A stretch of DNA of 64,000 bases from Mesorhizobium alhagi CCNWXJ12-2. GTDB taxonomy: Bacteria; Pseudomonadota; Alphaproteobacteria; Rhizobiales; Rhizobiaceae. Of the stretch, positions 1 through 64,000 are shown one piece after another. The notes beneath the pieces were generated by a model. The model was given only the letters and a program-made list of their open reading frames with translations. It was not told the origin of the DNA and searched no databases. The stretch lies in NCBI RefSeq assembly GCF_000236565.1, contig NZ_AHAM01000038.1, forward strand, positions 1 to 64,000, in the 5' to 3' direction. Position numbers and translations under genes: made by a program. The number at the start of each line of letters is the position of its first letter. The first letter of the stretch is position 1.

Positions 1-417
1 TATGCCGGCATCATCCCGCACCGGGCGCTGAATGCAATGATCAGCCGGCGCGGCGGTGAATGGTGGGCCAACGCCATTCGGCGCTCGGCCACCGTGCTTG
101 TCGTGGAAATCGGCGGCAAGGTCGCCGGCTACACCACCGTCGGCCGCAACCGTGCCCGCGAACTGCCCCAGCAGGGCGAAATCTACGAGCTTTACCTCCG
201 TCCGGAATATCAGGGCGTGGGGCTGGGCAGCCGGTTGTTCGCCGCGGCCAGGCAGAAGCTCGCCGACCATGGGCTGAAGGGCATGGTCGTATGGGCGCTG
301 GAGGACAATATCAACGCGCTATCCTTCTATGCCGGGGCCGGCGGCCGCGATGTCGCCGAGGGTGTGGAAGTGTTCGACCAGAAGGCGCTGAAAAAGGTCG
401 CCTTCGTCTGGGACTGA
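1..417 (+). CDS. GNAT family N-acetyltransferase (5' end outside window)
   Basis: The reading frame is open from base 1 and ends at TGA 415-417; the first in-window ATG (37) lies inside the protein, so the true start is upstream. The GNAT fold is shown by a beta strand (VLVVEIGGKVAGYTTV), then YELYLRPEYQGVGLGSRLF, which carries the acetyl-CoA pyrophosphate-binding R/Q-x-x-G-x-G signature, then the C-terminal NALSFYAGAGG element typical of the family. It should transfer an acetyl group from acetyl-CoA to an amine; the substrate cannot be read from the sequence. It lies 104 bases upstream of ppa on the same strand. Confidence 0.85.
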   Translation, partial: YAGIIPHRALNAMISRRGGEWWANAIRRSATVLVVEIGGKVAGYTTVGRNRARELPQQGEIYELYLRPEYQGVGLGSRLFAAARQKLADHGLKGMVVWALEDNINALSFYAGAGGRDVAEGVEVFDQKALKKVAFVWD

Positions 418-521
418 CGCCTGAATCCTTCACCTGCGATCTTTGAACTTACCCGTCCGCTGTTGCGCTTGGCGCTTGCTGCGGCTATCGAGCCGCGCGG
501 GGGCACAACGGGAAACCATCC

Positions 522-1055
522 ATGCGCATCGAAGCCATCGCCATCGGCAAGAATCCGCCTGACGACGTCAATGTCATCGTCGAGGTTCCGGTCGGGGGCC
601 AGCCGATCAAATACGAAATGGACAAGGAAGCCGGGACGCTGTTCGTCGACCGCTTCCTCTATACGCCGATGACCTATCCCGGCAATTACGGGTTCGTTCC
701 GCACACGCTCTCGGGCGACGGCGATCCGATCGACGTGCTTGTTTGCAATACCCGCGAACTGATCCCGGGCTGCGTCATCAATGTCCGCCCGATCGGCGTC
801 CTGATCATGGAAGACAATGCCGGCCAGGACGAGAAGGTGATCGCTGTCCCGTCGCCCAAGCTGACGCGCCGCTACGAGAACATCTTCGAATACAGCCAGC
901 TGCCGGAGATCACGCTGCAGCAGGTCGAGCATTTCTTCGAGCACTACAAGGATCTGGAGCCCGGCAAATGGGTCAAGATCGGCGGCTGGCACGATTCGGC
1001 GCGCGCCAAGCAGATGATCGTCGAAGCCATCGAGCGGGCCAAGAACGCCAAATAA
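522..1055 (+). CDS. ppa: Inorganic pyrophosphatase
   Basis: 177 residues, the normal length of bacterial family I soluble pyrophosphatase, a cytoplasmic enzyme that hydrolyses PPi to two phosphates and so pulls biosynthetic reactions forward. The signature DGDPIDVLV (metal-binding aspartates) is present, as are the upstream YEMDKEAG and [11 protein letters not shown] segments. The start ATG at 522 follows a GGGA-containing leader. The stop codon (1053-1055) directly abuts the stop codon of the convergent gene at 1056, with no spacer and no obvious terminator between them. Confidence 0.97.
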
Positions 1056-1661
1056 TCACTGATCGGCGCGACTGAACTCGGGCAGCGGCACATCGCCGCT
1101 GACCAGCACGCGCTCGTCGGCGCCGCAGGCGAAATCGCGCGCCTGTTCGTCTGCGATCTTGCGCGCTGTTTCGTTGGCTTTCGGATTGCCGGTGGCCACG
1201 ACCAGCCCGACGGCGCAGCCGTCGCGCTCGGCAATCTGGCCCACCTTGGCGACGACCAGGACCTCGGTTTTCTTTTCCGGACTGTCGGGGTCATTGCTGA
1301 CGAACCAGCGATGGATGGTGGCGAAAGGCAAAGCCCGGTCGCCATCCATCTCAACGCGCCACTCGATTTTCGGGCCGGCGGAATTGAATGCGGCGAAGCT
1401 CTCCCAGGTCGGCGCGAGATCGCCCGCGGGCGGAAAGCCGTAAAACACCGATTCCCTCAAATCGGCCGAGTAGATGATGACGGGGTAGCCGCTGTAGCCG
1501 GTGCAGACCAGATTTGCCCAGTCGCCTTCGCCTTCCCCGGCCGCGGCGAAGGTGGTGCAGCCCCTCTCGGCATCGAGGTCGGTGTAGACGCTCGAGATTT
1601 CGCCGGCCCAAGCCGTCTGGCAAAGGCTGAAAAAGGCCAATCCGAAGATGATTGCTTTCAC
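1056..1661 (-). CDS. Exported protein of unknown function
   Basis: About 201 residues. The N-terminus is a clear Sec signal peptide (MKAIIFGLAFFSLCQTAWA, cleavage after AWA). The mature part has three cysteines and no motif I recognise; an invasion-associated-locus-B-like fold is possible but unproven. The start is chosen as GTG 1661, about eight bases after GAGGG; an in-frame GTG at 1670 sits too close to that site. The gene converges on ppa without spacing. No function is assigned. Confidence 0.7.
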   Translation of the reverse strand: MKAIIFGLAFFSLCQTAWAGEISSVYTDLDAERGCTTFAAAGEGEGDWANLVCTGYSGYPVIIYSADLRESVFYGFPPAGDLAPTWESFAAFNSAGPKIEWRVEMDGDRALPFATIHRWFVSNDPDSPEKKTEVLVVAKVGQIAERDGCAVGLVVATGNPKANETARKIADEQARDFACGADERVLVSGDVPLPEFSRADQ

Positions 1662-1761
1662 GGCGGTCACTCCCTCAAAGGCAAGCCGAAGCCTAACGCG
1701 GGCCTAGCCCGGAAACAACCTGAAGCAGCAACGCCGGAAGGATTTCGAAGTTGTGTCGGGG

Positions 1762-3567
1762 CTACTCCGCCGCGCCCCTGAACGCGTCGGCGCCGGTCTC
1801 GAACTGCAGCTTCGCAAGCCGTGCGTAGATGCCGCCCTTCTCTACTAGGCTTTTATGCGTGCCTTCCTCGACGATGCGGCCGGCATCCATGACCAGGATG
1901 CGGTCGGCCTTCAGCACAGTCGCAAGCCGATGCGCGATGACGATCGTGGTGCGGCCCTGCATCAGCCGCTCCAGCGCCGTCTGCACTAGCGTCTCGCTTT
2001 CGGCGTCGAGCGCCGAGGTCGCCTCGTCGAGCAGCAGGATCGGCGCGTCGCGCAGGATGGCGCGGGCGATCGCAACGCGCTGGCGCTGGCCACCCGACAG
2101 CATCACGCCGCGCTCGCCGACGGGCGTGTCGTAGCCCTTGTCCAGCCGCTCGATGAATTCGTCGGCCAGCGCCTCGCGCGCCGCCTGCTCGATCTCGGCG
2201 TTCGTCGCACCCGGCCTGCCGAAGGCAATGTTTTCGCGCGCGGACGCGGCAAAGATCGTCGTGTCCTGTGGCACGATCGCGATGCGGTTTCGCACCTCCT
2301 GCGGGTCGGCTTCGCGCACATCGACGCCGTCGACCAGGATTTGTCCGTATTGCGGATCGTAGAAGCGCAGGAGCAGCGAAAACACCGTGCTCTTGCCGGC
2401 GCCGGAAGGGCCGACGATGGCCACCGTCTCGCCGCTCTTCACCGAAAAGTTCAATCCGTGCAGCGTCGGCAGGTCGCGTCGCGAGGGATACGAGAACGAA
2501 ATGTCGCGGAACTCGACCAGCCCCCTTGCCGGCGAGGGCAGGGGCTTCGGCGCTGCCGGCGCAATGATCGCCGGCTCCTCGGCCAGGATCTCGGTCAGCC
2601 GCTCGGCCGCGCCCGCCGCCTGGCTGAGTTCCCCCCACACTTCCGACAATGCGCCGAGAGCGCCGGCGGCGAACACCGAATAGAGCAGGAACTGGCCGAG
2701 CGTGCCCGGCGACAGCGCTCCCGAAAGCACGTCGCGCGAGCCGAACCACAGCACGGCCACCACCGAGGAAAAGATGGTGAAGATGGCGAAGAAGGTAAGG
2801 AAGGAACGCGCGAAGACCGATGAGCGCGCCGCCGTAAACGCCGACTCCACCGCCTGGCCGAAACGGCCGGTCACCAGCCGCTCATTGGTGAAAGCCTGCA
2901 ATGTGCGCATCGAGCCTATCTGCTCGCTGGCATAGGCGGTGGCTTCGGCCAGCGTGTCCTGCGCGGCGCGCGATTTGCGCCGGACCGAGCGGCCGAAGGC
3001 GACCAGCGGCAGCACGATCAGCGGGATGGCGGCGATCACCAGGCTCGACAATTTCGGGCTGGTCACGATCATCATGGCGACCGCGCCGAGGCCGAGTATG
3101 ACGTTACGCAGCGCGATCGAGGCAGTGGCGCCGACGGCGGATTTGATCTGCGTGGTGTCAGCGGTCAGCCGCGAGACGATCTCGCCCGACTGCGCCGTGT
3201 CGAAGAAGGCCGGCGACAGTTTCGTCACATGCGAAAACACGTCGCGGCGGAGATCCGCCACCACCCGCTCGCCGAGCGTGATGACGAAATAATAGCGGCA
3301 GGCCGAGGCCAGCGCGAGGATCGCGGCGATCACCACCAGCATCGAAAAATAATTGGCGATGAATGCCGAATCCGACCCGGAGAAGCCGTGGTCGATCATG
3401 CGGCGCACCGCCATTGGCAGGGTCAGCGTGATCAGCGCGGCGGCCGTCAGCGACAAAAGCGCACCCACGACCAGCTTGCGATAGCGCAGAATGTAGGGGA
3501 AAAGCCGCTTCAGGGGGCGGAGCGAGCGCCTGCGCGCATCGTCAGCGCTCCTGCCGGTTTCCGCCAT
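1762..3567 (-). CDS. ABC exporter, fused permease and ATPase (MsbA/ABCB type)
   Basis: About 601 residues: a six-helix type I exporter membrane domain (roughly 30-330) followed by a nucleotide-binding domain with Walker A GPSGAGKST, Q-loop IVPQDTT, signature LSGGQRQR, Walker B ILLLDEATSALD and the H-loop IAHRL. Half-transporters of this kind form homodimers and export lipids, peptides or drugs; the substrate is not evident. The start is ATG 3567 because GAGGAAAT lies about six bases upstream; the frame stays open to 3675 but without a comparable site. Transcribed divergently from rpmE. Confidence 0.93.
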   Translation of the reverse strand: MAETGRSADDARRRSLRPLKRLFPYILRYRKLVVGALLSLTAAALITLTLPMAVRRMIDHGFSGSDSAFIANYFSMLVVIAAILALASACRYYFVITLGERVVADLRRDVFSHVTKLSPAFFDTAQSGEIVSRLTADTTQIKSAVGATASIALRNVILGLGAVAMMIVTSPKLSSLVIAAIPLIVLPLVAFGRSVRRKSRAAQDTLAEATAYASEQIGSMRTLQAFTNERLVTGRFGQAVESAFTAARSSVFARSFLTFFAIFTIFSSVVAVLWFGSRDVLSGALSPGTLGQFLLYSVFAAGALGALSEVWGELSQAAGAAERLTEILAEEPAIIAPAAPKPLPSPARGLVEFRDISFSYPSRRDLPTLHGLNFSVKSGETVAIVGPSGAGKSTVFSLLLRFYDPQYGQILVDGVDVREADPQEVRNRIAIVPQDTTIFAASARENIAFGRPGATNAEIEQAAREALADEFIERLDKGYDTPVGERGVMLSGGQRQRVAIARAILRDAPILLLDEATSALDAESETLVQTALERLMQGRTTIVIAHRLATVLKADRILVMDAGRIVEEGTHKSLVEKGGIYARLAKLQFETGADAFRGAAE

Positions 3568-3758
3568 GGCGTATTTCCTCTTCGCCCGGCGATTTGCCGC
3601 CGCCGCCCGGCCTTGTGATTCAATTTCGGCTGATGTATAGGCACGCCGACCGTTTTTGAAGCCGTGGCCCCTCATTAGCTGCGGCTTCGAGTTTTAGGAA
3701 AGAGGCGCATCGCCGCAGGCTATTAGCCGCGCGCGCCGCGACAACCAGGAACAGACCG

Positions 3759-3980
3759 ATGAAGAGCGACATCCATCCCGACTACCACAACATCAAGGTC
3801 GTCATGATCGACGGCACCGAATACACCACACGCTCGACCTGGGGCAAGGAAGGCGACACGATGAACCTCGACATCGATCCCTCCACGCACCCGGCCTGGA
3901 CCGGCGGCCAGCAGACGCTGCTCGACCGCGGCGGCCGCCTGTCGAAGTTCAAGAAGCGCTACGAAGGCCTCGGCATGTAA
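3759..3980 (+). CDS. rpmE: 50S ribosomal protein L31 (bL31, cysteine-free form)
   Basis: 73 residues, very close to alphaproteobacterial L31 ([54 protein letters not shown]). It carries no cysteine, so it is the zinc-independent C-minus variant. It joins the large subunit at the intersubunit bridge. A single-gene unit: it is followed within 25 bases by an intrinsic terminator and faces away from the ABC exporter. Confidence 0.98.
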
Positions 3981-4004
3981 GCTGGGTTTTCGAACCGGCT
4001 ACAG

Positions 4005-4032
4005 AAACCCGCCTTCGTGGCGGGTTTTTTGT
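4005..4032 (+). terminator. Rho-independent terminator of rpmE
   Basis: A 9-bp perfect stem (AAACCCGCC / GGCGGGTTT, arms 4005-4013 and 4019-4027) with a five-base loop TTCGT, followed by a T tract. It is 24 bases after the rpmE stop codon and the clearest intrinsic terminator in the window. It may also act on the convergent tetR transcript. Confidence 0.92.
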
Positions 4033-4060
4033 TGGGAGGCTCGCCTTCGTCCGCTGCGGA

Positions 4061-4690
4061 TCAACTCTCGAACTCCCGCAGCGCCATCCGCTTGTAGGCC
4101 TCGACCAGCGCGTCTCCCTCGGCCCGGTCGACGGAGATCGCGAGCCGCATCGTCGCCTCGCCCAGATGCATGACCAGAAAGGCCGAGTGGGCAAGCTCGC
4201 CCGGATCGGCGTCCGGCCGCAGGCGCGACAGCACCTCGGCCAGCAGCGCGCCGTTGGCGCGACTGTCGGCTAGGTCGATGTCGCGCAGTTCTTTGTCGGC
4301 CTGCGTGCCCGACCAGATGTCGCGCATCACCGGCTCAGCCAGAAACATCCCATAGTAAGTGTCGACCAACTCCGAGAACGCCTTCTTCAGCCCGGCAATG
4401 TCCCGGACGCCGGCCAGTCCTTCCTCGATGCATTCGCGCCCCTGCGCGTTGCAGCGCTCCGCCAGAGTCCGGATCACCGCGCCCTTGTCGGGAAAATACT
4501 GGTAGAGCGAGCCGATCGACACTTTTGCCCGCGCGGCCACATCGCTCATGCGCATGGCGTCGCTGCCGGCTTCCGCGATCAGCGCGGCGGCGGCGGCAAG
4601 AATGCGCTCGACGCGTTCGCGGCTGCGCGACTGGCTCGGCGAGCGGCGCGCCGCCGGCATATGAAGCTCTCCCGCGATTTCATTGCCCAT
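4061..4690 (-). CDS. TetR family transcriptional regulator
   Basis: 209 residues. The N-terminal helix-turn-helix (about residues 25-75) is typical TetR: RILAAAAALIAEAGSDAMRMSDVAARAKVSIGSLYQYFPDKGAVI, here split as RILAAAAALIAEAG, MSDVAARAKVS and GSLYQYFPDKGA. The C-terminal ligand domain is unrecognised. The start ATG 4690 follows GGAG at seven bases. It is divergent from the NmrA-like gene; the spacer holds an 18-bp perfect palindrome overlapping both candidate promoters, so it probably represses itself and its neighbour until an unknown ligand binds. Confidence 0.92.
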   Translation of the reverse strand: MGNEIAGELHMPAARRSPSQSRSRERVERILAAAAALIAEAGSDAMRMSDVAARAKVSIGSLYQYFPDKGAVIRTLAERCNAQGRECIEEGLAGVRDIAGLKKAFSELVDTYYGMFLAEPVMRDIWSGTQADKELRDIDLADSRANGALLAEVLSRLRPDADPGELAHSAFLVMHLGEATMRLAISVDRAEGDALVEAYKRMALREFES

Positions 4691-4720
4691 TGGTTACTCC
4701 ACTCGTCCGGTCGATTCCGG

Positions 4721-4763
4721 TTGACACTCATAATATGAGGGCTTATCACATTTGCAAATGTGA
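4721..4763. promoter_or_regulatory. Divergent promoters and TetR operator palindrome
   Basis: TCACATTTGCAAATGTGA (4746-4763) is an 18-bp perfect palindrome. Rightward, TTGACA (4721-4726) is followed after 17 bases by a -10-like TATCAC (4744-4749) that enters the palindrome. Leftward, TTGCAA (4757-4752, the palindrome core) is followed after 16 bases by TATTAT (4735-4730). A TetR dimer bound here would cover the -10 of the oxidoreductase gene and the -35 of its own gene. The binding itself is inferred from the geometry. Confidence 0.75.
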
Positions 4764-4796
4764 GGGCTGCTCATGTTTATAAATGGAGCTGGGACC

Positions 4797-5630
4797 ATGA
4801 TCCATCAATCGGAAAAGCCAACGTTGATCCTGGGCGGCACGGGAAAGACCGGGCGGCGGCTGGCGGAGCGCTTGACGGGGCTCGGCAAGCCGGTCCGCAT
4901 CGGCTCGCGCTCGGGCCGGCCGCCTTTCGACTGGAATGACGAGGCGACTTGGGAGGCGGCGCTCGATGGTGTCGGCGCGGCCTATATCAGCTACTATCCC
5001 GACCTCGCCGTACCGGGCGCGGCCGATGCGGTCGGCGCCTTCGCCCGGCTGGCGGTGCGCAATGGCGTGAAGCGTCTGGTGCTCCTTTCCGGCCGCGGCG
5101 AGCCGGAGGCGCGACGCGCCGAGCAGGCGGTGCAGGATTCCGGGGCAGACTGGACGATCCTGCGCAGCGCCTTCTTCTGCCAGAATTTCAGCGAGAGCTT
5201 TATGCTCGAAGCGCTGAACGCAGGCGTGGTCGCGCTGCCGGTCGGTGACGTGAAGGAGCCTTTCGTCGATGCCGACGACATCGCCGATGCGGCTGTCGCG
5301 GCGCTTTCGGAGGACGGCCATGTCGGCCAGCTCCACGAAATGACCGGGCCGCGGCTCCTGACCTTCGCTGAGGCGATCGGTGAGATCGGTAAGGCGAGCG
5401 GGCGCGACATTCGCTACGTGCAGATTACCCCACAGGAGTTCGACGCGATGCTGGTCGAACAGCAACTGCCGGCAGAATTCGTCGGGCTTCTGAACGAGCT
5501 GCTCACGCAGGTCCTGGACGGCCGCAATTCCTATCTGACGGACGGCGTCGAGCGCGCACTCGGCCGCAAGCCGACGGATTTTTCCGATTATGTGCGGGAC
5601 GCGGCGGCGACCGGCGTCTGGGAGGTGTAA
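4797..5630 (+). CDS. NmrA-like / NAD(P)-binding SDR family protein
   Basis: 277 residues from ATG 4797 (GGAG eight bases upstream); an in-frame ATG at 4773, also with a GAGG site, would add eight residues. The Rossmann motif is LILGGTGKTGRR near the N-terminus, and LLSGRGEPEA plus WTILRSAFFCQNFSE match the atypical SDR/NmrA group (QOR2-like quinone reductases and redox sensors). A catalytic YxxxK is not evident. It is followed after one base by a decayed DUF1772 gene, a partner often seen beside TetR-controlled NmrA genes. Confidence 0.88.
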   Translation: MIHQSEKPTLILGGTGKTGRRLAERLTGLGKPVRIGSRSGRPPFDWNDEATWEAALDGVGAAYISYYPDLAVPGAADAVGAFARLAVRNGVKRLVLLSGRGEPEARRAEQAVQDSGADWTILRSAFFCQNFSESFMLEALNAGVVALPVGDVKEPFVDADDIADAAVAALSEDGHVGQLHEMTGPRLLTFAEAIGEIGKASGRDIRYVQITPQEFDAMLVEQQLPAEFVGLLNELLTQVLDGRNSYLTDGVERALGRKPTDFSDYVRDAAATGVWEV

Positions 5631-5631
5631 A

Positions 5632-5975
5632 ATGACCGGCGGTATCGTCTTTGCGCTGACTTTCCTCGCTGCGCTTGGCAGCGGGCTGATGGCGCCATCC
5701 TGTCGGTGGCGCTGGCGGCGGTCGCGGCGTTCCGGTGGAGCGATGCCGGCATGGCCTGGCTGCTCGCCGGCAGCCTCTTTTATCTCGTCGGCATCATCGC
5801 CGTGACGATCGTCTTCAACGTGCCTTTGAACGATGCGCTGGCCGCGGCCGGTGCCGATACGCCGGAAGGCGCGGCCCTGTGGACACGCTATCTCACGGAA
5901 TGGACGGCTTGGAATCACGTGCGTACGGTGAGCGGGATTGCAGCGCTGGCTTGCTTCATCATGGCGCTCAGGTAG
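5632..5975 (+). pseudogene. DUF1772 family membrane protein, internally deleted and frameshifted
   Basis: ATG 5632 sits behind GGAGGTG and opens correctly (MTGGIVFALTFLAALGSGLM), but the frame then runs into arginine-rich nonsense. The family sequence resumes in another frame at about 5695 (ILSVALAAVAAFRWSDAG, then FNVPLNDALAA and EWTAWNHVRTVSG) and ends at 5975. The conserved middle (second membrane segment and the usual INxxxxNPWF region, roughly 45 codons) is missing. So a deletion that also changed frame has removed it. The two remaining parts together give about 113 residues, against about 150-160 for intact members. Confidence 0.82.
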
Positions 5976-6046
5976 GGCGCCGGTTTGGCGCTGGGCGGGT
6001 CGCCGCCCATATGAAACTCCTGGTTGGGGCCTGAAGGAGTGCGGCC

Positions 6047-6205
6047 GTGAATGATCAGTTTTCGCGGATGGCGCTTGGAATGGCGGTGGGCATCGGCGTC
6101 GGCGCGGTCATCGGAGTGGCGCTCGACAACATCCCGATCGGGACCGCCATCGGCATTGCCATCGGCGCGGCGGCAGGGGCGATGTTCAAATGGGACAGCG
6201 GTTGA
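6047..6205 (+). CDS. Small glycine-zipper membrane protein (52 aa)
   Basis: A GTG start (6047) stands seven bases behind a strong AAGGAG site. The product begins MNDQFSRMALGMAVGIGVG and continues as small-residue-rich hydrophobic stretches with G-x-x-x-G spacing (GIGVGAVIGVALDNIPIG, GIAIGAAAGAMFKW). It resembles the short glycine-zipper proteins common in Rhizobiales, probably one or two membrane segments. No function is known to me. It stands alone downstream of the DUF1772 remnant. Confidence 0.72.
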   Translation: MNDQFSRMALGMAVGIGVGAVIGVALDNIPIGTAIGIAIGAAAGAMFKWDSG

Positions 6206-6265
6206 TCGCGGTCGGCAGACGTTGCTATCAGCGGCAAGCATAGCGAAACGAGCCGAGCTGTCGCG

Positions 6266-6568
6266 TCACTCGCCCTGCGGCTTCTTCCGGTCGGCGTGGC
6301 CGAGGTCGCGCTCCGGGTCGATGATGTCGCGAACCAGTTGTTTGAGCTTCGCCGCATCGGGAAAGCCGCCGCCGCGCTTGCGGTCCCAGACCAGGTGCTC
6401 GTCGCAGGTTATGGTGAAGATGCCGCCGGTGCCGGGCACGAGCGCGACTTCGCCGAGCTCCGTGCCGAAGGTCGACAGCAGTTCCTGCGCCATCCACCCG
6501 GCCCTCAGGAGCCACATGCATTGCGTGCAGTAGGTGATGCGGATGGTGGGTAGAGAATTGGTCATCAT
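6266..6568 (-). CDS. Rdx / SelT-SelW-SelH family redox protein
   Basis: About 100 residues. The thioredoxin-like fold is recognised by ITYCTQCMWLLRAGWMAQELL near the N-terminus, which contains the CxxC pair (CTQC, the cysteine form of the selenoprotein W motif), and by GGIFTITCDEHLVWDRKRGGGFPDAAKLKQ split around the conserved WDRK. Members are small cytoplasmic oxidoreductases of uncertain substrate. The start is ATG 6568 (GAGG ten bases upstream); 6565 is also possible. It precedes a palindromic repeat. Confidence 0.85.
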   Translation of the reverse strand: MMTNSLPTIRITYCTQCMWLLRAGWMAQELLSTFGTELGEVALVPGTGGIFTITCDEHLVWDRKRGGGFPDAAKLKQLVRDIIDPERDLGHADRKKPQGE

Positions 6569-6576
6569 TTGATTGC

Positions 6577-6690
6577 CCCTCACCCTTACCCTCTCCCCGT
6601 GAAAGACGGGGAGAGGGGGTCGTCAGCGTTGGAGTATCGCCCTTCTCCCCATTCTTTACGGGGAGAAGGTGCGGGCAGGCGGATGAGGGC
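6577..6690. repeat. Palindromic GC-rich intergenic repeat, copy 1
   Basis: Two nested hairpins: CCCTCTCCCCGTGAAAGACGGGGAGAGGG (in arms CCCTCTCCCCGT / ACGGGGAGAGGG) and CCTTCTCCCC..GGGGAGAAGG, flanked by CCCCTCACCC and GGATGAGGG. It is the same design as the elements at 14273-14394 and 14894-15086. It lies between the Rdx-like gene and yebC and could end or stabilise transcripts. Confidence 0.8.
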
Positions 6691-6698
6691 TGTGCCGC

Positions 6699-7448
6699 TC
6701 ACGCCGCGCTAAGCTTCGCCATCGTCTCCTCGTCGACCTCGAAATTGGCGTAGACGTTCTGCACGTCGTCGTCGTCCTCGAGGGTGGCGACAAGCTTCAG
6801 GATCGACTGTGCGCGGTCCTCGTCGACCGGAATGTTGGTCTGCGGCTTCCAGATCACCTTCACCGACGAGGCCTCGCCCAGCGACGCTTCCAGAGCCTTC
6901 GACACATCGCCGAGATTCTCGAAGGCGCAGATGATGGTATGGCCGTCCTCGTCCGACTGCACGTCGTCGGCGCCGGCCTCGATCGCTGCGTCCATCACCT
7001 CCTCGGCGTTGCCGGCCTTCGCCGGATAGACGATCTCGCCGACGCGGTCCCACATGAACGACACCGAGCCGGTTTCGCCGAGCGCGCCGCCGGCCTTGGT
7101 GAAGGCTGCGCGCACGTTGGACGCCGAGCGGTTGCGGTTGTCGGTCAGCACCTCCACGATCACCGCCACGCCGCCGGGGCCGTAGCCTTCGTAGCGTACC
7201 TCTTCGTAGGTGTCGGCATCGCCGCCCACGGCCTTGTTGATGGCGCGCTGGATGTTGTCCTTGGGCATGGATTCTGCCTTGGCGTTCTGCACCGCCAGCC
7301 TGAGGCGCGGGTTCATCGCCGGGTCGGGAAGCCCCTGCTTGGCGGCCACGGTGATCTCTCGCGCAAGCTTGGAAAACATTTTCGACCGCACGGCATCCTG
7401 ACGGCCCTTGCGGTGCATGATGTTCTTGAATTGTGAATGGCCGGCCAT
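6699..7448 (-). CDS. YebC/PmpR family protein (TACO1-like)
   Basis: 249 residues, full family length. It starts [19 protein letters not shown] and includes [41 protein letters not shown] and the acidic C-terminal segment [14 protein letters not shown]. YebC proteins were annotated as transcriptional regulators; later work links them to translation of proline-rich stretches. Single gene; no RuvABC genes adjoin it as they do in many relatives. Confidence 0.96.
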
Positions 7449-7624
7449 GGAGCCCCTTTTGGTCGTTATACGGCTATCTGGAATGGCGGCGCTTATAGAT
7501 AAAACGGCCGCAAAGGTCCAGCCGGAGCTTCACTTGGAGCGCTCGCGAAAATGTGACCTGCGCCCGCTCGCCATGCCGCGATCAGCCGTTAGGCTGTCAC
7601 GACGCCCGTCCAGGGGAGACCGTC

Positions 7625-8434
7625 ATGCCAGCCTTGCGCCTTCTTGCCGCCTGCCTCGCCGCGATTCTAGCACTTGCCGCTCCGGCTTACGCTCAGGATG
7701 AGCCGCCGCCGAGCCGCTGCGTGGCCATCGCCCAAGCGATCCCGAACGTCACCTACGCCAATTTCACGCCGGCCCAAGCGGTCGCGGAAGGCAAGGTGTC
7801 TATCACCTATGCCGGGCATTCGACCTACATCATCGAGACGCCGGCCGGCGTCCGCGTCGCCACCGATTTTTCCGGCGTGTACGGCTCCGACCCGCTGCCG
7901 CGCGTGGTCACCATGAACAAGGCGCACCGCACCCATTTCACCGATTTCCCCGATAACGGCATCGAATATGTGCTGCGCGGCTGGAACCCAGACGGCGGCC
8001 CGGCGAGGCACGCGGTCGTGGTCGACGACGTCTATATCCGCAACGTGCCGACCGACATTCGCGGCCCGGACGTTCTCGGCAAGGACGGCAACTCGATCTT
8101 CATCTTCGAGGTCGCCGGCCTCTGCATCGGCCATCTCGGCCATCTCCACCACCGTCTGGAGGATGCGCATTACGGCGCGATAGGCCGGCTTGACGTGGTG
8201 ATGGCGCCCGTCGATGGCGGCATGACGCTGTCGCTCGACGCCATGACCGAGATCACCGAGCGCCTCTATTCCTCGGTGGTGCTGCCCATGCACCGCCACT
8301 CCACGCCCATCGAAGAGTTCCTTGGCAGGCTCGGCGAGGGCTTTGCCGTCGATTTCCGCGACAGCCGCTCGCTGACGCTGTCGCTGCGCACGCTGCCCGA
8401 CCGGCCGACCATCATCATTCTCGAAGGTGTGTAA
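7625..8434 (+). CDS. Exported metallo-beta-lactamase-fold protein
   Basis: 269 residues from ATG 7625 (AGGGGAG upstream); the open frame extends to 7553 but the signal peptide MPALRLLAACLAAILALAAP..AYA fixes the start. The mature part has MBL-like strands (ITYAGHSTYIIETPAGVRV, ATDFSGVYG) and histidines in NKAHRTHFTDFPD, GHLGHLHHRLEDAH and LPMHRHS. The usual HxHxDH metal motif is replaced by AHRTHFTD. It resembles the PF13483 group; the substrate is unknown, and it is probably periplasmic. Confidence 0.8.
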   Translation: MPALRLLAACLAAILALAAPAYAQDEPPPSRCVAIAQAIPNVTYANFTPAQAVAEGKVSITYAGHSTYIIETPAGVRVATDFSGVYGSDPLPRVVTMNKAHRTHFTDFPDNGIEYVLRGWNPDGGPARHAVVVDDVYIRNVPTDIRGPDVLGKDGNSIFIFEVAGLCIGHLGHLHHRLEDAHYGAIGRLDVVMAPVDGGMTLSLDAMTEITERLYSSVVLPMHRHSTPIEEFLGRLGEGFAVDFRDSRSLTLSLRTLPDRPTIIILEGV

Positions 8435-8444
8435 AACTCGAACG

Positions 8445-8954
8445 CTACGCGGATACCCGCGCACGCCGTGGCCCGAGTATCAGATCGTGCGTGACCGGCC
8501 GGTACTCCCAGGCGTCGACGCCGACATCATGCTGGCGAGGAACAGGCTTCAGCCTGCCATGCGAATGGCCGTGCAGGTTTATCGAGCCCTTGCCCATCTG
8601 GTTCCATGTGCGGAACGGATAATGGCAGAGGATGAGCAGCTTCCCGTCCACCGTCATTTCGGCATAGTGCTGCACGCTGGCCCAGCCGGCGGCCGATATG
8701 GTCGCGTCGTCGTCATTGTTGCCGATGATCAGGTGCTTGCGCCCGTTGAGGGCTGAGAGGAGCGCGTCAGCGCGGCTCTTGCCGCTGCCTCTCGTGAAAT
8801 CGCCGAGGTGCCAGACCTCGTCGTCCGGCCCCACCGTCTCGTTCCAGTATCCGATCAACGCCTCGTCATGCTCCTTGACCGAGCCGAACGGCCTGCGGTC
8901 GATGCGCAGCACTCTCGTGTCGCCGAAATGGGTGTCGCCGGTGAAGAACAGCAT
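8445..8954 (-). CDS. Metallophosphoesterase (calcineurin-like)
   Basis: 169 residues from ATG 8954 (GGGGGAAA just upstream); an in-frame start at 8990 has no better site. The dinuclear metal motifs are in order: TGDTHFGD (D-x-H), WHLGDF (GD), GNNDDD (GN-D/H), LCHYP and LHGHSHG (GHxH). This matches a small phosphodiesterase/phosphatase subgroup; the substrate is not determinable. Convergent with the MBL gene. Confidence 0.9.
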   Translation of the reverse strand: MLFFTGDTHFGDTRVLRIDRRPFGSVKEHDEALIGYWNETVGPDDEVWHLGDFTRGSGKSRADALLSALNGRKHLIIGNNDDDATISAAGWASVQHYAEMTVDGKLLILCHYPFRTWNQMGKGSINLHGHSHGRLKPVPRQHDVGVDAWEYRPVTHDLILGPRRARVSA

Positions 8955-9028
8955 TTTCCCCCGCCCTCGCGTTTCAGCCGTCAACGGCAATGTAGGGGAG
9001 GCCGGGCTGAGGGACAGATTGTGCGAAC

Positions 9029-9050
9029 CCTCCCGCCGTTCGGCGGGAGG
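9029..9050 (-). terminator. Hairpin between GST and phosphoesterase genes
   Basis: CCTCCCGCC / GGCGGGAGG, nine perfect pairs with loop GTTC, between the stop of the GST gene and the start of the phosphoesterase gene on the same strand. There is no T tract, so this is a possible terminator or processing hairpin only. Confidence 0.5.
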
Positions 9051-9065
9051 ACTGTTCGCAAGTGC

Positions 9066-9773
9066 CTAAGCCGCGAGCCGCGGGTTCAGCTCGTCGAGCG
9101 TGACGTGGCCGCGGAAGCCGCCGCTGCTCGTGGCCGGGTTCTCGTCCTCGATGGCGTGGGCGAAGATCACGCCGGGATCGGCCTCCAGCTTCTGCATATG
9201 CCGGTGCAGCCGCGGATATTCCTTGCGGAGGTCGAACAGGCCGAGATCCTCGCCCCAGCGCGCTATGCCGATGAAATAGGCGTCGGCCATGCTTTTGAAA
9301 TCGCCGCCGGCCAGCCATTCCCGGCCGGTCACCATGTCCTGCAGATGCTCGTAGCTGTGCACCGCCTTGTCGCGGGCGAGCGTCCGCAGCACCTCCCGGT
9401 TCGGGTCGCCCTCGGCCAGCTTGTAGGCCGCCCACGCAGGCGAGAAGGCCGAGTGAAAGGTGGTGTGGAGATAGGCGAGCACACTGTTCAGCCGGTCGAA
9501 TTCCGGCGTTCCCTGCGCGAAGCCAAGTTTTCGTTCGAGATTGCGCGCGCCGATATTGTGCATGATGGCGAAGCTTTCGGTCAGCGCGCGGCCGTCTTCC
9601 AGAAGCAGCGCCGGAGTCTCGCCGAGCGGGCTGACTCGGGCGAAGGCCTCGCCCTCCGGCTTGGACAGCATATCGATGCGGCACAGGCGATAGGGCTCGC
9701 CCAGCCATTCGAGGGCCACGATCGATCCGAACGAGCAGCCATGCGGCACGCCGTAGAAGAGCACAGGTTCCAT
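9066..9773 (-). CDS. Glutathione S-transferase family protein
   Basis: 235 residues from ATG 9773 (AAAGGAAAT upstream; the frame continues to 9839 without a site). The N-terminal thioredoxin-like domain has YGVPHGCSFGSIVALEWLG and the GSH-contact segment SPLGETPALLLEDGRALTES (cis-Pro and ES). The C-terminal helical domain has DRLNSVLAYLHTTFHSAF and the GGDFKSMADAY element typical of the alpha-helical GST domain. It probably conjugates or reduces small electrophiles. It is divergent from an HxlR regulator, a common arrangement for regulated detoxification genes. Confidence 0.9.
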   Translation of the reverse strand: MEPVLFYGVPHGCSFGSIVALEWLGEPYRLCRIDMLSKPEGEAFARVSPLGETPALLLEDGRALTESFAIMHNIGARNLERKLGFAQGTPEFDRLNSVLAYLHTTFHSAFSPAWAAYKLAEGDPNREVLRTLARDKAVHSYEHLQDMVTGREWLAGGDFKSMADAYFIGIARWGEDLGLFDLRKEYPRLHRHMQKLEADPGVIFAHAIEDENPATSSGGFRGHVTLDELNPRLAA

Positions 9774-9836
9774 GGTTATTTCCTTTCGATTGCGAGCCGC
9801 GAGCGGACTGCCTGCGCGGCGTCGCTGAAACCTATG

Positions 9837-9899
9837 CAATACTTGATTGTGGGCAAGTACCGACTATAAAGTAAGGTACCTACCTGGACGTAAGTATTG
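9837..9899. promoter_or_regulatory. Candidate HxlR operator region
   Basis: The GST/HxlR spacer has three symmetric pairs: CAATACTT (9837-9844) with AAGTATTG (9892-9899), TACTTG..CAAGTA separated by eight bases, and GTACC..GGTAC. HxlR proteins are dimeric winged-helix regulators that usually bind dyads in such divergent spacers. The precise operator cannot be chosen by eye. Confidence 0.45.
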
Positions 9900-9908
9900 A
9901 GGAAAACC

Positions 9909-10250
9909 ATGGCGAAAAAACTTGCGGAAAGCTGCGGCCTCGGCCCCGCCTTCTCGGTGATCGGCGGCAAATGGAAGGCGCTGATCCTGTGGCTGATCCG
10001 CACCGAACCGCGCCGCTTTGGCGAACTGAAGCGGCTCGTGCCCGACATCAGCGAAAAGATGCTGATCCAGCAATTGCGGGAGATGGAGGCGCACGGCCTG
10101 GTCCACCGCAAGGTGTTCCACGAAGTCCCGCCGCGCGTCGAATATTCCGCCACGCCGCTCGGCGTCTCGCTCGACGACGCGCTGGTTCCGCTTGCCGAAT
10201 GGGGCAAGCAGCACGCCGAGAGGATCGGCGCGCAGCAGGCCGCGGAATAG
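9909..10250 (+). CDS. HxlR family transcriptional regulator
   Basis: 113 residues from ATG 9909 (GAGG upstream). The winged helix shows FSVIGGKWKALILWLI, RRFGELKRLVPDISEKMLIQQLREME and EYSATPLGVSLDDAL, the HxlR hallmark order. The conserved redox/aldehyde-sensing cysteine of some members may correspond to Cys in AESCGLGP. Divergent from the GST gene, which it probably controls. Confidence 0.92.
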   Translation: MAKKLAESCGLGPAFSVIGGKWKALILWLIRTEPRRFGELKRLVPDISEKMLIQQLREMEAHGLVHRKVFHEVPPRVEYSATPLGVSLDDALVPLAEWGKQHAERIGAQQAAE

Positions 10251-10264
10251 AAAGCACCTTTGCT

Positions 10265-10588
10265 CTAGTGTTCTAGATCGGCTTTCAGCCGATCGAGTAT
10301 GCTCATCGCGTGCGCCGCATACTCGCTGATCCAGCGGTCGTGGATCGCCTTGATCGGCATCGAGTTCAGATGGTTCCAGCGCTCGCGCCCCTCGCGCCTG
10401 ACGACGATCAGATCCGCCTCTTCCAGCACCTTCAGATGCTGCATCACCGTGCAGCGGTCCATCTCCGGAAACGCTTCGCACAGCATGCCCGTCGTGCGCG
10501 GTTCCTCCTTCAGTGCGTCGAGCATCGCCCGCCGCTTGTGGTTGGCCAGCGCCTTGAAAACGCTGTCCTCTTTCGTTTGGCTTGACAT
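10265..10588 (-). CDS. ArsR family transcriptional regulator
   Basis: 107 residues. The winged helix includes VFKALANHKRRAMLDALKEE, TGMLCEAFPEMDRCTVMQHLKVLEEADLIVV (split here around MQHLKVLEEA) and REGRERWNHLN. Metal-binding cysteine pairs of ArsR/SmtB are absent, as is typical for the subgroup paired with SRPBCC/AHSA1 proteins. Divergent from such a gene. No Shine-Dalgarno is seen before ATG 10588, and the palindrome begins one base upstream of it, so the mRNA may be nearly leaderless. Confidence 0.9.
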   Translation of the reverse strand: MSSQTKEDSVFKALANHKRRAMLDALKEEPRTTGMLCEAFPEMDRCTVMQHLKVLEEADLIVVRREGRERWNHLNSMPIKAIHDRWISEYAAHAMSILDRLKADLEH

Positions 10589-10589
10589 G

Positions 10590-10608
10590 TTATGTTTTTA
10601 TAACATAA
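10590..10608. promoter_or_regulatory. ArsR operator palindrome
   Basis: TTATGTT (10590-10596), spacer TTTAT, AACATAA (10602-10608): a 7-bp perfect dyad in the 51-base divergent spacer. The AT-rich core can serve as -10 region for both genes, so a bound ArsR dimer would block both. Operator function is inferred. Confidence 0.7.
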
Positions 10609-10639
10609 TGCCGCGAGAAACAAGCGAGGAGTTGTGGAT

Positions 10640-11125
10640 ATGTCTATCGGATTCAGGGTTTCGGGGCGCATCGGCAAGCCGGTCGCGGAGGTGTTCGACG
10701 CCGTGGTCAATCCGGCGAAGCTCAGCGGTTATTTCACCACGCTAGGCGGCGCCAGCGCCCCGCTGGTCGCCGGCACGACCGTGACGTGGTGGGGGCAGGT
10801 GCCCGTCGAGGTCGACGAGGTGGTACCCGAAAAACGCATCGTGCTGCGCTGGGACGGCAGCGGTCCGGAGGTAAAACCGCCCTACCAGACCCGCATCGAG
10901 ATGAAGTTCGAGCCGCTCGACGACGGCGGCACCTTCGTCACCATCGCCGAATCCGGCTGGCGCGAGGACGAGGCCGGCCGAAAAGCGTCCTACGGTAACT
11001 GCGAGGGCTGGTCGCAGATGCTCTCCTGCATGAAGGCCTATGTCGAATACGGCATCAACCTGCGGGAAGGTTTTTATCCGAGCGAAATGCGCGGCGAGTT
11101 GCCGACTTCAAGCGAACGCAAGTAG
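10640..11125 (+). CDS. SRPBCC domain protein (AHSA1-like)
   Basis: 161 residues from ATG 10640, nine bases after GAGGA; an in-frame GTG at 10634 is too close to that site. The START/SRPBCC pattern is visible: FRVSGRIGKPVAEVFDAVVN, LRWDGSGPEVKPP, TRIEMKFEPLDDGGTFVTI and GWSQMLSCMKAYVEYG. These proteins bind hydrophobic ligands or stress-related partners. Followed after 14 bases by a VOC gene and divergent from the ArsR regulator, so these two genes are probably induced together. Confidence 0.88.
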   Translation: MSIGFRVSGRIGKPVAEVFDAVVNPAKLSGYFTTLGGASAPLVAGTTVTWWGQVPVEVDEVVPEKRIVLRWDGSGPEVKPPYQTRIEMKFEPLDDGGTFVTIAESGWREDEAGRKASYGNCEGWSQMLSCMKAYVEYGINLREGFYPSEMRGELPTSSERK

Positions 11126-11139
11126 ACTGGGAGAAAAGA

Positions 11140-11502
11140 ATGACTGCGAAGATCAGGGGCGGCATCAACATCGCCATGAAAGTGCCGCCGCACCAATACG
11201 AAGCGACGATAGCCTTCTACCGCGACGTCATCGGCCTGAAGCCGTTCACCGCCAAAGCGCCGGCGATCGGCTTCGAGCTTGGCCCCAACCGGCTGTGGAT
11301 CGACGAAGCGCCGGCTATGAGCCAGGCGGAAATCTGGCTCGAACTCTTTACCGACGATTTCCCGGCCGCCGCCGACCATCTCGCCAACGCAGGTGTCGTT
11401 CGCTGCGACGCGATTGAGGCGCTGGGCGAGGGCTTCAGGGGCGGCTGGATCGTAAACCCGGCCAACATCGTGCACCTGGTGCGCGAGCCCGACGCGTGGT
11501 GA
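11140..11502 (+). CDS. VOC / glyoxalase-like protein
   Basis: 120 residues, one vicinal-oxygen-chelate module pair: INIAMKVPPHQYEATIAFYRDVIGL (split before YEATIAFYRD), FELGPNRLWIDE and NPANIVHLVRE. Metal-ligand positions are only partly preserved, so enzyme activity is uncertain. It is second in the ArsR-controlled pair. Confidence 0.85.
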   Translation: MTAKIRGGINIAMKVPPHQYEATIAFYRDVIGLKPFTAKAPAIGFELGPNRLWIDEAPAMSQAEIWLELFTDDFPAAADHLANAGVVRCDAIEALGEGFRGGWIVNPANIVHLVREPDAW

Positions 11503-11525
11503 GCCGCTGCCGGCGCACAACGGCC

Positions 11526-11602
11526 CCTCATCCTGAGGTGCGAGCCCGCACGGATCTGCGGACTCGGGCTGAACTCGAGCTGGGCGAGCCTCGAAGGACG
11601 CA
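11526..11602. repeat. CCTCATCCTGAGG-type interspersed repeat, copy 1
   Basis: Begins CCTCATCCTGAGGTGCGAGC and ends GAGCCTCGAAGGACGCA, with a variable GC-rich hairpin between. The same ends recur at 17676-17756 (inverted) and 17821-17900. It is short, non-coding and intergenic, and so probably a REP/MITE-type element. Confidence 0.82.
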
Positions 11603-11619
11603 CTGGATAGTCTCTCCCC

Positions 11620-12381
11620 TCAGGACCCCTTGCTCTCCGGCTTCGCCCTCTTGCGCCGCGCCAGCATATTGAGCCCTTCGACCAGCGCCGAGAAGCCCAT
11701 GGCGGCGTAGATATAGCCCTTCGGCACATGGTAGCCGAAACCGTCGGCGATCAGCGTCATGCCGATCATCAGGAGGAAGCCCAGCGCCAGCATGACGATG
11801 GTCGGGTTCTTGGCGATGAACTTCGACAAGGGATCGGCGGCCAGCAGCATGACAGTCACGGCCGAGATAACCGCGATGTACATGATGGCGATCTCGTCGG
11901 TCATTCCGACGGCGGTGATGATCGAATCGATCGAGAAGACTAGGTCGAGCAGCAGGATCTGCAAGATCGCCGCGCCCATGGTCATGGAGACTGCGTGGCC
12001 GACCATGTCTTCCTTGTGGTCAACCGGATCGACCGTATGGTGGATTTCGCGCGTCGCCTTCCAGACCAGGAACAGCCCGCCGGCGATGAGGATGAGGTCG
12101 CGCCACGAAAAGCCGTGGCCGAAGGCAGTGAACACCGGATAGGTCAGTCCCACGATTATCGAGATCGTGGCGAGCAGCACGAGGCGCATGACAAGCGCCG
12201 CGCCGATGCCGAGCCGCCGCGCCCTGGACTGCTGCTCGACCGGCAGCTTGTTGGTCAGGATGGCGATGAAGATGAGATTATCGATGCCAAGCACGATTTC
12301 GAGGATGACGAGCGTGGCCAGCGCCACCCATGCCGTCGGATCGTTGAGCCAGACGAAGTGCGGCGCGAGGAATTCGATCAT
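11620..12381 (-). CDS. TerC family integral membrane protein
   Basis: 253 residues with about seven membrane segments. Family motifs: [20 protein letters not shown] split around [11 protein letters not shown], and [17 protein letters not shown], each with the acidic residue in the membrane that suggests metal-ion transport. Members have been linked to tellurite resistance and to manganese export during membrane-protein metallation. Single gene. Confidence 0.93.
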
Positions 12382-12481
12382 CGGGGGTTGCTCGCCGAAA
12401 TGAATAAAGGATCAGGCAGAGTTAGGTCCGGCCGCAGTAAAGGTCAACTTTACCGTGCGGTATGAAAAATGCCCGAAACTC

Positions 12482-13306
12482 TTACCCCCAGAAAGCCGGC
12501 GTCGTTTCCTCCAGCCGCGGACCGAGCCTCAGCGGCGCGATCCTTTCGGCTAGCCCGGTGCGGTCCGATATATCCAGACCCACGCCGCAGATCGTCGCGG
12601 GGCCGGTCGCCGCCTCGAAGCGTCCCTTCGGCACTTTGGACAGGAACCGGTTCAGCGGCTCCTCCTTGTCCATGCCGAGCGAGGAATCATAGTCGCCGCA
12701 CATGCCGGCGTCGGTGATGTAGGCGGTGCCGCCATTGAGAATCTGGTGGTCGGCCGTCGGCTGGTGGGTATGCGTGCCGACAACGAAGCTTGCGCGGCCG
12801 TCGACGAAATGCGCGAAGCACATCTTTTCCGAGGTCGCCTCGGCATGGAAATCGATCACCACGGCATCGGCCTGCTCGCCGAGCGGGCAGGCGGAGAGTT
12901 CGCGTTCGACGGCCTGGAACGGGTCGTCGAGTTCGGGGTGCATGAACACTCGGCCCATAATGTTCGAGACCAGCACGCGCGCGCCGTTCTTGGCCACAAA
13001 GAGGCCGGAGCCGCGGCCAGGCGCGCCCTTGGGATAGTTGGCCGGCCGCAAAAATCTTTCCTCGCGCGCGGCAAACATCAGCGCCTCGCGCTGGTCCCAG
13101 ACATGGTTGCCGGTGGTCACGACATCCGCCCCGGCACGAAGCGTCTCCTGAAAGATTTCCTCGGTTATGCCGAAGCCGCCGGCGGCGTTCTCGCCGTTGA
13201 CGATGACGAAATCGAGCCGGAAGTCGGCGATCAGCCCGGGCAGCCTTTCCCACACCGCCGTACGTCCGGGTTTTCCGACCATGTCGCCGAGGAAGAGAAG
13301 TCTCAT
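12482..13306 (-). CDS. YmdB family metallophosphoesterase (TIGR00282)
   Basis: 274 residues starting MRLLFLGDMVGKPGRTAVW. Metal motifs follow the family: GDMVG, NGENAAGGFG, TGNHVWDQ, DFHAEATSEK and GTHTHQPTADHQIL. YmdB-type enzymes hydrolyse 2',3'-cyclic nucleotides and affect RNA turnover in Bacillus. Its ATG overlaps the TGA of the 5-FCL gene (ATGA), so the two are translationally coupled, as in many Rhizobiales. Confidence 0.95.
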   Translation of the reverse strand: MRLLFLGDMVGKPGRTAVWERLPGLIADFRLDFVIVNGENAAGGFGITEEIFQETLRAGADVVTTGNHVWDQREALMFAAREERFLRPANYPKGAPGRGSGLFVAKNGARVLVSNIMGRVFMHPELDDPFQAVERELSACPLGEQADAVVIDFHAEATSEKMCFAHFVDGRASFVVGTHTHQPTADHQILNGGTAYITDAGMCGDYDSSLGMDKEEPLNRFLSKVPKGRFEAATGPATICGVGLDISDRTGLAERIAPLRLGPRLEETTPAFWG

Positions 13307-13896
13307 GAGTTCACCTGCGTGCCGAAGCGGCGCAATCCGCTCTCGGTCAGGATTTCGGGGATGATGATGTCGTGCGGCTCGTCCGGAACCAGCCCGACTT
13401 CCTGGCAATCGAAGGCGATGCCGATCAGCCGGGGCTTTTTGCCGAGATTGTGCAGCCGCTCGATGGCGCGGTCGTAATAGCCAGCGCCGTAGCCGATGCG
13501 GTGGCCGCGTGCGTCGAAGGCGGCCAGCGGCACCAGCATCAGTTCCGGCTCGAGGAGCGCGGCGTCGGCTGCCGGGCCGCAAGTGCCGAAGCCTGTGTCG
13601 ACCAGTTCGGCGCCGCGCACCAGTTCGCGAAACACGATGGTGCTCCGGTCGATGATGGCCGGCAGGCAGAGCCGCGCGCCCTTTTCGGCCAGCGCGAACA
13701 TCAGCGGGCGCACATCGACTTCCGAGCGCATCGGCCAGAAGCCGGAAACGGCGCTGCCCGGCTCAACCTCGATCCGCCCGGCGGCATGGTCGGCCATGCC
13801 CAGCGAAGCCTCGATGCGCCAGACTGGGTCGAGCGAGTCGCGGCGCGCCAGTGCTTCCACGCGCAGCGTCTTCTTCATGTGGTTGAACTGCTTCAT
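13303..13896 (-). CDS. 5-formyltetrahydrofolate cyclo-ligase
   Basis: About 197 residues from ATG 13896; ATG 13878 is equally possible because neither has a clear ribosome site. The enzyme converts 5-formyl-THF to 5,10-methenyl-THF with ATP. Motifs: LEPELMLVPLAAFDARGHRIGYGAGYYDRAI, here split as PLAAFDARG and RIGYGAGYYDR (substrate/ATP binding), and IGIAFDCQ near the end. Directly downstream of the 6S RNA gene, the conserved ssrS-ygfA order. Confidence 0.94.
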   Translation of the reverse strand: MKQFNHMKKTLRVEALARRDSLDPVWRIEASLGMADHAAGRIEVEPGSAVSGFWPMRSEVDVRPLMFALAEKGARLCLPAIIDRSTIVFRELVRGAELVDTGFGTCGPAADAALLEPELMLVPLAAFDARGHRIGYGAGYYDRAIERLHNLGKKPRLIGIAFDCQEVGLVPDEPHDIIIPEILTESGLRRFGTQVNS

Positions 13897-14027
13897 ACGG
13901 ACGGGCGACGGTTTCAACTGCTTGCTTCGTCGTCCTTGGCACAAAACCGGCCGTTGCCGCAACGGTCAGCCGGGCTCGACGCGCGGCGTAGCGGTCATTC
14001 AGAGTTGCAATGTCGGAAAAGTGACGA

Positions 14028-14178
14028 TCCACGCAACCGGTGGAGAAGTCGATCCCGGGAACCTACAAAGTAGGTGGGCGCCGTGTGAGAAAACCCACGG
14101 GTCTTCCCAGGGACAGCTCCCTTTGAGATCGATAAGGCCCCGGGGAATATGTCTCTCCTGCCGCGAGGCGCAGACCGT
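14028..14178 (-). ncRNA. ssrS: 6S RNA (alphaproteobacterial type)
   Basis: The minus strand carries the alpha 6S RNA pattern: CTCAAAGGGAGCTGTCCCTG, GGAAGACCCGTG, CACACGGCGCCCACCTAC, then GTAGGTTCCCGGGATCG. The ends pair (GGAG near the 5' end with CTCC near the 3' end), giving the closing stem around a large internal bulge that mimics an open promoter. A TATATT -10 (14191-14186) precedes the 5' end by about seven bases. It lies immediately upstream of the 5-FCL gene, the classic ygfA context. The ends are approximate. It should bind sigma70-RNA polymerase in stationary phase. Confidence 0.85.
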
Positions 14179-14272
14179 CGGGACGAATATAATGCGTCCG
14201 GCCCCTGCGCGCCAGAGGATCGGCGGGCGCCGGGGCGCTCTTGAAGAAATAATTATCTGCTTGTTCTCGATT

Positions 14273-14394
14273 GCCCCCTCCACCACGCTTCGTGTGGTCC
14301 CCCTCCCCCGCTTCGCAGGGGAGGAACCGGCGCCGCCGCTGCTGATCCTCCCCCGTTTTACGGGGAGGGGGACCGCCGAAGGCGGTGGAGGGGG
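14273..14394. repeat. Palindromic GC-rich intergenic repeat, copy 2
   Basis: An inverted repeat with outer arms GCCCCCTCCACC and GGTGGAGGGGGC. Each arm carries its own mini-hairpin (CCACACG-like with TTCG loop on the left, ACCGCC GAA GGCGGT on the right), and CCTCCCC..GGGGAGG lies inside. Same architecture as the repeats at 6577 and 14894. Non-coding. Confidence 0.82.
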
Positions 14395-14893
14395 CGCTGC
14401 CACCTTAAATGAGGATAGAATCCATCTCCATTTCGGCTCGTTCGTAAAAAGAACTGTTGCGGATCAATGGCATAACAGCCGGCGAGAAGAATCTTCGCAC
14501 CGGATTTGTTCACATCCCCTGCCCCTCCCGCATAATCGCCGGCATCGCCCTTGCGGGAACCGGTTCCGGACCGGGGATCGGTAGGGCGGCGGTGACCTCC
14601 CGGCGTGGATTCGGTTCCCACGACCTCCGAGGGCGTCCGACGGGCCGGCATTCTGTGGATCAGGCGTAAACGCCTGATCGCATAGGAGGCGGATCATCCG
14701 CGCGTCATTGTCCATGGAAAAACATGGAGCGGGGCGCGTGACCGGTCGACCGTGGCGACAGACACCGGACGGGCGGGCATGGGAGTGCCTGTTCTTGTCT
14801 TACGAATTCGTGCGGCGCTTTCCTGCCCGCCCGTCTTCCCGACTACTCAACGGCCAGGGCGGAAACGCAGCGTGGCAATGAAGAACTGCGCGC
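14395..14893. other. Gene-free structured segment, possible non-coding RNA
   Basis: About 500 bases without a convincing gene on either strand (short open frames here have no recognisable motif). Several strong hairpins follow one another: GATCAGGCG TAAA CGCCTGATC, GCGGAT/ATCCGC, CCATG..CATGG, and a 12-bp perfect pair GACGGGCGGGCA (14768-14779) with TGCCCGCCCGTC (14824-14835). I do not recognise a known RNA family; tmRNA, RNase P RNA and SRP RNA signatures are absent. Confidence 0.4.
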
Positions 14894-15086
14894 TCTCCCT
14901 TCTCCCCTTGTGGGAGAAGGTGGATTGGCGCGAAGCGCCAAGACGGATGAGGGGTGTTGGAGGGAATGAGGCGGAGAAGATTGAGCTGTTACAATGCGAC
15001 TAACAATGGACGTGGCACTCTGTCCAACACCCCTCATCCGACCTCGCTCCGCTCGGCCACCTTCTCCCACAAGGGGAGAAGGGAGA
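14894..15086. repeat. Palindromic GC-rich intergenic repeat, copy 3
   Basis: Long inverted repeat: CTCCCTTCTCCCCTTGTGGG..AGAAGGTGG..GGATGAGGGGTGTTGG on the left is matched by CCAACACCCCTCATCC..CCACCTTCTCCC..GGGGAGAAGGGAG on the right. Each arm again carries its own small hairpin (GGCGCGAAGCGCC on the left). It ends about 95 bases before the moxR-like start. Confidence 0.85.
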
Positions 15087-15181
15087 TGCTCCCCCAGCAC
15101 TGCTGCACCCCTCCCTTCGCCGGCACCCTTGCCCTCTCTCCCACCCGACCCTACTGTCCGGCGCAAAAGATGGAGCACGGA

Positions 15182-16021
15182 ATGCGTTTTGAAGGCACGG
15201 CGGCCTACGTCGCCGAAAAGGATCTGATGGTTGCGGTCAATGCGGCGATCGCGCTGGAGCGGCCGCTTCTGGTCAAGGGCGAGCCAGGCACCGGCAAGAC
15301 CGAGCTTGCCCGGCAGGTGGCGGCCGCGCTCGGTCTCGACCTGATCGAATGGCACGTCAAGTCGACGACCAAAGCGCAGCAGGGTCTCTATGAATATGAC
15401 GCGGTGTCGCGGCTGCGCGACAGCCAACTCGGCGACGAGCGCTTCAACGACATCCGCAACTACATCAAGCGCGGCAAGCTCTGGGATGCCTTCGCCGCCG
15501 AGCGCAAGGTGGTGCTCCTGATCGACGAAATCGACAAGGCCGACATCGAATTTCCCAACGATCTGCTGCAGGAACTCGATCGCATGGAATTCTTCGTCTA
15601 CGAGACCGGCGAGACGATCCGCGCCGCCAACCGGCCGATCGTCATCATCACCTCCAACAATGAGAAGGAGCTGCCCGACGCCTTCCTGCGCCGCTGCTTC
15701 TTCCACTACATCCGCTTTCCCGACGCCGAGACGCTGACAAAAATCGTCGACGTGCATTATCCCGGCATCAAGCAGGCGCTGGTGCGCGCCGCGCTGACGC
15801 AGTTCTACGAGATCCGCGACGTGCCCGGCCTGAAGAAGAAGCCGTCCACCTCCGAGGCGCTCGACTGGATACGGCTGCTCGTCGCCGATGACATCGCGCC
15901 GGAGGATCTGCGCGCCGACCCGAAGAACGCGCTGCCCAAGCTGCACGGCGCGCTGCTGAAGAACGAGCAGGACGTGCACCTGTTCGAACGGCTGGCGTTC
16001 ATGGCGAGAAGGCAGGGGTAG
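15182..16021 (+). CDS. MoxR-family AAA+ ATPase
   Basis: 279 residues. Start ATG 15182, six bases after GGAG; ATG 15170 is an in-frame alternative. AAA+ features: Walker A GEPGTGKTE, Walker B VVLLIDEIDKAD, sensor 1 IVIITSNNEKELPDAFLRRC split around TSNNEKELPDAF. MoxR proteins act as chaperones that insert metals or assemble complexes together with a VWA protein, which is encoded two genes downstream. The operon is completed by a GNAT gene between them. Confidence 0.94.
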   Translation: MRFEGTAAYVAEKDLMVAVNAAIALERPLLVKGEPGTGKTELARQVAAALGLDLIEWHVKSTTKAQQGLYEYDAVSRLRDSQLGDERFNDIRNYIKRGKLWDAFAAERKVVLLIDEIDKADIEFPNDLLQELDRMEFFVYETGETIRAANRPIVIITSNNEKELPDAFLRRCFFHYIRFPDAETLTKIVDVHYPGIKQALVRAALTQFYEIRDVPGLKKKPSTSEALDWIRLLVADDIAPEDLRADPKNALPKLHGALLKNEQDVHLFERLAFMARRQG

Positions 16022-16025
16022 AGAA

Positions 16026-16481
16026 ATGACCGCAATTACCATCCGCCCGTTCGAACAATCTGACCAAGCCGACTGGCGGCGGCTGTGGACCGCCTACCTC
16101 ATTTTCTATGAAACGACTGTTCCGGAGGAGGTCTACCAGACGACCTGGAAACGTCTCTTCACCGAAGGCGAGTTCGAGCCAAAGGGCTTTATGGCGTTCC
16201 TCGACGGAAAGCCTGTCGGCCTGGTGCATTTCCTCTATCACCGCTCCTGTTGGTCGGTGGAGGGCAATTGCTATCTACAGGACCTGTTCACCGATCCGGA
16301 TGCACGCGGCTCCGGCGCGGGCGCGGCGCTGATCGAGGCGGTGCGCGGCCATGCCGAGGAACGCGGCGTGAAAAATGTCTACTGGATGACGCACGAGACA
16401 AACGCCACCGCGCGAAAACTCTACGATCGGGTAGCGCGCCGCACCGGCTTCATCGAATACGATTTGCTGCCGCCGCACTGA
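16026..16481 (+). CDS. GNAT family N-acetyltransferase
   Basis: 151 residues, starting four bases after the moxR-like stop. GNAT signature YLQDLFTDPDARGSGAGAAL (acetyl-CoA loop R-G-x-G-x-G/A) and the late ETNATARKLYDRVARRTGF element. Its TGA overlaps the ATG of the VWA gene (TGATG), so it is translated as part of this operon. The substrate is unknown. Confidence 0.9.
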   Translation: MTAITIRPFEQSDQADWRRLWTAYLIFYETTVPEEVYQTTWKRLFTEGEFEPKGFMAFLDGKPVGLVHFLYHRSCWSVEGNCYLQDLFTDPDARGSGAGAALIEAVRGHAEERGVKNVYWMTHETNATARKLYDRVARRTGFIEYDLLPPH

Positions 16482-17671
16482 TGTTCATTCCCTTCTTCCT
16501 CGAACTGAAAGCCGCGAGCGTTCCCGTATCGCTGCGGGAATATCTGACGCTACTCGAGGGGATGGATGCGGGGCTGGTCCAGTACGATGTCGAAGCCTTC
16601 TACTATCTCGCCCGGTCGGCACTGGTGAAGGACGAGCGCCACATCGATCGCTTCGACCGGGTATTCTCGCATGTGTTCAAGGGCGTCGAGGCGGTCTCCG
16701 GCGAGGCGGGGATCGACGTCGCCAACATCCCGGAAGAATGGCTGCGCCGTCTGGCCGAAAAGCACCTGACCGACGAAGAAAAGAAGCTGGTTGAGGCGCT
16801 GGGCGGCTTCGAGAAGCTGATGGAGACGCTGAAAAAGCGGCTGGAGGAGCAGAAGGGGCGGCATCAGGGCGGCTCGAAATGGATAGGCACCGGCGGCACC
16901 TCGCCGTTCGGCGCCTATGGCTACAATCCCGAAGGCGTGCGGATCGGCCAGCACGAAAGCCGCCACCGCCGCGCGGTCAAGGTGTGGGACAAGCGCGAGT
17001 TCAAAAATTTCGACGATTCCGTCGAGCTCGGCACGCGCAACATCAAGATCGCTCTGAAGCGCCTGCGCCGCTGGGTGCGCGAAGGCGCGGAGGAGGAGTT
17101 CGACCTGCCCGGCACCATCCACGCCACCGCCGAGCACGGCTATCTCGACGTCAAGACGCGTCCGGAACGGCGCAATGCGGTCAAGCTCCTGATGTTCTTC
17201 GATGTCGGCGGCTCGATGGACGACCACATCAAGGTGGTCGAGGAGCTGTTTTCGGCGGTCCGGGCGGAGTTCCGCCAACTCGAATATTTCTACTTCCACA
17301 ACTGCCTCTACGAGGGCGTGTGGAAGGACAATACCCGCCGCCATTCCGAGGTGATCCCGACCTTCGACGTGCTCCACAAATACGGCCACGACTACAAGGT
17401 GATCTTCGTCGGCGACGCCTCGATGAGCCCCTACGAGATCGCCCATCCCGGCGGCTCGGTCGAGCACTGGAACCCGGAGCCCGGCGCGCTCTGGCTCGCC
17501 CGCGTGCTCCAGCAATGGCCTAATGCGGTGTGGGTCAATCCGATTACCCAGAAGCACTGGGGCTACACCCATTCGATCGCCATGATCCGCGAGATCTTTG
17601 CCAACCGCATGTATCCGCTGACGCTGGCCGGGCTGGAAAACGCCACCAGGGAATTGTCGAGGAAGCATTGA
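16481..17671 (+). CDS. VWA domain protein (CoxE-like / DUF58-type partner of MoxR)
   Basis: 396 residues. Begins MFIPFFLELKAASVPVSLRE, a helical CoxE-like N-terminus with a charged linker (KRLEEQKGRHQGG). The von Willebrand A domain follows with the MIDAS motif FDVGGSMDDH (D-x-G-x-S) and VIFVGDASMSPYEIAHPGG. It is expected to bind the upstream MoxR ATPase to remodel a client protein; the client is not encoded nearby. Confidence 0.93.
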   Translation: MFIPFFLELKAASVPVSLREYLTLLEGMDAGLVQYDVEAFYYLARSALVKDERHIDRFDRVFSHVFKGVEAVSGEAGIDVANIPEEWLRRLAEKHLTDEEKKLVEALGGFEKLMETLKKRLEEQKGRHQGGSKWIGTGGTSPFGAYGYNPEGVRIGQHESRHRRAVKVWDKREFKNFDDSVELGTRNIKIALKRLRRWVREGAEEEFDLPGTIHATAEHGYLDVKTRPERRNAVKLLMFFDVGGSMDDHIKVVEELFSAVRAEFRQLEYFYFHNCLYEGVWKDNTRRHSEVIPTFDVLHKYGHDYKVIFVGDASMSPYEIAHPGGSVEHWNPEPGALWLARVLQQWPNAVWVNPITQKHWGYTHSIAMIREIFANRMYPLTLAGLENATRELSRKH

Positions 17672-17675
17672 AGGT

Positions 17676-17756
17676 GTGCGTCCTTCGAGGCTCGCCCGTC
17701 AAACACCTGCACCTTGCCTTCGACCATCTGTGCGGGCTCGCACCTCAGGATGAGGG
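17676..17756. repeat. CCTCATCCTGAGG-type repeat, copy 2 (inverted)
   Basis: Runs TGCGTCCTTCGAGGCTCGCC .. GGGCTCGCACCTCAGGATGAGG, the reverse complement of copy 1 at 11526. It starts five bases after the VWA stop codon. Confidence 0.82.
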
Positions 17757-17820
17757 CGGCTGGCTCAAGGCCTCCCGAATTCTGCGACGCAGCAGAACTT
17801 GGGATGAAGCACAGCACCTT

Positions 17821-17900
17821 CCTCATCCTGAGGTGCGAGCCCTCGCCGAGGTGGAAGGTTGTTTAAATCCATTTACGGGCGAGTCTCGAAGGGACGCACC
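17821..17900. repeat. CCTCATCCTGAGG-type repeat, copy 3
   Basis: CCTCATCCTGAGGTGCGAGC .. GGGCGAGTCTCGAAGGGACGCACC, direct relative to copy 1 and inverted relative to copy 2. Together copies 2 and 3 fill most of the roughly 300-base gap between the VWA gene and msrB; nothing else is visible there. Confidence 0.82.
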
Positions 17901-17968
17901 ACAGACTAGGCGCATCCGCAACGAATGCCTATGTTGAGGCGACAGCAAGCCGCAGGGCAGGAGGTCAA

Positions 17969-18379
17969 ATGGACGAGCATCGCTATCCCGTCACCCGTAC
18001 CGACGCCGAATGGCGCGAGAAGCTGACGCCCGAGCAATATTACATCATGCGCCAGCACGGCACCGAGCGCCCGGGCAGCTGCGCCCTGCTGTATGAGAAG
18101 CGCGCCGGCACCTTCAAATGCGCAGGCTGCGACCAGCCGCTGTTCGAATCGAAGCTGAAATTCGAAAGCGGCACCGGCTGGCCGAGCTTCAACGACCCGG
18201 TTCCGGGTTCCGTGGAGACGACGACCGACCGCAGCCTCGGCATGGCCCGCACGGAAGTCCATTGCGCCCGCTGCGGCAGCCACCTCGGCCATGTCTTCCC
18301 GGATGGGCCGCCGCCGACCTACCAGCGCTACTGCATCAACGGGGTGGCGCTCAACTTCGAGCCGGCCAACGCGGCATGA
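17969..18379 (+). CDS. msrB: Peptide methionine (R)-S-oxide reductase
   Basis: 136 residues with AGGAGG four bases before ATG. The zinc-binding cysteine pairs CAGC and CARC and the catalytic motif RYCINGVALNF (resolving/nucleophile cysteine near the C-terminus) are all present, with GTGWPSF in between. It reduces methionine-R-sulfoxide in proteins. Its stop overlaps the next start (ATGA). Confidence 0.97.
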   Translation: MDEHRYPVTRTDAEWREKLTPEQYYIMRQHGTERPGSCALLYEKRAGTFKCAGCDQPLFESKLKFESGTGWPSFNDPVPGSVETTTDRSLGMARTEVHCARCGSHLGHVFPDGPPPTYQRYCINGVALNFEPANAA

Positions 18380-19173
18380 CCTGCTTCATCTGCCTGCAAT
18401 GCGGCGTCCAGTTCGCCAAGAGCGATACGCCGCCCGCGCACTGCCCGGTCTGCGAGGACGAACGGCAATATGTACGCTGGGAAGGCCAGGCCTGGACCAC
18501 CGCGCGGGAGCTGGCGGACAGCCACAATCTGGTGATGCGGGAGGATGCAGGCGTGCTCGCCTTCGGCGTCGAGCCGCGCTTCGCCATCGGCCAGCGCGCG
18601 CTGCTTGCCGAAACGCCGGACGGCAATGTGCTGTGGGACTGCGTCTCTATGGTCAGCGACGAGGCGGTGGCCGAGATCACACGGCGCGGCGGCCTGCAGG
18701 CGATCGCCATCTCGCACAGCCATTATTATTCGGTGATGGTCGACTGGAGCGAGGCTTTCGGCGGCGTGCCGATCTATCTCCATTCCGACGATCGCCAGTG
18801 GATCATGCGGCCGCATCCCTCGATCGTCAGCTGGGAAGGCGAGACGCTCGCCATCAACCCGTCGCTGACGCTGATCCGTTGCGGCGGCCATTTCGCCGGC
18901 GGCCAGGTGCTGCACTGGAAGCGCGGCAAGGGGAACGCCATCCTCGCCGGCGACATTCTGCAGGTCGTGCCGACCCGCCGCCATGTCAGCTTCATGTACA
19001 GCTATCCGAACCATATCCCGCTGAACGCGGCGGCAGTGCGCAAGATCGCCGCGGCGGTCGAGCCGTTCGATTTCGATGACATCTACGGCGCCTGGTGGAA
19101 CACCAATGTGATCGGCGGCGGCAAGCAGGCGATGGCGGTGTCCGTCGACCGCTATCTGGCCGCTATCGCCTGA
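18376..19173 (+). CDS. MBL-fold metallohydrolase with N-terminal zinc-ribbon-like motif
   Basis: 265 residues, coupled to msrB by ATGA. The first 25 residues hold two cysteine pairs (CLQC, CPVC), rubredoxin-like. An MBL domain follows with AISHSHYYSVMVDW in place of HxHxDH, RCGGHFAGGQVLHW (third histidine) and ILAGDILQVV (metal aspartate). The substrate is unknown; the pairing with msrB suggests a redox or repair role, which is inference. Confidence 0.82.
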   Translation: MTCFICLQCGVQFAKSDTPPAHCPVCEDERQYVRWEGQAWTTARELADSHNLVMREDAGVLAFGVEPRFAIGQRALLAETPDGNVLWDCVSMVSDEAVAEITRRGGLQAIAISHSHYYSVMVDWSEAFGGVPIYLHSDDRQWIMRPHPSIVSWEGETLAINPSLTLIRCGGHFAGGQVLHWKRGKGNAILAGDILQVVPTRRHVSFMYSYPNHIPLNAAAVRKIAAAVEPFDFDDIYGAWWNTNVIGGGKQAMAVSVDRYLAAIA

Positions 19174-19176
19174 TCA

Positions 19177-19470
19177 TCAGATGACAGTCGCAGCCACCAG
19201 CCATAAGAGCGCCGCGCTCCTGAAGAAAGCGGCCCTGGCGTTGCCGGCAGCGTCGGCCGTGCGCCAGACGGCGGCGAACAGGAAGATATTGTAAGGTACC
19301 GGTGAAAAATGCACCGCCAGCACGACCGCCATCGGCGCCTTCAGCCCGAGCAACAGTATCGCGGCGGCGGTCGTCACCAAATTCAGTATGGTGCCGACCA
19401 GCACCATGTCGCGCCAGAACAGGCGATCGAGCGGCGCTTCGCCGCGCCAGCGTGACGCAAAGAACGACAT
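19177..19470 (-). CDS. Small membrane protein of unknown function
   Basis: About 97 residues from ATG 19470; an in-frame GTG at 19506 would add 12. Three hydrophobic segments: MVLVGTILNLVTTAAAILLL, AVVLAVHFSPVPYNIFLFAA split around HFSPVPYN, and a C-terminal ALLWLVAATVI. The HFSPxPYN pattern suggests a conserved rhizobial family, but I assign no function. Converges with the MBL gene three bases away. Confidence 0.65.
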   Translation of the reverse strand: MSFFASRWRGEAPLDRLFWRDMVLVGTILNLVTTAAAILLLGLKAPMAVVLAVHFSPVPYNIFLFAAVWRTADAAGNARAAFFRSAALLWLVAATVI

Positions 19471-19613
19471 TCCCGGAGCCCGCGTTGGACTGCAATTTTT
19501 CGCCACTGTTAATCGGCCGGGCGCGGCGCATTGTCAAAGGGCTGGAGGCGATTTGGCGCTGGCACGCCGCTATGCTAGTCGCCGGCTAATACGACGCGGG
19601 GAGAGCGAATCGA

Positions 19614-21059
19614 ATGCGGATCTCAAGCAATGCGGCGGCCACCGCCGGCGCGGTTGTCCTTGCCTTGACGGCGACGGTAGGTCCGGCTGCGGCGGCGGAA
19701 GTGCACGGCCTTCCCGGTTCGACCATGTCATTGCTCTGGGCACTGCCCTTCGCCGGCCTCCTGCTCTCGATCGCCACGGGGCCGCTGCTCTACCCGCATT
19801 TCTGGGAGCATCACTACGGCAAGATCACCGCCGTCTGGTCGGCGCTAGCCGTCGTGCCGATGGCGCTGTCGTTCGGGACGGAGACGACGATGGGTGCCGT
19901 CCTGCACACGGTGCTCCTCGAATACATGTCGTTCATCATCCTGTTGTTCGCCCTGTTCACCATTTCGGGCGGCATCCTCGTCGCGGGCAACATCCACGGC
20001 ACGCCGGCCATGAATGCCATGCTGCTGGTCATCGGGGCCTGCCTCGCGTCGATCGTCGGCACCACCGGCGCGTCGATGATCATGATCCGGCCGATGATAC
20101 GGGCCAACGACAACCGGCCGTTCAACGCCCATGTCATCGTGTTCTTCATCTTCCTGGTTTCCAACATAGGCGGCGCGCTGACCCCGCTCGGCGACCCGCC
20201 GCTGTTCGTCGGCTTCCTGCGCGGCGTCGACTTTTTCTGGACGACAACCAATCTCTGGGCCGAAACGCTGATCGTCGGCGGCATCGTGCTCGTCGCCTTC
20301 GTCGTGATCGACATAGTGCTTCACATCCGTGAGGAGGGGATGCCGAAGATAAAGGATCCGACGCCGGACAAGAAGGTGCGCATCCGCGGCCTGGCCAATA
20401 TACCGCTGCTTGCCGGCGTGATCGCGGCGATCCTGATGTCAGCCGTTTGGAAGCCCGGAACAGCCTTCACCATCGAGGGCGTTGAGGTGCAGTTGCAGAA
20501 CCTGGTGCGCGACGGCGTCATCGTGGCGCTGGCGTTGATCTCGCTCTACATCACCAAGAAGGAATATCGCCGCGCCAACGGCTTCAATTGGGGGCCGATC
20601 CTGGAAGTGGCGAAGCTGTTTGCCGGCATCTTCATCTGCATCATCCCGGTAATCGCGATCCTGAGGGCCGGCCTTCACGGTGCATTCGCGCCGCTCGTGG
20701 GGCTGGTAACCGGGCCGGGCGGCGGGCCCAACGACTTCGCCTATTTCTGGATGACCGGCATATTGTCGTCGTTCCTCGACAATGCGCCGACTTATCTGGT
20801 CTTCTTCGAAATCGCCGGCGGCGACCCGGAGGTGCTGATGACAACGCTCGGCACCACGCTTGCGGCGATTTCTGCCGGCGCCGTATTCATGGGGGCCAAC
20901 ACCTATATCGGAAACGCGCCGAACTTCATGGTCTACGCCATCGCCCGCCAACAGGGCGTGCGGATGCCGAGCTTCTTCGGCTATATGCTGTGGTCGGGCG
21001 CGGTGCTGTTCCCGGTATTCATCATCGTCAGCATGATCGCCTTCAGCTCGGCCGGTTAG
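19614..21059 (+). CDS. Sodium:proton antiporter (CitMHS/NhaD-like)
   Basis: 481 residues behind GGGGAGAGCG. A cleavable-looking N-terminal segment (ALTATVGPAAAAE) precedes about 11-12 membrane helices. Ion-transporter superfamily motifs: IVGTTGASMIMIRPMI, NIGGALTPLGDPPLFVGFL (the conserved G-x-x-T-P-x-G-D-P hairpin) and SSFLDNAPTYLVFFE with GANTYIGNAPNFM in the second half. It probably exchanges Na+ for H+ in the inner membrane. Single gene. Confidence 0.92.
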   Translation: MRISSNAAATAGAVVLALTATVGPAAAAEVHGLPGSTMSLLWALPFAGLLLSIATGPLLYPHFWEHHYGKITAVWSALAVVPMALSFGTETTMGAVLHTVLLEYMSFIILLFALFTISGGILVAGNIHGTPAMNAMLLVIGACLASIVGTTGASMIMIRPMIRANDNRPFNAHVIVFFIFLVSNIGGALTPLGDPPLFVGFLRGVDFFWTTTNLWAETLIVGGIVLVAFVVIDIVLHIREEGMPKIKDPTPDKKVRIRGLANIPLLAGVIAAILMSAVWKPGTAFTIEGVEVQLQNLVRDGVIVALALISLYITKKEYRRANGFNWGPILEVAKLFAGIFICIIPVIAILRAGLHGAFAPLVGLVTGPGGGPNDFAYFWMTGILSSFLDNAPTYLVFFEIAGGDPEVLMTTLGTTLAAISAGAVFMGANTYIGNAPNFMVYAIARQQGVRMPSFFGYMLWSGAVLFPVFIIVSMIAFSSAG

Positions 21060-21102
21060 CTGCAATCCGGCGGATGGTTGAATTGTCCGCCGAACGGGAA
21101 AT

Positions 21103-21121
21103 ATCCTCCCTTTCGGAGGAT
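21103..21121. terminator. Hairpin after the antiporter gene
   Basis: ATCCTCC and GGAGGAT around a five-base loop, 44 bases after the antiporter stop and 18 before the CapA start. There is no T tract. The right arm also supplies the only GGAGG near the capA-like start. Confidence 0.4.
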
Positions 21122-21138
21122 GCCAGCGCACAAGACCG

Positions 21139-22296
21139 ATGCCGCAGGTCGCGATCCATGCCGGGTCAGCCCCGGAACCTGACCAGCCCGCCAGAGGAAG
21201 CATCAAGCTGTTTCTGTGCGGCGATGTCATGCTCGGGCGCGGCATCGACCAGATCCTCGCCAATCCGGGCGATCCGCGGCTTTACGAGCGCTACGTCAGA
21301 TCCGCGGCGACTTATGTGGAGCTTGCCGAACGCATCAACGGCCCGGTCCCGAGAATGGTCGAGGACGCCTATGTATGGGGCGATGCGCTCGCCGAATTGG
21401 ATCGTGAAGCTCCCGACGCGCGGATCGTCAATCTGGAGACGAGCATTACCACCAGTCTCCAGCCGGTGCCCAAGGGCATCAATTACAAGATGCACCCTCT
21501 AAACATCGGCTGCCTGGCGGCGGGGCGGATAGACTGCTGCGTACTCGCCAACAATCACGTGCTCGACTGGGACGAGCCCGGCCTCGTTGAAACCCTCGAC
21601 ACGCTACGGCATGCCGGGATCGCCTATGCCGGCGCGGGGCTTGACGCGGACGAGGCGGCGGCGCCTTGCGTGATCGAAGCAGCAAGCGGAAGCCGTGCGC
21701 TCGTCTTCGGCTTCGGGCTGGAGACCAGCGGCATCCCGCTTTCATGGGCAGCCGGCGCCTACAAGCCGGGGGTCAACCTGCTCGTGGATGTCTCGGTCCG
21801 GTCACTCGATCAAATCGCCCGCTCGGTCGAGGCCATAAAGCAGCCCGGAGATATCGCGATGGCCTCGATACATTGGGGTGGCAATTGGGGCTACGAAGTC
21901 GCCGGGCAGGAACGAGCGCTTGCCCATGCGCTGATCGACACCGCAGGTTTCGATATCGTGCACGGGCACTCCTCCCATCACCCGAAGCCGATCGAAATCC
22001 ATGACGGGCGGCTGATCCTCTACGGCTGCGGCGACTTCCTTACCGACTATGAAGGGATCACGGGATACGAGGACTTCCGGGGCGACCGGGCGCTGATGTA
22101 CCTGCCGCGATTAGCGATGCCGGAAGGTACGCTTATTTCGCTCGATATCGTGCCTTTCCGGCTCCGCAAGTTCCGGCTGAACCGTGCCCCGCCCGAAGAT
22201 GCCGACTGGCTCGCGGCCATGCTTGAGCGCGAGTGTTCGCCCTTCGGCACTCATGTCGCGCTAGGGAGCGATGGCCGTCTCGCTGTCTTGTGGTGA
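21139..22296 (+). CDS. CapA family (poly-gamma-glutamate cap) metallophosphatase-like protein
   Basis: 385 residues. The PGA_cap fold is shown by LFLCGDVMLGRGIDQ, IVNLETSIT, CCVLANNHVLDW, ASIHWGGNWGYE and HGHSSHHPKPIE, all metallophosphoesterase-derived motifs in the expected order. There is no signal peptide, unlike Bacillus CapA, so it is probably cytoplasmic. No capsule genes adjoin it. The start codon has only a distant GGAGG. Confidence 0.88.
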   Translation: MPQVAIHAGSAPEPDQPARGSIKLFLCGDVMLGRGIDQILANPGDPRLYERYVRSAATYVELAERINGPVPRMVEDAYVWGDALAELDREAPDARIVNLETSITTSLQPVPKGINYKMHPLNIGCLAAGRIDCCVLANNHVLDWDEPGLVETLDTLRHAGIAYAGAGLDADEAAAPCVIEAASGSRALVFGFGLETSGIPLSWAAGAYKPGVNLLVDVSVRSLDQIARSVEAIKQPGDIAMASIHWGGNWGYEVAGQERALAHALIDTAGFDIVHGHSSHHPKPIEIHDGRLILYGCGDFLTDYEGITGYEDFRGDRALMYLPRLAMPEGTLISLDIVPFRLRKFRLNRAPPEDADWLAAMLERECSPFGTHVALGSDGRLAVLW

Positions 22297-22345
22297 AGCT
22301 GTTGAACATGGCCGTTGACGAGGTCCGGCAACCCGGATTCTGATT

Positions 22346-22370
22346 GGAACCAGCGGCCTGCGATCCAGTT
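22346..22370 (+). promoter_or_regulatory. EcfG/RpoE2-type promoter
   Basis: GGAAC (22346-22350), 18 bases, TT (22369-22370); the -10 reads AGTT. It lies 80 bases before the ferritin-like gene. Matches the rhizobial general-stress sigma consensus GGAAC-N18/19-TT, weakly at -10. Confidence 0.55.
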
Positions 22371-22450
22371 AGGGGATCAGAACTTCCCTTATCGAAGTAC
22401 CGCCGTATCTTGCGGGAATTTCGGCGGCTCGAGCCGAAAGGATCACCATC

Positions 22451-22945
22451 ATGCAGATCACCACTTTCAAGGACATGTATCTTGCCGAACTTCAGGAGCT
22501 TGTGAGCGCTGAAGGTCAACTTGGGGAATCGTTGCTGCAGATGGCGGAAGTGGCGTCGCATCCGGCTTTGAAGGACGCGCTGCTACACCATCGCGAGCAA
22601 ACCGAGGTCCAGAAGGAACGTCTCGTCTCGCTGCTGCAGAAGCACGGCGCCGAACCCAGGGCGCATACCGATCAGGCGATGCAGGCGCTCATTCACGAAA
22701 CCGAGAAAATGCTCGGCATGCTGAAGGGAAATGATCTCCGCGATGCGGGCCTCATCGCTTCCGCCCAGAGGCTGGAACATTATGAGATCGCGGCATACGG
22801 CACCGCCGCGGCTCTCGCGGGGCAGCTGGATCTGCGCGACGACCAGCGGATCCTGCACAGGAGCCTCGAAGAGGAGAAGCAGACGGATATCCTGCTGACC
22901 CAATTGGCCAAAAGCGAAGTAAATCCGGATGCGGTGGCGGCTTGA
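22451..22945 (+). CDS. Ferritin-like DUF892 protein (YciE/YciF family)
   Basis: 164 residues, a four-helix bundle with the family pattern: FKDMYLAELQELVSAEGQL, LLHHREQTEVQKERL, DAGLIASAQRLEHYEIAAYG (E-H-Y-E-I metal-site signature) and a final LEEEKQTDILLTQLA. Members are stress-induced, and some bind a diiron centre. A small membrane protein gene follows after 23 bases. Confidence 0.93.
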   Translation: MQITTFKDMYLAELQELVSAEGQLGESLLQMAEVASHPALKDALLHHREQTEVQKERLVSLLQKHGAEPRAHTDQAMQALIHETEKMLGMLKGNDLRDAGLIASAQRLEHYEIAAYGTAAALAGQLDLRDDQRILHRSLEEEKQTDILLTQLAKSEVNPDAVAA

Positions 22946-22968
22946 GGACCGCTCCGCATTTGCAAGTC

Positions 22969-23124
22969 ATGGCCAAGGACGACGATACCGAGCAATTCAC
23001 CTATCCGGGCGAGAAGGCGCGCCAAGGTGAAATCATCCTCAGAACGCGAGCGCGGCGCCTCATCTTCATTGCAGGGCTGGTGGGTTTTGTGGTGCTCGCA
23101 ATCGTGCTGCAGATAGCGCTCTGA
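22969..23124 (+). CDS. Small single-span membrane protein (51 aa)
   Basis: Starts MAKDDDTEQFTYPGEKARQG, a hydrophilic cytoplasmic part with RQGEIILRTRARR, followed by one membrane helix (IFIAGLVGFVVLAIVLQIAL) that ends the protein. This layout is a recurrent rhizobial small-protein family of unknown role. No strong ribosome site; probably co-transcribed with the DUF892 gene. Confidence 0.7.
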   Translation: MAKDDDTEQFTYPGEKARQGEIILRTRARRLIFIAGLVGFVVLAIVLQIAL

Positions 23125-23204
23125 GGGCGAGGGCGGCATCCACATCGGCGCGCCGATCGGCATAACCAGCGGGCGATCAGCTTCGGGCTGCGGTTGCCTA
23201 CCTG

Positions 23205-24629
23205 TCATTCGGTCTTGGCGGAAGCGGCCTGACGGCCGCCGACCGTGGGCGAGCCGCCGCTTTCCGACACAACGACGGTTTTGATGTTGACGAACTCCTT
23301 GATCCCATAGTGCGAGAGCTCGCGGCCGTAGCCGCTCTCCTTGACGCCGCCGAAGGGGAGTTTGGGATGCGATTGGACGGTTCGGTTGACGAAGACGGAA
23401 CCAGCTTCGACGGCCTCGACGGCGAGGCGCTCACCACGGTCGATGTCCCGGGTGAAGATTCCGCCGCCAAGCCCGAACGCGGAATCGTTCGCCACGTCGA
23501 TAGCGGTCTTCTCGTCTCCGACCGGAATAATGGCGGCCACCGGTCCAAACATCTCCTCGTCATAAGCGGGCATACCCGGCCGCACGTCGGTCAGGACGGT
23601 CGGCGGGTAAAAGGCTCCGGGTCCGTCGGGAATCTTGCCGCCCAGCAGGCAGCGGGCGCCCTTCGCCAGGCTTGTCTCGACCTGGCGGTGCAGCGCCTCG
23701 CGCAGGTCATGACGCGCCAGCGGGCCGACGGTCGTGTCCTCCGACAAGGGATCGCCCATCTTTGCCGCCCGCATTTCCTCTACGAATGCATCCTCGAAAC
23801 TGGAATGCAGACTGTCGACAACGATAAAACGCTTGGCCGCGATGCAGCTTTGACCGGAATTGACGAGGCGGCCTTCGGCGCTCGCCTTGGCGGCAAATGA
23901 AACGTCGGCGTCGTCAAGCACGAGATAGGCATCGCTGCCGCCGAGCTCGAGGACCGTCTTCTTCAGCATCTCGCCAGCCTTGCGCGCTACGGCCCGGCCG
24001 GCGGGACCGCTGCCGGTAAGTGTGACGGCGCGAACAAGCGGATTGGCGATCAGGTCGTCGACGGAGCCGGACCCGATCAGCAGCGTGCGGAAAAGATGCT
24101 CCGGAAATCCCGCCTCGCGAAATACCTCCTCGATGGCGAGCGCACAGCCCGGCACATTTGAAGAATGCTTCATGACCCCGGCATTTCCCGCCATCAGCGC
24201 CGGCGCGGCAAAACGGAAGACCTGCCAGAACGGAAAGTTCCAGGGCATGATTGCAAGGATGACCCCAAGCGGCTGGAACGTGACGAAGCTCTTGGCGGCT
24301 CCGGTGTCGATGATTTCCGGCGCAAGAAAGCTGGCGGCGTTTTCGGCAAAGAAATCGCACCCGTCGGCGCATTTCTGCGCTTCCGCGACGCCCTGCTTTA
24401 TCGGCTTGCCCATCTCTTCGGCCATCAGCCGGCCGTATCGATTTGACCTCTCACGAAGCAGGCGGCCCGCGGTGCGCATCGATTTCGCCCGCTCGGCGAT
24501 ATCGCGGCGACGCCACTGCAGCGAGGCTTCGTGGGCTTGCTCGACGGCCTGCCGAACCGCCGCCGGAGAGGTTTCCTCGTAACTCGCGACAGCTTTGCCC
24601 GTCGCCGGATTGACCGCGGTGAACGTCAT
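23205..24629 (-). CDS. NAD(P)-dependent aldehyde dehydrogenase (succinate-semialdehyde type)
   Basis: 474 residues starting MTFTAVNPATGKAV (ATG 24629; the frame is open to 24698 inside the sodC end). Catalytic residues: LELGGSDAYLVL (general-base Glu) and NSGQSCIAAKRF (nucleophilic Cys), with MPWNFPFWQVFRFAAPALMA around the cofactor site. The order and length fit succinate-semialdehyde or related aldehyde dehydrogenases. It begins ten bases after the sodC stop, so the two form an operon. Confidence 0.92.
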   Translation of the reverse strand: MTFTAVNPATGKAVASYEETSPAAVRQAVEQAHEASLQWRRRDIAERAKSMRTAGRLLRERSNRYGRLMAEEMGKPIKQGVAEAQKCADGCDFFAENAASFLAPEIIDTGAAKSFVTFQPLGVILAIMPWNFPFWQVFRFAAPALMAGNAGVMKHSSNVPGCALAIEEVFREAGFPEHLFRTLLIGSGSVDDLIANPLVRAVTLTGSGPAGRAVARKAGEMLKKTVLELGGSDAYLVLDDADVSFAAKASAEGRLVNSGQSCIAAKRFIVVDSLHSSFEDAFVEEMRAAKMGDPLSEDTTVGPLARHDLREALHRQVETSLAKGARCLLGGKIPDGPGAFYPPTVLTDVRPGMPAYDEEMFGPVAAIIPVGDEKTAIDVANDSAFGLGGGIFTRDIDRGERLAVEAVEAGSVFVNRTVQSHPKLPFGGVKESGYGRELSHYGIKEFVNIKTVVVSESGGSPTVGGRQAASAKTE

Positions 24630-24639
24630 CGGCGCAGCG

Positions 24640-25155
24640 CTATTCGATGACCGCGCAAGCCTGACGGTCGCCTGCATCCCCGGAGGGCTGGCTTTCATAG
24701 TCGTCCTGTCCGCCGTGGATCATCAAGGCCTTGCCGCGGATGTTCGTATCGCCTTCGTCCAATCGCACTGATCCGTTGAAAACCTGCGCGCGAAGCGTGC
24801 CGTCGGCGCCGACATATTGATTGGGCATATCGCCCGCATGCGGGCCGCCGTCGACGTTATATCCGTGCTTTGCGTCGGTCGGATTGAAGTGACCGCCTGC
24901 AGACTCATGTCCCGTTGCAGGATCGCAGGTTCCGGTTTCATGGACATGGAACCCCACCCACTGGCTCGCAGGCAATCCGGTGACTTCGATTTCGATCAGC
25001 ACGCCGCCTTCGGTTCCCGTCAGCTTGGCGGTGCCGTTCTCTTCACCCGCCGCGTTGACGAAATTGGCGGTGGCGGAAGGCGGTTCCTGAGCGCCTGAGA
25101 CGGCGGTCAGTGCGAGGATCGCTGTGGCGGTGATGATAGCGCGCTTCATGTCCAT
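24640..25155 (-). CDS. sodC: Superoxide dismutase [Cu-Zn], exported
   Basis: 171 residues with a Sec signal peptide (AIITATAILALTAVSGAQ). Copper and zinc ligands: GFHVHETGTC, GHESAGGHFNP, and ALMIHGGQDDY; the disulfide cysteines are in TGTCDP and RQACAVIE. It detoxifies periplasmic superoxide. No GGAAC promoter is visible upstream, unlike most units nearby. Confidence 0.95.
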   Translation of the reverse strand: MDMKRAIITATAILALTAVSGAQEPPSATANFVNAAGEENGTAKLTGTEGGVLIEIEVTGLPASQWVGFHVHETGTCDPATGHESAGGHFNPTDAKHGYNVDGGPHAGDMPNQYVGADGTLRAQVFNGSVRLDEGDTNIRGKALMIHGGQDDYESQPSGDAGDRQACAVIE

Positions 25156-25264
25156 GGTTCTCCCAGTCGAGCATCATGACGGTCAAACTGCACAGGCGCG
25201 TTTTTGTTCAGCGGAAATCGCACGCAGGACTGGCAATCCGGCTGTGCGCCATCAGCGCCACCGG

Positions 25265-25290
25265 GGAACAAACCGATGTGAGATGGCGTT
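25265..25290 (+). promoter_or_regulatory. EcfG/RpoE2-type promoter
   Basis: GGAAC (25265-25269), 17 bases, CGTT (25287-25290), a full match to GGAAC-N16/17-CGTT. It lies about 140 bases before the SDR-SPW-VKOR gene at 25429. Confidence 0.7.
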
Positions 25291-25428
25291 TCGCCCTGTC
25301 GGCCGAGGAACCTAGCGAATGCGTGCTCTGCCGATCTCGCTGGTGTAGCCAATGCCGACAGCCGCCGGCGACCAATCGGAATAGTTCATCGCCCGAAGAT
25401 TCATCTCCCGCAGGAGCGGAAAATCGGA

Positions 25429-27969
25429 ATGACTGACGCGAGCCGTCCGATCGTCCTCATCACAGGCTCCAGCGGCTTCCTCGGCCAGGCGATCGCGCTT
25501 GGCCTGAAGGATCGCTACCGCGTGATCGGCCTCGACGTTGCCCAGCCGAGAAAGCCGATCGAGGGGATGACCACAATCGAGATCGACCTGACGTCCGACG
25601 AGAGTGTCGATGAATCGATGGCGCAGGTGCGCGCCCAGGCCGGCGACCGCATCGCGTCGGTCATCCATCTCGCCGCCTACTACGACACGACAGGGGAGGA
25701 CAATCCGAAATACGACGCGGTTACGGTGCGGGGCACGCGTCGCCTGCTGAAGGCGCTGAAGGAATTCGAGACGGAGCAGTTCGTGTTTTCGAGCACGCTT
25801 CTCGTTCACGCCCCGAGCCCGGAGAAGGGCGTACGGATCGACGAGAATTCCCCACTCGATCCCGCATGGGCATATCCGCGGTCGAAGACCGAGACGGAGG
25901 CGCTGATCGCAAGGGAGCGCGGAGGCATCCGCACGGTGACGCTGCGGCTCGCAGGTGTCTATGACGAGGACTGCCGCGCCGCCTTCATCGCTCAGCAGAT
26001 CGCCCGGATTTTCGAGCGGCTGCCGACCGCCTACCTGTTCGCCGGGGACATCAAGAGCGGCCAGCCTTACCTGCACAAGGACGACCTCGTCGACGCAGTC
26101 GTGCGGACGGTCGACCGTCGGCATGAGCTTCCCGAGGAGACCGTGCTTTTGATCGGCGAGGAAGAGACGCCATCCTACGAAGAGATGCAGAAGCGGATCG
26201 GCCGACTCGTGCATGGCGAGGACTGGCAGACAGTCGTCCTGCCCAAAAATCTCACGAAGCTCGGGGCTTGGCTGCAGACCGAGGTTCTGGAGGAGGACAC
26301 CGACATCAAGCCATGGATGATCGAAAACTCCGACGACCATTACGAGATCGACGTCTCGCGCGCCAAAGCCCTGCTGGGCTGGCAGCCGCGGCACAGCCTG
26401 ACCGGCACGCTTCCCGAAATGATCCGCCGGCTCAAGGCCGATCCCACCGACTGGTATGACAAGAACAAGCTCGAATCTTCGGTTGTTGCGGCTTCGGAGC
26501 CCGAGATCGACCAGGCTGAAAGGCGACTGCAGGCACCGCTCGAACGCAGCGAGCAGGAGGTCGAGGCGGCGATGGAACGGCACAGGGCGTGGACGCTCTG
26601 GGCGCCGCTCGCCAATGTCGCGCTCGGACTCTGGCTGGTCACGTCGCCGTTGATGCTCGGCCTGTTCGATCCGGTAACGGCGCCAGTTCCCCCAGCTCTC
26701 GGACATGAGATCGCCGAACCCGGACTCCGCAACATGCGGCTCGGCATCAGCGAGATCGTGTCCGGGCTGTTGGTGATGCTCTTTGCCTTTGTCGGCATGA
26801 GCCGCCGCTGGCGCTGGGTGCAGTGGATTGCAGCATCGATCGGCATCTGGGTGATGTTCGCGCCGCTGGTGTTCTGGACCACGAGCGCCGCCGCCTACGG
26901 AATCGACACGCTGGCCGGCATGCTGATCGTTGCTTTCGCGGTAATGGTCCCGCCGACGCCTGGCGTCAGCCGGCGCGCTTTGGCGGCCGACGACGACCGG
27001 CCGCTCGGCTGGAGCTACTCGCCGTCGTCCTTCACCCAGCGCATCCCGATCATCGCGCTCGCCTTTATCGGGCTGTTTGTCTCCCGCTACCTTGCCGCCT
27101 TCCAGATGGGGCATATAGACGGTTTATGGGATCCATTCTTCGGGCCGGGCGGTGCGCCGGTCTCGAACGGCAGCGAGGCCGTCGTGACGTCCTGGGTCTC
27201 GAAAGGGTTTCCGATCGCGGATGCCGGGCTCGGAGCCTTTGCCTACGCGCTCGATATCCTTGCCGGAGCCATCGGCGACCGCCGCCGCTGGCGCACCATG
27301 CCGTGGATGGTTTTCCTGTTCGGTCTCCTGATCATCCCGCTCGGCGTAGTCAGCGTCAGCTTCATCATCATACAGCCGCCGCTGATTGGCGCGCTCTGCA
27401 CGCTATGCATCATCCAGGCCGCCGTCACCGCTATCCTCATCCCGTATTCGATCGACGAGGTGCTGGCCACTTTGCAGTATCTCTGGCGCGCCAAGAAAGC
27501 CGGCGAGCCGTTCTGGCGAACCTTCTGGATGGGCGGGCCGGCCTTGTCGGAGAACCAGACACCCGAACCCGACCTTGACCGCCCGGTGGGAATCGTGTTG
27601 CGCGATTTCGTCATCGGCGGCGTGACGTTCCCGTGGAATCTGGTGGCGAGCATCATCCTCGGAGCGCTTTTGATGGCAACGCCATTGGTGTTCGGCACCC
27701 AGCCGCCGCTCTATTTCAGCGATCATGTGGTTGGCTGCCTCGTCATTCTTGTCGCCGTCACCGCTCTGGGGGAGATCGTCCGGGCCGTGCGGTTCCTCAA
27801 CGTGGCGCTCGGCGCCTGGATCGCGGCCTCGCCGTTCATGCTCGACGGGGCTTCTACCGCCGGAACGATCGCCGCTGTCGTGATAGGGCTTGCACTCATC
27901 GGGCTCAGCCTGCCGCGCGGCGTCCGCAGCAAGGAACATTACGGCGGATGGGACCGGGGGATCGTCTGA
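25429..27969 (+). CDS. Fusion protein: extended SDR + SPW + VKOR-like + SPW domains
   Basis: 846 residues in one uninterrupted frame. Residues 1-340 are an extended SDR (LITGSSGFLGQAIALGL, then AYPRSKTETEAL with YxxxK, RLAGVYDE). Residues about 385-510 are an SPW-type membrane domain (WTLWAPLANVALGLWLVTSP, then WIAASIGIWVMFAPLVF). Residues about 545-690 look like a VKOR domain: SWVSKGFPIADAGLGAFAY and the CxxC in GALCTLCIIQA, but no loop cysteine pair. A second SPW part (ALGAWIAASPFMLDG) ends the protein. An SDR cytosolic head on a redox-capable membrane body is inferred; the substrate is unknown. Preceded by a strong stress promoter. Confidence 0.85.
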   Translation: MTDASRPIVLITGSSGFLGQAIALGLKDRYRVIGLDVAQPRKPIEGMTTIEIDLTSDESVDESMAQVRAQAGDRIASVIHLAAYYDTTGEDNPKYDAVTVRGTRRLLKALKEFETEQFVFSSTLLVHAPSPEKGVRIDENSPLDPAWAYPRSKTETEALIARERGGIRTVTLRLAGVYDEDCRAAFIAQQIARIFERLPTAYLFAGDIKSGQPYLHKDDLVDAVVRTVDRRHELPEETVLLIGEEETPSYEEMQKRIGRLVHGEDWQTVVLPKNLTKLGAWLQTEVLEEDTDIKPWMIENSDDHYEIDVSRAKALLGWQPRHSLTGTLPEMIRRLKADPTDWYDKNKLESSVVAASEPEIDQAERRLQAPLERSEQEVEAAMERHRAWTLWAPLANVALGLWLVTSPLMLGLFDPVTAPVPPALGHEIAEPGLRNMRLGISEIVSGLLVMLFAFVGMSRRWRWVQWIAASIGIWVMFAPLVFWTTSAAAYGIDTLAGMLIVAFAVMVPPTPGVSRRALAADDDRPLGWSYSPSSFTQRIPIIALAFIGLFVSRYLAAFQMGHIDGLWDPFFGPGGAPVSNGSEAVVTSWVSKGFPIADAGLGAFAYALDILAGAIGDRRRWRTMPWMVFLFGLLIIPLGVVSVSFIIIQPPLIGALCTLCIIQAAVTAILIPYSIDEVLATLQYLWRAKKAGEPFWRTFWMGGPALSENQTPEPDLDRPVGIVLRDFVIGGVTFPWNLVASIILGALLMATPLVFGTQPPLYFSDHVVGCLVILVAVTALGEIVRAVRFLNVALGAWIAASPFMLDGASTAGTIAAVVIGLALIGLSLPRGVRSKEHYGGWDRGIV

Positions 27970-28002
27970 ACTGGCTGCCGATATCTCGCCTGTTCACGCC
28001 GC

Positions 28003-28722
28003 TCAGATATCGAGGAGCGCGTAGGGGCGGCCGGTCGGCTTCTCCACATCCGCGGCCACATTGTAGACCGGAGCGCCGCCCGGCGTGCGCCCTTCATAGG
28101 CGCCGCGGTGCGCATGACCATGCACTACGGCGCTCACCTGGAAACGATCAATGGTTTCGGCAAGCCGGGACGAACCGAGAAACGGGAAGATTTCCGGCGG
28201 TTCTCCGGCGACGGTTTCCAGGATCGGCGCGTAATGCAGCACAACCACGACACGTTCGGAGCGGACCTGTCGCATCGCATTCTCCAGACGTATCGCCTCG
28301 CCGACGCTTTCCGCCACCATTGCCTTGATTGCCGGCTCTCCGAAGGAACCGAGCATGCGCCGGCCGAAGCCGCCGATGAATCCTTTGACACCGACAAAAC
28401 CCACGCCGTCGATTTCGGTGGCCTGTCCGTCGAGCAAGTGGACGCCTGCGTGCCGCAGGATTTGGGTGATCTCCTCCGCGGCGGCGCTTTCGTAGTCATG
28501 GTTGCCGAGGACGGCGACGACGGGCACCGAGCAGGCGCGCAAATCCTCTGCCAGGATTTCGGCCTCGCGCGGCTTGCCGAGATCGGTCAGGTCGCCCGTG
28601 ATCACCAACGCGTCGGCCACGTGCGATATCTCTCCAAAGAGGTCGCGGAAGGACGTGTTCTGGTCCTCTTTCACGTGGAGGTCGCCCATGGCGGCGATTT
28701 TGAGCGTTTCCCGGTCAGCCAT
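28003..28722 (-). CDS. Metallophosphoesterase (calcineurin-like)
   Basis: 239 residues from ATG 28722 (GGAG ten bases upstream). Motifs: AAMGDLHVKE (D-x-H), LVITGDLTDLG (GD), AVLGNHDYES (GNHD), VVVLHYAP, and VVHGHAHRGAYEG (GHxH). Cytoplasmic; cyclic nucleotide or phosphoprotein substrates are possible. It follows a nucleotidyltransferase gene by 22 bases on the same strand, so the pair may write and erase the same modification. Confidence 0.9.
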   Translation of the reverse strand: MADRETLKIAAMGDLHVKEDQNTSFRDLFGEISHVADALVITGDLTDLGKPREAEILAEDLRACSVPVVAVLGNHDYESAAAEEITQILRHAGVHLLDGQATEIDGVGFVGVKGFIGGFGRRMLGSFGEPAIKAMVAESVGEAIRLENAMRQVRSERVVVVLHYAPILETVAGEPPEIFPFLGSSRLAETIDRFQVSAVVHGHAHRGAYEGRTPGGAPVYNVAADVEKPTGRPYALLDI

Positions 28723-28744
28723 GCAGAAACAACTCCCGACACGA

Positions 28745-29554
28745 TCAGTCGTTGCGCCGCTCGCCGTCGCCGCCCACATCGGCGAAGCCCCATTCGCCGA
28801 CGTCGAAGTCGTAATCGGCCAGCGAGTACATTCGGCCGCGGCAGATCTTCATATGGGACGGGGGCAGTTCGCGCTGCTTGGCCAGACGATCGAGCAACTC
28901 GTCCAGCAGCCATTCAGGGACATGGGCGCGCTCGCTGGGATAGATCCAGCGGAAATTCAGCAGATGGACGAGCAGCACTTCCCAGTGCGCTTCCATGTAG
29001 ACGAGCAGACGCTGCCAATCGATCTGGTCGTGCGCCCTTAGAAGCAGATGGGCTACGTCGGCCCCGTCATAGCGATGTCTCGTCTGGATGAAAGATTTGG
29101 ACCAGACGAGTTCCGTTGGCCCGATGATACGCACGGGAATGCCGAACAGCTCGATCGCGCACGCGTGCTCGAACCAGGAATCGCCGACCGGCACGGCGCC
29201 GTTCGACGAGGAGAAGATGACATCGAAAAAATTCCTGCCCTGAAAGACCTTGCCGAGCCAGCGATCGTCCTCGACCTCGACGGCGTATCCCTTGTCCTTG
29301 AAGAGGGCGAGAATGCGCGTGGAGTCCCCGGCTTTGCAGAAGATGTCGAGATCCTTCGTCTCGCGGGAGATTCCCGTATAAGCGCTTACGGCGTAGGCGC
29401 CGGCGATCAGGAAAGGAAGCCCGCTGGCGGCGAGTTCGCCGATGGCCGTGGCGTAGAATGCCTCCGCCTCCGGGTGCTCATGCGTCGGCGCGGCCTTCGC
29501 GTCGATGGAGGCATTCGTTTCCGGGATCGAGCCCGATCCTTGGCGAGCGGCCAT
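28745..29554 (-). CDS. Nucleotidyltransferase-fold protein (minimal NTase superfamily)
   Basis: 269 residues. FLIAGAYAVSAYTGISRETKDLDIF shows the NTase G[G/A]..A core with the metal pair D-x-D (KDLDIF) as in DNA polymerase beta-like and AbiEii-type proteins. The rest (FFDVIFSSSNGAVPVGDSWF, FGIPVRIIGPTELVW) resembles unnamed nucleotidyltransferase families. There is no antitoxin-like partner; the neighbour is a phosphoesterase. Function unproven. Confidence 0.82.
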   Translation of the reverse strand: MAARQGSGSIPETNASIDAKAAPTHEHPEAEAFYATAIGELAASGLPFLIAGAYAVSAYTGISRETKDLDIFCKAGDSTRILALFKDKGYAVEVEDDRWLGKVFQGRNFFDVIFSSSNGAVPVGDSWFEHACAIELFGIPVRIIGPTELVWSKSFIQTRHRYDGADVAHLLLRAHDQIDWQRLLVYMEAHWEVLLVHLLNFRWIYPSERAHVPEWLLDELLDRLAKQRELPPSHMKICRGRMYSLADYDFDVGEWGFADVGGDGERRND

Positions 29555-29595
29555 GCGTCAGTGCCTTCCGGGAATGCGCCCAGGTTCCTTCCTTG

Positions 29596-29621
29596 AACAT
29601 TGAACGATGTCCGCAGGTTCC
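29596..29621 (-). promoter_or_regulatory. EcfG/RpoE2-type promoter
   Basis: On the minus strand GGAAC (29621-29617), 19 bases, TT (29597-29596; -10 reads TGTT), about 40 bases before the nucleotidyltransferase start at 29554. Confidence 0.55.
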
Positions 29622-29684
29622 GTGGCGTGTTTTCGTTTGGCGGCAGTTTGCGATCATCCGGACGGAAATCTTGCATGCCTAAGC

Positions 29685-30020
29685 CTACTGCTTCGGCTTC
29701 CCGGTGCCCGGCGGTTCGTCCTTGCGGTCCGTCTGCCCGGCGACCGCGTCAGCCTGCGTCTCCGTGGAATATGGGGAAGGCTGGGCCTTATCGAGATCGC
29801 CGCCGTCGGCCACCCTGCCGCTCCCTCCCGTCGCAAGGTCGGCACGCCTGTCGGCCGAAGGGCTTGTTTCGCTGTCCTTCCAGACTTCCTTGGGATCGGT
29901 CAGGTCTTCGGTATCCGGATTGGCCTTCCGTCGCGCGTGCACGGTATCTGCCCCTGTGGTCCGGGACAGCTCGGCATCCTTGCCACGATTTCCTGTCATG
30001 TCAGCCTCCGGCTTGCTCAT
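29685..30020 (-). CDS. Hydrophilic, probably disordered protein (111 aa)
   Basis: Begins MSKPEADMTGNRGKDAEL behind GAGGAA and is composed almost wholly of D, E, K, R, T, G, P and S, with no hydrophobic core, for example GGSGRVADGGDLDKAQPSP. It resembles stress-induced hydrophilins in composition. Its ATG overlaps the TGA of the small basic gene upstream (ATGA). No homologous function recognised. Confidence 0.7.
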   Translation of the reverse strand: MSKPEADMTGNRGKDAELSRTTGADTVHARRKANPDTEDLTDPKEVWKDSETSPSADRRADLATGGSGRVADGGDLDKAQPSPYSTETQADAVAGQTDRKDEPPGTGKPKQ

Positions 30021-30172
30021 TTCCTCGCTTCGCCCCGGTCCGGATCCTTGCCCGCCGCCTGGCTGCTCTTCCTCGGCTGTTCATCCTTCTTCTTCTGGTC
30101 GCCGCCACGGTTTCCGCCGCGCGTTCCCTTGGGCTTCTTCGCCGTGCTTGCATCCTTCAGGTTCATTGCCAT
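30017..30172 (-). CDS. Small basic hydrophilic protein (51 aa)
   Basis: MAMNLKDASTAKKPKGTRGG, then NRGGDQKKKDEQPRKSSQAA and GKDPDRGEARK: a lysine/arginine-rich, probably disordered peptide. The start has an excellent GGAGG five bases upstream, and a full EcfG-type promoter lies about 45-70 bases upstream. It overlaps the next gene by ATGA. This gene is short but well supported by its signals. Confidence 0.72.
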   Translation of the reverse strand: MAMNLKDASTAKKPKGTRGGNRGGDQKKKDEQPRKSSQAAGKDPDRGEARK

Positions 30173-30217
30173 CAAAGCCTCCATCGCTGGCAGCCGATCC
30201 GAACGATCCTCACAGCC

Positions 30218-30242
30218 AACGGAACAGGGGCATGGTGGTTCC
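30218..30242 (-). promoter_or_regulatory. EcfG/RpoE2-type promoter
   Basis: On the minus strand GGAAC (30242-30238), 16 bases, CGTT (30221-30218): a full consensus match. It drives the two-gene unit of small hydrophilic proteins (30172 to 29685). Confidence 0.72.
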
Positions 30243-30312
30243 GAAGGTATGCGACGGCGATGAAGCTACGGCCGCGACTGCCCAAGGCAGTCCGCCCCGG
30301 ATCGGTCTATTC

Positions 30313-30750
30313 CTAAGGTTGGAGCAGTGCGAGGCCGGTTTGAGGATCATGCAGGCGCCGCAGATGCGCCGGCGATTCATTGACCAGGATTTCCAGCGTC
30401 GGCCTGACGCGCGCCTCCTTGAGATGCCCGGCAATTGCAGTCCCGTCGCGTTTGCCGAGGACAGCATGGACATGCAAGGCTGGCTCGCCCTCGCGGTCAA
30501 GCGCAATGTCGCCGATCAGAGCGGCGACCTCCGTCTGCTCCGTCACCGGAATCGGCTGGTATTCCCTGGTCTCCCAGTCGAAGAAGAGCAGTGTTGCCTC
30601 GCTGAACGCTCCGATCGCGGTTATCTGGGCTGCCGACAGTTGCTCCGAGCGAGCCACCTTGCCGAGGCAGGACATGATCTCGTCGCCGATCTCCAGCACG
30701 ACAACGTAGGTGCGCAAACTACCTTCCTGGTGCAAAAGCCTGGTTTTCAT
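30313..30750 (-). CDS. PPC / DUF296 domain protein
   Basis: 145 residues. The plants-and-prokaryotes-conserved domain is recognised by YVVVLEIGDEIMSCLGKVA, ITAIGAFSEATLLFFDWE and LHVHAVLGKRDGTAIAGHL (conserved H-x-H-x..G-H histidines that bind metal in structures). It forms trimers; a DNA-binding role applies to plant AT-hook fusions only. It has no evident GGAAC promoter. Confidence 0.9.
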   Translation of the reverse strand: MKTRLLHQEGSLRTYVVVLEIGDEIMSCLGKVARSEQLSAAQITAIGAFSEATLLFFDWETREYQPIPVTEQTEVAALIGDIALDREGEPALHVHAVLGKRDGTAIAGHLKEARVRPTLEILVNESPAHLRRLHDPQTGLALLQP

Positions 30751-30811
30751 CCGCTTCTCTCCTGCTTTGCATCGACCGCAAGGGCCTATTTCGCGCGCAT
30801 CTTTCCGTTGC

Positions 30812-30836
30812 GGAACGATCAGCCTCTTTCTCGGTT
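30812..30836 (+). promoter_or_regulatory. EcfG/RpoE2-type promoter
   Basis: GGAAC (30812-30816), 16 bases, GGTT (30833-30836), 74 bases before the hydrolase start at 30911. Confidence 0.58.
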
Positions 30837-30910
30837 ATCAACATGGCGTCCAATGACGCCGTTGCCAGCACTGAACCCGCGAAAACGCCGAACCTGTTCG
30901 GAGCGCAGCC

Positions 30911-31570
30911 ATGTCAGAGGTGCTTTCAAACGATGTCAGAGAAGTTCGGGTCGAGCCGGAGGGCCTCGGCGGGCTTCTCGGAGTCCCAGATGGCGCACGC
31001 GGGATCGTGGCCTTCGCGCATGGGAGCGGCAGCGGCCGCCTGAGCCCCCGCAACAACCACGTCGCTGCGGCGCTCAGGCAGGCGGGCCTCGCTACATTCC
31101 TTCTCGACCTGCTCACCCCGGAAGAGGAACACGACAGGCGGAACGTGTTCGACATCGATCTTCTCGCGGGACGCCTTGTGCTGGCGACACGCTGGCTTCG
31201 GCAGAGACGGGAAACATCACAATTGGCCGTTGGATATTTCGGCGCGAGCACTGGCGCGGCCGCGGCCTTGCGGGCTGCGGCCGCCGAACCGGATATCGCT
31301 GCTGTCGTTTCGCGCGGCGGCCGGCCCGATCTTGCGCTGGAAGTTCTGCCGGCGGTGCGCGCGCCGACGCTGCTCCTTGTAGGCAGCCGCGACGGCCCTG
31401 TGATCGGCATGAACGAGCAGGCCTACCATGCCCTGCGTGCAGAGAAGCGGCTCGTGATAGTCGAGGGCGCAGGACATCTGTTCGAGGAGCCGGGCACGCT
31501 CGACGAGGTGGTTCGCCACGCCACGCAGTGGTTCCTGGACCACTTGAATCCTTCCGTTGAAAGGACCTGA
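30911..31570 (+). CDS. Alpha/beta hydrolase (dienelactone hydrolase-like)
   Basis: 219 residues, GGAG seven bases before ATG. GIVAFAHGSGSGRLSPRN forms the oxyanion-hole strand, GYFGASTGAAAAL carries the nucleophile (G-x-S-x-G), VGSRDGPVIG the acid and VEGAGHLFEEPG the histidine. Followed after three bases by a phosphoribosyltransferase; in other bacteria these two domains are often fused, which supports a joint function, so far undefined. Confidence 0.9.
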   Translation: MSEVLSNDVREVRVEPEGLGGLLGVPDGARGIVAFAHGSGSGRLSPRNNHVAAALRQAGLATFLLDLLTPEEEHDRRNVFDIDLLAGRLVLATRWLRQRRETSQLAVGYFGASTGAAAALRAAAAEPDIAAVVSRGGRPDLALEVLPAVRAPTLLLVGSRDGPVIGMNEQAYHALRAEKRLVIVEGAGHLFEEPGTLDEVVRHATQWFLDHLNPSVERT

Positions 31571-31573
31571 ACG

Positions 31574-32245
31574 GTGTTTGATAAACCGCAAGCTTTCCTT
31601 GATCGCCGGGAGGCGGGTCGCCAGCTCGGTAAAGAGCTGGCGAAGACCGACTGGCGTGACCCGGTCGTGCTGGCGCTGCCGCGCGGCGGCGTTCCAGTGG
31701 GATTCGAGGTGGCCAAGGAGCTCCACGCGCCTCTGGACGTGCTCCTCGTCCGCAAGATCGGCGCTCCGGGGCATCCGGAATTCGCAATAGGCGCGGTGGT
31801 CGACGGCAAGGACCCGCAATTGGTCGTGAACGAGGAGGCCGCGCTGATACTCGGCCCTTCCTCGGACTATCTGGAGGCCGAAAAGAAACGCCAGCTCGTT
31901 GAAATCGAGCGGCGGCGCGAACGCTATCTCGGAGCCCGGGCGTCCGTGCCGATCGGGGGGCGGACCGCTATCGTCGTCGACGACAGCATTGCCACCGGAA
32001 GCACGGTGAAGGTTGCGTTGAAGGCGCTGCGGCGCAGCGATGCGGATCGCGTGGTTCTCGCGGTTCCAGTCGCGCCTCGAAGCACTATCGAGGCTCTTCG
32101 GGATGCGGCCGACGAGGTCGTCTGTCTCAGCACGCCGGAGCCTTTCCATGCGGTCGGCCTGCATTATGTCGACTTCGAGCAGACCTCGGATGAGGACGTC
32201 ATCCAATTGCTGAAGGCGGCTGCGGCGATGCCCGCGGAACGCTGA
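31574..32245 (+). CDS. Phosphoribosyltransferase family protein
   Basis: 223 residues with a GTG start (31574), eight bases after AAGGA. The PRPP-binding loop is TAIVVDDSIATGSTVKVAL (two acidic residues then T-G-x-T). LALPRGGVPVGFEVA and LLVRKIGAPGHPEFAIG match the predicted-phosphoribosyltransferase group that pairs with dienelactone-type hydrolases. The base acceptor is unknown. Confidence 0.9.
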   Translation: MFDKPQAFLDRREAGRQLGKELAKTDWRDPVVLALPRGGVPVGFEVAKELHAPLDVLLVRKIGAPGHPEFAIGAVVDGKDPQLVVNEEAALILGPSSDYLEAEKKRQLVEIERRRERYLGARASVPIGGRTAIVVDDSIATGSTVKVALKALRRSDADRVVLAVPVAPRSTIEALRDAADEVVCLSTPEPFHAVGLHYVDFEQTSDEDVIQLLKAAAAMPAER

Positions 32246-32275
32246 CCGGCGGTACTCACCTGAAAGGATCACGCA

Positions 32276-32743
32276 ATGCCGCTCACCCTCAGTAGCCCCG
32301 CCTTTTCCGACGGCGGCCCGATTCCAGAAAGGTACACGCGCGACGGCGAGAACGTCTCGCCGCCCCTGAAATGGTCAGGAGTTCCGGACGGCGCCAAGAG
32401 CCTGGTTCTGGTCGTGGATGATCCGGACGCCCCGCACGGAACCTTCGGCCACTGGGCCGTTTTCAACATCGCCCCGAACCTCGATGGTCTGCCCGAGGCC
32501 GAGGGCGGCAGGCCCGGCCCGGAAGCCCTGAGGCAGGGCAAGAACGATTTCGGCAACGCGTACTATGACGGCCCCGAGCCGCCCAGGGGGCACGGCGTCC
32601 ACCACTATCATTTCCGTCTTGCCGCGCTCGATGTGCCGAGCCTCGATATACCCGGACAGGTCGGCGTCACGAAGATTTGGGAAGAGGCGCGCAAGCATGC
32701 CGTAGAGGAAGCCGAGCTTGTCGGAACCTACCAGCGAAACTGA
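32276..32743 (+). CDS. YbhB/YbcL-type phosphatidylethanolamine-binding protein
   Basis: 155 residues. PEBP signature: VLVVDDPDAPHGTFGHWAVFN (split as DDPDAPHGTFGHW) with the anion-binding histidine, then PPRGHGVHHYHFRLAALD. Bacterial members are small, cytoplasmic and of uncertain role. It follows the phosphoribosyltransferase by 30 bases with its own AAAGGA site, and is probably the last gene of this stress operon. Confidence 0.93.
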   Translation: MPLTLSSPAFSDGGPIPERYTRDGENVSPPLKWSGVPDGAKSLVLVVDDPDAPHGTFGHWAVFNIAPNLDGLPEAEGGRPGPEALRQGKNDFGNAYYDGPEPPRGHGVHHYHFRLAALDVPSLDIPGQVGVTKIWEEARKHAVEEAELVGTYQRN

Positions 32744-32778
32744 TCAGACAAGCCGAGCTGATCCCATTCAGCCTGCCT

Positions 32779-32804
32779 GGAACGGCTATTTTGTCCGGGA
32801 AGTT
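32779..32804 (+). promoter_or_regulatory. EcfG/RpoE2-type promoter
   Basis: GGAAC (32779-32783), 19 bases, TT (32803-32804; -10 reads AGTT), about 80 bases before the site-2 protease gene. Confidence 0.5.
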
Positions 32805-32884
32805 CACCAGATGGAATCCCGACGAGGATACCGGGTCATCGACGCCGGGCAGGTGAATACGAGCATCGCGGGAGCGAATGGCGA

Positions 32885-34015
32885 ATGACGTGGTCCTTCA
32901 ATCTTGGAACGATTGCCGGCACGGCGGTGCGCGTGCATGTGACTTTTGCGCTCCTGCTCGTGTGGATATGGCTCATGCATTATCGCATCGGCGGTGCGCC
33001 GGCGGCCTGGGAAGGGGTCGCGTTCATCCTCGCCATCTTTGCCTGCGTCGTGCTGCATGAGTTCGGCCACATCGCCGCGGCTCGCTACTTCGGCATCAAG
33101 ACGCCGGACATCACGCTTCTGCCGATCGGCGGCGTCGCCCGGCTCGAGCGCATGCCCGAAGAGCCCGGCCAGGAATTCGTAATCGCTATCGCCGGTCCGC
33201 TGGTGAATGTGGTCATCGCCGCGCTCATCTTCGTCGCACTTGGCGGATCGGCCGGGGTCGAGCAGATGGCGCAGGTGGAGGACCCGCGTAGCGGATTTCT
33301 GGTCAGGCTCGCCGGGGTCAACGTCTTCCTCGTGCTGTTCAACATGATCCCGGCGTTCCCTATGGACGGCGGCCGGGTCTTGCGCGCTGCCCTGGCGTCC
33401 CGCATGTCGTGGGCGCGAGCGACCCAGATCGCCGCTTCGATCGGCCAGGGGCTCGCCTTCGTCTTCGGCTTCATCGGGCTCTTCTACAATCCGTTCCTGA
33501 TCTTCATCGGCATCTTCGTCTATCTCGCCGCGGCGGCGGAAGCGCAGGATGCCCAAATCCGCGACGTCGCCGCCAGCGTGCTGGTCGGAGACGTGATGGT
33601 CACCGACTTCGTCAGGCTGGAGGGCACTGCGAATATGGACCAGGCGATCGAGGCGCTGCTGGCGACGACCCAGCGCGAATTTCCGGTGGTCGATTCCGCC
33701 GGCCGTCTCGAAGGGCTGCTGACCCGCGACGACATGATCCGCGCGCTGAAGGAGACCGGACCCGGAGCGCCAGTTTCCAGCGCGATGCGGACCGACATAC
33801 CCAGCATCCATTCACGCCGATCCCTCAGCGAAGGCTTGAGGATGATGCAGCAGAAGAGTGTGCCGGCCATCGCAGTCACCGATCGTGCGGGTCACCTTGT
33901 CGGTCTCATGACCTACGAAACCATCGGAGAGATGATGATGGTGCGGGCTGCTGTGCCGGAAGGCTTTCGTTTCGGCCGGCTGCGCCGGGCCAACCGGCAC
34001 TCCACTCAGGTCTAG
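32885..34015 (+). CDS. Site-2 protease (M50) with C-terminal CBS pair
   Basis: 376 residues. Membrane zinc protease motifs: VVLHEFGHIAAARYFG (HExxH) in helix two, and NMIPAFPMDGGRVLRAAL (N-x-x-P-x-x-x-x-D-G third ligand). About residues 235-355 form two CBS domains (VMVTDFVRLEGTANMDQAIE, MRTDIPSIHSRRSLSEGLR), which probably sense adenine nucleotides. This is the group III rhomboid-independent intramembrane protease layout; the substrate is unknown. Confidence 0.94.
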   Translation: MTWSFNLGTIAGTAVRVHVTFALLLVWIWLMHYRIGGAPAAWEGVAFILAIFACVVLHEFGHIAAARYFGIKTPDITLLPIGGVARLERMPEEPGQEFVIAIAGPLVNVVIAALIFVALGGSAGVEQMAQVEDPRSGFLVRLAGVNVFLVLFNMIPAFPMDGGRVLRAALASRMSWARATQIAASIGQGLAFVFGFIGLFYNPFLIFIGIFVYLAAAAEAQDAQIRDVAASVLVGDVMVTDFVRLEGTANMDQAIEALLATTQREFPVVDSAGRLEGLLTRDDMIRALKETGPGAPVSSAMRTDIPSIHSRRSLSEGLRMMQQKSVPAIAVTDRAGHLVGLMTYETIGEMMMVRAAVPEGFRFGRLRRANRHSTQV

Positions 34016-34099
34016 TCATTCCGGCAAGGCACTGCCCGGTCCAAAGGGGGCAATGCCTGTACCCGTTGCCAGCCGAACACGCGACTTTGAACATGGTTA

Positions 34100-34124
34100 G
34101 GAACCGCCTGAAGACTCGGCTGTT
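34100..34124 (+). promoter_or_regulatory. EcfG/RpoE2-type promoter
   Basis: GGAAC (34100-34104), 18 bases, TT (34123-34124; -10 reads TGTT), 95 bases before the PLP enzyme gene. Confidence 0.55.
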
Positions 34125-34218
34125 AGGAAAGCCAAGGACAAGGAGGCTAGCATGCCCATTGGCTTTTTAGACGAAAGCGCGTCCGTTTCGGCGAATGGCG
34201 GTCGCACGAGGCGATCTG

Positions 34219-35544
34219 ATGCGCCATGACAGGCGTAAGTTCCTGATGTTGACGGGGACCGGCCTGGCGGCGGTCTCGGCAGGATCCCTGGTCCAGCCCA
34301 ACCAAGCCACCGGGCAGGCGTCGGCAACTGATACGGGCAATAGCGGGAGCTGGGACACGGTTCGTGCGGCGTTCGATCTCTCCGAGGACCGCATTCACAT
34401 GAGCGCGATGTTGATCGCCTCGCATCCCAAGCCCGTTCGTGACGCGATCGAGGAGCACAGGCGCGGTCTCGATGCGGATCCTGTTGGCTACCTTGAAAGG
34501 AATGACAGCCGATTGACCAGGGCCGTCCGTTCGGCGGCAGCCGGGTACTTGGACACGCACGCGTCCCTCGTCGCACTTACCGATAGCACCACGATGGGCC
34601 TTGGACTTGTTTACAACGGGCTCAGACTGCGGCCAGGACAGGAAATAATCACCACGGACGAAGACTACTACGTCACGCATGAATCGGTGCGCCTTGCTAC
34701 GGCGCGGAGCGGCGCCGACATGCGAAAAATAGCGCTTTTTCAGAACCTTGACGGCGTCACGGCGGAGGAGATCGTCGATCGGATCGCGCGGGAGATTGGG
34801 CCGTCAACACGTGCCCTTGCCGTCACGTGGGTGCATTCGAGCACCGGGTTGAAGATTCCGGTCGCCCGAATCGCCGAACGGCTCCAGGAAATCAATGCCG
34901 GGCGTGACGAAGACGACCGGGTGCTGCTTTGCGTCGACGGGGTTCATGGTTTTGGAACCGAGGATTCCGACATGCCCGGTCTCGGTTGCGATTTCCTGAT
35001 GGCTGGCTGCCACAAATGGCTTTTCGGCCCGCGCGGCACCGGCATAATCGCAGCCAGCGAACGCGGCTTTTCAGCCACCCGGCCAACCATCCCCAGCTTC
35101 ATCGATGATTCTACCTTCTCTGCATGGATCAACAACGAAGCGCCTGCTGGTGCGAACGACGGCGCCCGGATGACGCCCGGCGGCTTCAAAGCCTTCGAAC
35201 ACCGGTGGGCGCTGACGCAGGCATTCGAGTTCCACGACGGAATGGGCAAGGAGAACGTTGCGGCGCGCACGCACGAACTCGCTGGAGCCTTGAAGGAAGG
35301 TCTTGCCGGATTCACCAATGTTTCACTGGTCACGCCGCAATCGCCGGAGCTTTCCTCGGGAATCGTGTCTTTCGACGTCGACGGCATTTCACCGCAGCAG
35401 GCGGTTTCAGCCTTGAGGGAGCGTGGAATCGTGGCCTCGGTGGCGCCTTACACACGCCCGCATGTGCGGCTGACGCCAAGCGTCCGGAACACGGAAGCCG
35501 AAATCGAAACTGTGCTTTCCGCGGTCCATTCGCTTGTCGACTAA
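34219..35544 (+). CDS. Tat-exported aminotransferase class V-fold PLP enzyme
   Basis: 441 residues from ATG 34219 (GAGG seven bases upstream); the frame opens at 34195. The N-terminus MRHDRRKFLMLTGTGLAAVS is a twin-arginine signal (RRKFL). The fold-type I domain has ALTDSTTMGLGLVYNGL (cofactor phosphate), LLCVDGVHGFGTE (PLP aspartate) and AGCHKWLFGPRGTG (Schiff-base lysine). It resembles isopenicillin N epimerase-like proteins and is presumably folded with cofactor before export. Substrate unknown. Confidence 0.9.
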   Translation: MRHDRRKFLMLTGTGLAAVSAGSLVQPNQATGQASATDTGNSGSWDTVRAAFDLSEDRIHMSAMLIASHPKPVRDAIEEHRRGLDADPVGYLERNDSRLTRAVRSAAAGYLDTHASLVALTDSTTMGLGLVYNGLRLRPGQEIITTDEDYYVTHESVRLATARSGADMRKIALFQNLDGVTAEEIVDRIAREIGPSTRALAVTWVHSSTGLKIPVARIAERLQEINAGRDEDDRVLLCVDGVHGFGTEDSDMPGLGCDFLMAGCHKWLFGPRGTGIIAASERGFSATRPTIPSFIDDSTFSAWINNEAPAGANDGARMTPGGFKAFEHRWALTQAFEFHDGMGKENVAARTHELAGALKEGLAGFTNVSLVTPQSPELSSGIVSFDVDGISPQQAVSALRERGIVASVAPYTRPHVRLTPSVRNTEAEIETVLSAVHSLVD

Positions 35545-35573
35545 CGGTCGGCGGGCGGCCGAATGATTCGGGC

Positions 35574-36050
35574 CTAGCTTCTCCGGCGCAATTCATCATT
35601 GATCATCCCGCCTGCGGCCAAACCGGCGGCCATCGCCAGAAAAGTCGCCGCGATGGACCGCTTCGACAGCACGGTCTCCCAACCCGGCGTCAACCGCTTG
35701 GGCACGAGGCCGTAGTCCACCGCCGCAGCGATCGCGGCAGCCCCCAATGCGTCGCGAAGCATGACAAGCGGCGGACGAGGCGGCCTGGAGGCGAGCCACG
35801 TTTCGAACAAGAACGCCCAGAAGATGGAGGAGGCGTGATGCGTGCCGTAGCCGACAAGCGTATGCGCAACATCGGCATGGCGGACGGATCCGGCTTTCTC
35901 GCCGTAGAGCCAGTGGCTGGTCGAATTCGTGGGCTGCAGGGCGCCCTTGCCTTCGGTTCGTGCAAGCAGGCCCAGCACGGCCGTGGTGGCGACGCTGACA
36001 ACTGTGCCCGAAATGGCCGCGGACAATCCTGTTTGCAGCGGACGGTTCAT
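35574..36050 (-). CDS. Membrane protein of unknown function (158 aa)
   Basis: Start ATG 36050 behind GGAGG (five bases); the frame continues upstream without a site. MNRPLQTGLSAAISGTVVSV begins a first membrane segment; others include SSIFWAFLFETWL, LGAAAIAAAVDYGLV and a C-terminal TFLAMAAGLAAGGMI. The histidines in HTLVGYGTHHASS are notable. I assign no function. It has a full-consensus stress promoter. Confidence 0.78.
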   Translation of the reverse strand: MNRPLQTGLSAAISGTVVSVATTAVLGLLARTEGKGALQPTNSTSHWLYGEKAGSVRHADVAHTLVGYGTHHASSIFWAFLFETWLASRPPRPPLVMLRDALGAAAIAAAVDYGLVPKRLTPGWETVLSKRSIAATFLAMAAGLAAGGMINDELRRRS

Positions 36051-36118
36051 TTCAGCCTCCGTAGCCTGGAGCGCGCTGCGGCAGCGCCATCCCGGTCGCG
36101 CACTCGGTCCTGTTCTCG

Positions 36119-36143
36119 AACGAATCGGGAGCAAGACTGTTCC
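36119..36143 (-). promoter_or_regulatory. EcfG/RpoE2-type promoter
   Basis: On the minus strand GGAAC (36143-36139), 16 bases, CGTT (36122-36119): full consensus, about 70 bases before ATG 36050. Confidence 0.7.
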
Positions 36144-36229
36144 TGGGATCGCAGGTTCAATATCAACTGGGCTCCAGAATTTGCGGAGCGCGTGATAGAC
36201 ATTCACGGCGCAGGACACCGAGGTGCGGC

Positions 36230-37516
36230 ATGCAGATCATCGTGACCGGGGCGACGGGATTGATCGGCTCGGCCGTCTGCGCAAGGCTTTCCAGCGAGGG
36301 TCACGCCGTCATCGCTGTCGTGCGCGGCAAGGGTTCTCCCGCCATTGCGGCCAGCCACACCATTGTCGTCGACTTGGCGGCCGCAACGCGGGCCGAGGAT
36401 TGGCTGCCTCATCTTGTTGGCGTCGATGCTGTGGTGAACTGCGCTGGCGTGCTTCAGGACAGCCCGCGGGAATCGACGAAAGGGGTCCATGCCGAAGGAG
36501 CAGGCGCATTGTTCGCCGCGTGCGAAGCGGCGGGCATCCGCCGCGTCATCCATTTTTCCGCGATCGGCGTCGACCGCGGGACCGTCTCGGAATTTTCAAG
36601 GACCAAGCTCGCCGGTGACGAAGCGCTGATGGCGCGAGACCTGGATTGGGTCATTCTGCGGCCCTCCGTGGTGCTCGGCCGCAACGCCTTTGGCGCCAGC
36701 GCGCTCTTTCGCGGCTTGGCGGCATTGCCATGGCTGCCGGTGATGCCGAATGCCGGACCTCTCCAGGTGGTGCAGCTCGACGATGTCCTGGACACAGTCT
36801 CGTTCTTCGTGGATCCCTCAGCTCCGGCGCGTTGTGCGCTTGAGCTGGCGGGGCCGGAACAACTCGCGATGCAGGACGTGGTGGGCCGCTACCGCGCGTG
36901 GATGGGCTGGCCGCCCCCGCGCACGATCACGCTTCCCGAATGGGCTGCAGCGGCCCTCTACCGCCTTGGCGATTTCGCCGGCTCGCTCGGCTGGCGGCCG
37001 GCGATGAGAACGACTGCCCGCAAGGAGATCGCACGAGGTGCGGTAGGCGATCCGCGCCCGTGGACGGCGATGACCGGAATCGAGCCCCGGCCTCTCGCGG
37101 CCGCCCTGCGGGCGGAACCGGCGTCCGTTCAGGAAAAATGGTATGCGAAACTGTTCTTCCTCAAGCCGGTCATCTTCACGGTATTTCCTGTCTTCTGGCT
37201 GGTTACGGGGATCGTGTCGCTCACGACGGGATATGACGCGGGCGTCGACCTTATGCGGCGCGCAGGCGCGGGAGCGCTGGCAGCGCCCGGGGTCGTCTCC
37301 GGCGCGCTTGCGGATATTGCCGTCGGCCTTGCCATCGCCTACCGCCCCACGGCCAGATACGGCCTCAGCGGTGCGCTGGCGCTCTCCCTGTTCTATCTGG
37401 CCGCCGCCACCATCCTGCTTCCGGGGTTGTGGAGCGACCCGCTGGGCGCGCTGGTCAAGATTTGGCCGATCCTCGCCCTGAACCTTGTCGCACTGGCCAT
37501 ACTGAAAGAGCGCTGA
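36230..37516 (+). CDS. SDR-family NAD(P)-binding protein with DoxX-like membrane domain
   Basis: 428 residues. N-terminal Rossmann domain: IIVTGATGLIGSAVCARL, NCAGVLQDSPRES, HFSAIGVDRG and WVILRPSVVLGRNAFGAS (atypical SDR a5-like). From about residue 300, four hydrophobic segments form a DoxX-like region (VIFTVFPVFWLVTGIVSL, ALSLFYLAAATILLPGLW). A soluble dehydrogenase head on a membrane quinone-type domain is inferred. Its TGA overlaps the DUF2269 start (TGATG). Confidence 0.9.
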   Translation: MQIIVTGATGLIGSAVCARLSSEGHAVIAVVRGKGSPAIAASHTIVVDLAAATRAEDWLPHLVGVDAVVNCAGVLQDSPRESTKGVHAEGAGALFAACEAAGIRRVIHFSAIGVDRGTVSEFSRTKLAGDEALMARDLDWVILRPSVVLGRNAFGASALFRGLAALPWLPVMPNAGPLQVVQLDDVLDTVSFFVDPSAPARCALELAGPEQLAMQDVVGRYRAWMGWPPPRTITLPEWAAAALYRLGDFAGSLGWRPAMRTTARKEIARGAVGDPRPWTAMTGIEPRPLAAALRAEPASVQEKWYAKLFFLKPVIFTVFPVFWLVTGIVSLTTGYDAGVDLMRRAGAGALAAPGVVSGALADIAVGLAIAYRPTARYGLSGALALSLFYLAAATILLPGLWSDPLGALVKIWPILALNLVALAILKER

Positions 37517-37989
37517 TGCTGTACTTCATGCTCAAATATCTGCACGTCATCGGCGCGTCGGTGCTGCTCGGCACCGGAGCCGGCATCGCCTTCTTCATGC
37601 TGCTCGCCCACCGGACGGGCGAGGCACGCATAGTGGCTGCCGTTGCGAGGATCGTCGTCGTCGCCGACTTCCTTTTCACCGCCACCGCGGTCGTCCTGCA
37701 ACCCATCACTGGCATCGCGCTGGCCTGGCATGTCGGCTATTCGCTCTGGGACGGATGGATCGTCCTGTCGATCCTACTCTATCTGGTCACCGGCGCCTTC
37801 TGGCTTCCGGTCGTCGGGATGCAGATGGAAATGCGAAAGCTGGCGGAACAGGCGGCTGCCATCGGAGCGCCGCTGCCGCCCCGCTACCACAGCCTGTTCC
37901 GGTTGTGGTTCCTTTTCGGGTTTCCGGCTTTCGGCGCCGTCATGGCGATCTTCTGGCTCATGATCGCCCGGCCGAACCTGGAGTGGTGA
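37516..37989 (+). CDS. DUF2269 family membrane protein
   Basis: 157 residues, four predicted helices: MLYFMLKYLHVIGASVLLGTG (conserved histidine in the first helix), VVVADFLFTATAVVLQPITG, WIVLSILLYLVTGAFWLPVV and LFGFPAFGAVMAIFWLMIA. It is translationally coupled to the SDR-DoxX gene, and the pair recurs in proteobacteria, suggesting a membrane redox complex. Confidence 0.92.
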   Translation: MLYFMLKYLHVIGASVLLGTGAGIAFFMLLAHRTGEARIVAAVARIVVVADFLFTATAVVLQPITGIALAWHVGYSLWDGWIVLSILLYLVTGAFWLPVVGMQMEMRKLAEQAAAIGAPLPPRYHSLFRLWFLFGFPAFGAVMAIFWLMIARPNLEW

Positions 37990-38030
37990 TTGCATCGAAG
38001 TGGCAGCAGTCGGCCAAGATCGGCTTTTGC

Positions 38031-38055
38031 GGAACAAGCGCATCGGGCGACCGTT
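38031..38055 (+). promoter_or_regulatory. EcfG/RpoE2-type promoter
   Basis: GGAAC (38031-38035), 16 bases, CGTT (38052-38055): full consensus, about 50 bases before the BON gene start at 38106. Confidence 0.72.
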
Positions 38056-38105
38056 CCTGGAACAAGCGAGGCGCTGCCTCGCAATCGCCGACGAGGAGAC
38101 TGGCC

Positions 38106-38708
38106 ATGGCAAATCCAGCGAACGAGCGGCCCGGCAGGTATGGCGCCGATATGCAGAGGGCCCGTCCGGATGGCGACCATATGCCGGACCGGACCTTCGG
38201 CGACGATGAAAACTGGAACGATTTGGGCGGTACGGGCGTGCGCTACGGCGGCAGCTCAAGCGGCGGCTACGGCACCGGCGGCGCCGCGCTGGACTACCGG
38301 GACGTCGTCGGAAGCCGCTACGACTGGGAGCATCGCTACTCGGATGCCCGGCAGGTATTTCCGGAGGAGGGCCGTCATCGCGGACGCGGACCTCGCAGTT
38401 ACACCCGTCCGGATCAGCGCATCCGCGAGGATGTGAGCGATTGGCTGACCGAGGATCCGCATATCGATGCGTCCGACATCGAAGTGACCGTCGAGAGCGG
38501 GGAGGTCACGCTTTCCGGCACGGTCATGAGCCGGCCGGTCAAGCGGCGCGTCGAAGATCTCGCCGAATCCATTCCCGGAGTGAAACACGTGCAGAACAAT
38601 CTGCGGATCCAGAACAGGGCCGGTGTTCTCATGGGCGCCGGACGCAGCACCGGCGGCACGCCAGGGGGCTCGACTGGCGGTCAAGGCAATACCCCGACGA
38701 TATTTTAA
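38106..38708 (+). CDS. BON domain protein
   Basis: 200 residues from ATG 38106 (GAGGAG upstream). The first 95 residues are low-complexity, glycine-, tyrosine- and arginine-rich (GGSSSGGYGTGG). The BON domain follows: IREDVSDWLTEDPHIDAS, IEVTVESGEVTLSGTV, RRVEDLAESIPGVKHVQNNL. The tail is G/T/S-rich. There is no signal peptide, unlike OsmY, so a cytoplasmic membrane-associated stress protein is likely. Confidence 0.92.
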   Translation: MANPANERPGRYGADMQRARPDGDHMPDRTFGDDENWNDLGGTGVRYGGSSSGGYGTGGAALDYRDVVGSRYDWEHRYSDARQVFPEEGRHRGRGPRSYTRPDQRIREDVSDWLTEDPHIDASDIEVTVESGEVTLSGTVMSRPVKRRVEDLAESIPGVKHVQNNLRIQNRAGVLMGAGRSTGGTPGGSTGGQGNTPTIF

Positions 38709-38753
38709 ATGCTGAAATTGCGAATGGGGAGCGCAGTCGGGGTGACCCTGCGC

Positions 38754-39557
38754 CTAAATGTAGGGAAGCGTCCCGAGTGACGAGTAGCGCTCATTCAGGC
38801 GGTTCAGGGTCTCCAAATCCTCTTCGCCGATATCGAAATCAAACACGGCTATATTCTCTTCCAGATGCTGCCGCTGGTTGGCTTTGGGCAAGGGGGCGGA
38901 GCCGCGCTGCAGGTTCCATCGAATCAGCACCTGCGCCGGGGATTTGCGGTACTTGGCGGCAATCCCGGCAAGCGTCTCGTCCCGCAGTCGCCTGGTGCGC
39001 GTGAGGGGGCTGTATGCCTGAATGACGATCTTCTTCTCCTGGGCATAGCGCATCATGCCATCGCTGTAGCCGAACGGGCTCCACTCGATCTGGTTGACCG
39101 TCGGGACTTCGTCCGTCGCTTCGATCAGCGCGTCGATGAGGTCGATGGAGTAGTTGCTGACGCCGATGTCTTTCGCCAGGCCGTCCTCCTTCGCACGGAT
39201 CAGGCCTTGCCACAGATCTTCTCCCGCTCCTGCGCGCGGTGGGCGGTGTATGAGCATGAGATCGGCATAGTCCAATCGCAGTTCGTCGAGATTTTTGCGC
39301 GTCGCTAGATATGCGTCGTCCGTTTCCTCCACTTTCGTGACCAGGAAGAAGTCCGCGCGCTCGATGCCGCTCCGATTGATTCCGTCAGCAATACCGGGCT
39401 GGGTGCCATAATCTCCGGACGTGTCGATCATGGCATACCCCAGTTCCAGGGCAGCGGCGACAGTTCCAGCCGTGTCGTTTGTCAACTGCCACGTGCCGAG
39501 GCCCAGAACGGGCATCTTCTTGCCAGTATGCAGCGTTATCTCACTCTTCGGGTCCAT
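38754..39557 (-). CDS. Aldo/keto reductase
   Basis: 267 residues from ATG 39557 (AAGG upstream; the frame extends to 39815 without support). TIM-barrel AKR motifs: MPVLGLGTWQLTNDTAG, LELGYAMIDTSGDYGTQ (catalytic D-Y), FLVTKVEETD (Lys), YADLMLIHRPP (His) and GVSNYSIDLIDAL. It reduces aldehydes with NADPH, probably stress-generated carbonyls. Confidence 0.94.
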   Translation of the reverse strand: MDPKSEITLHTGKKMPVLGLGTWQLTNDTAGTVAAALELGYAMIDTSGDYGTQPGIADGINRSGIERADFFLVTKVEETDDAYLATRKNLDELRLDYADLMLIHRPPRAGAGEDLWQGLIRAKEDGLAKDIGVSNYSIDLIDALIEATDEVPTVNQIEWSPFGYSDGMMRYAQEKKIVIQAYSPLTRTRRLRDETLAGIAAKYRKSPAQVLIRWNLQRGSAPLPKANQRQHLEENIAVFDFDIGEEDLETLNRLNERYSSLGTLPYI

Positions 39558-39623
39558 ATCCGTGCCTTTGTTTGGCGGCGACATCCCGGTTTGTCCGTGG
39601 AACCCGGCCGTGCTCTCGCACCC

Positions 39624-39648
39624 AAACATCCGCTCGGTAAAAGTGTTC
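39624..39648 (-). promoter_or_regulatory. EcfG/RpoE2-type promoter
   Basis: On the minus strand GGAAC (39648-39644), 18 bases, TT (39625-39624; -10 reads TGTT), about 67 bases before the aldo/keto reductase start. A small palindrome GGCAGAC-ATAA-GTCTGCC (39662-39679) lies just upstream. Confidence 0.58.
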
Positions 39649-39753
39649 CGGTCGGCAACCCGGCAGACATAAGTCTGCCTGTTCTCTTTTCCGGCGCGGT
39701 TCCAACCGGTTCGCTGCCGGTGCGAGCGAGCGGTAGGCAGCGGTAGTTTGGCG

Positions 39754-39778
39754 GGAACCATCTTCATGCCGGCTGGTT
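39754..39778 (+). promoter_or_regulatory. EcfG/RpoE2-type promoter
   Basis: GGAAC (39754-39758), 16 bases, GGTT (39775-39778), about 138 bases before the CBS gene at 39916, in the same divergent spacer as the aldo/keto reductase promoter. Confidence 0.55.
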
Positions 39779-39915
39779 CGGTGAATGAGGAATGGATAGG
39801 CCGGACGAACGCCACAAGCGCGGCAGGTCTGCAGTCTGCAAGAGGTTCATCGACGAACCAAAAGACCGCTCAGGCGCCGATGCTGTTCCCGGCCTCCGAA
39901 ACAGGGAGATGCACA

Positions 39916-40344
39916 ATGAAAGTAGCTGAGCTAATGACCCCGAAGGTCCATCTCGCCAGCCCTGGGGAGTCGCTGCGCAAGGTCGCCAAAAGAATGGCCG
40001 CCGATGGTGTCGGGTTCCTGCCTGTCGGGGAAAACGACAGATTGGTCGGAACGATCACAGACCGCGATATCGTCGTGCGCGCCGTCGCCGAGGGCAAGGA
40101 CGGCAATGCGACCGTGGCCGATGCGATGACCCGCGACGTCAGATATTGCTTCGACGACGAAGAAATCGAAGACGTCGTTCAAAATATGGGAAACATCCAG
40201 GTAAGGCGGCTGCCCGTAGTCGATAGAGACAAGCGCCTTGTTGGGGTGATCTCGTTGGCCGATGCGGTGCTGAAGGACGATCCGGCGACGGTCGGCGTTG
40301 CCCTTACCGGGGTGGTTGAGCCCGGCGGCACTCACGCGACGTGA
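39916..40344 (+). CDS. CBS-domain pair protein
   Basis: 142 residues from ATG 39916 behind GGGAG. Two CBS repeats: MKVAELMTPKVHLASPGESL with GTITDRDIVVRAV, then VADAMTRDVRYCFDDEEIED with VGVISLADAVL. It probably binds adenosine nucleotides or Mg-ATP and modulates a partner. Related stand-alone CBS proteins are typical general-stress proteins in Rhizobiales. Confidence 0.93.
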   Translation: MKVAELMTPKVHLASPGESLRKVAKRMAADGVGFLPVGENDRLVGTITDRDIVVRAVAEGKDGNATVADAMTRDVRYCFDDEEIEDVVQNMGNIQVRRLPVVDRDKRLVGVISLADAVLKDDPATVGVALTGVVEPGGTHAT

Positions 40345-40387
40345 ATCGTCTGACCGAAGTGCATCCGCCGACCGCAACGGAGCTCCG

Positions 40388-40418
40388 ATCGACATATCCG
40401 ACAGCGATCGGAGTTCCG
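40388..40418. other. Inverted repeat after the CBS gene
   Basis: CTCCGATCG and CGATCGGAG, nine perfect pairs with a 13-base loop, in a 255-base gap that otherwise shows nothing. There is no T tract; it may end both flanking transcripts. Coordinates approximate by a few bases. Confidence 0.4.
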
Positions 40419-40599
40419 AGTCCGACCGCAGGGTCGTTGCTTCCAAACGTCATCTGACCGCCACCCATCTCTGGGTTGTGTCTCCGGAGACGAAGCACAT
40501 AGCCCCCGGCTCGTCCCTGACGATGGCGAAGCCCATTGGCGGCAACTGACGGCTGCGGCGTCCGCGATCCAAATGAAGCTTACGCCGCCAGCCGTAGCC

Positions 40600-40860
40600 T
40601 TACTCCATACCGAGCGCGGCCTTGTAGAGGTCGAGGATCGCTTCCTCTTCCTGGCGCTCGGCCTGATCCTTCTTGCGCAGCCGGATGATCGTGCGGACCG
40701 CCTTGGTGTCGAAGCCGGTTCCCTTCATCTCGGCGAACACTTCCTTGATGTCGTCGGCGATGGTCTGCTTTTCCTCTTCGAGCCGCTCGACGCGCTCGAT
40801 GAAGGCGCGGAGCTGGCCTGCGGCAACAGTCTGGCTGGTTTCGGTGATCTCGTCGGCCAT
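40600..40860 (-). CDS. DUF2312 family protein (GapR-like)
   Basis: 86 residues: [40 protein letters not shown] and [20 protein letters not shown]. This is the alphaproteobacterial DUF2312 coiled-coil family, whose Caulobacter member GapR is a nucleoid protein that binds overtwisted DNA ahead of replication and transcription. Confidence 0.95.
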
Positions 40861-41221
40861 GCATTTCTCCAGGGGAAGGTGTCCGCGACTCGCGGCTCAA
40901 GGTGGAGCGTTCGATGCCCGAAGGCGCGGGAGGGGTCAAGGGCAGAATCCCTGTCCCAGCCGCCATCTTCCCCGAGCAGTCGCATGTGATCTTACTCCTC
41001 ACACGGCTCGCCATCCTCTTTCCTCTGGGGGAGCGGAGATTGCGGCGGGAAAGTCGCGCTTCCTCTTCTCCCCAGCGCGGGCATGTTGCGGAATTCCGGC
41101 GTCCGCAAACGTTCCTGGAAGGTCCTGGAATCTTTTGGGAAATATCCCAGAATCCGATCGGGAGCGCGTTCGTCCGGTTTGGGATTATGCAACAGGTCCG
41201 CTAGGGGAGAAGGGAGAATGC
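40861..41221. other. 361-base intergenic region without a recognised gene
   Basis: Between DUF2312 and the DUF1013 gene, both on the minus strand. No open frame here shows a motif or a ribosome site. A GGGAAATATCCC-like partial dyad near 41140 is the only visible symmetry. Confidence 0.6.
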
Positions 41222-41911
41222 CTACTCGTCTTCTTCGCTATCCTTCGACTTCAGCGCCGTCAGCTTGGCGAACACGGCGTTGGCGTCGAGTTCCTTGTCC
41301 TCGTCCTTGGGCATCTCCGTCTCCGGCGTCAGCCGCTCGGTCATCGAGGCCGGCAGCAGCGTGTCGCCGGCCGGAGCCGCCGGCTGCCTGCCATGCGAGG
41401 CGCGCTGCACCTCGATGTCGAGGTCTATCTGCGAGCAAAGGCCGAGCGTCACCGGGTCCATAGGCACCAGACTGGAGGAATTCCAGTGCTTGCGCTCGCG
41501 GATCTGGTCGATGGTCGATTTGGTGGTGCCGACCAGCCGCGAGATCTGTGCGTCCTTCAGCTCCGGGTGGTTCTTAACCAGCCAGAGGATGGCGTTGGGG
41601 CGATCCTGGCGCTTGGACAGCGGCGTGTAGCGCGGGCCCTTGCGCTTTGATTCAGGCACACGGACCTTCGGGTCGAGCAGCTTGAGCTTGTGATTCGGAT
41701 CGGCTTCCGCCTTGGCGATTTCCTCGCGGCTGAGCTGGCCGGTCATGATCGGGTCCATGCCCTTGATGCCCTGCGCCGATTCGCCGTCGGCGATAGCCTT
41801 CACCTCAAGCGGATGCAGGCTACAGAACTGCGCGATCTGCTCGAAAGACAGCGCCGTGTTGTCGACCAGCCAGACTGCGGTCGCCTTCGGCATCAGAAGC
41901 GTATTGGCCAT
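41222..41911 (-). CDS. TrcR-like cell-cycle transcriptional regulator (DUF1013)
   Basis: 229 residues. N-terminal ATAVWLVDNTALSFEQIAQF and the HTH-like PNAILWLVKNHPELKDAQIS, RLVGTTKSTIDQIRERKHW are the conserved DUF1013 core. The tail is acidic and low-complexity. This alphaproteobacteria-specific family is proposed to regulate cell-cycle genes. Single gene. Confidence 0.93.
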   Translation of the reverse strand: MANTLLMPKATAVWLVDNTALSFEQIAQFCSLHPLEVKAIADGESAQGIKGMDPIMTGQLSREEIAKAEADPNHKLKLLDPKVRVPESKRKGPRYTPLSKRQDRPNAILWLVKNHPELKDAQISRLVGTTKSTIDQIRERKHWNSSSLVPMDPVTLGLCSQIDLDIEVQRASHGRQPAAPAGDTLLPASMTERLTPETEMPKDEDKELDANAVFAKLTALKSKDSEEDE

Positions 41912-42131
41912 CAGATAATATCCTCTCGTTCGCCCGCGTCCCGTGCGCGGGCGGTGGTCAGACCACCGAAAATGGGAAATTCGAGGCGTATATAACGCCG
42001 TTTCCGGCCGGGGGCAAGAAATCTTCGCCGGGGCGACAGCCTGTCATGGAACCGTCGTGGAAGCGTCATCCCGTTGAAATATCGGGCGCTCAAATCAGGA
42101 CCGCACCCTATCGAACAGGAGAGGTTCTTCG

Positions 42132-44354
42132 ATGCCCCGCTATTCCCGCCTTTTCGCCCTGACCGCCGCGCTCGCGGCTTCGGTCGCGATGCCTGCCCAT
42201 GCCGAGATGATGTTCAACCGGATCGCCACCTTCGCCGTCGCCGACAATTTGCCGGCCGATGCCGACCGGACAAAGCCGACCTCCTCCGAAATCATCGCCG
42301 CCAGCGAGGACGGCATGACGCTGGTCTATTCCGATAGCCCGCTCGGAGCCGTCGGTTTCATCGACATCACCGATCCCAAGGCGCCCAAACCGGCAGGCAT
42401 GCTCAAGATCGAAGGCGAGCCGACCTCGGTCGTCGTGGCAGGCACGAAAGTGCTGGCCGGCGTCAACACGTCGGAAAGCAAGACTGCCCCTTCCGGCAAC
42501 CTTGCCGTCATCGACCTCGCCTCGAAAGCCATCGAGAGCACTTGCGATCTCGGCGGCCAGCCGGATTCCCTCGCCTTGAGCAAGGACGGAAAATTCCTGG
42601 CCGTCGCTATCGAAAATGAGCGCGACGAGGAGTTGAACGACGGCGAAATCCCGCAAATGCCCGCGGGCGATTTGAAGATATTCACGCTCTCGGCTGGCGT
42701 GCCCGACTGCGCGACTATGAAGACCGTGACGCTCACCGGCATCGCGGAAGTGGCGGGCGACGATCCGGAGCCGGAATTCGTCGCCTTCAACGAAGCTGGC
42801 GAAATCGCTGTGACGCTGCAGGAAAACAACCACATCGCCATCGTGGACGCTGCCACAGGCCAGGTAACCACGCATTTTTCGGCGGGTTCCACCTCGCTCG
42901 AACACATCGACACGAAGAAGGACGGGGCGCTGACCTTCACCGGCAAGGCCGAAAATGTCGCCCGCGAGCCCGACGCCGTGAAATGGCTCGACAATGACCG
43001 CCTCGTCGTCGCCAATGAGGGCGATTACAAGGGCGGCTCGCGCGGCTTCACCATCTTCGACAAGGCCGGCAAGGTGCTGTTCGAGGCTGGCAAGGTGCTG
43101 TTCGAGGCTGGCAACGCTCTCGACCACGCCGCGGCCAATGTCGGACACTATCCGGAGCATCGGAACAAGAAGGGCGTCGAGCCGGAGGGCCTGGAGACCG
43201 GCAAGTTCGGCGACGAGCAGCTGTTCTTTGTGGCGCTGGAGCGCGCTTCGCTGATCGCCGTCTACAAGGACGCAGGTGCCGCTCCGGAACTTCTCCAGCT
43301 TCTGCCTTCTGGCGTCGGCCCGGAAGGCCTGGTTGCCATCCCCTCGCGCAACCTCTTGGTCACTGCCAACGAGGCAGACCTCGTCGAGGACGGCCTCGCC
43401 CGCTCGCATGTCATGGTCTACGAGCGCGCCGATGGCCCGGCCGCCTATCCGCAGATCACGGCGGCGCTGACCGACGAGGGAACGCCCCTCGGCTGGGGCG
43501 CGCTATCGGGCCTCGCCGCCGACCCGAAGGGTGCCGGCCAGCTCTATGCCGTCTCGGATTCGGTCTATCGCTCCGCGCCTTCGATTTTCACCGTCGACAC
43601 GACGCAGACCCCGGCGCTGATCACGGCAAAGACGATCGTCACCCGCGACGGCATGCCGGCCCAGAAGCTCGACCTTGAAGGCATCGCACCTGACGGTGAC
43701 GGCGGCTTCTGGCTGGCTTCAGAAGGCAATTCCGGCAAGCTGACGCCGCACGGCATTATCCGCGTCAACGACAAGGGCGAGATCAAGCAGGAGATTGCCT
43801 TTCCGGCGGAACTTCTGGCTCATGAAATCCGCTTCGGCCTCGAAGGCATCACCACAGTCGGCGAAGGCGACGACCTCACGCTCGTCATGGCGATGCAGCG
43901 CGAGTGGAAGGACGATCCCAAGGGCCAGGTCAAGCTTGTCGCCTACAAGCCGAAGGCCAAGGAATGGTCGGCCGTGCGCTATCCGCTCGAAGCTGCCGGC
44001 GCGGGCTGGATTGGCCTGTCGGAAATCACCGCCCATAACGGCAAACTCTACATCGTCGAGCGTGACAATCTGATCGGCGCGAACGCCAAGGTGAAGCGCG
44101 TTTACAGCGTGGGGCTCGACGCGTTCAAACCGGCGGCGCTCGGCGGTGAACTGCCGCTGGTCGAAAAGACGCTCGTGCGCGACCTGATCGAAGATCTGAA
44201 GGCGGCCGCCAACGGCTATGTCGTCGACAAAGTCGAAGGTTTCGCCATCGACGCTGGCGGCGAGGCATTCATCGTCACCGACAATGACGGCGTCGACGAT
44301 TCGTCCGGCGAAACGCTGTTCATCCGCCTCGGCAACATCGAAGCTGTCAACTGA
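42132..44354 (+). CDS. Exported esterase-like-activity-of-phytase family protein
   Basis: 740 residues with a Sec signal peptide (ALTAALAASVAMPAHAEM). The body is a beta-propeller series (IDITDPKAPKPAGML, GEPTSVVVAGTKVLAGVNTS split here, VIDLASKAIESTCDLGGQPD); the C-terminal third has GLEGITTVGEGDDL and DKVEGFAIDAGGEAFIVTDND, the phytase-like esterase domain with calcium-type loops. Probably periplasmic phosphoesterase or sugar-phosphate binding. Residues around 313-326 contain a 7-residue tandem duplication (GKVLFEA twice). Confidence 0.9.
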   Translation: MPRYSRLFALTAALAASVAMPAHAEMMFNRIATFAVADNLPADADRTKPTSSEIIAASEDGMTLVYSDSPLGAVGFIDITDPKAPKPAGMLKIEGEPTSVVVAGTKVLAGVNTSESKTAPSGNLAVIDLASKAIESTCDLGGQPDSLALSKDGKFLAVAIENERDEELNDGEIPQMPAGDLKIFTLSAGVPDCATMKTVTLTGIAEVAGDDPEPEFVAFNEAGEIAVTLQENNHIAIVDAATGQVTTHFSAGSTSLEHIDTKKDGALTFTGKAENVAREPDAVKWLDNDRLVVANEGDYKGGSRGFTIFDKAGKVLFEAGKVLFEAGNALDHAAANVGHYPEHRNKKGVEPEGLETGKFGDEQLFFVALERASLIAVYKDAGAAPELLQLLPSGVGPEGLVAIPSRNLLVTANEADLVEDGLARSHVMVYERADGPAAYPQITAALTDEGTPLGWGALSGLAADPKGAGQLYAVSDSVYRSAPSIFTVDTTQTPALITAKTIVTRDGMPAQKLDLEGIAPDGDGGFWLASEGNSGKLTPHGIIRVNDKGEIKQEIAFPAELLAHEIRFGLEGITTVGEGDDLTLVMAMQREWKDDPKGQVKLVAYKPKAKEWSAVRYPLEAAGAGWIGLSEITAHNGKLYIVERDNLIGANAKVKRVYSVGLDAFKPAALGGELPLVEKTLVRDLIEDLKAAANGYVVDKVEGFAIDAGGEAFIVTDNDGVDDSSGETLFIRLGNIEAVN
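43068..43109 (+). repeat. 21-bp tandem duplication inside the phytase-like gene
   Basis: Two identical 21-base units (43068-43088 and 43089-43109) encode GKVLFEA twice in frame. They are exact copies, hence recent. Confidence 0.97.
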
Positions 44355-44369
44355 GGTCTGGACTGCAAA

Positions 44370-44400
44370 AGAAGGCCGTGGCTATTGCCCGCGGCCTTCT
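44370..44400. terminator. Bidirectional terminator-like hairpin
   Basis: AGAAGGCCG (44370-44378) and CGGCCTTCT (44392-44400), nine perfect pairs with a 13-base loop, lying exactly between two convergent genes; the right arm touches the stop codon of the quinone oxidoreductase gene. Confidence 0.65.
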
Positions 44401-45410
44401 CATGCAACGTCCAGAACGATCTTGCCGATATGCTCGCCCTCTTCCATCCGCTCATGCGCGCGCCACGCTTCCCGGAGCGGGAAGATCATGTCCATGACCG
44501 GAACCACCCGCCGCGCCGCCAGCAACGGCCAGACCTGGGCCTCGAGCGCCGCCGCGAGCTGCCCCTTGAATTCGACGGTGCGCGGCCGGAGCGTCGATCC
44601 GGTATGAACGAGCCGCTTGACCATCAGCTTGGCAAAGTCGGCGCTCGCCACTGCCCCGCCCTGCGTGGCGATCTGGACGATTCGGCCCTCGACCGCCGCC
44701 GCATTGTAGTTGCGGCCGACATAGTCGCCGCCGACCATGTCGAGGATGACATTGGCGCCGCGCCCGTCCGTCGCCTCCTTCACGGCCGCGACGAAATCCT
44801 GCTCGCGGTAATTGACCACGCGGTCGGCTCCGAGCTTCAGACAGGCTTCGCACTTTTCCGCCGAACCGGCGGTGGTGATCACATAGGCGCCGAGGGCCGA
44901 GGCGAGCTGGATCGCCGTCGTGCCGATGCCCGACGAGCCGCCATGGACGAGCAGCGTTTCGCCTGCCTTCAGCCCGCCGCGCTCGAACACATTATGCCAG
45001 ACCGTGAAGAAAGTTTCCGGCAGGGCTGCCGCCTCGGTCAGCGTGAAGCCCTGCGGCACGGGCAGTGCATTGCTCTCATGCACCTTGGCGTATTCGGCGT
45101 AGCCACCGCCCGGCGTCAGCGCGCAGACGGCGTCGCCCAAACGCCAGCGCCTGGCGCCTTCTCCGACGGCCACCACTTCGCCGGATACTTCGAGCCCCGG
45201 CAGGTCGGACGCGCCAGGCGGTGGTGGATATGCCCCCTTGCGCTGCTGTACGTCGGGACGATTGACGCCGGCGGCGCGCACGCGGATGAGTATCTCGCCT
45301 TCGCCGGGCTCCGGCACGTCGCGTTTTTCCGGCTTCAGCACCAGCGGTCCGCCGGGCTGCGAAATCGCCACCGCCGTCATCTTCGCCGGTATCTTGTCTC
45401 CATTGGCCAT
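44400..45410 (-). CDS. NADPH:quinone oxidoreductase (MDR family, PIG3-like)
   Basis: 336 residues from ATG 45410 (AAGGA eight bases upstream; ATG 45419 is too close to it). Zinc-free medium-chain reductase: VRAAGVNRPDVQQRKGAYPP, DLPGLEVSGEVVAVG, VHGGSSGIGTTAIQLASALG (Rossmann loop) and GRIVQIATQGG. It reduces quinones or enones with NADPH. Divergent from the DUF1192 gene. Confidence 0.94.
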   Translation of the reverse strand: MANGDKIPAKMTAVAISQPGGPLVLKPEKRDVPEPGEGEILIRVRAAGVNRPDVQQRKGAYPPPPGASDLPGLEVSGEVVAVGEGARRWRLGDAVCALTPGGGYAEYAKVHESNALPVPQGFTLTEAAALPETFFTVWHNVFERGGLKAGETLLVHGGSSGIGTTAIQLASALGAYVITTAGSAEKCEACLKLGADRVVNYREQDFVAAVKEATDGRGANVILDMVGGDYVGRNYNAAAVEGRIVQIATQGGAVASADFAKLMVKRLVHTGSTLRPRTVEFKGQLAAALEAQVWPLLAARRVVPVMDMIFPLREAWRAHERMEEGEHIGKIVLDVA

Positions 45411-45512
45411 TCTCGGCATCCTTCAAGGCTCGGCCCGCCGCCCGCGGCGATTGCATCGCCGCCCCTCTCTTATGTAGTCTGTCGGCCGATCAGGCAAACT
45501 GGAGATGCGGCG

Positions 45513-45704
45513 ATGGCGATCTTCGACGACGAACCGAAAAAACCGGCGAGGCACGAGATCGGTCAGGATCTCTCCCTCCTTTCCGCTTCCGAACTTTCCG
45601 AGCGGATCGGCCTGTTGCGAGACGAGATCGTCCGGCTGGAGGCCGAGCTTAAGGCCAAGGGCGCGACCAAGAGCGCCGCGGAAGCGCTTTTCAGCCGCAG
45701 ATAG
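45513..45704 (+). CDS. DUF1192 family small protein
   Basis: 63 residues behind GGAG: MAIFDDEPKKPARHEIGQDL, SLLSASELSERIGLLRDEI, VRLEAELKAKGATKSAAE. A short coiled-coil protein conserved in alphaproteobacteria; role unknown. Confidence 0.92.
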   Translation: MAIFDDEPKKPARHEIGQDLSLLSASELSERIGLLRDEIVRLEAELKAKGATKSAAEALFSRR

Positions 45705-45740
45705 TCGCATCACTGCCGCCGGAGCGCCGCAAAGGGCGTT

Positions 45741-47033
45741 ATGTTCGGGCCGCGATTCTCCTTCCACCCGGACCAGCGCATGTTCATGCTCGCCGACTAC
45801 CGACCGATCCTTTCGCTGTTGCGCGGCACCGCCTTTCTTCTGGCAGCCTCCGGCCTGCATGGCCTGCTTCTGCCGCTTCGAGGCCAGGAGGAAGGGTTTT
45901 CGACTGCCGTCCTCGGACTTCTGGGGACGGCCTGGGCCGGCGGCTTTGTCGCTGGCTGCTTCTTTGCGCCCCGTCTCGTCCGCCGCGCCGGCCACGTCCG
46001 GGCCTTCGGCGCTTTCGCCGCTTCGGGGGCGATTATCGCCCTAATGACGGGGCTGGTCATCGACGAGTTCGCCTGGATCATCCTGCGTGCCTTTACAGGC
46101 TTCACGATGGCCGGCGCTTTCATGGTCATCGAAAGCTGGCTCAACGAGACGTCGACCAACGAGAACCGCGGCACGGTCTTTGGCCTCTACATGATGGTCA
46201 CATTTGCTTCGATCATGGCCGGACAGATGATCGTTGCGGTGGGGGATGTCAGATCGGCATCGCTGTTCATGGTCACAGGCATATTCTTTTGCCTGTCGCT
46301 CATTCCGACCGCCGTCTCGACCGCGGCCAGTCCCAAGCCGCTGCAAGATGTTTCGCTCGATCTGAAAGGACTTTACGCCAATTCGCCGGTCGCCTCGGTC
46401 GCTTGCGTGCTGATCGGCGTCGCCAACGGCGCATGGGGCACGCTCGGCGCGGTCTACGGCGCACGCATCGGCATTTCGACGGCCGAGATCGCGCTGATGA
46501 TGAGCTTGGTGGTCGTCGCCGGCGCCGCCATGCAATTGCCGGTCGGGCGCGCTTCCGACAGGACCGACCGCCGCTTCGTTCTCGCCGCCGCTTCGCTGGG
46601 ATCGGCCGTGTTCGGGCTATTGGTCTTCGTGGCGACGCCGCGCTCCGGCGTCTTGGTGATCGCGATGACCGCGTGTTACGGCGCGCTCGCCTATACGCTC
46701 TATTCGCTGGCCGTCGCCCACGCCAACGACCACGCCAAGCCGGAGGAGTTCGTCAAGGTTTCGGGCGGACTGCTGCTGCTCTACGGCTTCGGGACGATGA
46801 TCGGTCCGGTGATCGGCGCGTTGCTGATGGGCGCGATGCGGCCGGAAAGCATATTCCTGGCAACCGCGCTCGCCCATTCCGCGCTTGCCGGCTACACCGT
46901 GCTTCGCATCGGCCGCCGCGCACCGGTGCCGCTCGAGGAGCGTGAAGCCTTCAAGACGCTGCCTTCCGAGCGCGGCGTCACACCGGAGGCGGTGCGGCTC
47001 GACCCGCGCACGCCGGCCGAAGAAGACAGTTGA
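45741..47033 (+). CDS. MFS transporter
   Basis: 430 residues, about 12 membrane segments. The start at 45741 (AAAGGG nearby) is uncertain; ATG 45780 or 45786 would also fit. MFS features include LGLLGTAWAGGFVAGCFFAP, the motif region FVLAAASLGSAVFGLL, and ESWLNETSTNENRGTVFGLY typical of a YcaD/UMF-like group. Substrate unknown. An ArsR gene follows after 30 bases. Confidence 0.9.
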   Translation: MFGPRFSFHPDQRMFMLADYRPILSLLRGTAFLLAASGLHGLLLPLRGQEEGFSTAVLGLLGTAWAGGFVAGCFFAPRLVRRAGHVRAFGAFAASGAIIALMTGLVIDEFAWIILRAFTGFTMAGAFMVIESWLNETSTNENRGTVFGLYMMVTFASIMAGQMIVAVGDVRSASLFMVTGIFFCLSLIPTAVSTAASPKPLQDVSLDLKGLYANSPVASVACVLIGVANGAWGTLGAVYGARIGISTAEIALMMSLVVVAGAAMQLPVGRASDRTDRRFVLAAASLGSAVFGLLVFVATPRSGVLVIAMTACYGALAYTLYSLAVAHANDHAKPEEFVKVSGGLLLLYGFGTMIGPVIGALLMGAMRPESIFLATALAHSALAGYTVLRIGRRAPVPLEEREAFKTLPSERGVTPEAVRLDPRTPAEEDS

Positions 47034-47063
47034 GATTCGGCGATTATTGCCTCACAAGAAGCA

Positions 47064-47327
47064 ATGATCCCGACCGATGCGTTCATTGCCATTGCGGATC
47101 CCAACCGGCGCCATCTCCTGGAGGAGTTGCGCCGCGGACCCAAGACCGTCGGCCAACTGGCCTCCGGCTTGCCGGTTTCGCGGCCCGCCGTCTCACAACA
47201 TCTGAAGGTCCTGCTCGATGCCGGGCTGGTCAGCGCACGCCCCGAGGGTGCGCGCCGCGTCTATGCCGTCAGCGAACACGGTTTCCTCAAGCTCAATATC
47301 TGGCTGGATCAGTTCTGGCAGGCGTGA
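47064..47327 (+). CDS. ArsR family transcriptional regulator (short)
   Basis: 87 residues: AIADPNRRHLLEELRRGPKT, VGQLASGLPVSRPAVSQHLK, VLLDAGLVSARPEGARRVYA. A minimal winged helix without metal-binding cysteines. It may be co-transcribed with the MFS gene and repress it. Confidence 0.9.
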   Translation: MIPTDAFIAIADPNRRHLLEELRRGPKTVGQLASGLPVSRPAVSQHLKVLLDAGLVSARPEGARRVYAVSEHGFLKLNIWLDQFWQA

Positions 47328-47471
47328 ACGTCCGAGAGAATGGCTTCCCGCCGCAAAAATCAACGCCCTGTCACCCGCACAGGCAGCGCCTGAAATGACA
47401 AGGAAATAACCCCGGCGACACGGCGTGCCGCCGGCAAGCTGTCCGCGCTTTATGGGCGCGCTGTCTTCAGA

Positions 47472-47651
47472 CTAATGTTTCGTGGGATTTGCCTTCAGTT
47501 TCTCAATCTCGTCCTTGAGCGCCAGCTTGCGCCGCTTCAGAGTCACGATCTCCAGGTCGTCGACGGAAGGATGGGTCATCGCCTGGTCGAGTTCGCGTTC
47601 GATATCGCCGTGTTTCCGCTGCAGCTCTTCAAGATGGTTGGCAAGCGACAT
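47472..47651 (-). CDS. DUF465 family protein (59 aa)
   Basis: MSLANHLEELQRKHGDIERE, LDQAMTHPSVDDLEIVTLKR, RKLALKDEIEKLKANPTKH, with GGGAGAA before ATG 47651. DUF465 proteins are short helical hairpins of unknown function with a conserved KRRKLALKDEI segment, present here. A second member lies 240 bases away in divergent orientation. Confidence 0.85.
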   Translation of the reverse strand: MSLANHLEELQRKHGDIERELDQAMTHPSVDDLEIVTLKRRKLALKDEIEKLKANPTKH

Positions 47652-47890
47652 GATTGGTTCTCCCTTTCATGATTTCCTCGGACGGTACGCGTCACGGGCG
47701 CGTCCACCGCTGGGCGCTCCATGACGGTACGATGACAGTGTGCCACCGGACGGTCTGGATGTCGAATGCGCGTTGGTAGGATTTCCTGAATGACCGAAAT
47801 GTGCTATGGGCTGCGCGCCGGGCGGCATCCGCTTCCGGACCCGCCCTGATTGGCGCAATTCGGGCGCCGGAATTCTACAGACGGTACATG

Positions 47891-48094
47891 ATGTCGGACC
47901 AGGAACAGACCGAGATTCGTCTTGAGTTTGCGAAGCTTAAGCAGGAACACGCGGATTTCGACGCTGCGATCAACGCCATGATCGCGACCTCCTGCGATCC
48001 GCTGCAGATCCAGCGCATGAAGAAGAAAAAGCTGATCCTGAAGGACAGGCTGTCCAAGCTCGAAGACAAGATAATCCCCGATATCATCGCCTGA
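47891..48094 (+). CDS. DUF465 family protein (67 aa)
   Basis: MSDQEQTEIRLEFAKLKQEH, ADFDAAINAMIATSCDPLQI, QRMKKKKLILKDRLSKLEDK: the same family as the gene at 47472, with the core KKKKLILKDRLSKLED. The start is 47891 or the adjacent ATG at 47888. It precedes purE. Confidence 0.85.
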   Translation: MSDQEQTEIRLEFAKLKQEHADFDAAINAMIATSCDPLQIQRMKKKKLILKDRLSKLEDKIIPDIIA

Positions 48095-48180
48095 CCGGCG
48101 GCGCGGGGGCTGGCGGCGATCCTTGCGGCATGCCCGGATTTCCGTTATTCGCGGGCTTCATCAGGCCAAGGGATTGAAGT

Positions 48181-48678
48181 TTGAGCAGCAAGCGCGCCGA
48201 CGTAGCGATCATCATGGGCAGCCAGTCGGACTGGGCGACCATGTCGCACGCCGCCGACACGCTGGCGGCCCTCGGCGTCTCCCATGAGAAACGCATCGTC
48301 TCGGCGCACCGCACGCCGGAGCGCCTCTATGAATTCGCCAGGGGCGCCAAGGCGGCGGGCTTCAAGATCATCATCGCCGGCGCCGGCGGCGCGGCCCACC
48401 TGCCCGGCATGACGGCGGCGCTGACGCCGCTGCCGGTGTTCGGCGTGCCCGTCGAATCTAAGGCGCTGTCCGGCCAGGATTCGTTGCTTTCCATCGTCCA
48501 GATGCCGGCCGGCATTCCCGTCGGCACGCTCGCCATCGGCAAGGCAGGTGCAATCAATGCGGCGCTGCTGGCCGCTGCCGTATTGGCGCTTGGCGATGAC
48601 GAACTGGCGGCCCGGCTCGATGCATGGCGCGCCGCGCAGACAGCGAAGGTGGCCGACGCCCCGGCGGACGCGCCGTGA
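48181..48678 (+). CDS. purE: N5-carboxyaminoimidazole ribonucleotide mutase
   Basis: 165 residues with a TTG start (48181) seven bases behind AAGGGA; no ATG lies near. Class I PurE signatures: [25 protein letters not shown] (catalytic histidine) and [13 protein letters not shown]. It moves CO2 from N5-CAIR to C4, giving CAIR in purine synthesis. Its stop overlaps the purK start (TGATG). Confidence 0.96.
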
Positions 48679-49757
48679 TGCAGGCGCTGGCTGCGGGCTC
48701 GACCATCGGCATCGTCGGCGGCGGACAACTCGGCCGCATGCTGGCCATGGCCGCCGCCCGTCTCGGCTACCGAGCGGTCATTCTCGAGCCGCAGGCGGAC
48801 TGCCCGGCGGCGCAGGTAGCCAACAGGCAGATCGTCGGCGCTTATGATGATCGCGCCGCACTCGCCGAACTGGCTGCCGCAAGCGACGTGCTCACATACG
48901 AATTCGAGAACGTGCCGGTCGATGCGGCGAAGTTCCTCGCAGAAAGCGTGCCCGTGCACCCGCCGGCGCGCGCTCTCGAGGTCGCCCAGGACCGCCTCGC
49001 CGAAAAAACCTTCCTGAACGGCATCGGGATATCCACAGCTGATTTCCGACCTGTGGATAATGACGGCGAGTTGGCGGCCGCGCTGGCGGCATTCGGCGGC
49101 AGCGGAATCTTGAAGACCCGCCGCATGGGCTATGACGGCAAGGGCCAGCGCGTCTTCCGCGATTTTTCCGGCAGCATCGCCGGGGCATTCGACGCGATGG
49201 GCGGCGTTCCGCTCATCCTGGAATCCTTTGTTGCTTTCGAGCGCGAAATCTCGGTGATCGCCGCGCGCGGGCCAGACGGCGCGCTTGCCGCCTACGATCC
49301 GGCCGAGAATGTTCATCGCGGCGGCATTCTCCACAGCTCGACAGTCCCGGCAGCGATCGGCCCGGCGACCGCTAAAGCGGCGACCGATGCGGCTTTCGCT
49401 ATCCTGGAGGCGCTGGACTATGTCGGCGCAATCGGCGTCGAATTCTTCGTGCTTCCCGGCGGCTCGCTGCTCGTCAACGAGATCGCGCCGCGGGTCCACA
49501 ATTCCGGCCACTGGACGGAGGCCGCCTGCACAGTCTCGCAGTTCGAGCAGCATATCCGTGCGGTTGCCGCGCTGCCGCTGGGCGATACGCGACGCCATTT
49601 TGACTGTGCGATGGAAAATCTGATTGGCGACGATGTGCGGCGCACGGAAGCGCTTCTGGCGGAGCCGGATCTTGTTCTACACCTTTACGGCAAGGCCGAG
49701 GCCCGCACCGGCCGCAAGATGGGCCACTTCACACGGCTAAAGCCGAGGGGCATTTAG
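48678..49757 (+). CDS. purK: N5-carboxyaminoimidazole ribonucleotide synthase
   Basis: 359 residues, coupled to purE. ATP-grasp enzyme: IGIVGGGQLGRMLAMAAARL, ILKTRRMGYDGKGQRVF (ATP-binding), GVEFFVLPGGSLLVNEIAPR and HNSGHWTEAACTVSQFEQH. Converts AIR, ATP and bicarbonate to N5-CAIR. Confidence 0.97.
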   Translation: MQALAAGSTIGIVGGGQLGRMLAMAAARLGYRAVILEPQADCPAAQVANRQIVGAYDDRAALAELAAASDVLTYEFENVPVDAAKFLAESVPVHPPARALEVAQDRLAEKTFLNGIGISTADFRPVDNDGELAAALAAFGGSGILKTRRMGYDGKGQRVFRDFSGSIAGAFDAMGGVPLILESFVAFEREISVIAARGPDGALAAYDPAENVHRGGILHSSTVPAAIGPATAKAATDAAFAILEALDYVGAIGVEFFVLPGGSLLVNEIAPRVHNSGHWTEAACTVSQFEQHIRAVAALPLGDTRRHFDCAMENLIGDDVRRTEALLAEPDLVLHLYGKAEARTGRKMGHFTRLKPRGI

Positions 49758-49837
49758 TTGGCTGCGTCGATTGCTCCGCAGGTGGCAGCGGACAGCTCAT
49801 GTCGCCCTCTTCGCATCCAAGATTGCCGCGCCGGCGG

Positions 49838-49867
49838 TTGACATTCCTTGGCCACCTCGTCTATGAG
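49838..49867 (+). promoter_or_regulatory. Sigma70-type promoter of rpmJ
   Basis: TTGACA (49838-49843), 18 bases, TATGAG (49862-49867), about 77 bases before the rpmJ start. It is one of the few -35/-10 pairs in the window that reads clearly. Confidence 0.6.
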
Positions 49868-49943
49868 CCTGTCACGAATTCGGGCGCGCCCTTGGGCGCG
49901 TCTTTTAGTTAGGCCGACAAGGCCCCATTCGACAGGCAAGACC

Positions 49944-50069
49944 ATGAAGATCAAGAACTCGCTCAAGGCTCTCAAGGGCCGCCATCGCGACAACCAGCTG
50001 GTTCGCCGCAAGGGCCGCATCTACATCATCAACAAGACCGCTCCGCGCTACAAGGCCCGCCAGGGCTGA
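49944..50069 (+). CDS. rpmJ: 50S ribosomal protein L36 (bL36, cysteine-free form)
   Basis: 41 residues: [40 protein letters not shown]. It lacks the CxxC..CxxxxH zinc site of standard L36, so it is the zinc-independent type usual in Rhizobiales. Confidence 0.96.
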
Positions 50070-50127
50070 TCGCGCCATCACGCGAAATTCAGTTTGACCT
50101 TCTGCTGCGCGGGGTTAGATTCCGCGC

Positions 50128-50721
50128 ATGCGGAAGTTTTTTGCATTCCTGCCGGCCATTGCCCTGACATTGACGTTCGCGCCGGCTATCGGCGCTGAAG
50201 CGTCGCCCTCTCCTCCCGCCAAGCCTGCCGCCGCAACGACCGAAGGCCGTCTCGAAACGCTGTTCGGCGAGCTGAAGCGCGAGCGCAACGAACGGAAGGC
50301 CGAGCGCATCGCTGCCCGGATCCAGCAGGAATGGAGCCGCTCAGGCAGCGCCTCCGTCGATCTGATGATGCAATGGTCGCAAAAGGCCATGGAGGCGCAA
50401 AAATTCGATATTGCCCTCGACTTCCTCGACCAGGTGGTGACGCTGTCGCCCACCTATGCGGAAGGCTGGAATCGCCGCGCCACCGTACATTTCATGATGC
50501 GCAGCTTCGGCAAGTCGATGGCAGATATCCACCGAACGCTGCAGCTCGAACCGCGCCATTTCGGGGCGCTGGCCGGCCTGGCGCAGATCATGAAGGAGCG
50601 CGGCAGCAAGGAGCTGGCGCTCAACGCGTATCAGCGGGTTCTCGACATCTACCCGATGATGCGCAACGCCCAGAACGAGGTCGCGACCCTCTCGGAAGAG
50701 CTTGCCGGCGACGGCATTTGA
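50128..50721 (+). CDS. Exported tetratricopeptide-repeat protein
   Basis: 197 residues. Signal peptide MRKFFAFLPAIALTLTFAP..GAEA, then a proline/alanine linker and TPR-like helices: SQKAMEAQKFDIALDFLDQV, PTYAEGWNRRATVHFMMR, FGKSMADIHRTLQLEPRHFG and SKELALNAYQRVLDIYPM. Probably a periplasmic scaffold. Confidence 0.9.
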   Translation: MRKFFAFLPAIALTLTFAPAIGAEASPSPPAKPAAATTEGRLETLFGELKRERNERKAERIAARIQQEWSRSGSASVDLMMQWSQKAMEAQKFDIALDFLDQVVTLSPTYAEGWNRRATVHFMMRSFGKSMADIHRTLQLEPRHFGALAGLAQIMKERGSKELALNAYQRVLDIYPMMRNAQNEVATLSEELAGDGI

Positions 50722-50797
50722 TGCGCATCTGCGGGGACGCGCGAAATTTCAAGTTCTCGTTTCTGCTTCCGCTTCCCTCCGGCCGTACATTTCCTGC

Positions 50798-51871
50798 GTG
50801 AACCTGATCTACGCCCTCATCGCATTCCTGCTCGCACTGCTATTGGTGCTTGTCGGCATCACCCGCGTTGGGTCGTGGTTGATCGAGCGTCGCAATCCGG
50901 CCATCGGCAGCTTCGCCGAGATCGACGGCGCCCGTCTGCATTATGTCCATGTGCCAGCGCCGGAAAATCCCGACCTCCCCCCGATCGTCTTCATCCATGG
51001 CGCTAGCGCCAATCTGAGGGATCAGATGATTCCGCTCCGGCCGCTTCTGGAAGGCCGGGCCGAATTGCTGTTTCTCGACCGGCCCGGCCATGGCTGGTCG
51101 GGCCGCGGCCCAGGCAACAACGGGACGCCGGCCGGCCAAGCCGCATCCATAGCCGCATTGATGGACCATCTCGGCATCAGGGACGCGATCATCGTCGGCC
51201 ACTCCTTCGGTGGGGCGATAACCGCAGCCTTCGGGCTCGAACAGGCGGACAGGACGCGCGGGCTGGTGTTCGTTGCCGCAGCCACCCACCCTTGGCCGGG
51301 AGGCAAGACGTCCTGGTACTACAAACTGACGACCGTTCCGGTCCTCGGCTGGCTGTTTTCCGAAACGTTCGCCAATCCGGCGGGCTCGCTGCGCATCGTA
51401 GCGGCCGCGACCTGCGTCTTTGCGCCCAATCCTGTGCCGGAAGCCTATCTCGACGAAGCCTCGATCCCGCTGGTGCTGAGGCCGCGCGCCTTCCGTGCCA
51501 ATGCGATAGATGTCGAAGGGCTCTACCGCCACGCGCTCGCCGCCGCGCCGCGCTACGGCGAGATCACGGCGCCGGCCATCGTGATTTCAGGCGACTACGA
51601 CACAGTGGTCTATGAGGAACTGCATTCGACCGGCCTTGCCCGTGACATTCCCGGGGCGGAACTGGTCTGGGTGAAGAACCTCGGCCACAAGCCGGACTGG
51701 ATTGCGCGGGAGCTGGTGGTGGCGGCGATCGAAAAGGCCGCGGGGATGGATCGCGATCTTCCCGTCATTGCCCGGACTGTCGAGGCGCGGATTGCCGGCG
51801 ACCGCTCCGGCGAAGGCGTCTGCGTCAACGAGAAGGCGCCGACGGCGGAGCCGGAACTGGCGCCGGAGTGA
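50798..51871 (+). CDS. Membrane-anchored alpha/beta hydrolase
   Basis: 357 residues from GTG 50798, chosen because an N-terminal membrane anchor begins there (NLIYALIAFLLALLLVLVGI); the frame is open further upstream without support. Hydrolase motifs: IVFIHGASANLRDQ (oxyanion hole), IIVGHSFGGAITAAF (G-x-S-x-G), VISGDYDTVV (acid) and VKNLGHKPDW (histidine). Substrate unknown. Confidence 0.9.
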   Translation: MNLIYALIAFLLALLLVLVGITRVGSWLIERRNPAIGSFAEIDGARLHYVHVPAPENPDLPPIVFIHGASANLRDQMIPLRPLLEGRAELLFLDRPGHGWSGRGPGNNGTPAGQAASIAALMDHLGIRDAIIVGHSFGGAITAAFGLEQADRTRGLVFVAAATHPWPGGKTSWYYKLTTVPVLGWLFSETFANPAGSLRIVAAATCVFAPNPVPEAYLDEASIPLVLRPRAFRANAIDVEGLYRHALAAAPRYGEITAPAIVISGDYDTVVYEELHSTGLARDIPGAELVWVKNLGHKPDWIARELVVAAIEKAAGMDRDLPVIARTVEARIAGDRSGEGVCVNEKAPTAEPELAPE

Positions 51872-51877
51872 GGGAAG

Positions 51878-51980
51878 CAGGCAGTAGGCAGTAGGCAGTG
51901 GGCAGTGGGCAATAGGTAGGGAGAAGGAATATCTCGGGGAACCTCGAACAATTACTGCCTACTGCCTACTCCCTATTTCC
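51878..51980. repeat. GGCAGTA heptanucleotide repeat with inverted partner
   Basis: Four to five tandem GGCAGTA/GGCAGTG units, then 40 bases further the complementary TACTGCC units (TTACTGCCTACTGCCTACT) and CCCTATT pairing with AATAGG. It can fold into one long hairpin. It fills the gap between the hydrolase and the convergent pyruvate kinase gene. Confidence 0.88.
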
Positions 51981-53414
51981 TCACACCCCATGCCCATCCG
52001 CGCCCACATAGGCGATGCGCAGCATGTTGGTGGCGCCGGGCGTGCGCAGCGGCACGCCGGCTGTGATGATGACGCGATCGCCGGTACCTGCGAATGTCTC
52101 GCCATAAGCGATGCGGCAGGCGCGATCGACCATATCGTCGAGGTCGATAGCGTCGGGCGTGACCACGCAATGCGTGCCCCAGACGAGCGACAGCCGCCGC
52201 GCCGTCTCGACCACCGGCGACAGCGCGACGATCGGGACCTGCGGGCGCTCGCGGGCGGCGCGCAATCCGGTCGTGCCGGATGCAGTGTAGGTGACGATCG
52301 CCGACAGTTTCAGCGTCTCGGCGATCTGGCGCGCGGCGAGCGAAATCGCGTCGGCGCCGGTGGCTTCCGGCTCCGAGCGCTGCGCGTTGATGATCCCGGC
52401 ATAAGTCGGATCCTGCTCCACGCGCTCGGCGATGCGGTTCATCGTCGCCACCGCCTCGACCGGATATTCTCCGGCCGCGGATTCGGCCGACAGCATGATC
52501 GCGTCGGCGCCCTCGAAGACCGCGGTCGCAACGTCCGACACCTCGGCGCGGGTCGGCACCGGCGCGGCGATCATCGATTCCAGCATCTGCGTGGCAATCA
52601 CTACCGGTTTGCCGGCACGGCGGCAGGCGCGGGTGATCTGCTTCTGGATGCCGGGCACGGCTTCGAGCGGCATCTCAACCCCGAGATCGCCGCGCGCCAC
52701 CATGACGGCGTCCGAAAGCTCGATGATCTCAGCCAACCGCGTGACCGCCTGCGGCTTCTCGATCTTGGACATCAGCAACGCCCGGCCACGCGCAATCTTG
52801 CGCGCTTCAGCCAGGTCCTCCGGCCGCTGAATGAAAGACAGCGCCACCCAATCGACGCCGGTGGACAGGACTGCGTCGAGATCGGCACGGTCTTTTTCGG
52901 TCAGCGCGCCTAGCGGCAGATCGGTGTCGGGAAGGCTGACCCCCTTCCTGTCGGAGATATTGTTGCCGGCAACCACAGTGCTGACGATGGACTTGCCATC
53001 GGAGCTGACTGCCTTCAGTTCAAGCCTGCCGTCGTCGATCAGCAGGCGGTCGCCTGCTTCGACCGAGGTAAGGATTTCCGGATGCGGCAGGTGCACGCGC
53101 GTCTTGTCGCCCAGCGCCAGATTGTCGTCCAGCGTGAATGCCTGTCCGGCCTCGAGCGCGACTTTGCCTCCGGTGAACTTGCCGACCCTGAGCTTAGGCC
53201 CCTGGAGATCGGCCAATATGCCGATTGGGCGGCCGAGTGCGGTCTCGACCGCGCGGATGCGCCCGACCAGCGTCCGCATCAGGGCGTGGTCGGTGTGGCT
53301 CATGTTGATGCGAAAAACGTCGGCGCCGGCTTCGAAGAGTTTTCTGATCATTTCCTCCGAGGAGGAAGCGGGACCTAGCGTGGCGAGTATCTTGACCTTG
53401 CGGCTGCGTCTCAT
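51981..53414 (-). CDS. pyk: Pyruvate kinase
   Basis: 477 residues starting MRRSRKVKILATLGPASSSE, the standard N-terminus; the frame continues to 53588 only by chance. Motifs: VFRINMSHTDHALM, LLMSKIEKPQAVTRLAEIIE (catalytic Lys), DAVMVARGDLGVEMPLEAVP and AIMLSAESAAGEYPVEAV, plus the C-terminal effector domain. Converts PEP and ADP to pyruvate and ATP. Its ATG overlaps the TGA of the DUF1036 gene (ATGA). Confidence 0.97.
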   Translation of the reverse strand: MRRSRKVKILATLGPASSSEEMIRKLFEAGADVFRINMSHTDHALMRTLVGRIRAVETALGRPIGILADLQGPKLRVGKFTGGKVALEAGQAFTLDDNLALGDKTRVHLPHPEILTSVEAGDRLLIDDGRLELKAVSSDGKSIVSTVVAGNNISDRKGVSLPDTDLPLGALTEKDRADLDAVLSTGVDWVALSFIQRPEDLAEARKIARGRALLMSKIEKPQAVTRLAEIIELSDAVMVARGDLGVEMPLEAVPGIQKQITRACRRAGKPVVIATQMLESMIAAPVPTRAEVSDVATAVFEGADAIMLSAESAAGEYPVEAVATMNRIAERVEQDPTYAGIINAQRSEPEATGADAISLAARQIAETLKLSAIVTYTASGTTGLRAARERPQVPIVALSPVVETARRLSLVWGTHCVVTPDAIDLDDMVDRACRIAYGETFAGTGDRVIITAGVPLRTPGATNMLRIAYVGADGHGV

Positions 53415-53890
53415 TGAGGAGGTGTTCCCGTGACGGCTGCGGCGCCGTCCGTTGCGGGCTCGTCGGTCAGCTGGACCATCCAGCTTGCCTGCTCGCCCGT
53501 GTCGTATTCCTGGAAGCCGGCTCGCTGGAAGCCGCGTGCGACGCAATCGTTGACGCCGGCGATCTTGAACTCTTTTTCGGCCACGCACATGTTGATCGGG
53601 CCGTCCCAGCGCCCGCCGCGCTCGGCGTCTTCGGCGTAGAGATAGTAGAATCGCGAAGACAGCGGACCTTCGATCAGCGTCTTGCAGGTCGAGCCTTCAA
53701 TATGCCACCAGCCCTCGGTCACCCAGCCGGCCTTGGCGCGGTAGCCGATGCCGACGCCGACCAGGCTTTGGGTCGCGTTGCAGACGCGGAAATCGGCGAG
53801 CGCCGCAGTGGCTGAAAAGAGCGGGAAACACACCGAAAGCGCCAGCACAGCCAGGGCGGAGCGAATCCGCATACCACCGGCCAGTACCAT
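53411..53890 (-). CDS. Exported DUF1036 protein
   Basis: 159 residues from ATG 53890, seven bases behind GAGGAG. Signal peptide ends ..FSATAALA, then DFRVCNATQSLVGVGIGYRA, WVTEGWWHIEGSTCKTLIEG and FYYLYAEDAERGG, the DUF1036 core with paired cysteines. Role unknown; in several Rhizobiales it also precedes pyk. Confidence 0.92.
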   Translation of the reverse strand: MVLAGGMRIRSALAVLALSVCFPLFSATAALADFRVCNATQSLVGVGIGYRAKAGWVTEGWWHIEGSTCKTLIEGPLSSRFYYLYAEDAERGGRWDGPINMCVAEKEFKIAGVNDCVARGFQRAGFQEYDTGEQASWMVQLTDEPATDGAAAVTGTPPQ

Positions 53891-54141
53891 TCCCAAACTC
53901 CTCGATTGCTCGGCAAACATGTATCGATGCCCCTTTTCGGAAATGTCCGGGCGCATGTCAACGCGCGCAGCAGCGCCTATCCAATCGATTTAGAAAGTGC
54001 CACGCCGCACCGCATTCCGCCCATGTCCGATTTCGCCCAAAAAGATTGGCGAAACAACGGCGTTGCACGCCGCAAGCCTTCGTGAAAAGACAGGGCAAAT
54101 CCCCTCCTGTTCAAAAATCGCTCTCCGGGACATTCCAGCCG

Positions 54142-54939
54142 ATGACGAGATCAGCACTTTTTGCCCCGTTCGAGGTCGTTGAAGGCGACCGCAAGCTCGG
54201 CCTGGTGCTGCTGGCCGATCATGCGCGACGCGACCTGCCCGAGGAATATGCCGGTCTGGGGCTCCCGGCGGAAGAATTCCAGCGCCACATCGCTTACGAC
54301 ATCGGCGTCGAGACTGTCACGCGAAAGCTGGCAGTACTCACCGGCGCGCCCGCGGTGATGGCCAATTTCTCGCGGCTCCTGATCGATCCCAATCGCGGCG
54401 AGGACGATCCGACGCTGATTCGCCAGCTCTATGACGGCACGGTCGTGCCGGGAAACTATCCGATGTCAGCCGACGAGCGCGAAAGGCGGCTTGAGCGCTA
54501 CTACCGGCCCTATCACGACGCCGTCGGCTCGGTCGTGGCATCGGTCGCGCGGGAATCCGGCGCGGCGCCGTTCATCTTGTCCGTCCATTCCTTCACACCC
54601 ATCATGCAGAACCATGTGCGCCCGTGGCAGGTAGGCGTGCTGTGGGACATGGATCATCGCGCGGCCTGGCCGCTGATCGAAATGCTGGCTGCGGACAAGA
54701 CCATGACGGTCGGCGACAACGAGCCCTATGACGGCGCTCTGCGCGGCGACACAATGTTCAGGCACGCCATCGTCAACGGCTACGCGCATGCGCTGATCGA
54801 GATCCGCCAGGATCTGATCGCCGACGAGGCCGGCGCCGAAGACTGGGCGGTAAGGCTGGCGCCGATCATTGACGCAATCAACGCCCGCCCCGATATACAT
54901 GAAGTCAAGCAATTCGGCTCGCGCACCGGGCCCGTGTGA
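54142..54939 (+). CDS. N-formylglutamate amidohydrolase family protein
   Basis: 265 residues from ATG 54142 (MTRSALFAPFEVVEGDRKLG); the frame opens at 54046 without a site. Zinc amidohydrolase motifs: LLADHARRDLPEEYAGLGL, LIDPNRGEDDPTLI, FILSVHSFTPIM and NEPYDGAL. Hydrolyses N-formylglutamate-like amides (histidine catabolism relatives), though no hut genes adjoin it. A DUF1244 gene follows after ten bases. Confidence 0.9.
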   Translation: MTRSALFAPFEVVEGDRKLGLVLLADHARRDLPEEYAGLGLPAEEFQRHIAYDIGVETVTRKLAVLTGAPAVMANFSRLLIDPNRGEDDPTLIRQLYDGTVVPGNYPMSADERERRLERYYRPYHDAVGSVVASVARESGAAPFILSVHSFTPIMQNHVRPWQVGVLWDMDHRAAWPLIEMLAADKTMTVGDNEPYDGALRGDTMFRHAIVNGYAHALIEIRQDLIADEAGAEDWAVRLAPIIDAINARPDIHEVKQFGSRTGPV

Positions 54940-54949
54940 GGAGCAAGCG

Positions 54950-55258
54950 ATGACTGGACTGAGCCAAGAGCAGAAGCGTGATTTCGAGGCGGCGGCATTC
55001 CGCACGCTGGTGGAGCACCTGCGGACACGCAGCGACGTGCAGAACATAGACCTGATGAACCTTGCCGGTTTCTGCCGCAACTGCCTGTCCAACTGGTACC
55101 GCGACGCGGCAAACGCCGCCGGTGTCGACATGTCCAAGGACGAATCGCGCGAGATCATCTACGGCATGCCCTATGCCGACTGGCAGGCGCTGCACCAGAC
55201 CGAAGCTCCCGAGGCCAAAAAGGCCGAGTTCGAAGCCCGGCGTCCGAAGGACCATTGA
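54950..55258 (+). CDS. DUF1244 family protein
   Basis: 102 residues behind GAGGAG: FEAAAFRTLVEHLRTRSDVQ, NIDLMNLAGFCRNCLSNWY (CxxC and conserved NW) and EIIYGMPYADWQALHQ. Conserved in proteobacteria; function unknown. In operon with the amidohydrolase gene. Confidence 0.94.
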   Translation: MTGLSQEQKRDFEAAAFRTLVEHLRTRSDVQNIDLMNLAGFCRNCLSNWYRDAANAAGVDMSKDESREIIYGMPYADWQALHQTEAPEAKKAEFEARRPKDH

Positions 55259-55419
55259 GGTCTTCTTCCCAGTGACAGGCTTTATCGGCAGGGGCGTGCG
55301 CGTTTACCTCAGCCCGCCCCTCATTCAGCCTCCCTTCGCAAGCTCAGGATCCGTCCTCTTCTTCCCCTGAGGCTCCGTTGCGCGGCAACAGGCTCTCAAG
55401 GATAGAAGGGAGACGCAAA

Positions 55420-56130
55420 TCAAGTCTGCGCCGCCCGGTCGCTGGATTCTCCGCCGCGCTCCATGGTGCGGTAGAAATCGGTGAGTGTCTTGCCGCGCTC
55501 GGGCTTGAAGGTGCGGTCAGCGGCGGCGACGGTCGCGATCCGGTCGATGCGGAAGGCGCGGAAATCGTTGCGCATCTCGCACCACGCGACAAGTGTCCAG
55601 ACCTTGCCCCAGAACCACAGGCCGAGCGGACGCACGTCGCGCACCGAGCTGCGCGCGGCTTCGTCGCGGTAGTCGAGCGTCAGCACCTGACGCTTTTCGA
55701 CGGCGCGCTCGATCAGGTCGATGTTTACGCGGTCGGCGTCGCTGACTACCCACATCGGCGTATGGATTTCAGTGCGCGCAATGCGGTCTTTCTCCGCGTC
55801 GGGCAGGACCGCGCCGATCTTGACCAGGGCCTCGTCGGCTGCCCGCGCCATCGCCGCCCCGCCGAAGGCCCGGACCATGCGGGCGCCGGCGACCAGCGCC
55901 ACTATCTCATCACGTGTGAACATCAGCGGTGGAAGGTCGAAACCCTCTCTCATAATGTAACCGACGCCGGCTTCGCCATCGATCGGGACGCCGGTCGACT
56001 GGAGATCGGCGATGTCCCGGTAGATCGTGCGTTCCGAAACCTCGAGCCACTGGCCGAGTTTCTGCGCGGTGACGAGCCGGCCGCCGCGAAAATGCTGGAC
56101 GATCTGGAACAGTCTGTCTGCGCGCCGCAT
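55420..56130 (-). CDS. YafY-type WYL domain transcriptional regulator
   Basis: 236 residues from ATG 56130 (AGGG upstream); an in-frame TTG at 56145 is possible. N-terminal HTH: RRADRLFQIVQHFRGGRLVT, AQKLGQWLEVSERTIYRDIA, DLQSTGVPIDGEAGVGY. The WYL domain follows (FWGKVWTLVAWCEMRNDFRA, FRIDRIATV). It stands beside the VOC and DJ-1/DUF1127 units, each preceded by the same 24-bp inverted repeat, so it is the likely regulator of them. Confidence 0.93.
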   Translation of the reverse strand: MRRADRLFQIVQHFRGGRLVTAQKLGQWLEVSERTIYRDIADLQSTGVPIDGEAGVGYIMREGFDLPPLMFTRDEIVALVAGARMVRAFGGAAMARAADEALVKIGAVLPDAEKDRIARTEIHTPMWVVSDADRVNIDLIERAVEKRQVLTLDYRDEAARSSVRDVRPLGLWFWGKVWTLVAWCEMRNDFRAFRIDRIATVAAADRTFKPERGKTLTDFYRTMERGGESSDRAAQT

Positions 56131-56168
56131 CGTCTGCCCTGCCAATATCCTGTCTGTTATCTATCGCT

Positions 56169-56543
56169 CTACTGCACAAACAAGCCGAAACTGTTGCCAT
56201 CCGGGTCGAGGCAGTATGCGAAACGCCCGGCGGGAATCTCGATGACCGGCGAAACGACCTGCCCGCCATTCTTGGTCACGCGTTCCATCGCCGCCTCGAT
56301 CGGCGCAGCCACGGAAAGATGGATGGTCGGGCCCGTTCCCGCAACCGCCGGCTTGCCGGGATAGAGGTGACCGGCGACCGAATCCTGGTCCCTGGCGACG
56401 AACATTCCCATCGGATTCGGGCCATCCTCGTTCAGCGAAAGTTCGTTCTGCAGAACGGCGCCGTAGAATGAGCGGGCGCGCTCCATGTCGGTTGTCGGGA
56501 TCTCGAACCAGACCGCGGCGTGAGCAGGTACATGGGCGTTCAT
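56169..56543 (-). CDS. VOC family protein (glyoxalase-like)
   Basis: 124 residues from ATG 56543 behind GAGGGAG. MNAHVPAHAAVWFEIPTTDM, ERARSFYGAVLQNELSL, IHLSVAAPIEAAMERVTKNG and PAGRFAYCLDPDGNSFGLF: a classic single VOC unit. Probably resistance or carbonyl detoxification. Its promoter region contains the repeat at 56585-56608. Confidence 0.92.
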   Translation of the reverse strand: MNAHVPAHAAVWFEIPTTDMERARSFYGAVLQNELSLNEDGPNPMGMFVARDQDSVAGHLYPGKPAVAGTGPTIHLSVAAPIEAAMERVTKNGGQVVSPVIEIPAGRFAYCLDPDGNSFGLFVQ

Positions 56544-56584
56544 ATGTATTCTCCCTCTATCGGTCCGATCACCATCGCACGCTG

Positions 56585-56608
56585 CTCCTGACAGCATATT
56601 GTCAGGAG
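56585..56608. promoter_or_regulatory. Inverted-repeat operator upstream of the VOC gene
   Basis: CTCCTGACA (56585-56593), six bases, TGTCAGGAG (56600-56608). It is the same as the repeat at 57496-57519 except for the middle three bases. It overlaps the stop codon of the DJ-1-like gene. Probable binding site for the adjacent WYL regulator (inference). Confidence 0.75.
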
Positions 56609-57204
56609 GCTTGTGCCGGCGCGCCGGCAAATTCCCTGGCAAAGAGCGTCTTCATTTCGGCGAGCTGCCCTTCCTGCTCCGGATAGAGCGCCTTCATGAA
56701 TGCAAGCGCGAAGGTGCCCGGCGCGGAGCCGGGGGCGGATACAATCCTGCCATCGGCGACCGCGTGCGGTACGTCCTGGTAATTCCCCGAGCCGGCGTAG
56801 GCGGGTTCGTGCATCAGGATCCAGTCGCGACCATTGCTGGTGTGCCTGGCGGCTTCGAACAGGCCGGAGCGGGCGAGCGCCAGCGTGCCTGCGCAAATGC
56901 CGCCGACGACGCCGCCGCGCGCCGCCACGGCCTTCAACAGGGGTGAGGGATCGGGATGTGCGTTGGAAGCCCAATGGTCTGATCCGATGACGGCAATGGC
57001 GTCGAGATCGGCGTTTTCCGCAATATCGAAGCCACGATCCGGCGTCAGATGGAAGCCGCTCATCGATTTTCTGGGTGCACCGTCAGGCGAGAGCGAAACG
57101 GCGCGCCCCCCGAACCACTCGACGGCGGAGGCCGACAGGAGGCCGTACTCCCAGTCCGCGAACCCATCGATGAAGATGAACCCTATGGTTTTTGAAGCCG
57201 GCAT
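56602..57204 (-). CDS. DJ-1/PfpI family protein (class I glutamine amidotransferase-like)
   Basis: 200 residues from ATG 57204 (GGGAG upstream). TIGFIFIDGFADWEYGLLSA, GFDIAENADLDAIAVIGSDH and the nucleophile elbow GVVGGICAGTLALARSG (Cys) define the family. Related proteins act as glyoxalase III/deglycases or proteases; activity here is untested. Preceded by a DUF1127-like gene 76 bases upstream. Confidence 0.9.
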   Translation of the reverse strand: MPASKTIGFIFIDGFADWEYGLLSASAVEWFGGRAVSLSPDGAPRKSMSGFHLTPDRGFDIAENADLDAIAVIGSDHWASNAHPDPSPLLKAVAARGGVVGGICAGTLALARSGLFEAARHTSNGRDWILMHEPAYAGSGNYQDVPHAVADGRIVSAPGSAPGTFALAFMKALYPEQEGQLAEMKTLFAREFAGAPAQAS

Positions 57205-57280
57205 CGGGTGATCTCCCTTGTTTTGGACCTCCGGCATGGCGATCGCCTCGCCGGAGGTCATTCAGCTTCCGATCGCGCGC

Positions 57281-57454
57281 TCAGTAACGCCTTGCGCGCC
57301 TTTCGGGATAGGAGTCCGGCCAGCCGATGTCCTTGCGAATCGAGGCCGGCAGCGAGTTGAGGAGCCTTTCGGTGCGAACCTCCTCGCGCATCGACTGAAC
57401 CTTGCCCGTATAATACCTGATGGTGCGGAAGATGTTTGGCGTGAAGCTGTTCAT
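57281..57454 (-). CDS. DUF1127-like small protein
   Basis: 57 residues from ATG 57454 behind AAGGAGG. MNSFTPNIFRTIRYYTGKVQ, then ERLLNSLPASIRKDIGWPDS: the L-x-x-L-P-x-x-x-x-x-D-I-G ending is the DUF1127 signature. Members are small arginine-rich proteins tied to stress, phosphate and C/N metabolism in alphaproteobacteria. It heads the unit with the DJ-1-like gene. Confidence 0.85.
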   Translation of the reverse strand: MNSFTPNIFRTIRYYTGKVQSMREEVRTERLLNSLPASIRKDIGWPDSYPERRARRY

Positions 57455-57495
57455 GGCGGTGCCTCCTTGTTTGATGGAGACACTATCGCACACCC

Positions 57496-57519
57496 CTCCT
57501 GACAGCAGTCTGTCAGGAG
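57496..57519. promoter_or_regulatory. Inverted-repeat operator upstream of the DUF1127-like gene
   Basis: CTCCTGACAG (57496-57505), CAGT, CTGTCAGGAG (57510-57519): ten perfect pairs. Matches the repeat before the VOC gene, so one regulator probably controls both units. Confidence 0.78.
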
Positions 57520-57532
57520 CAGCGACGCCAGA

Positions 57533-58321
57533 TCAGGTTTCCGGAGCCTCGACCGTGTAGTTCAGCGGCAACCGCCCGCCATCGGCGTAAATCGTCTGTC
57601 CGGTGATGTAGCTTGCGTCCTCCGAAGCAAGGAAAGCGGCGATGGCGGCGATTTCCGCCGGCTCGCCGATTCGGCCGAGCGGCGTGCGCGAGAGCAAGCG
57701 CTTCGTGGCCGCCGGATCGGAATTGGTGGCGGCCAGCATATCGGTCATGATCGAGCCCGGGCCGATCGCATTCACCCTTATGCCGTAAGGGGCCAGCGAC
57801 AGCGCCATGGCCTTGGTGAGCTGGTTCACGCCGCCTTTCGAGACCGAATAGGCGAGCTGTTCGGCAATGGCGAAGACCGCATTGACCGAAGACATATTGA
57901 CGATCGATCCGGCCGCGCCGCCGGCCTTGACCTTGTCGACCATGTAGCGGGCGACCGCCTGGCCGGCGAGGAAGGAACCTTTCAGATTGACGCGCAGCAC
58001 GCGGTCGAAATCGGCCTCCTTGAGGTCGAGAAAATCCGCGCCGTGGACGATCGCCGCGTTGTTGACGAGGACGTCGATGTCACCAAAGGCATCAATGGTC
58101 GCCGCCACGAGATTGTGGATGTCGAGCCGCTTGCCGATGTCGGTCTTGACGAATTGCACCTCGCCGAGCTTGGCGAGATCACGCTCCGCCTTCTCGCCCT
58201 TTTCCTGGTCGATGTCGGCCACCATCACCTTGCAGCCGTCGCGAAGAAAACGCTGCGCGATGGCGAAGCCGATCCCTCCGCCTCCGCCCGTTACGATCGC
58301 AGTCTTGCCGTCGAGCGCCAT
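57533..58321 (-). CDS. SDR family NAD(P)-dependent oxidoreductase
   Basis: 262 residues. Classical SDR: TAIVTGGGGGIGFAIAQRFL (cofactor), VLVNNAAIVHG (NNAG), IVNMSSVNAV with AYSVSKGGVNQLTKAMAL (Y-x-x-x-K) and GQTIYADGGRLPL. The insertion KVKAGGAAGS before the active-site strand suits glucose/ribitol-type dehydrogenases; substrate unknown. Confidence 0.92.
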   Translation of the reverse strand: MALDGKTAIVTGGGGGIGFAIAQRFLRDGCKVMVADIDQEKGEKAERDLAKLGEVQFVKTDIGKRLDIHNLVAATIDAFGDIDVLVNNAAIVHGADFLDLKEADFDRVLRVNLKGSFLAGQAVARYMVDKVKAGGAAGSIVNMSSVNAVFAIAEQLAYSVSKGGVNQLTKAMALSLAPYGIRVNAIGPGSIMTDMLAATNSDPAATKRLLSRTPLGRIGEPAEIAAIAAFLASEDASYITGQTIYADGGRLPLNYTVEAPET

Positions 58322-58397
58322 ATCTTTCTCTCCTGCTCGCCGCCCTTATAGCGGGCGGGGCAGGCGTCGGACAGTGGCGGCCGACAGGGGGCCGCCG

Positions 58398-59171
58398 TCA
58401 GATGCCGCTGCCTTCCTGCTCGGTGGGCTTCTGGGTCAGCGTTGCGATGAAGCGTTTGGTGCGCTGGCGCTCGGGATTGGTGAAAATGTCGCGCGCTAGG
58501 CCTTTTTCGACAACCACGCCGGCGTCGAGGAAGATCGCTTCCTGGGCGATTGTGGAGGCGAGGCGGAGATCGTGTGTGGCGATGACCATCGTGGTGCCTT
58601 CGCGCGCGAGCTGGGCGAGCACCTCCACCACCTCGCCCGACAGTTCGGGATCGAGCGCCGAGGTCGGCTCGTCGCAAAGCAGCACCTTGGGCGAGGGCGC
58701 GAGCGCGCGGGCGATCGCCACGCGCTGCTGCTGGCCGCCCGACAGCGTCGCCGGCCAGGCTTCCGCCTTGTGCGCCAGCCCGACCTTTTCGAGCAGTTCG
58801 CGCGCCCGCTGCAAGGCCCGCTCCCTCGGCCATTTCAGCACCGTCGTCAGCGCCTCCGAGACGTTGTCGATGGCGGTGCGGTGGGGGAAAAGCTGGAAGT
58901 TCTGGAAGACCATGCCGGTTTGCCGGCGCAGCCGCTGGATGGCGGCCCAGCCGACCTTGTCGCCTGGATGGAAATCGATGGCGTCGTCGCCGATCCGGAC
59001 GCGGCCCGAAGTCGGGATCTCCAGAAGGTTGATGCAGCGCAGCAGCGTCGACTTGCCGCCGCCCGATGGGCCGACCAGCGCAGTGACGCTGCCTTCCGCG
59101 AAGGTGACGGTGACGTCGTTCAGCACGGTGTGGTCGCCGAACTTCTTCTCGATGTGCGACAGCTCTATCAC
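58398..59171 (-). CDS. Amino-acid ABC transporter ATP-binding protein (cystine type)
   Basis: 257 residues: Walker A GPSGGGKST, Q-loop GMVFQNFQLFPH, signature TLSGGQQQRV, Walker B KVLLCDEPTSALDPE, H-loop VIATHDL. PAAT-type ATPase (GlnQ/YecC-like). Its ATG overlaps the permease TGA (ATGA). Third gene of the SBP-permease-ATPase unit. Confidence 0.95.
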   Translation of the reverse strand: MIELSHIEKKFGDHTVLNDVTVTFAEGSVTALVGPSGGGKSTLLRCINLLEIPTSGRVRIGDDAIDFHPGDKVGWAAIQRLRRQTGMVFQNFQLFPHRTAIDNVSEALTTVLKWPRERALQRARELLEKVGLAHKAEAWPATLSGGQQQRVAIARALAPSPKVLLCDEPTSALDPELSGEVVEVLAQLAREGTTMVIATHDLRLASTIAQEAIFLDAGVVVEKGLARDIFTNPERQRTKRFIATLTQKPTEQEGSGI

Positions 59172-59848
59172 GAGCGCGCCTCCATGAAGCCGCCATAGCG
59201 GGCGAGCCGCGTCTCGAGCCGCGCCTGCAGCGCCGAAAGCACCGAGCTGATGGCGAGATAGATGAGCGCCGCCTGCACGTAGAGGATCAGCGGCTCGTAG
59301 GTGGTTGCGACGATGCGCTGGGCCGCCTGGAACAGCTCAGGTACGGTGATTGCGGCTGCAAGCGAGGTGTCCTTGATCAGCGAGATGAAGGTGTTCGACA
59401 GCGGCGGGACGGCGACGCGGGCTGCCTGCGGCAGGATGGTGCGGCGCATAGTCTGGCCCCAGGACATGCCGATCGAGAAGGACGCCTCCCACTGCCCCTT
59501 GGCGACCGACGAGATCGCCGCGCGGATGATCTCGGAAGTGTAGGCGCCGACGTTGAGAGTGAAGCCGATCAGCGCGGCCGGAAAGGCGTCGAGCACTATG
59601 CCGATCGAAGGCAGGCCGTAGAAGATGAGGAAGAGCTGAACGAGCAGCGGCGTGCCGCGGATGATCCAGACATAGAAGCGGACCACCGCCGCCAGCGGCC
59701 TTGGCCCGAACAGGCGGATAAGCGCCGAGACTAGTCCGAGGCTGAGGCCGAGCGCGAAGGACAGCAGCGTCAGCGGTATGGTGAAAACGAGACCGGCCCA
59801 CAGAAGCGGGCCGAGCGAATCGAGCATCAATTGCAGCCAGTACGGCAC
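59168..59848 (-). CDS. Amino-acid ABC transporter permease (cystine type)
   Basis: 226 residues, about five membrane segments: LDSLGPLLWAGLVFTIPLTL, FYVWIIRGTPLLVQLFLIFY (RGTPLLVQ is the PAAT signature) and AFPAALIGFTLNVGAYTSEI with the EAA loop RAAISSVAKGQWEASFSIGM. Works as a homodimer with the downstream ATPase. Confidence 0.95.
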   Translation of the reverse strand: MPYWLQLMLDSLGPLLWAGLVFTIPLTLLSFALGLSLGLVSALIRLFGPRPLAAVVRFYVWIIRGTPLLVQLFLIFYGLPSIGIVLDAFPAALIGFTLNVGAYTSEIIRAAISSVAKGQWEASFSIGMSWGQTMRRTILPQAARVAVPPLSNTFISLIKDTSLAAAITVPELFQAAQRIVATTYEPLILYVQAALIYLAISSVLSALQARLETRLARYGGFMEARS

Positions 59849-59897
59849 CGGAAACTCCCGTCAAACGGTCGGATCGTGTTTAACGGGTCGAAGGCAC

Positions 59898-59916
59898 GGG
59901 CCGCAAGGCGCGGCCC
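59898..59916 (-). terminator. Hairpin between substrate-binding protein and permease genes
   Basis: GGGCCGC and GCGGCCC, seven perfect pairs around AAGGC, in the 84-base gap. Such hairpins commonly stabilise the binding-protein mRNA or reduce read-through; no T tract. Confidence 0.5.
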
Positions 59917-59932
59917 GCCGCCTCCGGCCGGC

Positions 59933-60706
59933 TTACTGCGAAACGTCCTGGCCGAAATACTTCTCGGCAATCTTCCGGTACGTGCCGTCGGCCTTCATCT
60001 CTTTGAGGGCGTCGTTGATCGCGGCGACGAGTTCGGGGTCGCCCTTGCGGACGATGACGCCGGAATAGGCCGCCTCGTCCTCGGTCGCGGCGATCTTCAC
60101 CGGCGCGTTGGGCTGCTTCTTCTTGAAATCGAGGAAGGAAAGGCTGTCATTGATGGTGGCGTCGGCGCGGCCTTGCACGACGAGTGCGATCGACTGGTCG
60201 AAGCCGTCAGTGCCGATGAGCTCGGCGCCTGCCTGTTCCGCCATCTTGCCGTAGTTGCTGGTCAGCGACTGTGCCGCCCTCTTGCCGGAGAGGTCGGCGA
60301 AGCCCTTGATCTCGGCATTGTCCTCGCGAACGATCAGCGCGGCCTTGGAGGCGATGTACGGATCGGAGAAATCGTATTTCGCCTTGCGCTCCTCGGTGAT
60401 GCCGACCTGGTTGATGACGGCGTCGTAGCGGTTGGCGTCGAGGCCGGCGATGAGGCCGTCCCATTTGCCTTCGAGGAATTCAGCTTTCACGCCGAGCCGC
60501 TTGGCAATCTCCTGGCCAATCTCCACGTCGAAGCCGACCAGCTTGCCGCTCGCGTCGTGATAGGTGAACGGGGCGTAGGTGCCTTCAGTGCCGATCTTGA
60601 AGACGCCGGCGGCCTTGATGGCGTCGAGATTCGCGCCGGCGTTGCCGGGCAGGATAGCGAGCGCCTGGATGGCGCCTGCGACGATGAGCGATTTGAGCCA
60701 GTTCAT
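59933..60706 (-). CDS. Amino-acid ABC transporter substrate-binding protein (cystine type)
   Basis: 257 residues with a Sec signal (MNWLKSLIVAGAIQALAILP). Family 3 binding protein: IGTEGTYAPFTYHDASGKLV, GFDVEIGQEIAKRLGVKAEF (G-F-D-x-E-I), AVINQVGITEERKAKYDFS and LVVQGRADATINDSL. Closest in pattern to FliY/TcyA cystine binders. It delivers amino acid to the permease. Confidence 0.93.
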   Translation of the reverse strand: MNWLKSLIVAGAIQALAILPGNAGANLDAIKAAGVFKIGTEGTYAPFTYHDASGKLVGFDVEIGQEIAKRLGVKAEFLEGKWDGLIAGLDANRYDAVINQVGITEERKAKYDFSDPYIASKAALIVREDNAEIKGFADLSGKRAAQSLTSNYGKMAEQAGAELIGTDGFDQSIALVVQGRADATINDSLSFLDFKKKQPNAPVKIAATEDEAAYSGVIVRKGDPELVAAINDALKEMKADGTYRKIAEKYFGQDVSQ

Positions 60707-60881
60707 ATGCGTTTTCCGTATTCTTGCGGGGGGATTCTTCGCCGCTGGGGATGACGCTGCAATCTAGGACAGCGGCGGCTGCGAACAAGGCCGGGGCTTC
60801 GAGGAGTTCCGCCGGTTGTGGAACGCCGTTCTCAGGACCGGCTGGTCAGCGGAATAAAATTGCAGGTTGCGATGGCGCTCG

Positions 60882-62528
60882 CTACCGCGCCGCCAGCTTC
60901 GCCTTCAGCCGCTCGACATCCGCAGGCGTCCAGCCGTGGACGCCGGTCACTTCCATCCAGGCGTCGACATGGTGTTCGGGCGCATAGACATGGCCGTATC
61001 CCATGGGCGTGGTCGTGCCCATCGCCATGTCGAGCGCGAGCTGCAGGAAGGTGACCACCGGATACCAGCGCAGTTCCGGCGAAACGTCGGGTCCGCGCGG
61101 CGCTTTCATCCAGTCGGGCTCGCGGTAGAGCGAGTGATAGTCGAAGAAGGTGATCGGGTCGCTGGCGTATTGCAGATAGACGATGCGCAGCGGGCCCCAC
61201 TTTGCGCCCGGAATATCGAGGGCGTTTTTCTGGCTGGTGAAGCGGACGAAGGAGCCGTCGCGGAAGCGGGGCAGCCATTCCGGCGTGCCCGGATTGCGGC
61301 GATTGGTGATCGAGCGCCAGCCGCTGCTCTGGAACGGCGGGCCGCTCCAAAGCGCGCCATGGTAGGGATCGCCGAGCACCTCGAACAGTTCGGTCGACAG
61401 TTCCGAACTCAGAGCGCCGAGGCTGAGGCCGTAGAGATAAAGCCGAGGGCGCGTGTCCTTGGGAAGAGTGGTCCAGTAGCCGTAGACCTCCGAGAACAGG
61501 GCGCGAGCGGCCTCGCCGCCATAGCCGGGTTCCACCAGCAGCGAAAGCCAGCTTGCGAGGTAGGAGTACTGGATGGCGACGCTGGCTATGTCGCCGCCGT
61601 GCAGATATTCCACCGGGCCCATGGCCGCCGGGTCGATCCAGCCGGTGCCGGTCGGCATGACGACAAGAAGCACGGAACGCTCGAACCCACCGGCGCGCTT
61701 CAGCTCCTCCAGCGCTAGCTTCGCCCGCTCCTGCGGGGTTTCGGCCGATTGCAGGCCAACATAGACGCGGACCGGCTCCATCGCATCCCGGCCGAGGAAA
61801 GCGCTCATCTCGGCGCGGGTCGGTCCGGTCACGACGAATTCGCGCCCACGCCTGCCGAGTTCGTCCCAGCGAACCAACGATGCCGCGCTGCCGGTCTTGG
61901 TCGGGTCCGACGGCTGCTGTGTCGTGGGCTCCAGGAGGGCGTCGAGCTGCTCGAACGAGCTGTCGGCAGCGCGCAGCGCATATTGGAACAGGATGCCGTT
62001 GGCGATCGACCAGAACAGCAGTACCGCAATGGCGCTCCCGATGATGTAGGAAACGCGCCTTGGCACGAATTTGTTGAGCTTCTCGGATATGAAGATGAGC
62101 GTCAGCTGGAACAGCCGCGCCAGCGCAATCACGACGACGAAAGTGGCGAGCGCGATCAGGCCGACCTCGAACGGGCGGGCACTGTCGACCGGCTCGAGCC
62201 CCATCACCTCGCGGATCGAATTCTGCCATCCGGTTGCCCGCCACAGGAAGACGATTCCGATAACGGCGCTGGCGAGTGCGGCGACGAGTTTGGTGTTTTG
62301 CCGGATGGGGGCTTTGGGCTCCGGCAACTCCATATATCGCCAAAGCCAGTGCAGGAACACGCCGATGCCGTATCCGACGGCCAGGCTGCATCCAGAGAGC
62401 ACGCCTTGCGTCAGATAATTGCGCGGGACGAGCATCGGTGTGAGCGAGGCGGCAAAAAACAGCGTTCCAAGCAGCAGCCCGATGGTCGAGAAGGACAGCC
62501 AGAACCTGACGATCCAGTTCCGTACCAT
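60882..62528 (-). CDS. Membrane protein with alpha/beta-hydrolase domain (PF15420/PF10081 type)
   Basis: 548 residues. Four or five N-terminal helices (FWLSFSTIGLLLGTLFFAAS, LTQGVLSGCSLAVGYGIGVF, VGLIALATFVVVIALARLF), then a catalytic part with LYLYGLSLGALSSEL (G-x-S-x-G nucleophile), FTSQKNALDIPG and a late TGVHGWT. Lipase or esterase activity at the membrane is possible. Single gene. Confidence 0.88.
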   Translation of the reverse strand: MVRNWIVRFWLSFSTIGLLLGTLFFAASLTPMLVPRNYLTQGVLSGCSLAVGYGIGVFLHWLWRYMELPEPKAPIRQNTKLVAALASAVIGIVFLWRATGWQNSIREVMGLEPVDSARPFEVGLIALATFVVVIALARLFQLTLIFISEKLNKFVPRRVSYIIGSAIAVLLFWSIANGILFQYALRAADSSFEQLDALLEPTTQQPSDPTKTGSAASLVRWDELGRRGREFVVTGPTRAEMSAFLGRDAMEPVRVYVGLQSAETPQERAKLALEELKRAGGFERSVLLVVMPTGTGWIDPAAMGPVEYLHGGDIASVAIQYSYLASWLSLLVEPGYGGEAARALFSEVYGYWTTLPKDTRPRLYLYGLSLGALSSELSTELFEVLGDPYHGALWSGPPFQSSGWRSITNRRNPGTPEWLPRFRDGSFVRFTSQKNALDIPGAKWGPLRIVYLQYASDPITFFDYHSLYREPDWMKAPRGPDVSPELRWYPVVTFLQLALDMAMGTTTPMGYGHVYAPEHHVDAWMEVTGVHGWTPADVERLKAKLAAR

Positions 62529-62629
62529 GGGATTGCCTCACGCCGCTGTCCAGCTATCCCGAGCAATTTGCAGCGTGTGATATGCCGGCGCAATACGAAA
62601 AGGCCCCGGGTAGTTGCATAGGCGAGGCG

Positions 62630-64000
62630 CTATCCCCCGATGCCTCTCGTCTTCAGCGCCTCTCCGATCTCGTCGAGAATCGCCGGATCGTCGATGGTGG
62701 CGGGCATGGTCCAGGGCTCGCCGTCGGCGATCTTCTGCATGGTCGCCCGCAGGATCTTGCCCGAGCGGGTCTTGGGCAGCCGCTTGATGATCACCACCGT
62801 CTTGAACGCCGCAACCGGGCCGATGCGCTCGCGCACCAGCACCACAGCTTCCTTCTCGACCGCCCCCGCATCGCGCGCGACTCCGGAATTGAGTACGACG
62901 AAGCCGCAGGGAACCTGGCCCTTCATGGCGTCGGCTATGCCCACCACCGCGCATTCGGCGACGTCGGGATGCTCGGCCAGCACCTCCTCCATCGCGCCGG
63001 TCGACAGCCGGTGGCCGGCGACATTGATGATGTCGTCCGTCCGCGCCATGATGAAGAGGTAGCCGTCGCCGTCAATGTAGCCGGCGTCGGCGGTCTTGTA
63101 GAAGCCGGGGAACTCCGCGAGATAGGCGTCGTGGAAGCGCCGGTCGGCGTTCCACAGCGTCGGCAGGCAGCCGGGCGGCAGCGGCAGTTTTATCACCACA
63201 TTGCCCAGCGTGCCGGCGGTCACCGGATGGCCAGCGTCGTCCAGGATGCGCACATCATAGCCGGGCATCGGCACGCCGGGGGAGCCGTATTTGACTGGGA
63301 GCCGGCCGAGCCCGACCGGATTCTGGCTGATCGGCCCGCCGGTCTCGGTCTGCCACCAATGGTCGATCACCGGCACGGAAAGTTTCTGCTCTGCCCATTT
63401 GACCGTCTCGGGGTCGGCGCGCTCGCCGGCGAGAAACAGCGTGCGGAAGCGCGACAGATCGTAGTTCGGCACGAACTCGCCCTTCGGATCCTGGCCCTTG
63501 ATGGCGCGAAAGGCGGTCGGCGCGGTGAACAGGGCCACCACGCCGTGCTCGGATATGACGCGCCAGAAGGCACCGGCGTCGGGCGTGCCGACCGGCTTGC
63601 CTTCGTAGAGGATCGTCGTGCATCCATGCAGCAGCGGCGCATAGACAATGTAGGAGTGGCCGACCACCCAGCCGACATCGGATGCCGCCCAGAACACCTC
63701 GCCCGGTTTGACGCCGAACTCGTTTTCCATCGACCATTTCAGCGCGACCATGTGGCCGCCATTGTCGCGCACCACGCCCTTGGGCTGGCCTGTCGTGCCG
63801 GAAGTGTAGAGAATGTAGAGCGGGTCGGTGGCGAGGACCGGAACACAGGGCACTTTTCGCGCCGCAGCCCTGGCCGCGGCTACGCTTTCCGCATAGTCGG
63901 TGTCGCGGCCGGGCGTCAGTTCGCAGGTCTGCTGCGGACGCTGCAGGATGATGCAGCCTTCCGGCTTGTGGCGCGCAAATTCGATCGCCTTGTCGAGCAG
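62630..64000 (-). CDS. prpE: Propionate--CoA ligase (5' end outside window)
   Basis: The last 456 residues of an acyl-CoA synthetase; the frame is open to base 64000. Adenylation motifs: YILYTSGTTGQPKGVVRDNG (A3 loop, TSGTTGxPKG), WWQTETGGPISQN (A5), DAGYIDGDGYLFIMARTDDI (A7/A8) and TRSGKILRAT (catalytic Lys, A10). The pattern PLYILYTSGTTGQPKGVVR and the NVAGHRLSTGAMEEV hinge favour PrpE over acetyl-CoA synthetase. It activates propionate with ATP for propionyl-CoA metabolism. Confidence 0.93.
   Translation of the reverse strand: MLDKAIEFARHKPEGCIILQRPQQTCELTPGRDTDYAESVAAARAAARKVPCVPVLATDPLYILYTSGTTGQPKGVVRDNGGHMVALKWSMENEFGVKPGEVFWAASDVGWVVGHSYIVYAPLLHGCTTILYEGKPVGTPDAGAFWRVISEHGVVALFTAPTAFRAIKGQDPKGEFVPNYDLSRFRTLFLAGERADPETVKWAEQKLSVPVIDHWWQTETGGPISQNPVGLGRLPVKYGSPGVPMPGYDVRILDDAGHPVTAGTLGNVVIKLPLPPGCLPTLWNADRRFHDAYLAEFPGFYKTADAGYIDGDGYLFIMARTDDIINVAGHRLSTGAMEEVLAEHPDVAECAVVGIADAMKGQVPCGFVVLNSGVARDAGAVEKEAVVLVRERIGPVAAFKTVVIIKRLPKTRSGKILRATMQKIADGEPWTMPATIDDPAILDEIGEALKTRGIGG

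Follow-up and report, generated by a model that had tools for sequence, protein, structure and literature searches.

Candidate EcfG-type general-stress promoters gathered in an 18-kb gene block of Mesorhizobium alhagi CCNWXJ12-2

In the parts of the published accounts consulted, the RpoE2 promoters of Sinorhizobium meliloti include the form GGAAC...CGTT, and one such promoter precedes a hypothetical-CBS gene pair (PMC6180224). The EcfG consensus of Sphingomonas melonis Fr1 is given as GGAAC-N17-20-GTT, and the EcfG-dependent genes of this strain include one for an ALDH and one for a YbhB/YbcL protein, whose own motif is poor (PMC6599016). The locus studied here lies in a window of 64,000 nucleotides, the whole stretch of DNA analyzed (contig NZ_AHAM01000038.1, positions 1 to 64,000). 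As far as those accounts describe their regulons, it resembles the S. meliloti RpoE2 (ECF15) regulon in promoter form, regulator trio and apparently in the kinds of target (many hypotheticals, CBS and PRC-barrel proteins), and the S. melonis Fr1 regulon in motif and in ALDH and YbhB/YbcL-type targets. It differs from the first in that many candidate targets are contiguous in an 18-kb block and their EcfG dependence is predicted; S. melonis belongs to a different order, and the passages describing its regulon mention no comparable block. Elsewhere in the Alphaproteobacteria, mainly in Sinorhizobium/Ensifer and Mesorhizobium, the neighbourhoods of the SDR-SPW-VKOR fusion gene share the same protein and motif-rich surroundings, but their adjoining genes are largely different. 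In the open-licence literature, the titles and abstract openings among the matches listed showed none evidently dealing with contiguous EcfG-target blocks. The kind of regulon is already known, and in an informal comparison the Pfam families of the cluster appear to resemble some EcfG/RpoE2 targets in the published passages. The cluster is very probably a contiguous accessory block of EcfG-dependent general-stress genes, in which each unit would have its own promoter.

Motif sites and gene content of the block

Exact pattern scans found all eleven GGAAC-N18/19-TT sites of the original prediction on the predicted strands, ten at the exact coordinate and one at 39649 on the minus strand instead of 39648 (Table 1). 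All eleven show GTT and not only TT, and the full GGAAC-N16/17-CGTT form is found at the same four positions as first reported, 25265, 30242, 36143 and 38031. An independent gene finder divided 22.3-40.35 kb into 14 transcription units, and the motif is located 67-164 bases from the predicted start in 11 of them, in agreement with the sense-oriented upstream placement originally described. Longer alternative ORFs enclose sites 36143, 38031, 39649 and 39754, which are upstream only if the shorter starts are used. Four further motif sites are found in 22346-39778: three are intragenic (24217 and 25062 on the minus strand, 32438 on the plus strand) and one, 38033 on the minus strand, points the wrong way.

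Table 1. Position of the gene cluster and of the eleven motif sites in the window
Feature	Coordinates	Strand	Evidence and conservation
Gene cluster	22451..40344	both	ORFs, Pfam; about 20 genes, about 18 kb
Motif of DUF892 gene (22451-22945)	22346..22370	+	exact scan; kept in G002
Motif of SDR-SPW-VKOR fusion gene (25429-27969)	25265..25290	+	scan; kept in G001 and G002
Motif of NTase-metallophosphoesterase operon	29596..29621	-	scan; kept in G001 and G002, 10/10 orthologs
Motif of small hydrophilic two-gene unit	30218..30242	-	scan; kept in G002
Motif of hydrolase-phosphoribosyltransferase-PEBP operon (30911-32743)	30812..30836	+	scan; kept in G001 and G002
Motif match 5' of M50-CBS gene	32779..32804	+	scan; probably not a conserved promoter
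Motif match 5' of class-V aminotransferase gene (34195 or 34219-35544)	34100..34124	+	scan
Motif of hypothetical gene (35574-36050)	36119..36143	-	scan; kept in G002, spacer +1 base
Motif of BON-domain gene (38106-38708)	38031..38055	+	scan; kept in G002
Motif of aldo/keto reductase gene (38754-39557)	39625..39649	-	scan; kept in G002
Motif of CBS-domain gene (39916-40344)	39754..39778	+	scan; kept in G002

The cluster contains genes encoding DUF892, a small ORF, ALDH, CuZn-SOD, SDR-SPW-VKOR, a metallophosphoesterase, an NTase-like protein, small hydrophilic proteins, PCC/DUF296, a hydrolase, a PRTase, PEBP, M50-CBS, an aminotransferase, a hypothetical protein, SDR-DoxX, DUF2269, BON, AKR and CBS proteins. 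The small hydrophilic unit, on the minus strand, shows an ORF of about 50 amino acids (30017-30166) followed by a second one (29685-30020).

The second gene finding left the same three units without motif as the original prediction, sodC-ALDH, DUF296 and SDR-DoxX, and each of them is the divergent partner of a motif-bearing unit. Exact motifs are found in the congener for SDR-DoxX and ALDH, which show none in the cluster here; no exact motif was found there for sodC, and no copy of the PCC gene. Degenerate motifs were considered for these units and not retained: one-mismatch candidates exist (TGAAC at 55 bases for sodC, CGAAC at 113 for SDR-DoxX and GCAAC at 115 for PCC), and only that of SDR-DoxX shows the exact form in G002. 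Site 38031/38033 and G002 had suggested bidirectional palindromic promoters (GGAAC...GTTCC), but these were unsupported: CC follows GTT in only 12 of 143 unique motif sites.

Motif frequency in relation to the rest of the genome

The original prediction had proposed comparing the motif density of the cluster with that of the genome, and the cluster proved denser: 11/14 units show GGAAC-N18/19-TT, against 12/200 elsewhere (Fisher p = 5.0e-10), the latter being 12/160 in a 361-kb genome sample and 0/40 in the remaining window. For the GTT form the counts are 11/14 and 9/200 (Fisher p = 6.5e-11). The genome sample comprises 20 stretches of the same genome, 14 of them from contigs already known from the list of strict motif matches, so that its bias is upward only; it leaves out the strict-match contigs C104-C107, C109, C67, C128, C253, C57, C223, C280 and part of C192, and retains C108 from the same list. 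Seven control patterns were found in none or one of the 14 cluster units and in 0 to 7 of the 160 background units. Furthermore, plain density on both strands of 22346-39778 is 15 distinct sites, with 3.3 expected from the 1317 loose motif sites of the 6.97-Mb genome (Poisson p = 2e-6).

Chance would be one alternative, as GC-rich upstream DNA may often contain GGAAC...TT and the best stretch may have been picked. It draws on the genome-wide counts, which show no clear excess of the loose motif (1317 sites, with 1445 for its reversed form) or of the strict motif (157 against 116 for the control; in G002, 156 against 155), and on the fortuitous look of at least one site, 32779. The lack of a clear genome-wide excess means that the signal lies in position and strand rather than in the total count, and both the low frequency in other units and the control patterns speak against chance.

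Conservation in congeners and in other genera

In the near-complete congener genome G002, the cluster is found at the same place and nine of the eleven sites are retained. Among the units predicted in G002 itself, the motif is found in 9 of the 15 that make up the cluster and in 14 of 254 outside it (p = 1.7e-7); the hydrolase gene, ABhyd, is not credited in this count, since the gene finder clipped its start, although both its motif and its reading frame are there. An identically shaped mask was fully unchanged at 29% of offsets (608/2085), which gives P of about 1e-4 for the 9 of 10 alignable sites. This value is rough: the 29% was computed over 8 of the 10 sites, and a match at two of the nine retained sites required a change of spacer or alignment. 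Site 32779 is lost in both G001 and G002, and neither yielded a complete copy of the class-V aminotransferase gene that follows site 34100.

In other genomes, the NTase orthologs show the motif 5' of the gene in all ten that have it, G002 included, with 0/10 for the reversed control, and in E. aridi LMR001 the MPE-NTase genes are also near the SDR-SPW-VKOR gene. The orthologs of this fusion gene show the motif in 19 of 79 loci overall: all 13 Sinorhizobium/Ensifer loci have it, 37-69 bases upstream, and nearer loci show it in 15/31 (reversed control 0), against 4/48 for distant copies, equal to the control (4/48). It is absent from seven Mesorhizobium loci (L010-L016). Many copies are located on records labelled as plasmids (77 records, 64 of Sinorhizobium). 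The 31 loci around the gene (L009-L039), a few of them non-rhizobial, show the motif in 72/371 units, with 1/371 for the reversed control. BON relatives, G002 included, have it upstream in 10/24, with rough starts because many matched the BON domain only. No motif was found in seven ABhyd relatives outside the genus, nor, by the test used for NTase, in 23 M50-CBS orthologs.

With the conservation in G002 and the motifs on the orthologs of two genes, chance is hardly credible and is refuted for the whole set, though for 32779 and 34100 individually it may still apply. Site 32779 is probably fortuitous or lineage-specific, a correction to the original prediction. The real promoters among the eleven sites probably number about nine or ten.

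Regulators and the gathering of targets

Pfam matches identify EcfG, NepR and PhyR in other parts of the same genome. As originally noted, none of them is encoded in the window: tblastn of EcfG and PhyR against it gave no real match, and the sole NepR match of the genome sits on another contig. The ecfG-nepR-phyR locus shows motifs pointing both ways between phyR and nepR-ecfG, and in the congener about 66 kb separate it from the cluster. Promoter form, regulator trio and conservation in relatives, all found here, point to membership in the EcfG (ECF15) regulon. The EcfG/RpoE2-type reading of the original prediction is supported by enrichment, by conservation in a congener, by the orthologs of two genes in other genera and by this locus.

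Alternatively, the promoters could be genuine and chiefly serve a different ECF sigma factor, either a second one 47% identical to EcfG, on C349, or an ECF26-like factor, and so form a separate stress regulon. A more distant EcfG paralog (37%, on C281) is present too, and several S. meliloti RpoE2 targets are, in the passages available, also RpoE6-responsive (PMC6180224). However, the motif fits the EcfG consensus and not the ECF26 GGAATA/GT form given in the same passages, and the cluster motif is the one found between phyR and nepR-ecfG here, which makes such a regulon improbable. We infer that EcfG, rather than the 47% paralog, would use the sites, that the cluster would be induced by stress and that its products would have protective roles.

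In the mechanism proposed from these sequence data, phosphorylated PhyR would bind NepR under stress and EcfG would be freed. EcfG-RNA polymerase would then initiate every unit at its own GGAAC-N17/18-GTT promoter, so that the block would be induced jointly without being one operon, and CuZn-SOD, ALDH, AKR, DUF892, the VKOR fusion and BON would protect the cell against oxidative, aldehyde and envelope damage.

The promoters may also be real and their clustering have no role, if accessory genes, many of them stress-related, were inserted serially at a permissive site; we rate this only slightly below an even prospect. The gene content varies among the three congeners, with an inversion and other changes on the GapR side, and the median GC3 of the cluster is lower (0.753 for 19 genes, against 0.834 for 46 genes in the remaining window). 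Against it, five adjacent pairs of motif-bearing units were found where about one was expected (p = 0.002) in 40 stretches from two genomes, covering about 8% of each; those from G002, 20 in number, lay at even intervals, except the one that would otherwise have landed on the cluster, which was moved. The test gives p = 0.05 for the G000 stretches alone and 0.017 for those of G002, but it leans largely on stretch L224 and drops to p = 0.15 without it. The neighbourhood of ecfG in G002 is also motif-rich (9/19 units), in a stretch picked for its matches. Some of these results suggest that EcfG-type targets may gather into blocks generally. A broader view, that rhizobial stress genes travel as cassettes with their own EcfG promoters and are selected into shared blocks, some near ecfG, with composition remixed between species and promoter grammar constant, is doubtful, and was marked down slightly because the clustering outside the block rests largely on one stretch.

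For the reading of an accessory EcfG-type block, the analysis provides about nine well-supported new candidate general-stress promoters, many of them before poorly known genes, in one block which could be removed by a single deletion. It also raises the questions of why the targets of a sigma factor gather on the chromosome and whether rhizobial stress genes move with their promoters.

Motif sites and enrichment in the cluster

All eleven GGAAC-N18/19-TT sites that the original prediction placed between 22.3 and 40.3 kb were found by pattern scans as described, with a discrepancy of one base only. A window-trained gene finder delimits 14 transcription units in this cluster (22.3-40.35 kb). In agreement with the same prediction, 11 of them carry the motif no more than 300 bases upstream; every one of these motifs is of the GTT form. 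With the same procedure, the motif was found in 12 of 160 units from 20 stretches (361 kb) of the source genome, a 6.97-Mb draft of 375 contigs, and in none of the 40 units in the rest of the window (cluster versus elsewhere, Fisher p 5.0e-10); 14 of these stretches came from contigs with listed strict matches, which can only raise the background. Seven control patterns showed 0 or 1 of the 14 cluster units and 0 to 7 of the 160 background units. Each of the three units that lack the motif (sodC-ALDH, PCC/DUF296 and SDR-DoxX) is oriented divergently from one that has it, and by coordinates all ten unit-starting gaps therefore hold a motif. Pattern counts showed no clear excess in the genome-wide totals of the source genome or of G002, a near-complete congener (4 contigs); thus, position and strand carry the signal. 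Sequence data support well the inference of a general-stress cluster under EcfG-type control, a kind of system that is already known. Cluster GC3 is 0.753 versus 0.834 for the surroundings (p 6e-7), as expected of accessory genes or of genes with low expression. A lysine/glycine-rich ORF of about 50 residues overlaps the start of a hydrophilic ORF, just past the 30242 motif.

Coordinates of the features described in the text
Feature	Sequence	Coordinates	Product
SDR-SPW-VKOR fusion	window	25429-27969	846 residues: SDR, SPW repeats, VKOR domain
Hydrophilic ORF	window	29685-30020	
Lysine/glycine-rich ORF	window	30017-30166	
Class-V aminotransferase gene	window	34195-35544	
Inverted segment	window	41205-55258	
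ecfG	G002	4,573,841-4,574,389	
Cluster	G002	4,640,767-4,659,094	
Stretch around ecfG (L232)	G002:C1	4560001-4580000	
Motif-rich stretch (L224)	G002:C1	5370001-5390000	

Conservation of the candidate promoters

The G002 cluster is found in the same place, with a CitMHS-type transporter gene on one side and a GapR-like gene on the other, and 9 of its 15 units are motif-bearing versus 14 of 254 elsewhere in that genome. Nine of the 11 sites are kept in G002, including 36143, with its spacer altered by one base, and 30242, though no copy of the adjoining PCC gene was found there. A motif-shaped mask at other offsets in the G002 alignment was wholly unchanged in 608 of 2085 cases, so that the retention of nine out of ten sites is unlikely from general similarity alone (about 1e-4, a rough value, since eight of the ten sites entered the rate, and for two of those kept the spacer or the alignment had to be adjusted). 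Site 32779 is lost in G002 and in the second congener, G001; in both, the gap holds an additional CBS gene. A full copy of the aminotransferase gene downstream of site 34100 is absent from both; at its position G002 shows a different gene, plus a 25-residue, 92% match to the aminotransferase. The G001 contig covers part of the cluster, where the SDR-SPW-VKOR, NTase and ABhyd (hydrolase) sites are kept. A segment of the window is inverted in both congeners, with one end near the GapR-like gene of the cluster.

Outside the genus, relatives of NTase, SDR-SPW-VKOR, BON, M50-CBS and ABhyd were compared, and the ortholog counts grade the candidate promoters. The NTase-like gene is rare (11 of 151 genomes of the family sample, own genome counted), and in all ten copies from other genomes, one being that of G002, the motif lies 43-88 bases upstream (reversed control, 0/10). 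Relatives of the SDR-SPW-VKOR fusion extend beyond rhizobia as far as Burkholderiales and sphingomonads, the closest among the matches listed belonging to Mesorhizobium camelthorni (95%). The motif was found at 19 of 79 loci (reversed control, 4/79): 15 of the 31 nearer loci L009-L039 (control, 0/31) and 4 of the 48 more distant ones (control, 4/48). All 13 Sinorhizobium/Ensifer loci were positive, and the motif was absent upstream of the gene in seven Mesorhizobium loci (L010-L016). The motif was present in 10 of 24 relatives of BON, in 0 of 23 of M50-CBS and, outside the genus, in 0 of 7 of ABhyd. By these sequence comparisons, the NTase and SDR-SPW-VKOR candidate promoters are well supported across genera, support for most of the others is confined to the genus, and the M50-CBS one has none at all.

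Motif-rich neighbourhoods elsewhere

Around SDR-SPW-VKOR in L009-L039, the motif precedes 72 of 371 units (reversed control, 1/371), versus 23 of 464 (control, 11/464) in the more distant loci; the counts include the query gene itself, and the loci, several from close relatives, are not independent. The fusion gene has MPE-NTase in its vicinity in E. aridi LMR001 (7 of 17 units motif-positive) and a DUF892 relative in M. mediterraneum (6 of 16). In S. medicae, the genes downstream of it bear the annotations ZIP transporter, ATP-dependent DNA ligase and catalase. No open-licence paper was found that mentions both "SPW repeat" and "stress".

Across 40 sampled stretches of the source genome and G002, the motif precedes 21 of 361 units, and five adjacent pairs consist of two motif-bearing units versus about one expected (p 0.002). 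Stretch L224 of G002 supplies three of these pairs; because p is 0.15 once it is omitted, and 0.05 and 0.017 for the single genomes, a general clustering of motif-bearing units is only suggested. In L224, 4 of 6 units have the motif, beside genes resembling Ku and exonuclease by eye. Five stretches of the source genome (L123-L127, from contigs C105, C106, C107, C67 and C128) show lower GC (0.58-0.61), many motif matches and small proteins resembling DUF3606 by eye; these contigs may represent a plasmid or an island that carries stress genes.

Regulator genes and published parallels

In this type of regulation, PhyR in its phosphorylated form binds NepR, an anti-sigma factor, and EcfG is released. 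The freed EcfG would then read every unit of the cluster from its candidate promoter. The source genome shows a single NepR match, adjoined by EcfG and PhyR genes according to Pfam, with motifs in both directions between phyR and nepR-ecfG; an EcfG-like second factor (47% identity) also exists in the genome. The distance between ecfG and the cluster, about 66 kb, is that of G002 only, the two contigs being unlinked in the source draft. Around the G002 ecfG, in a stretch picked for its matches, 9 of 19 units have the motif.

Promoters or consensus given in PMC6180224 and PMC6599016 have the same form as the cluster motif. Details of the PhyR-NepR-sigma switch in S. meliloti are described in PMC3616915. 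There, RpoE2 overexpression raised 202 genes, 150 of which are given as without predicted function, much like the situation in the cluster. According to PMC8877191, E. aridi copes with stress in the absence of RpoE2, and a strong phenotype of the cluster is therefore not to be assumed. What merits follow-up is the contiguous block itself, together with the recurrence of motif-rich blocks with changing gene content.
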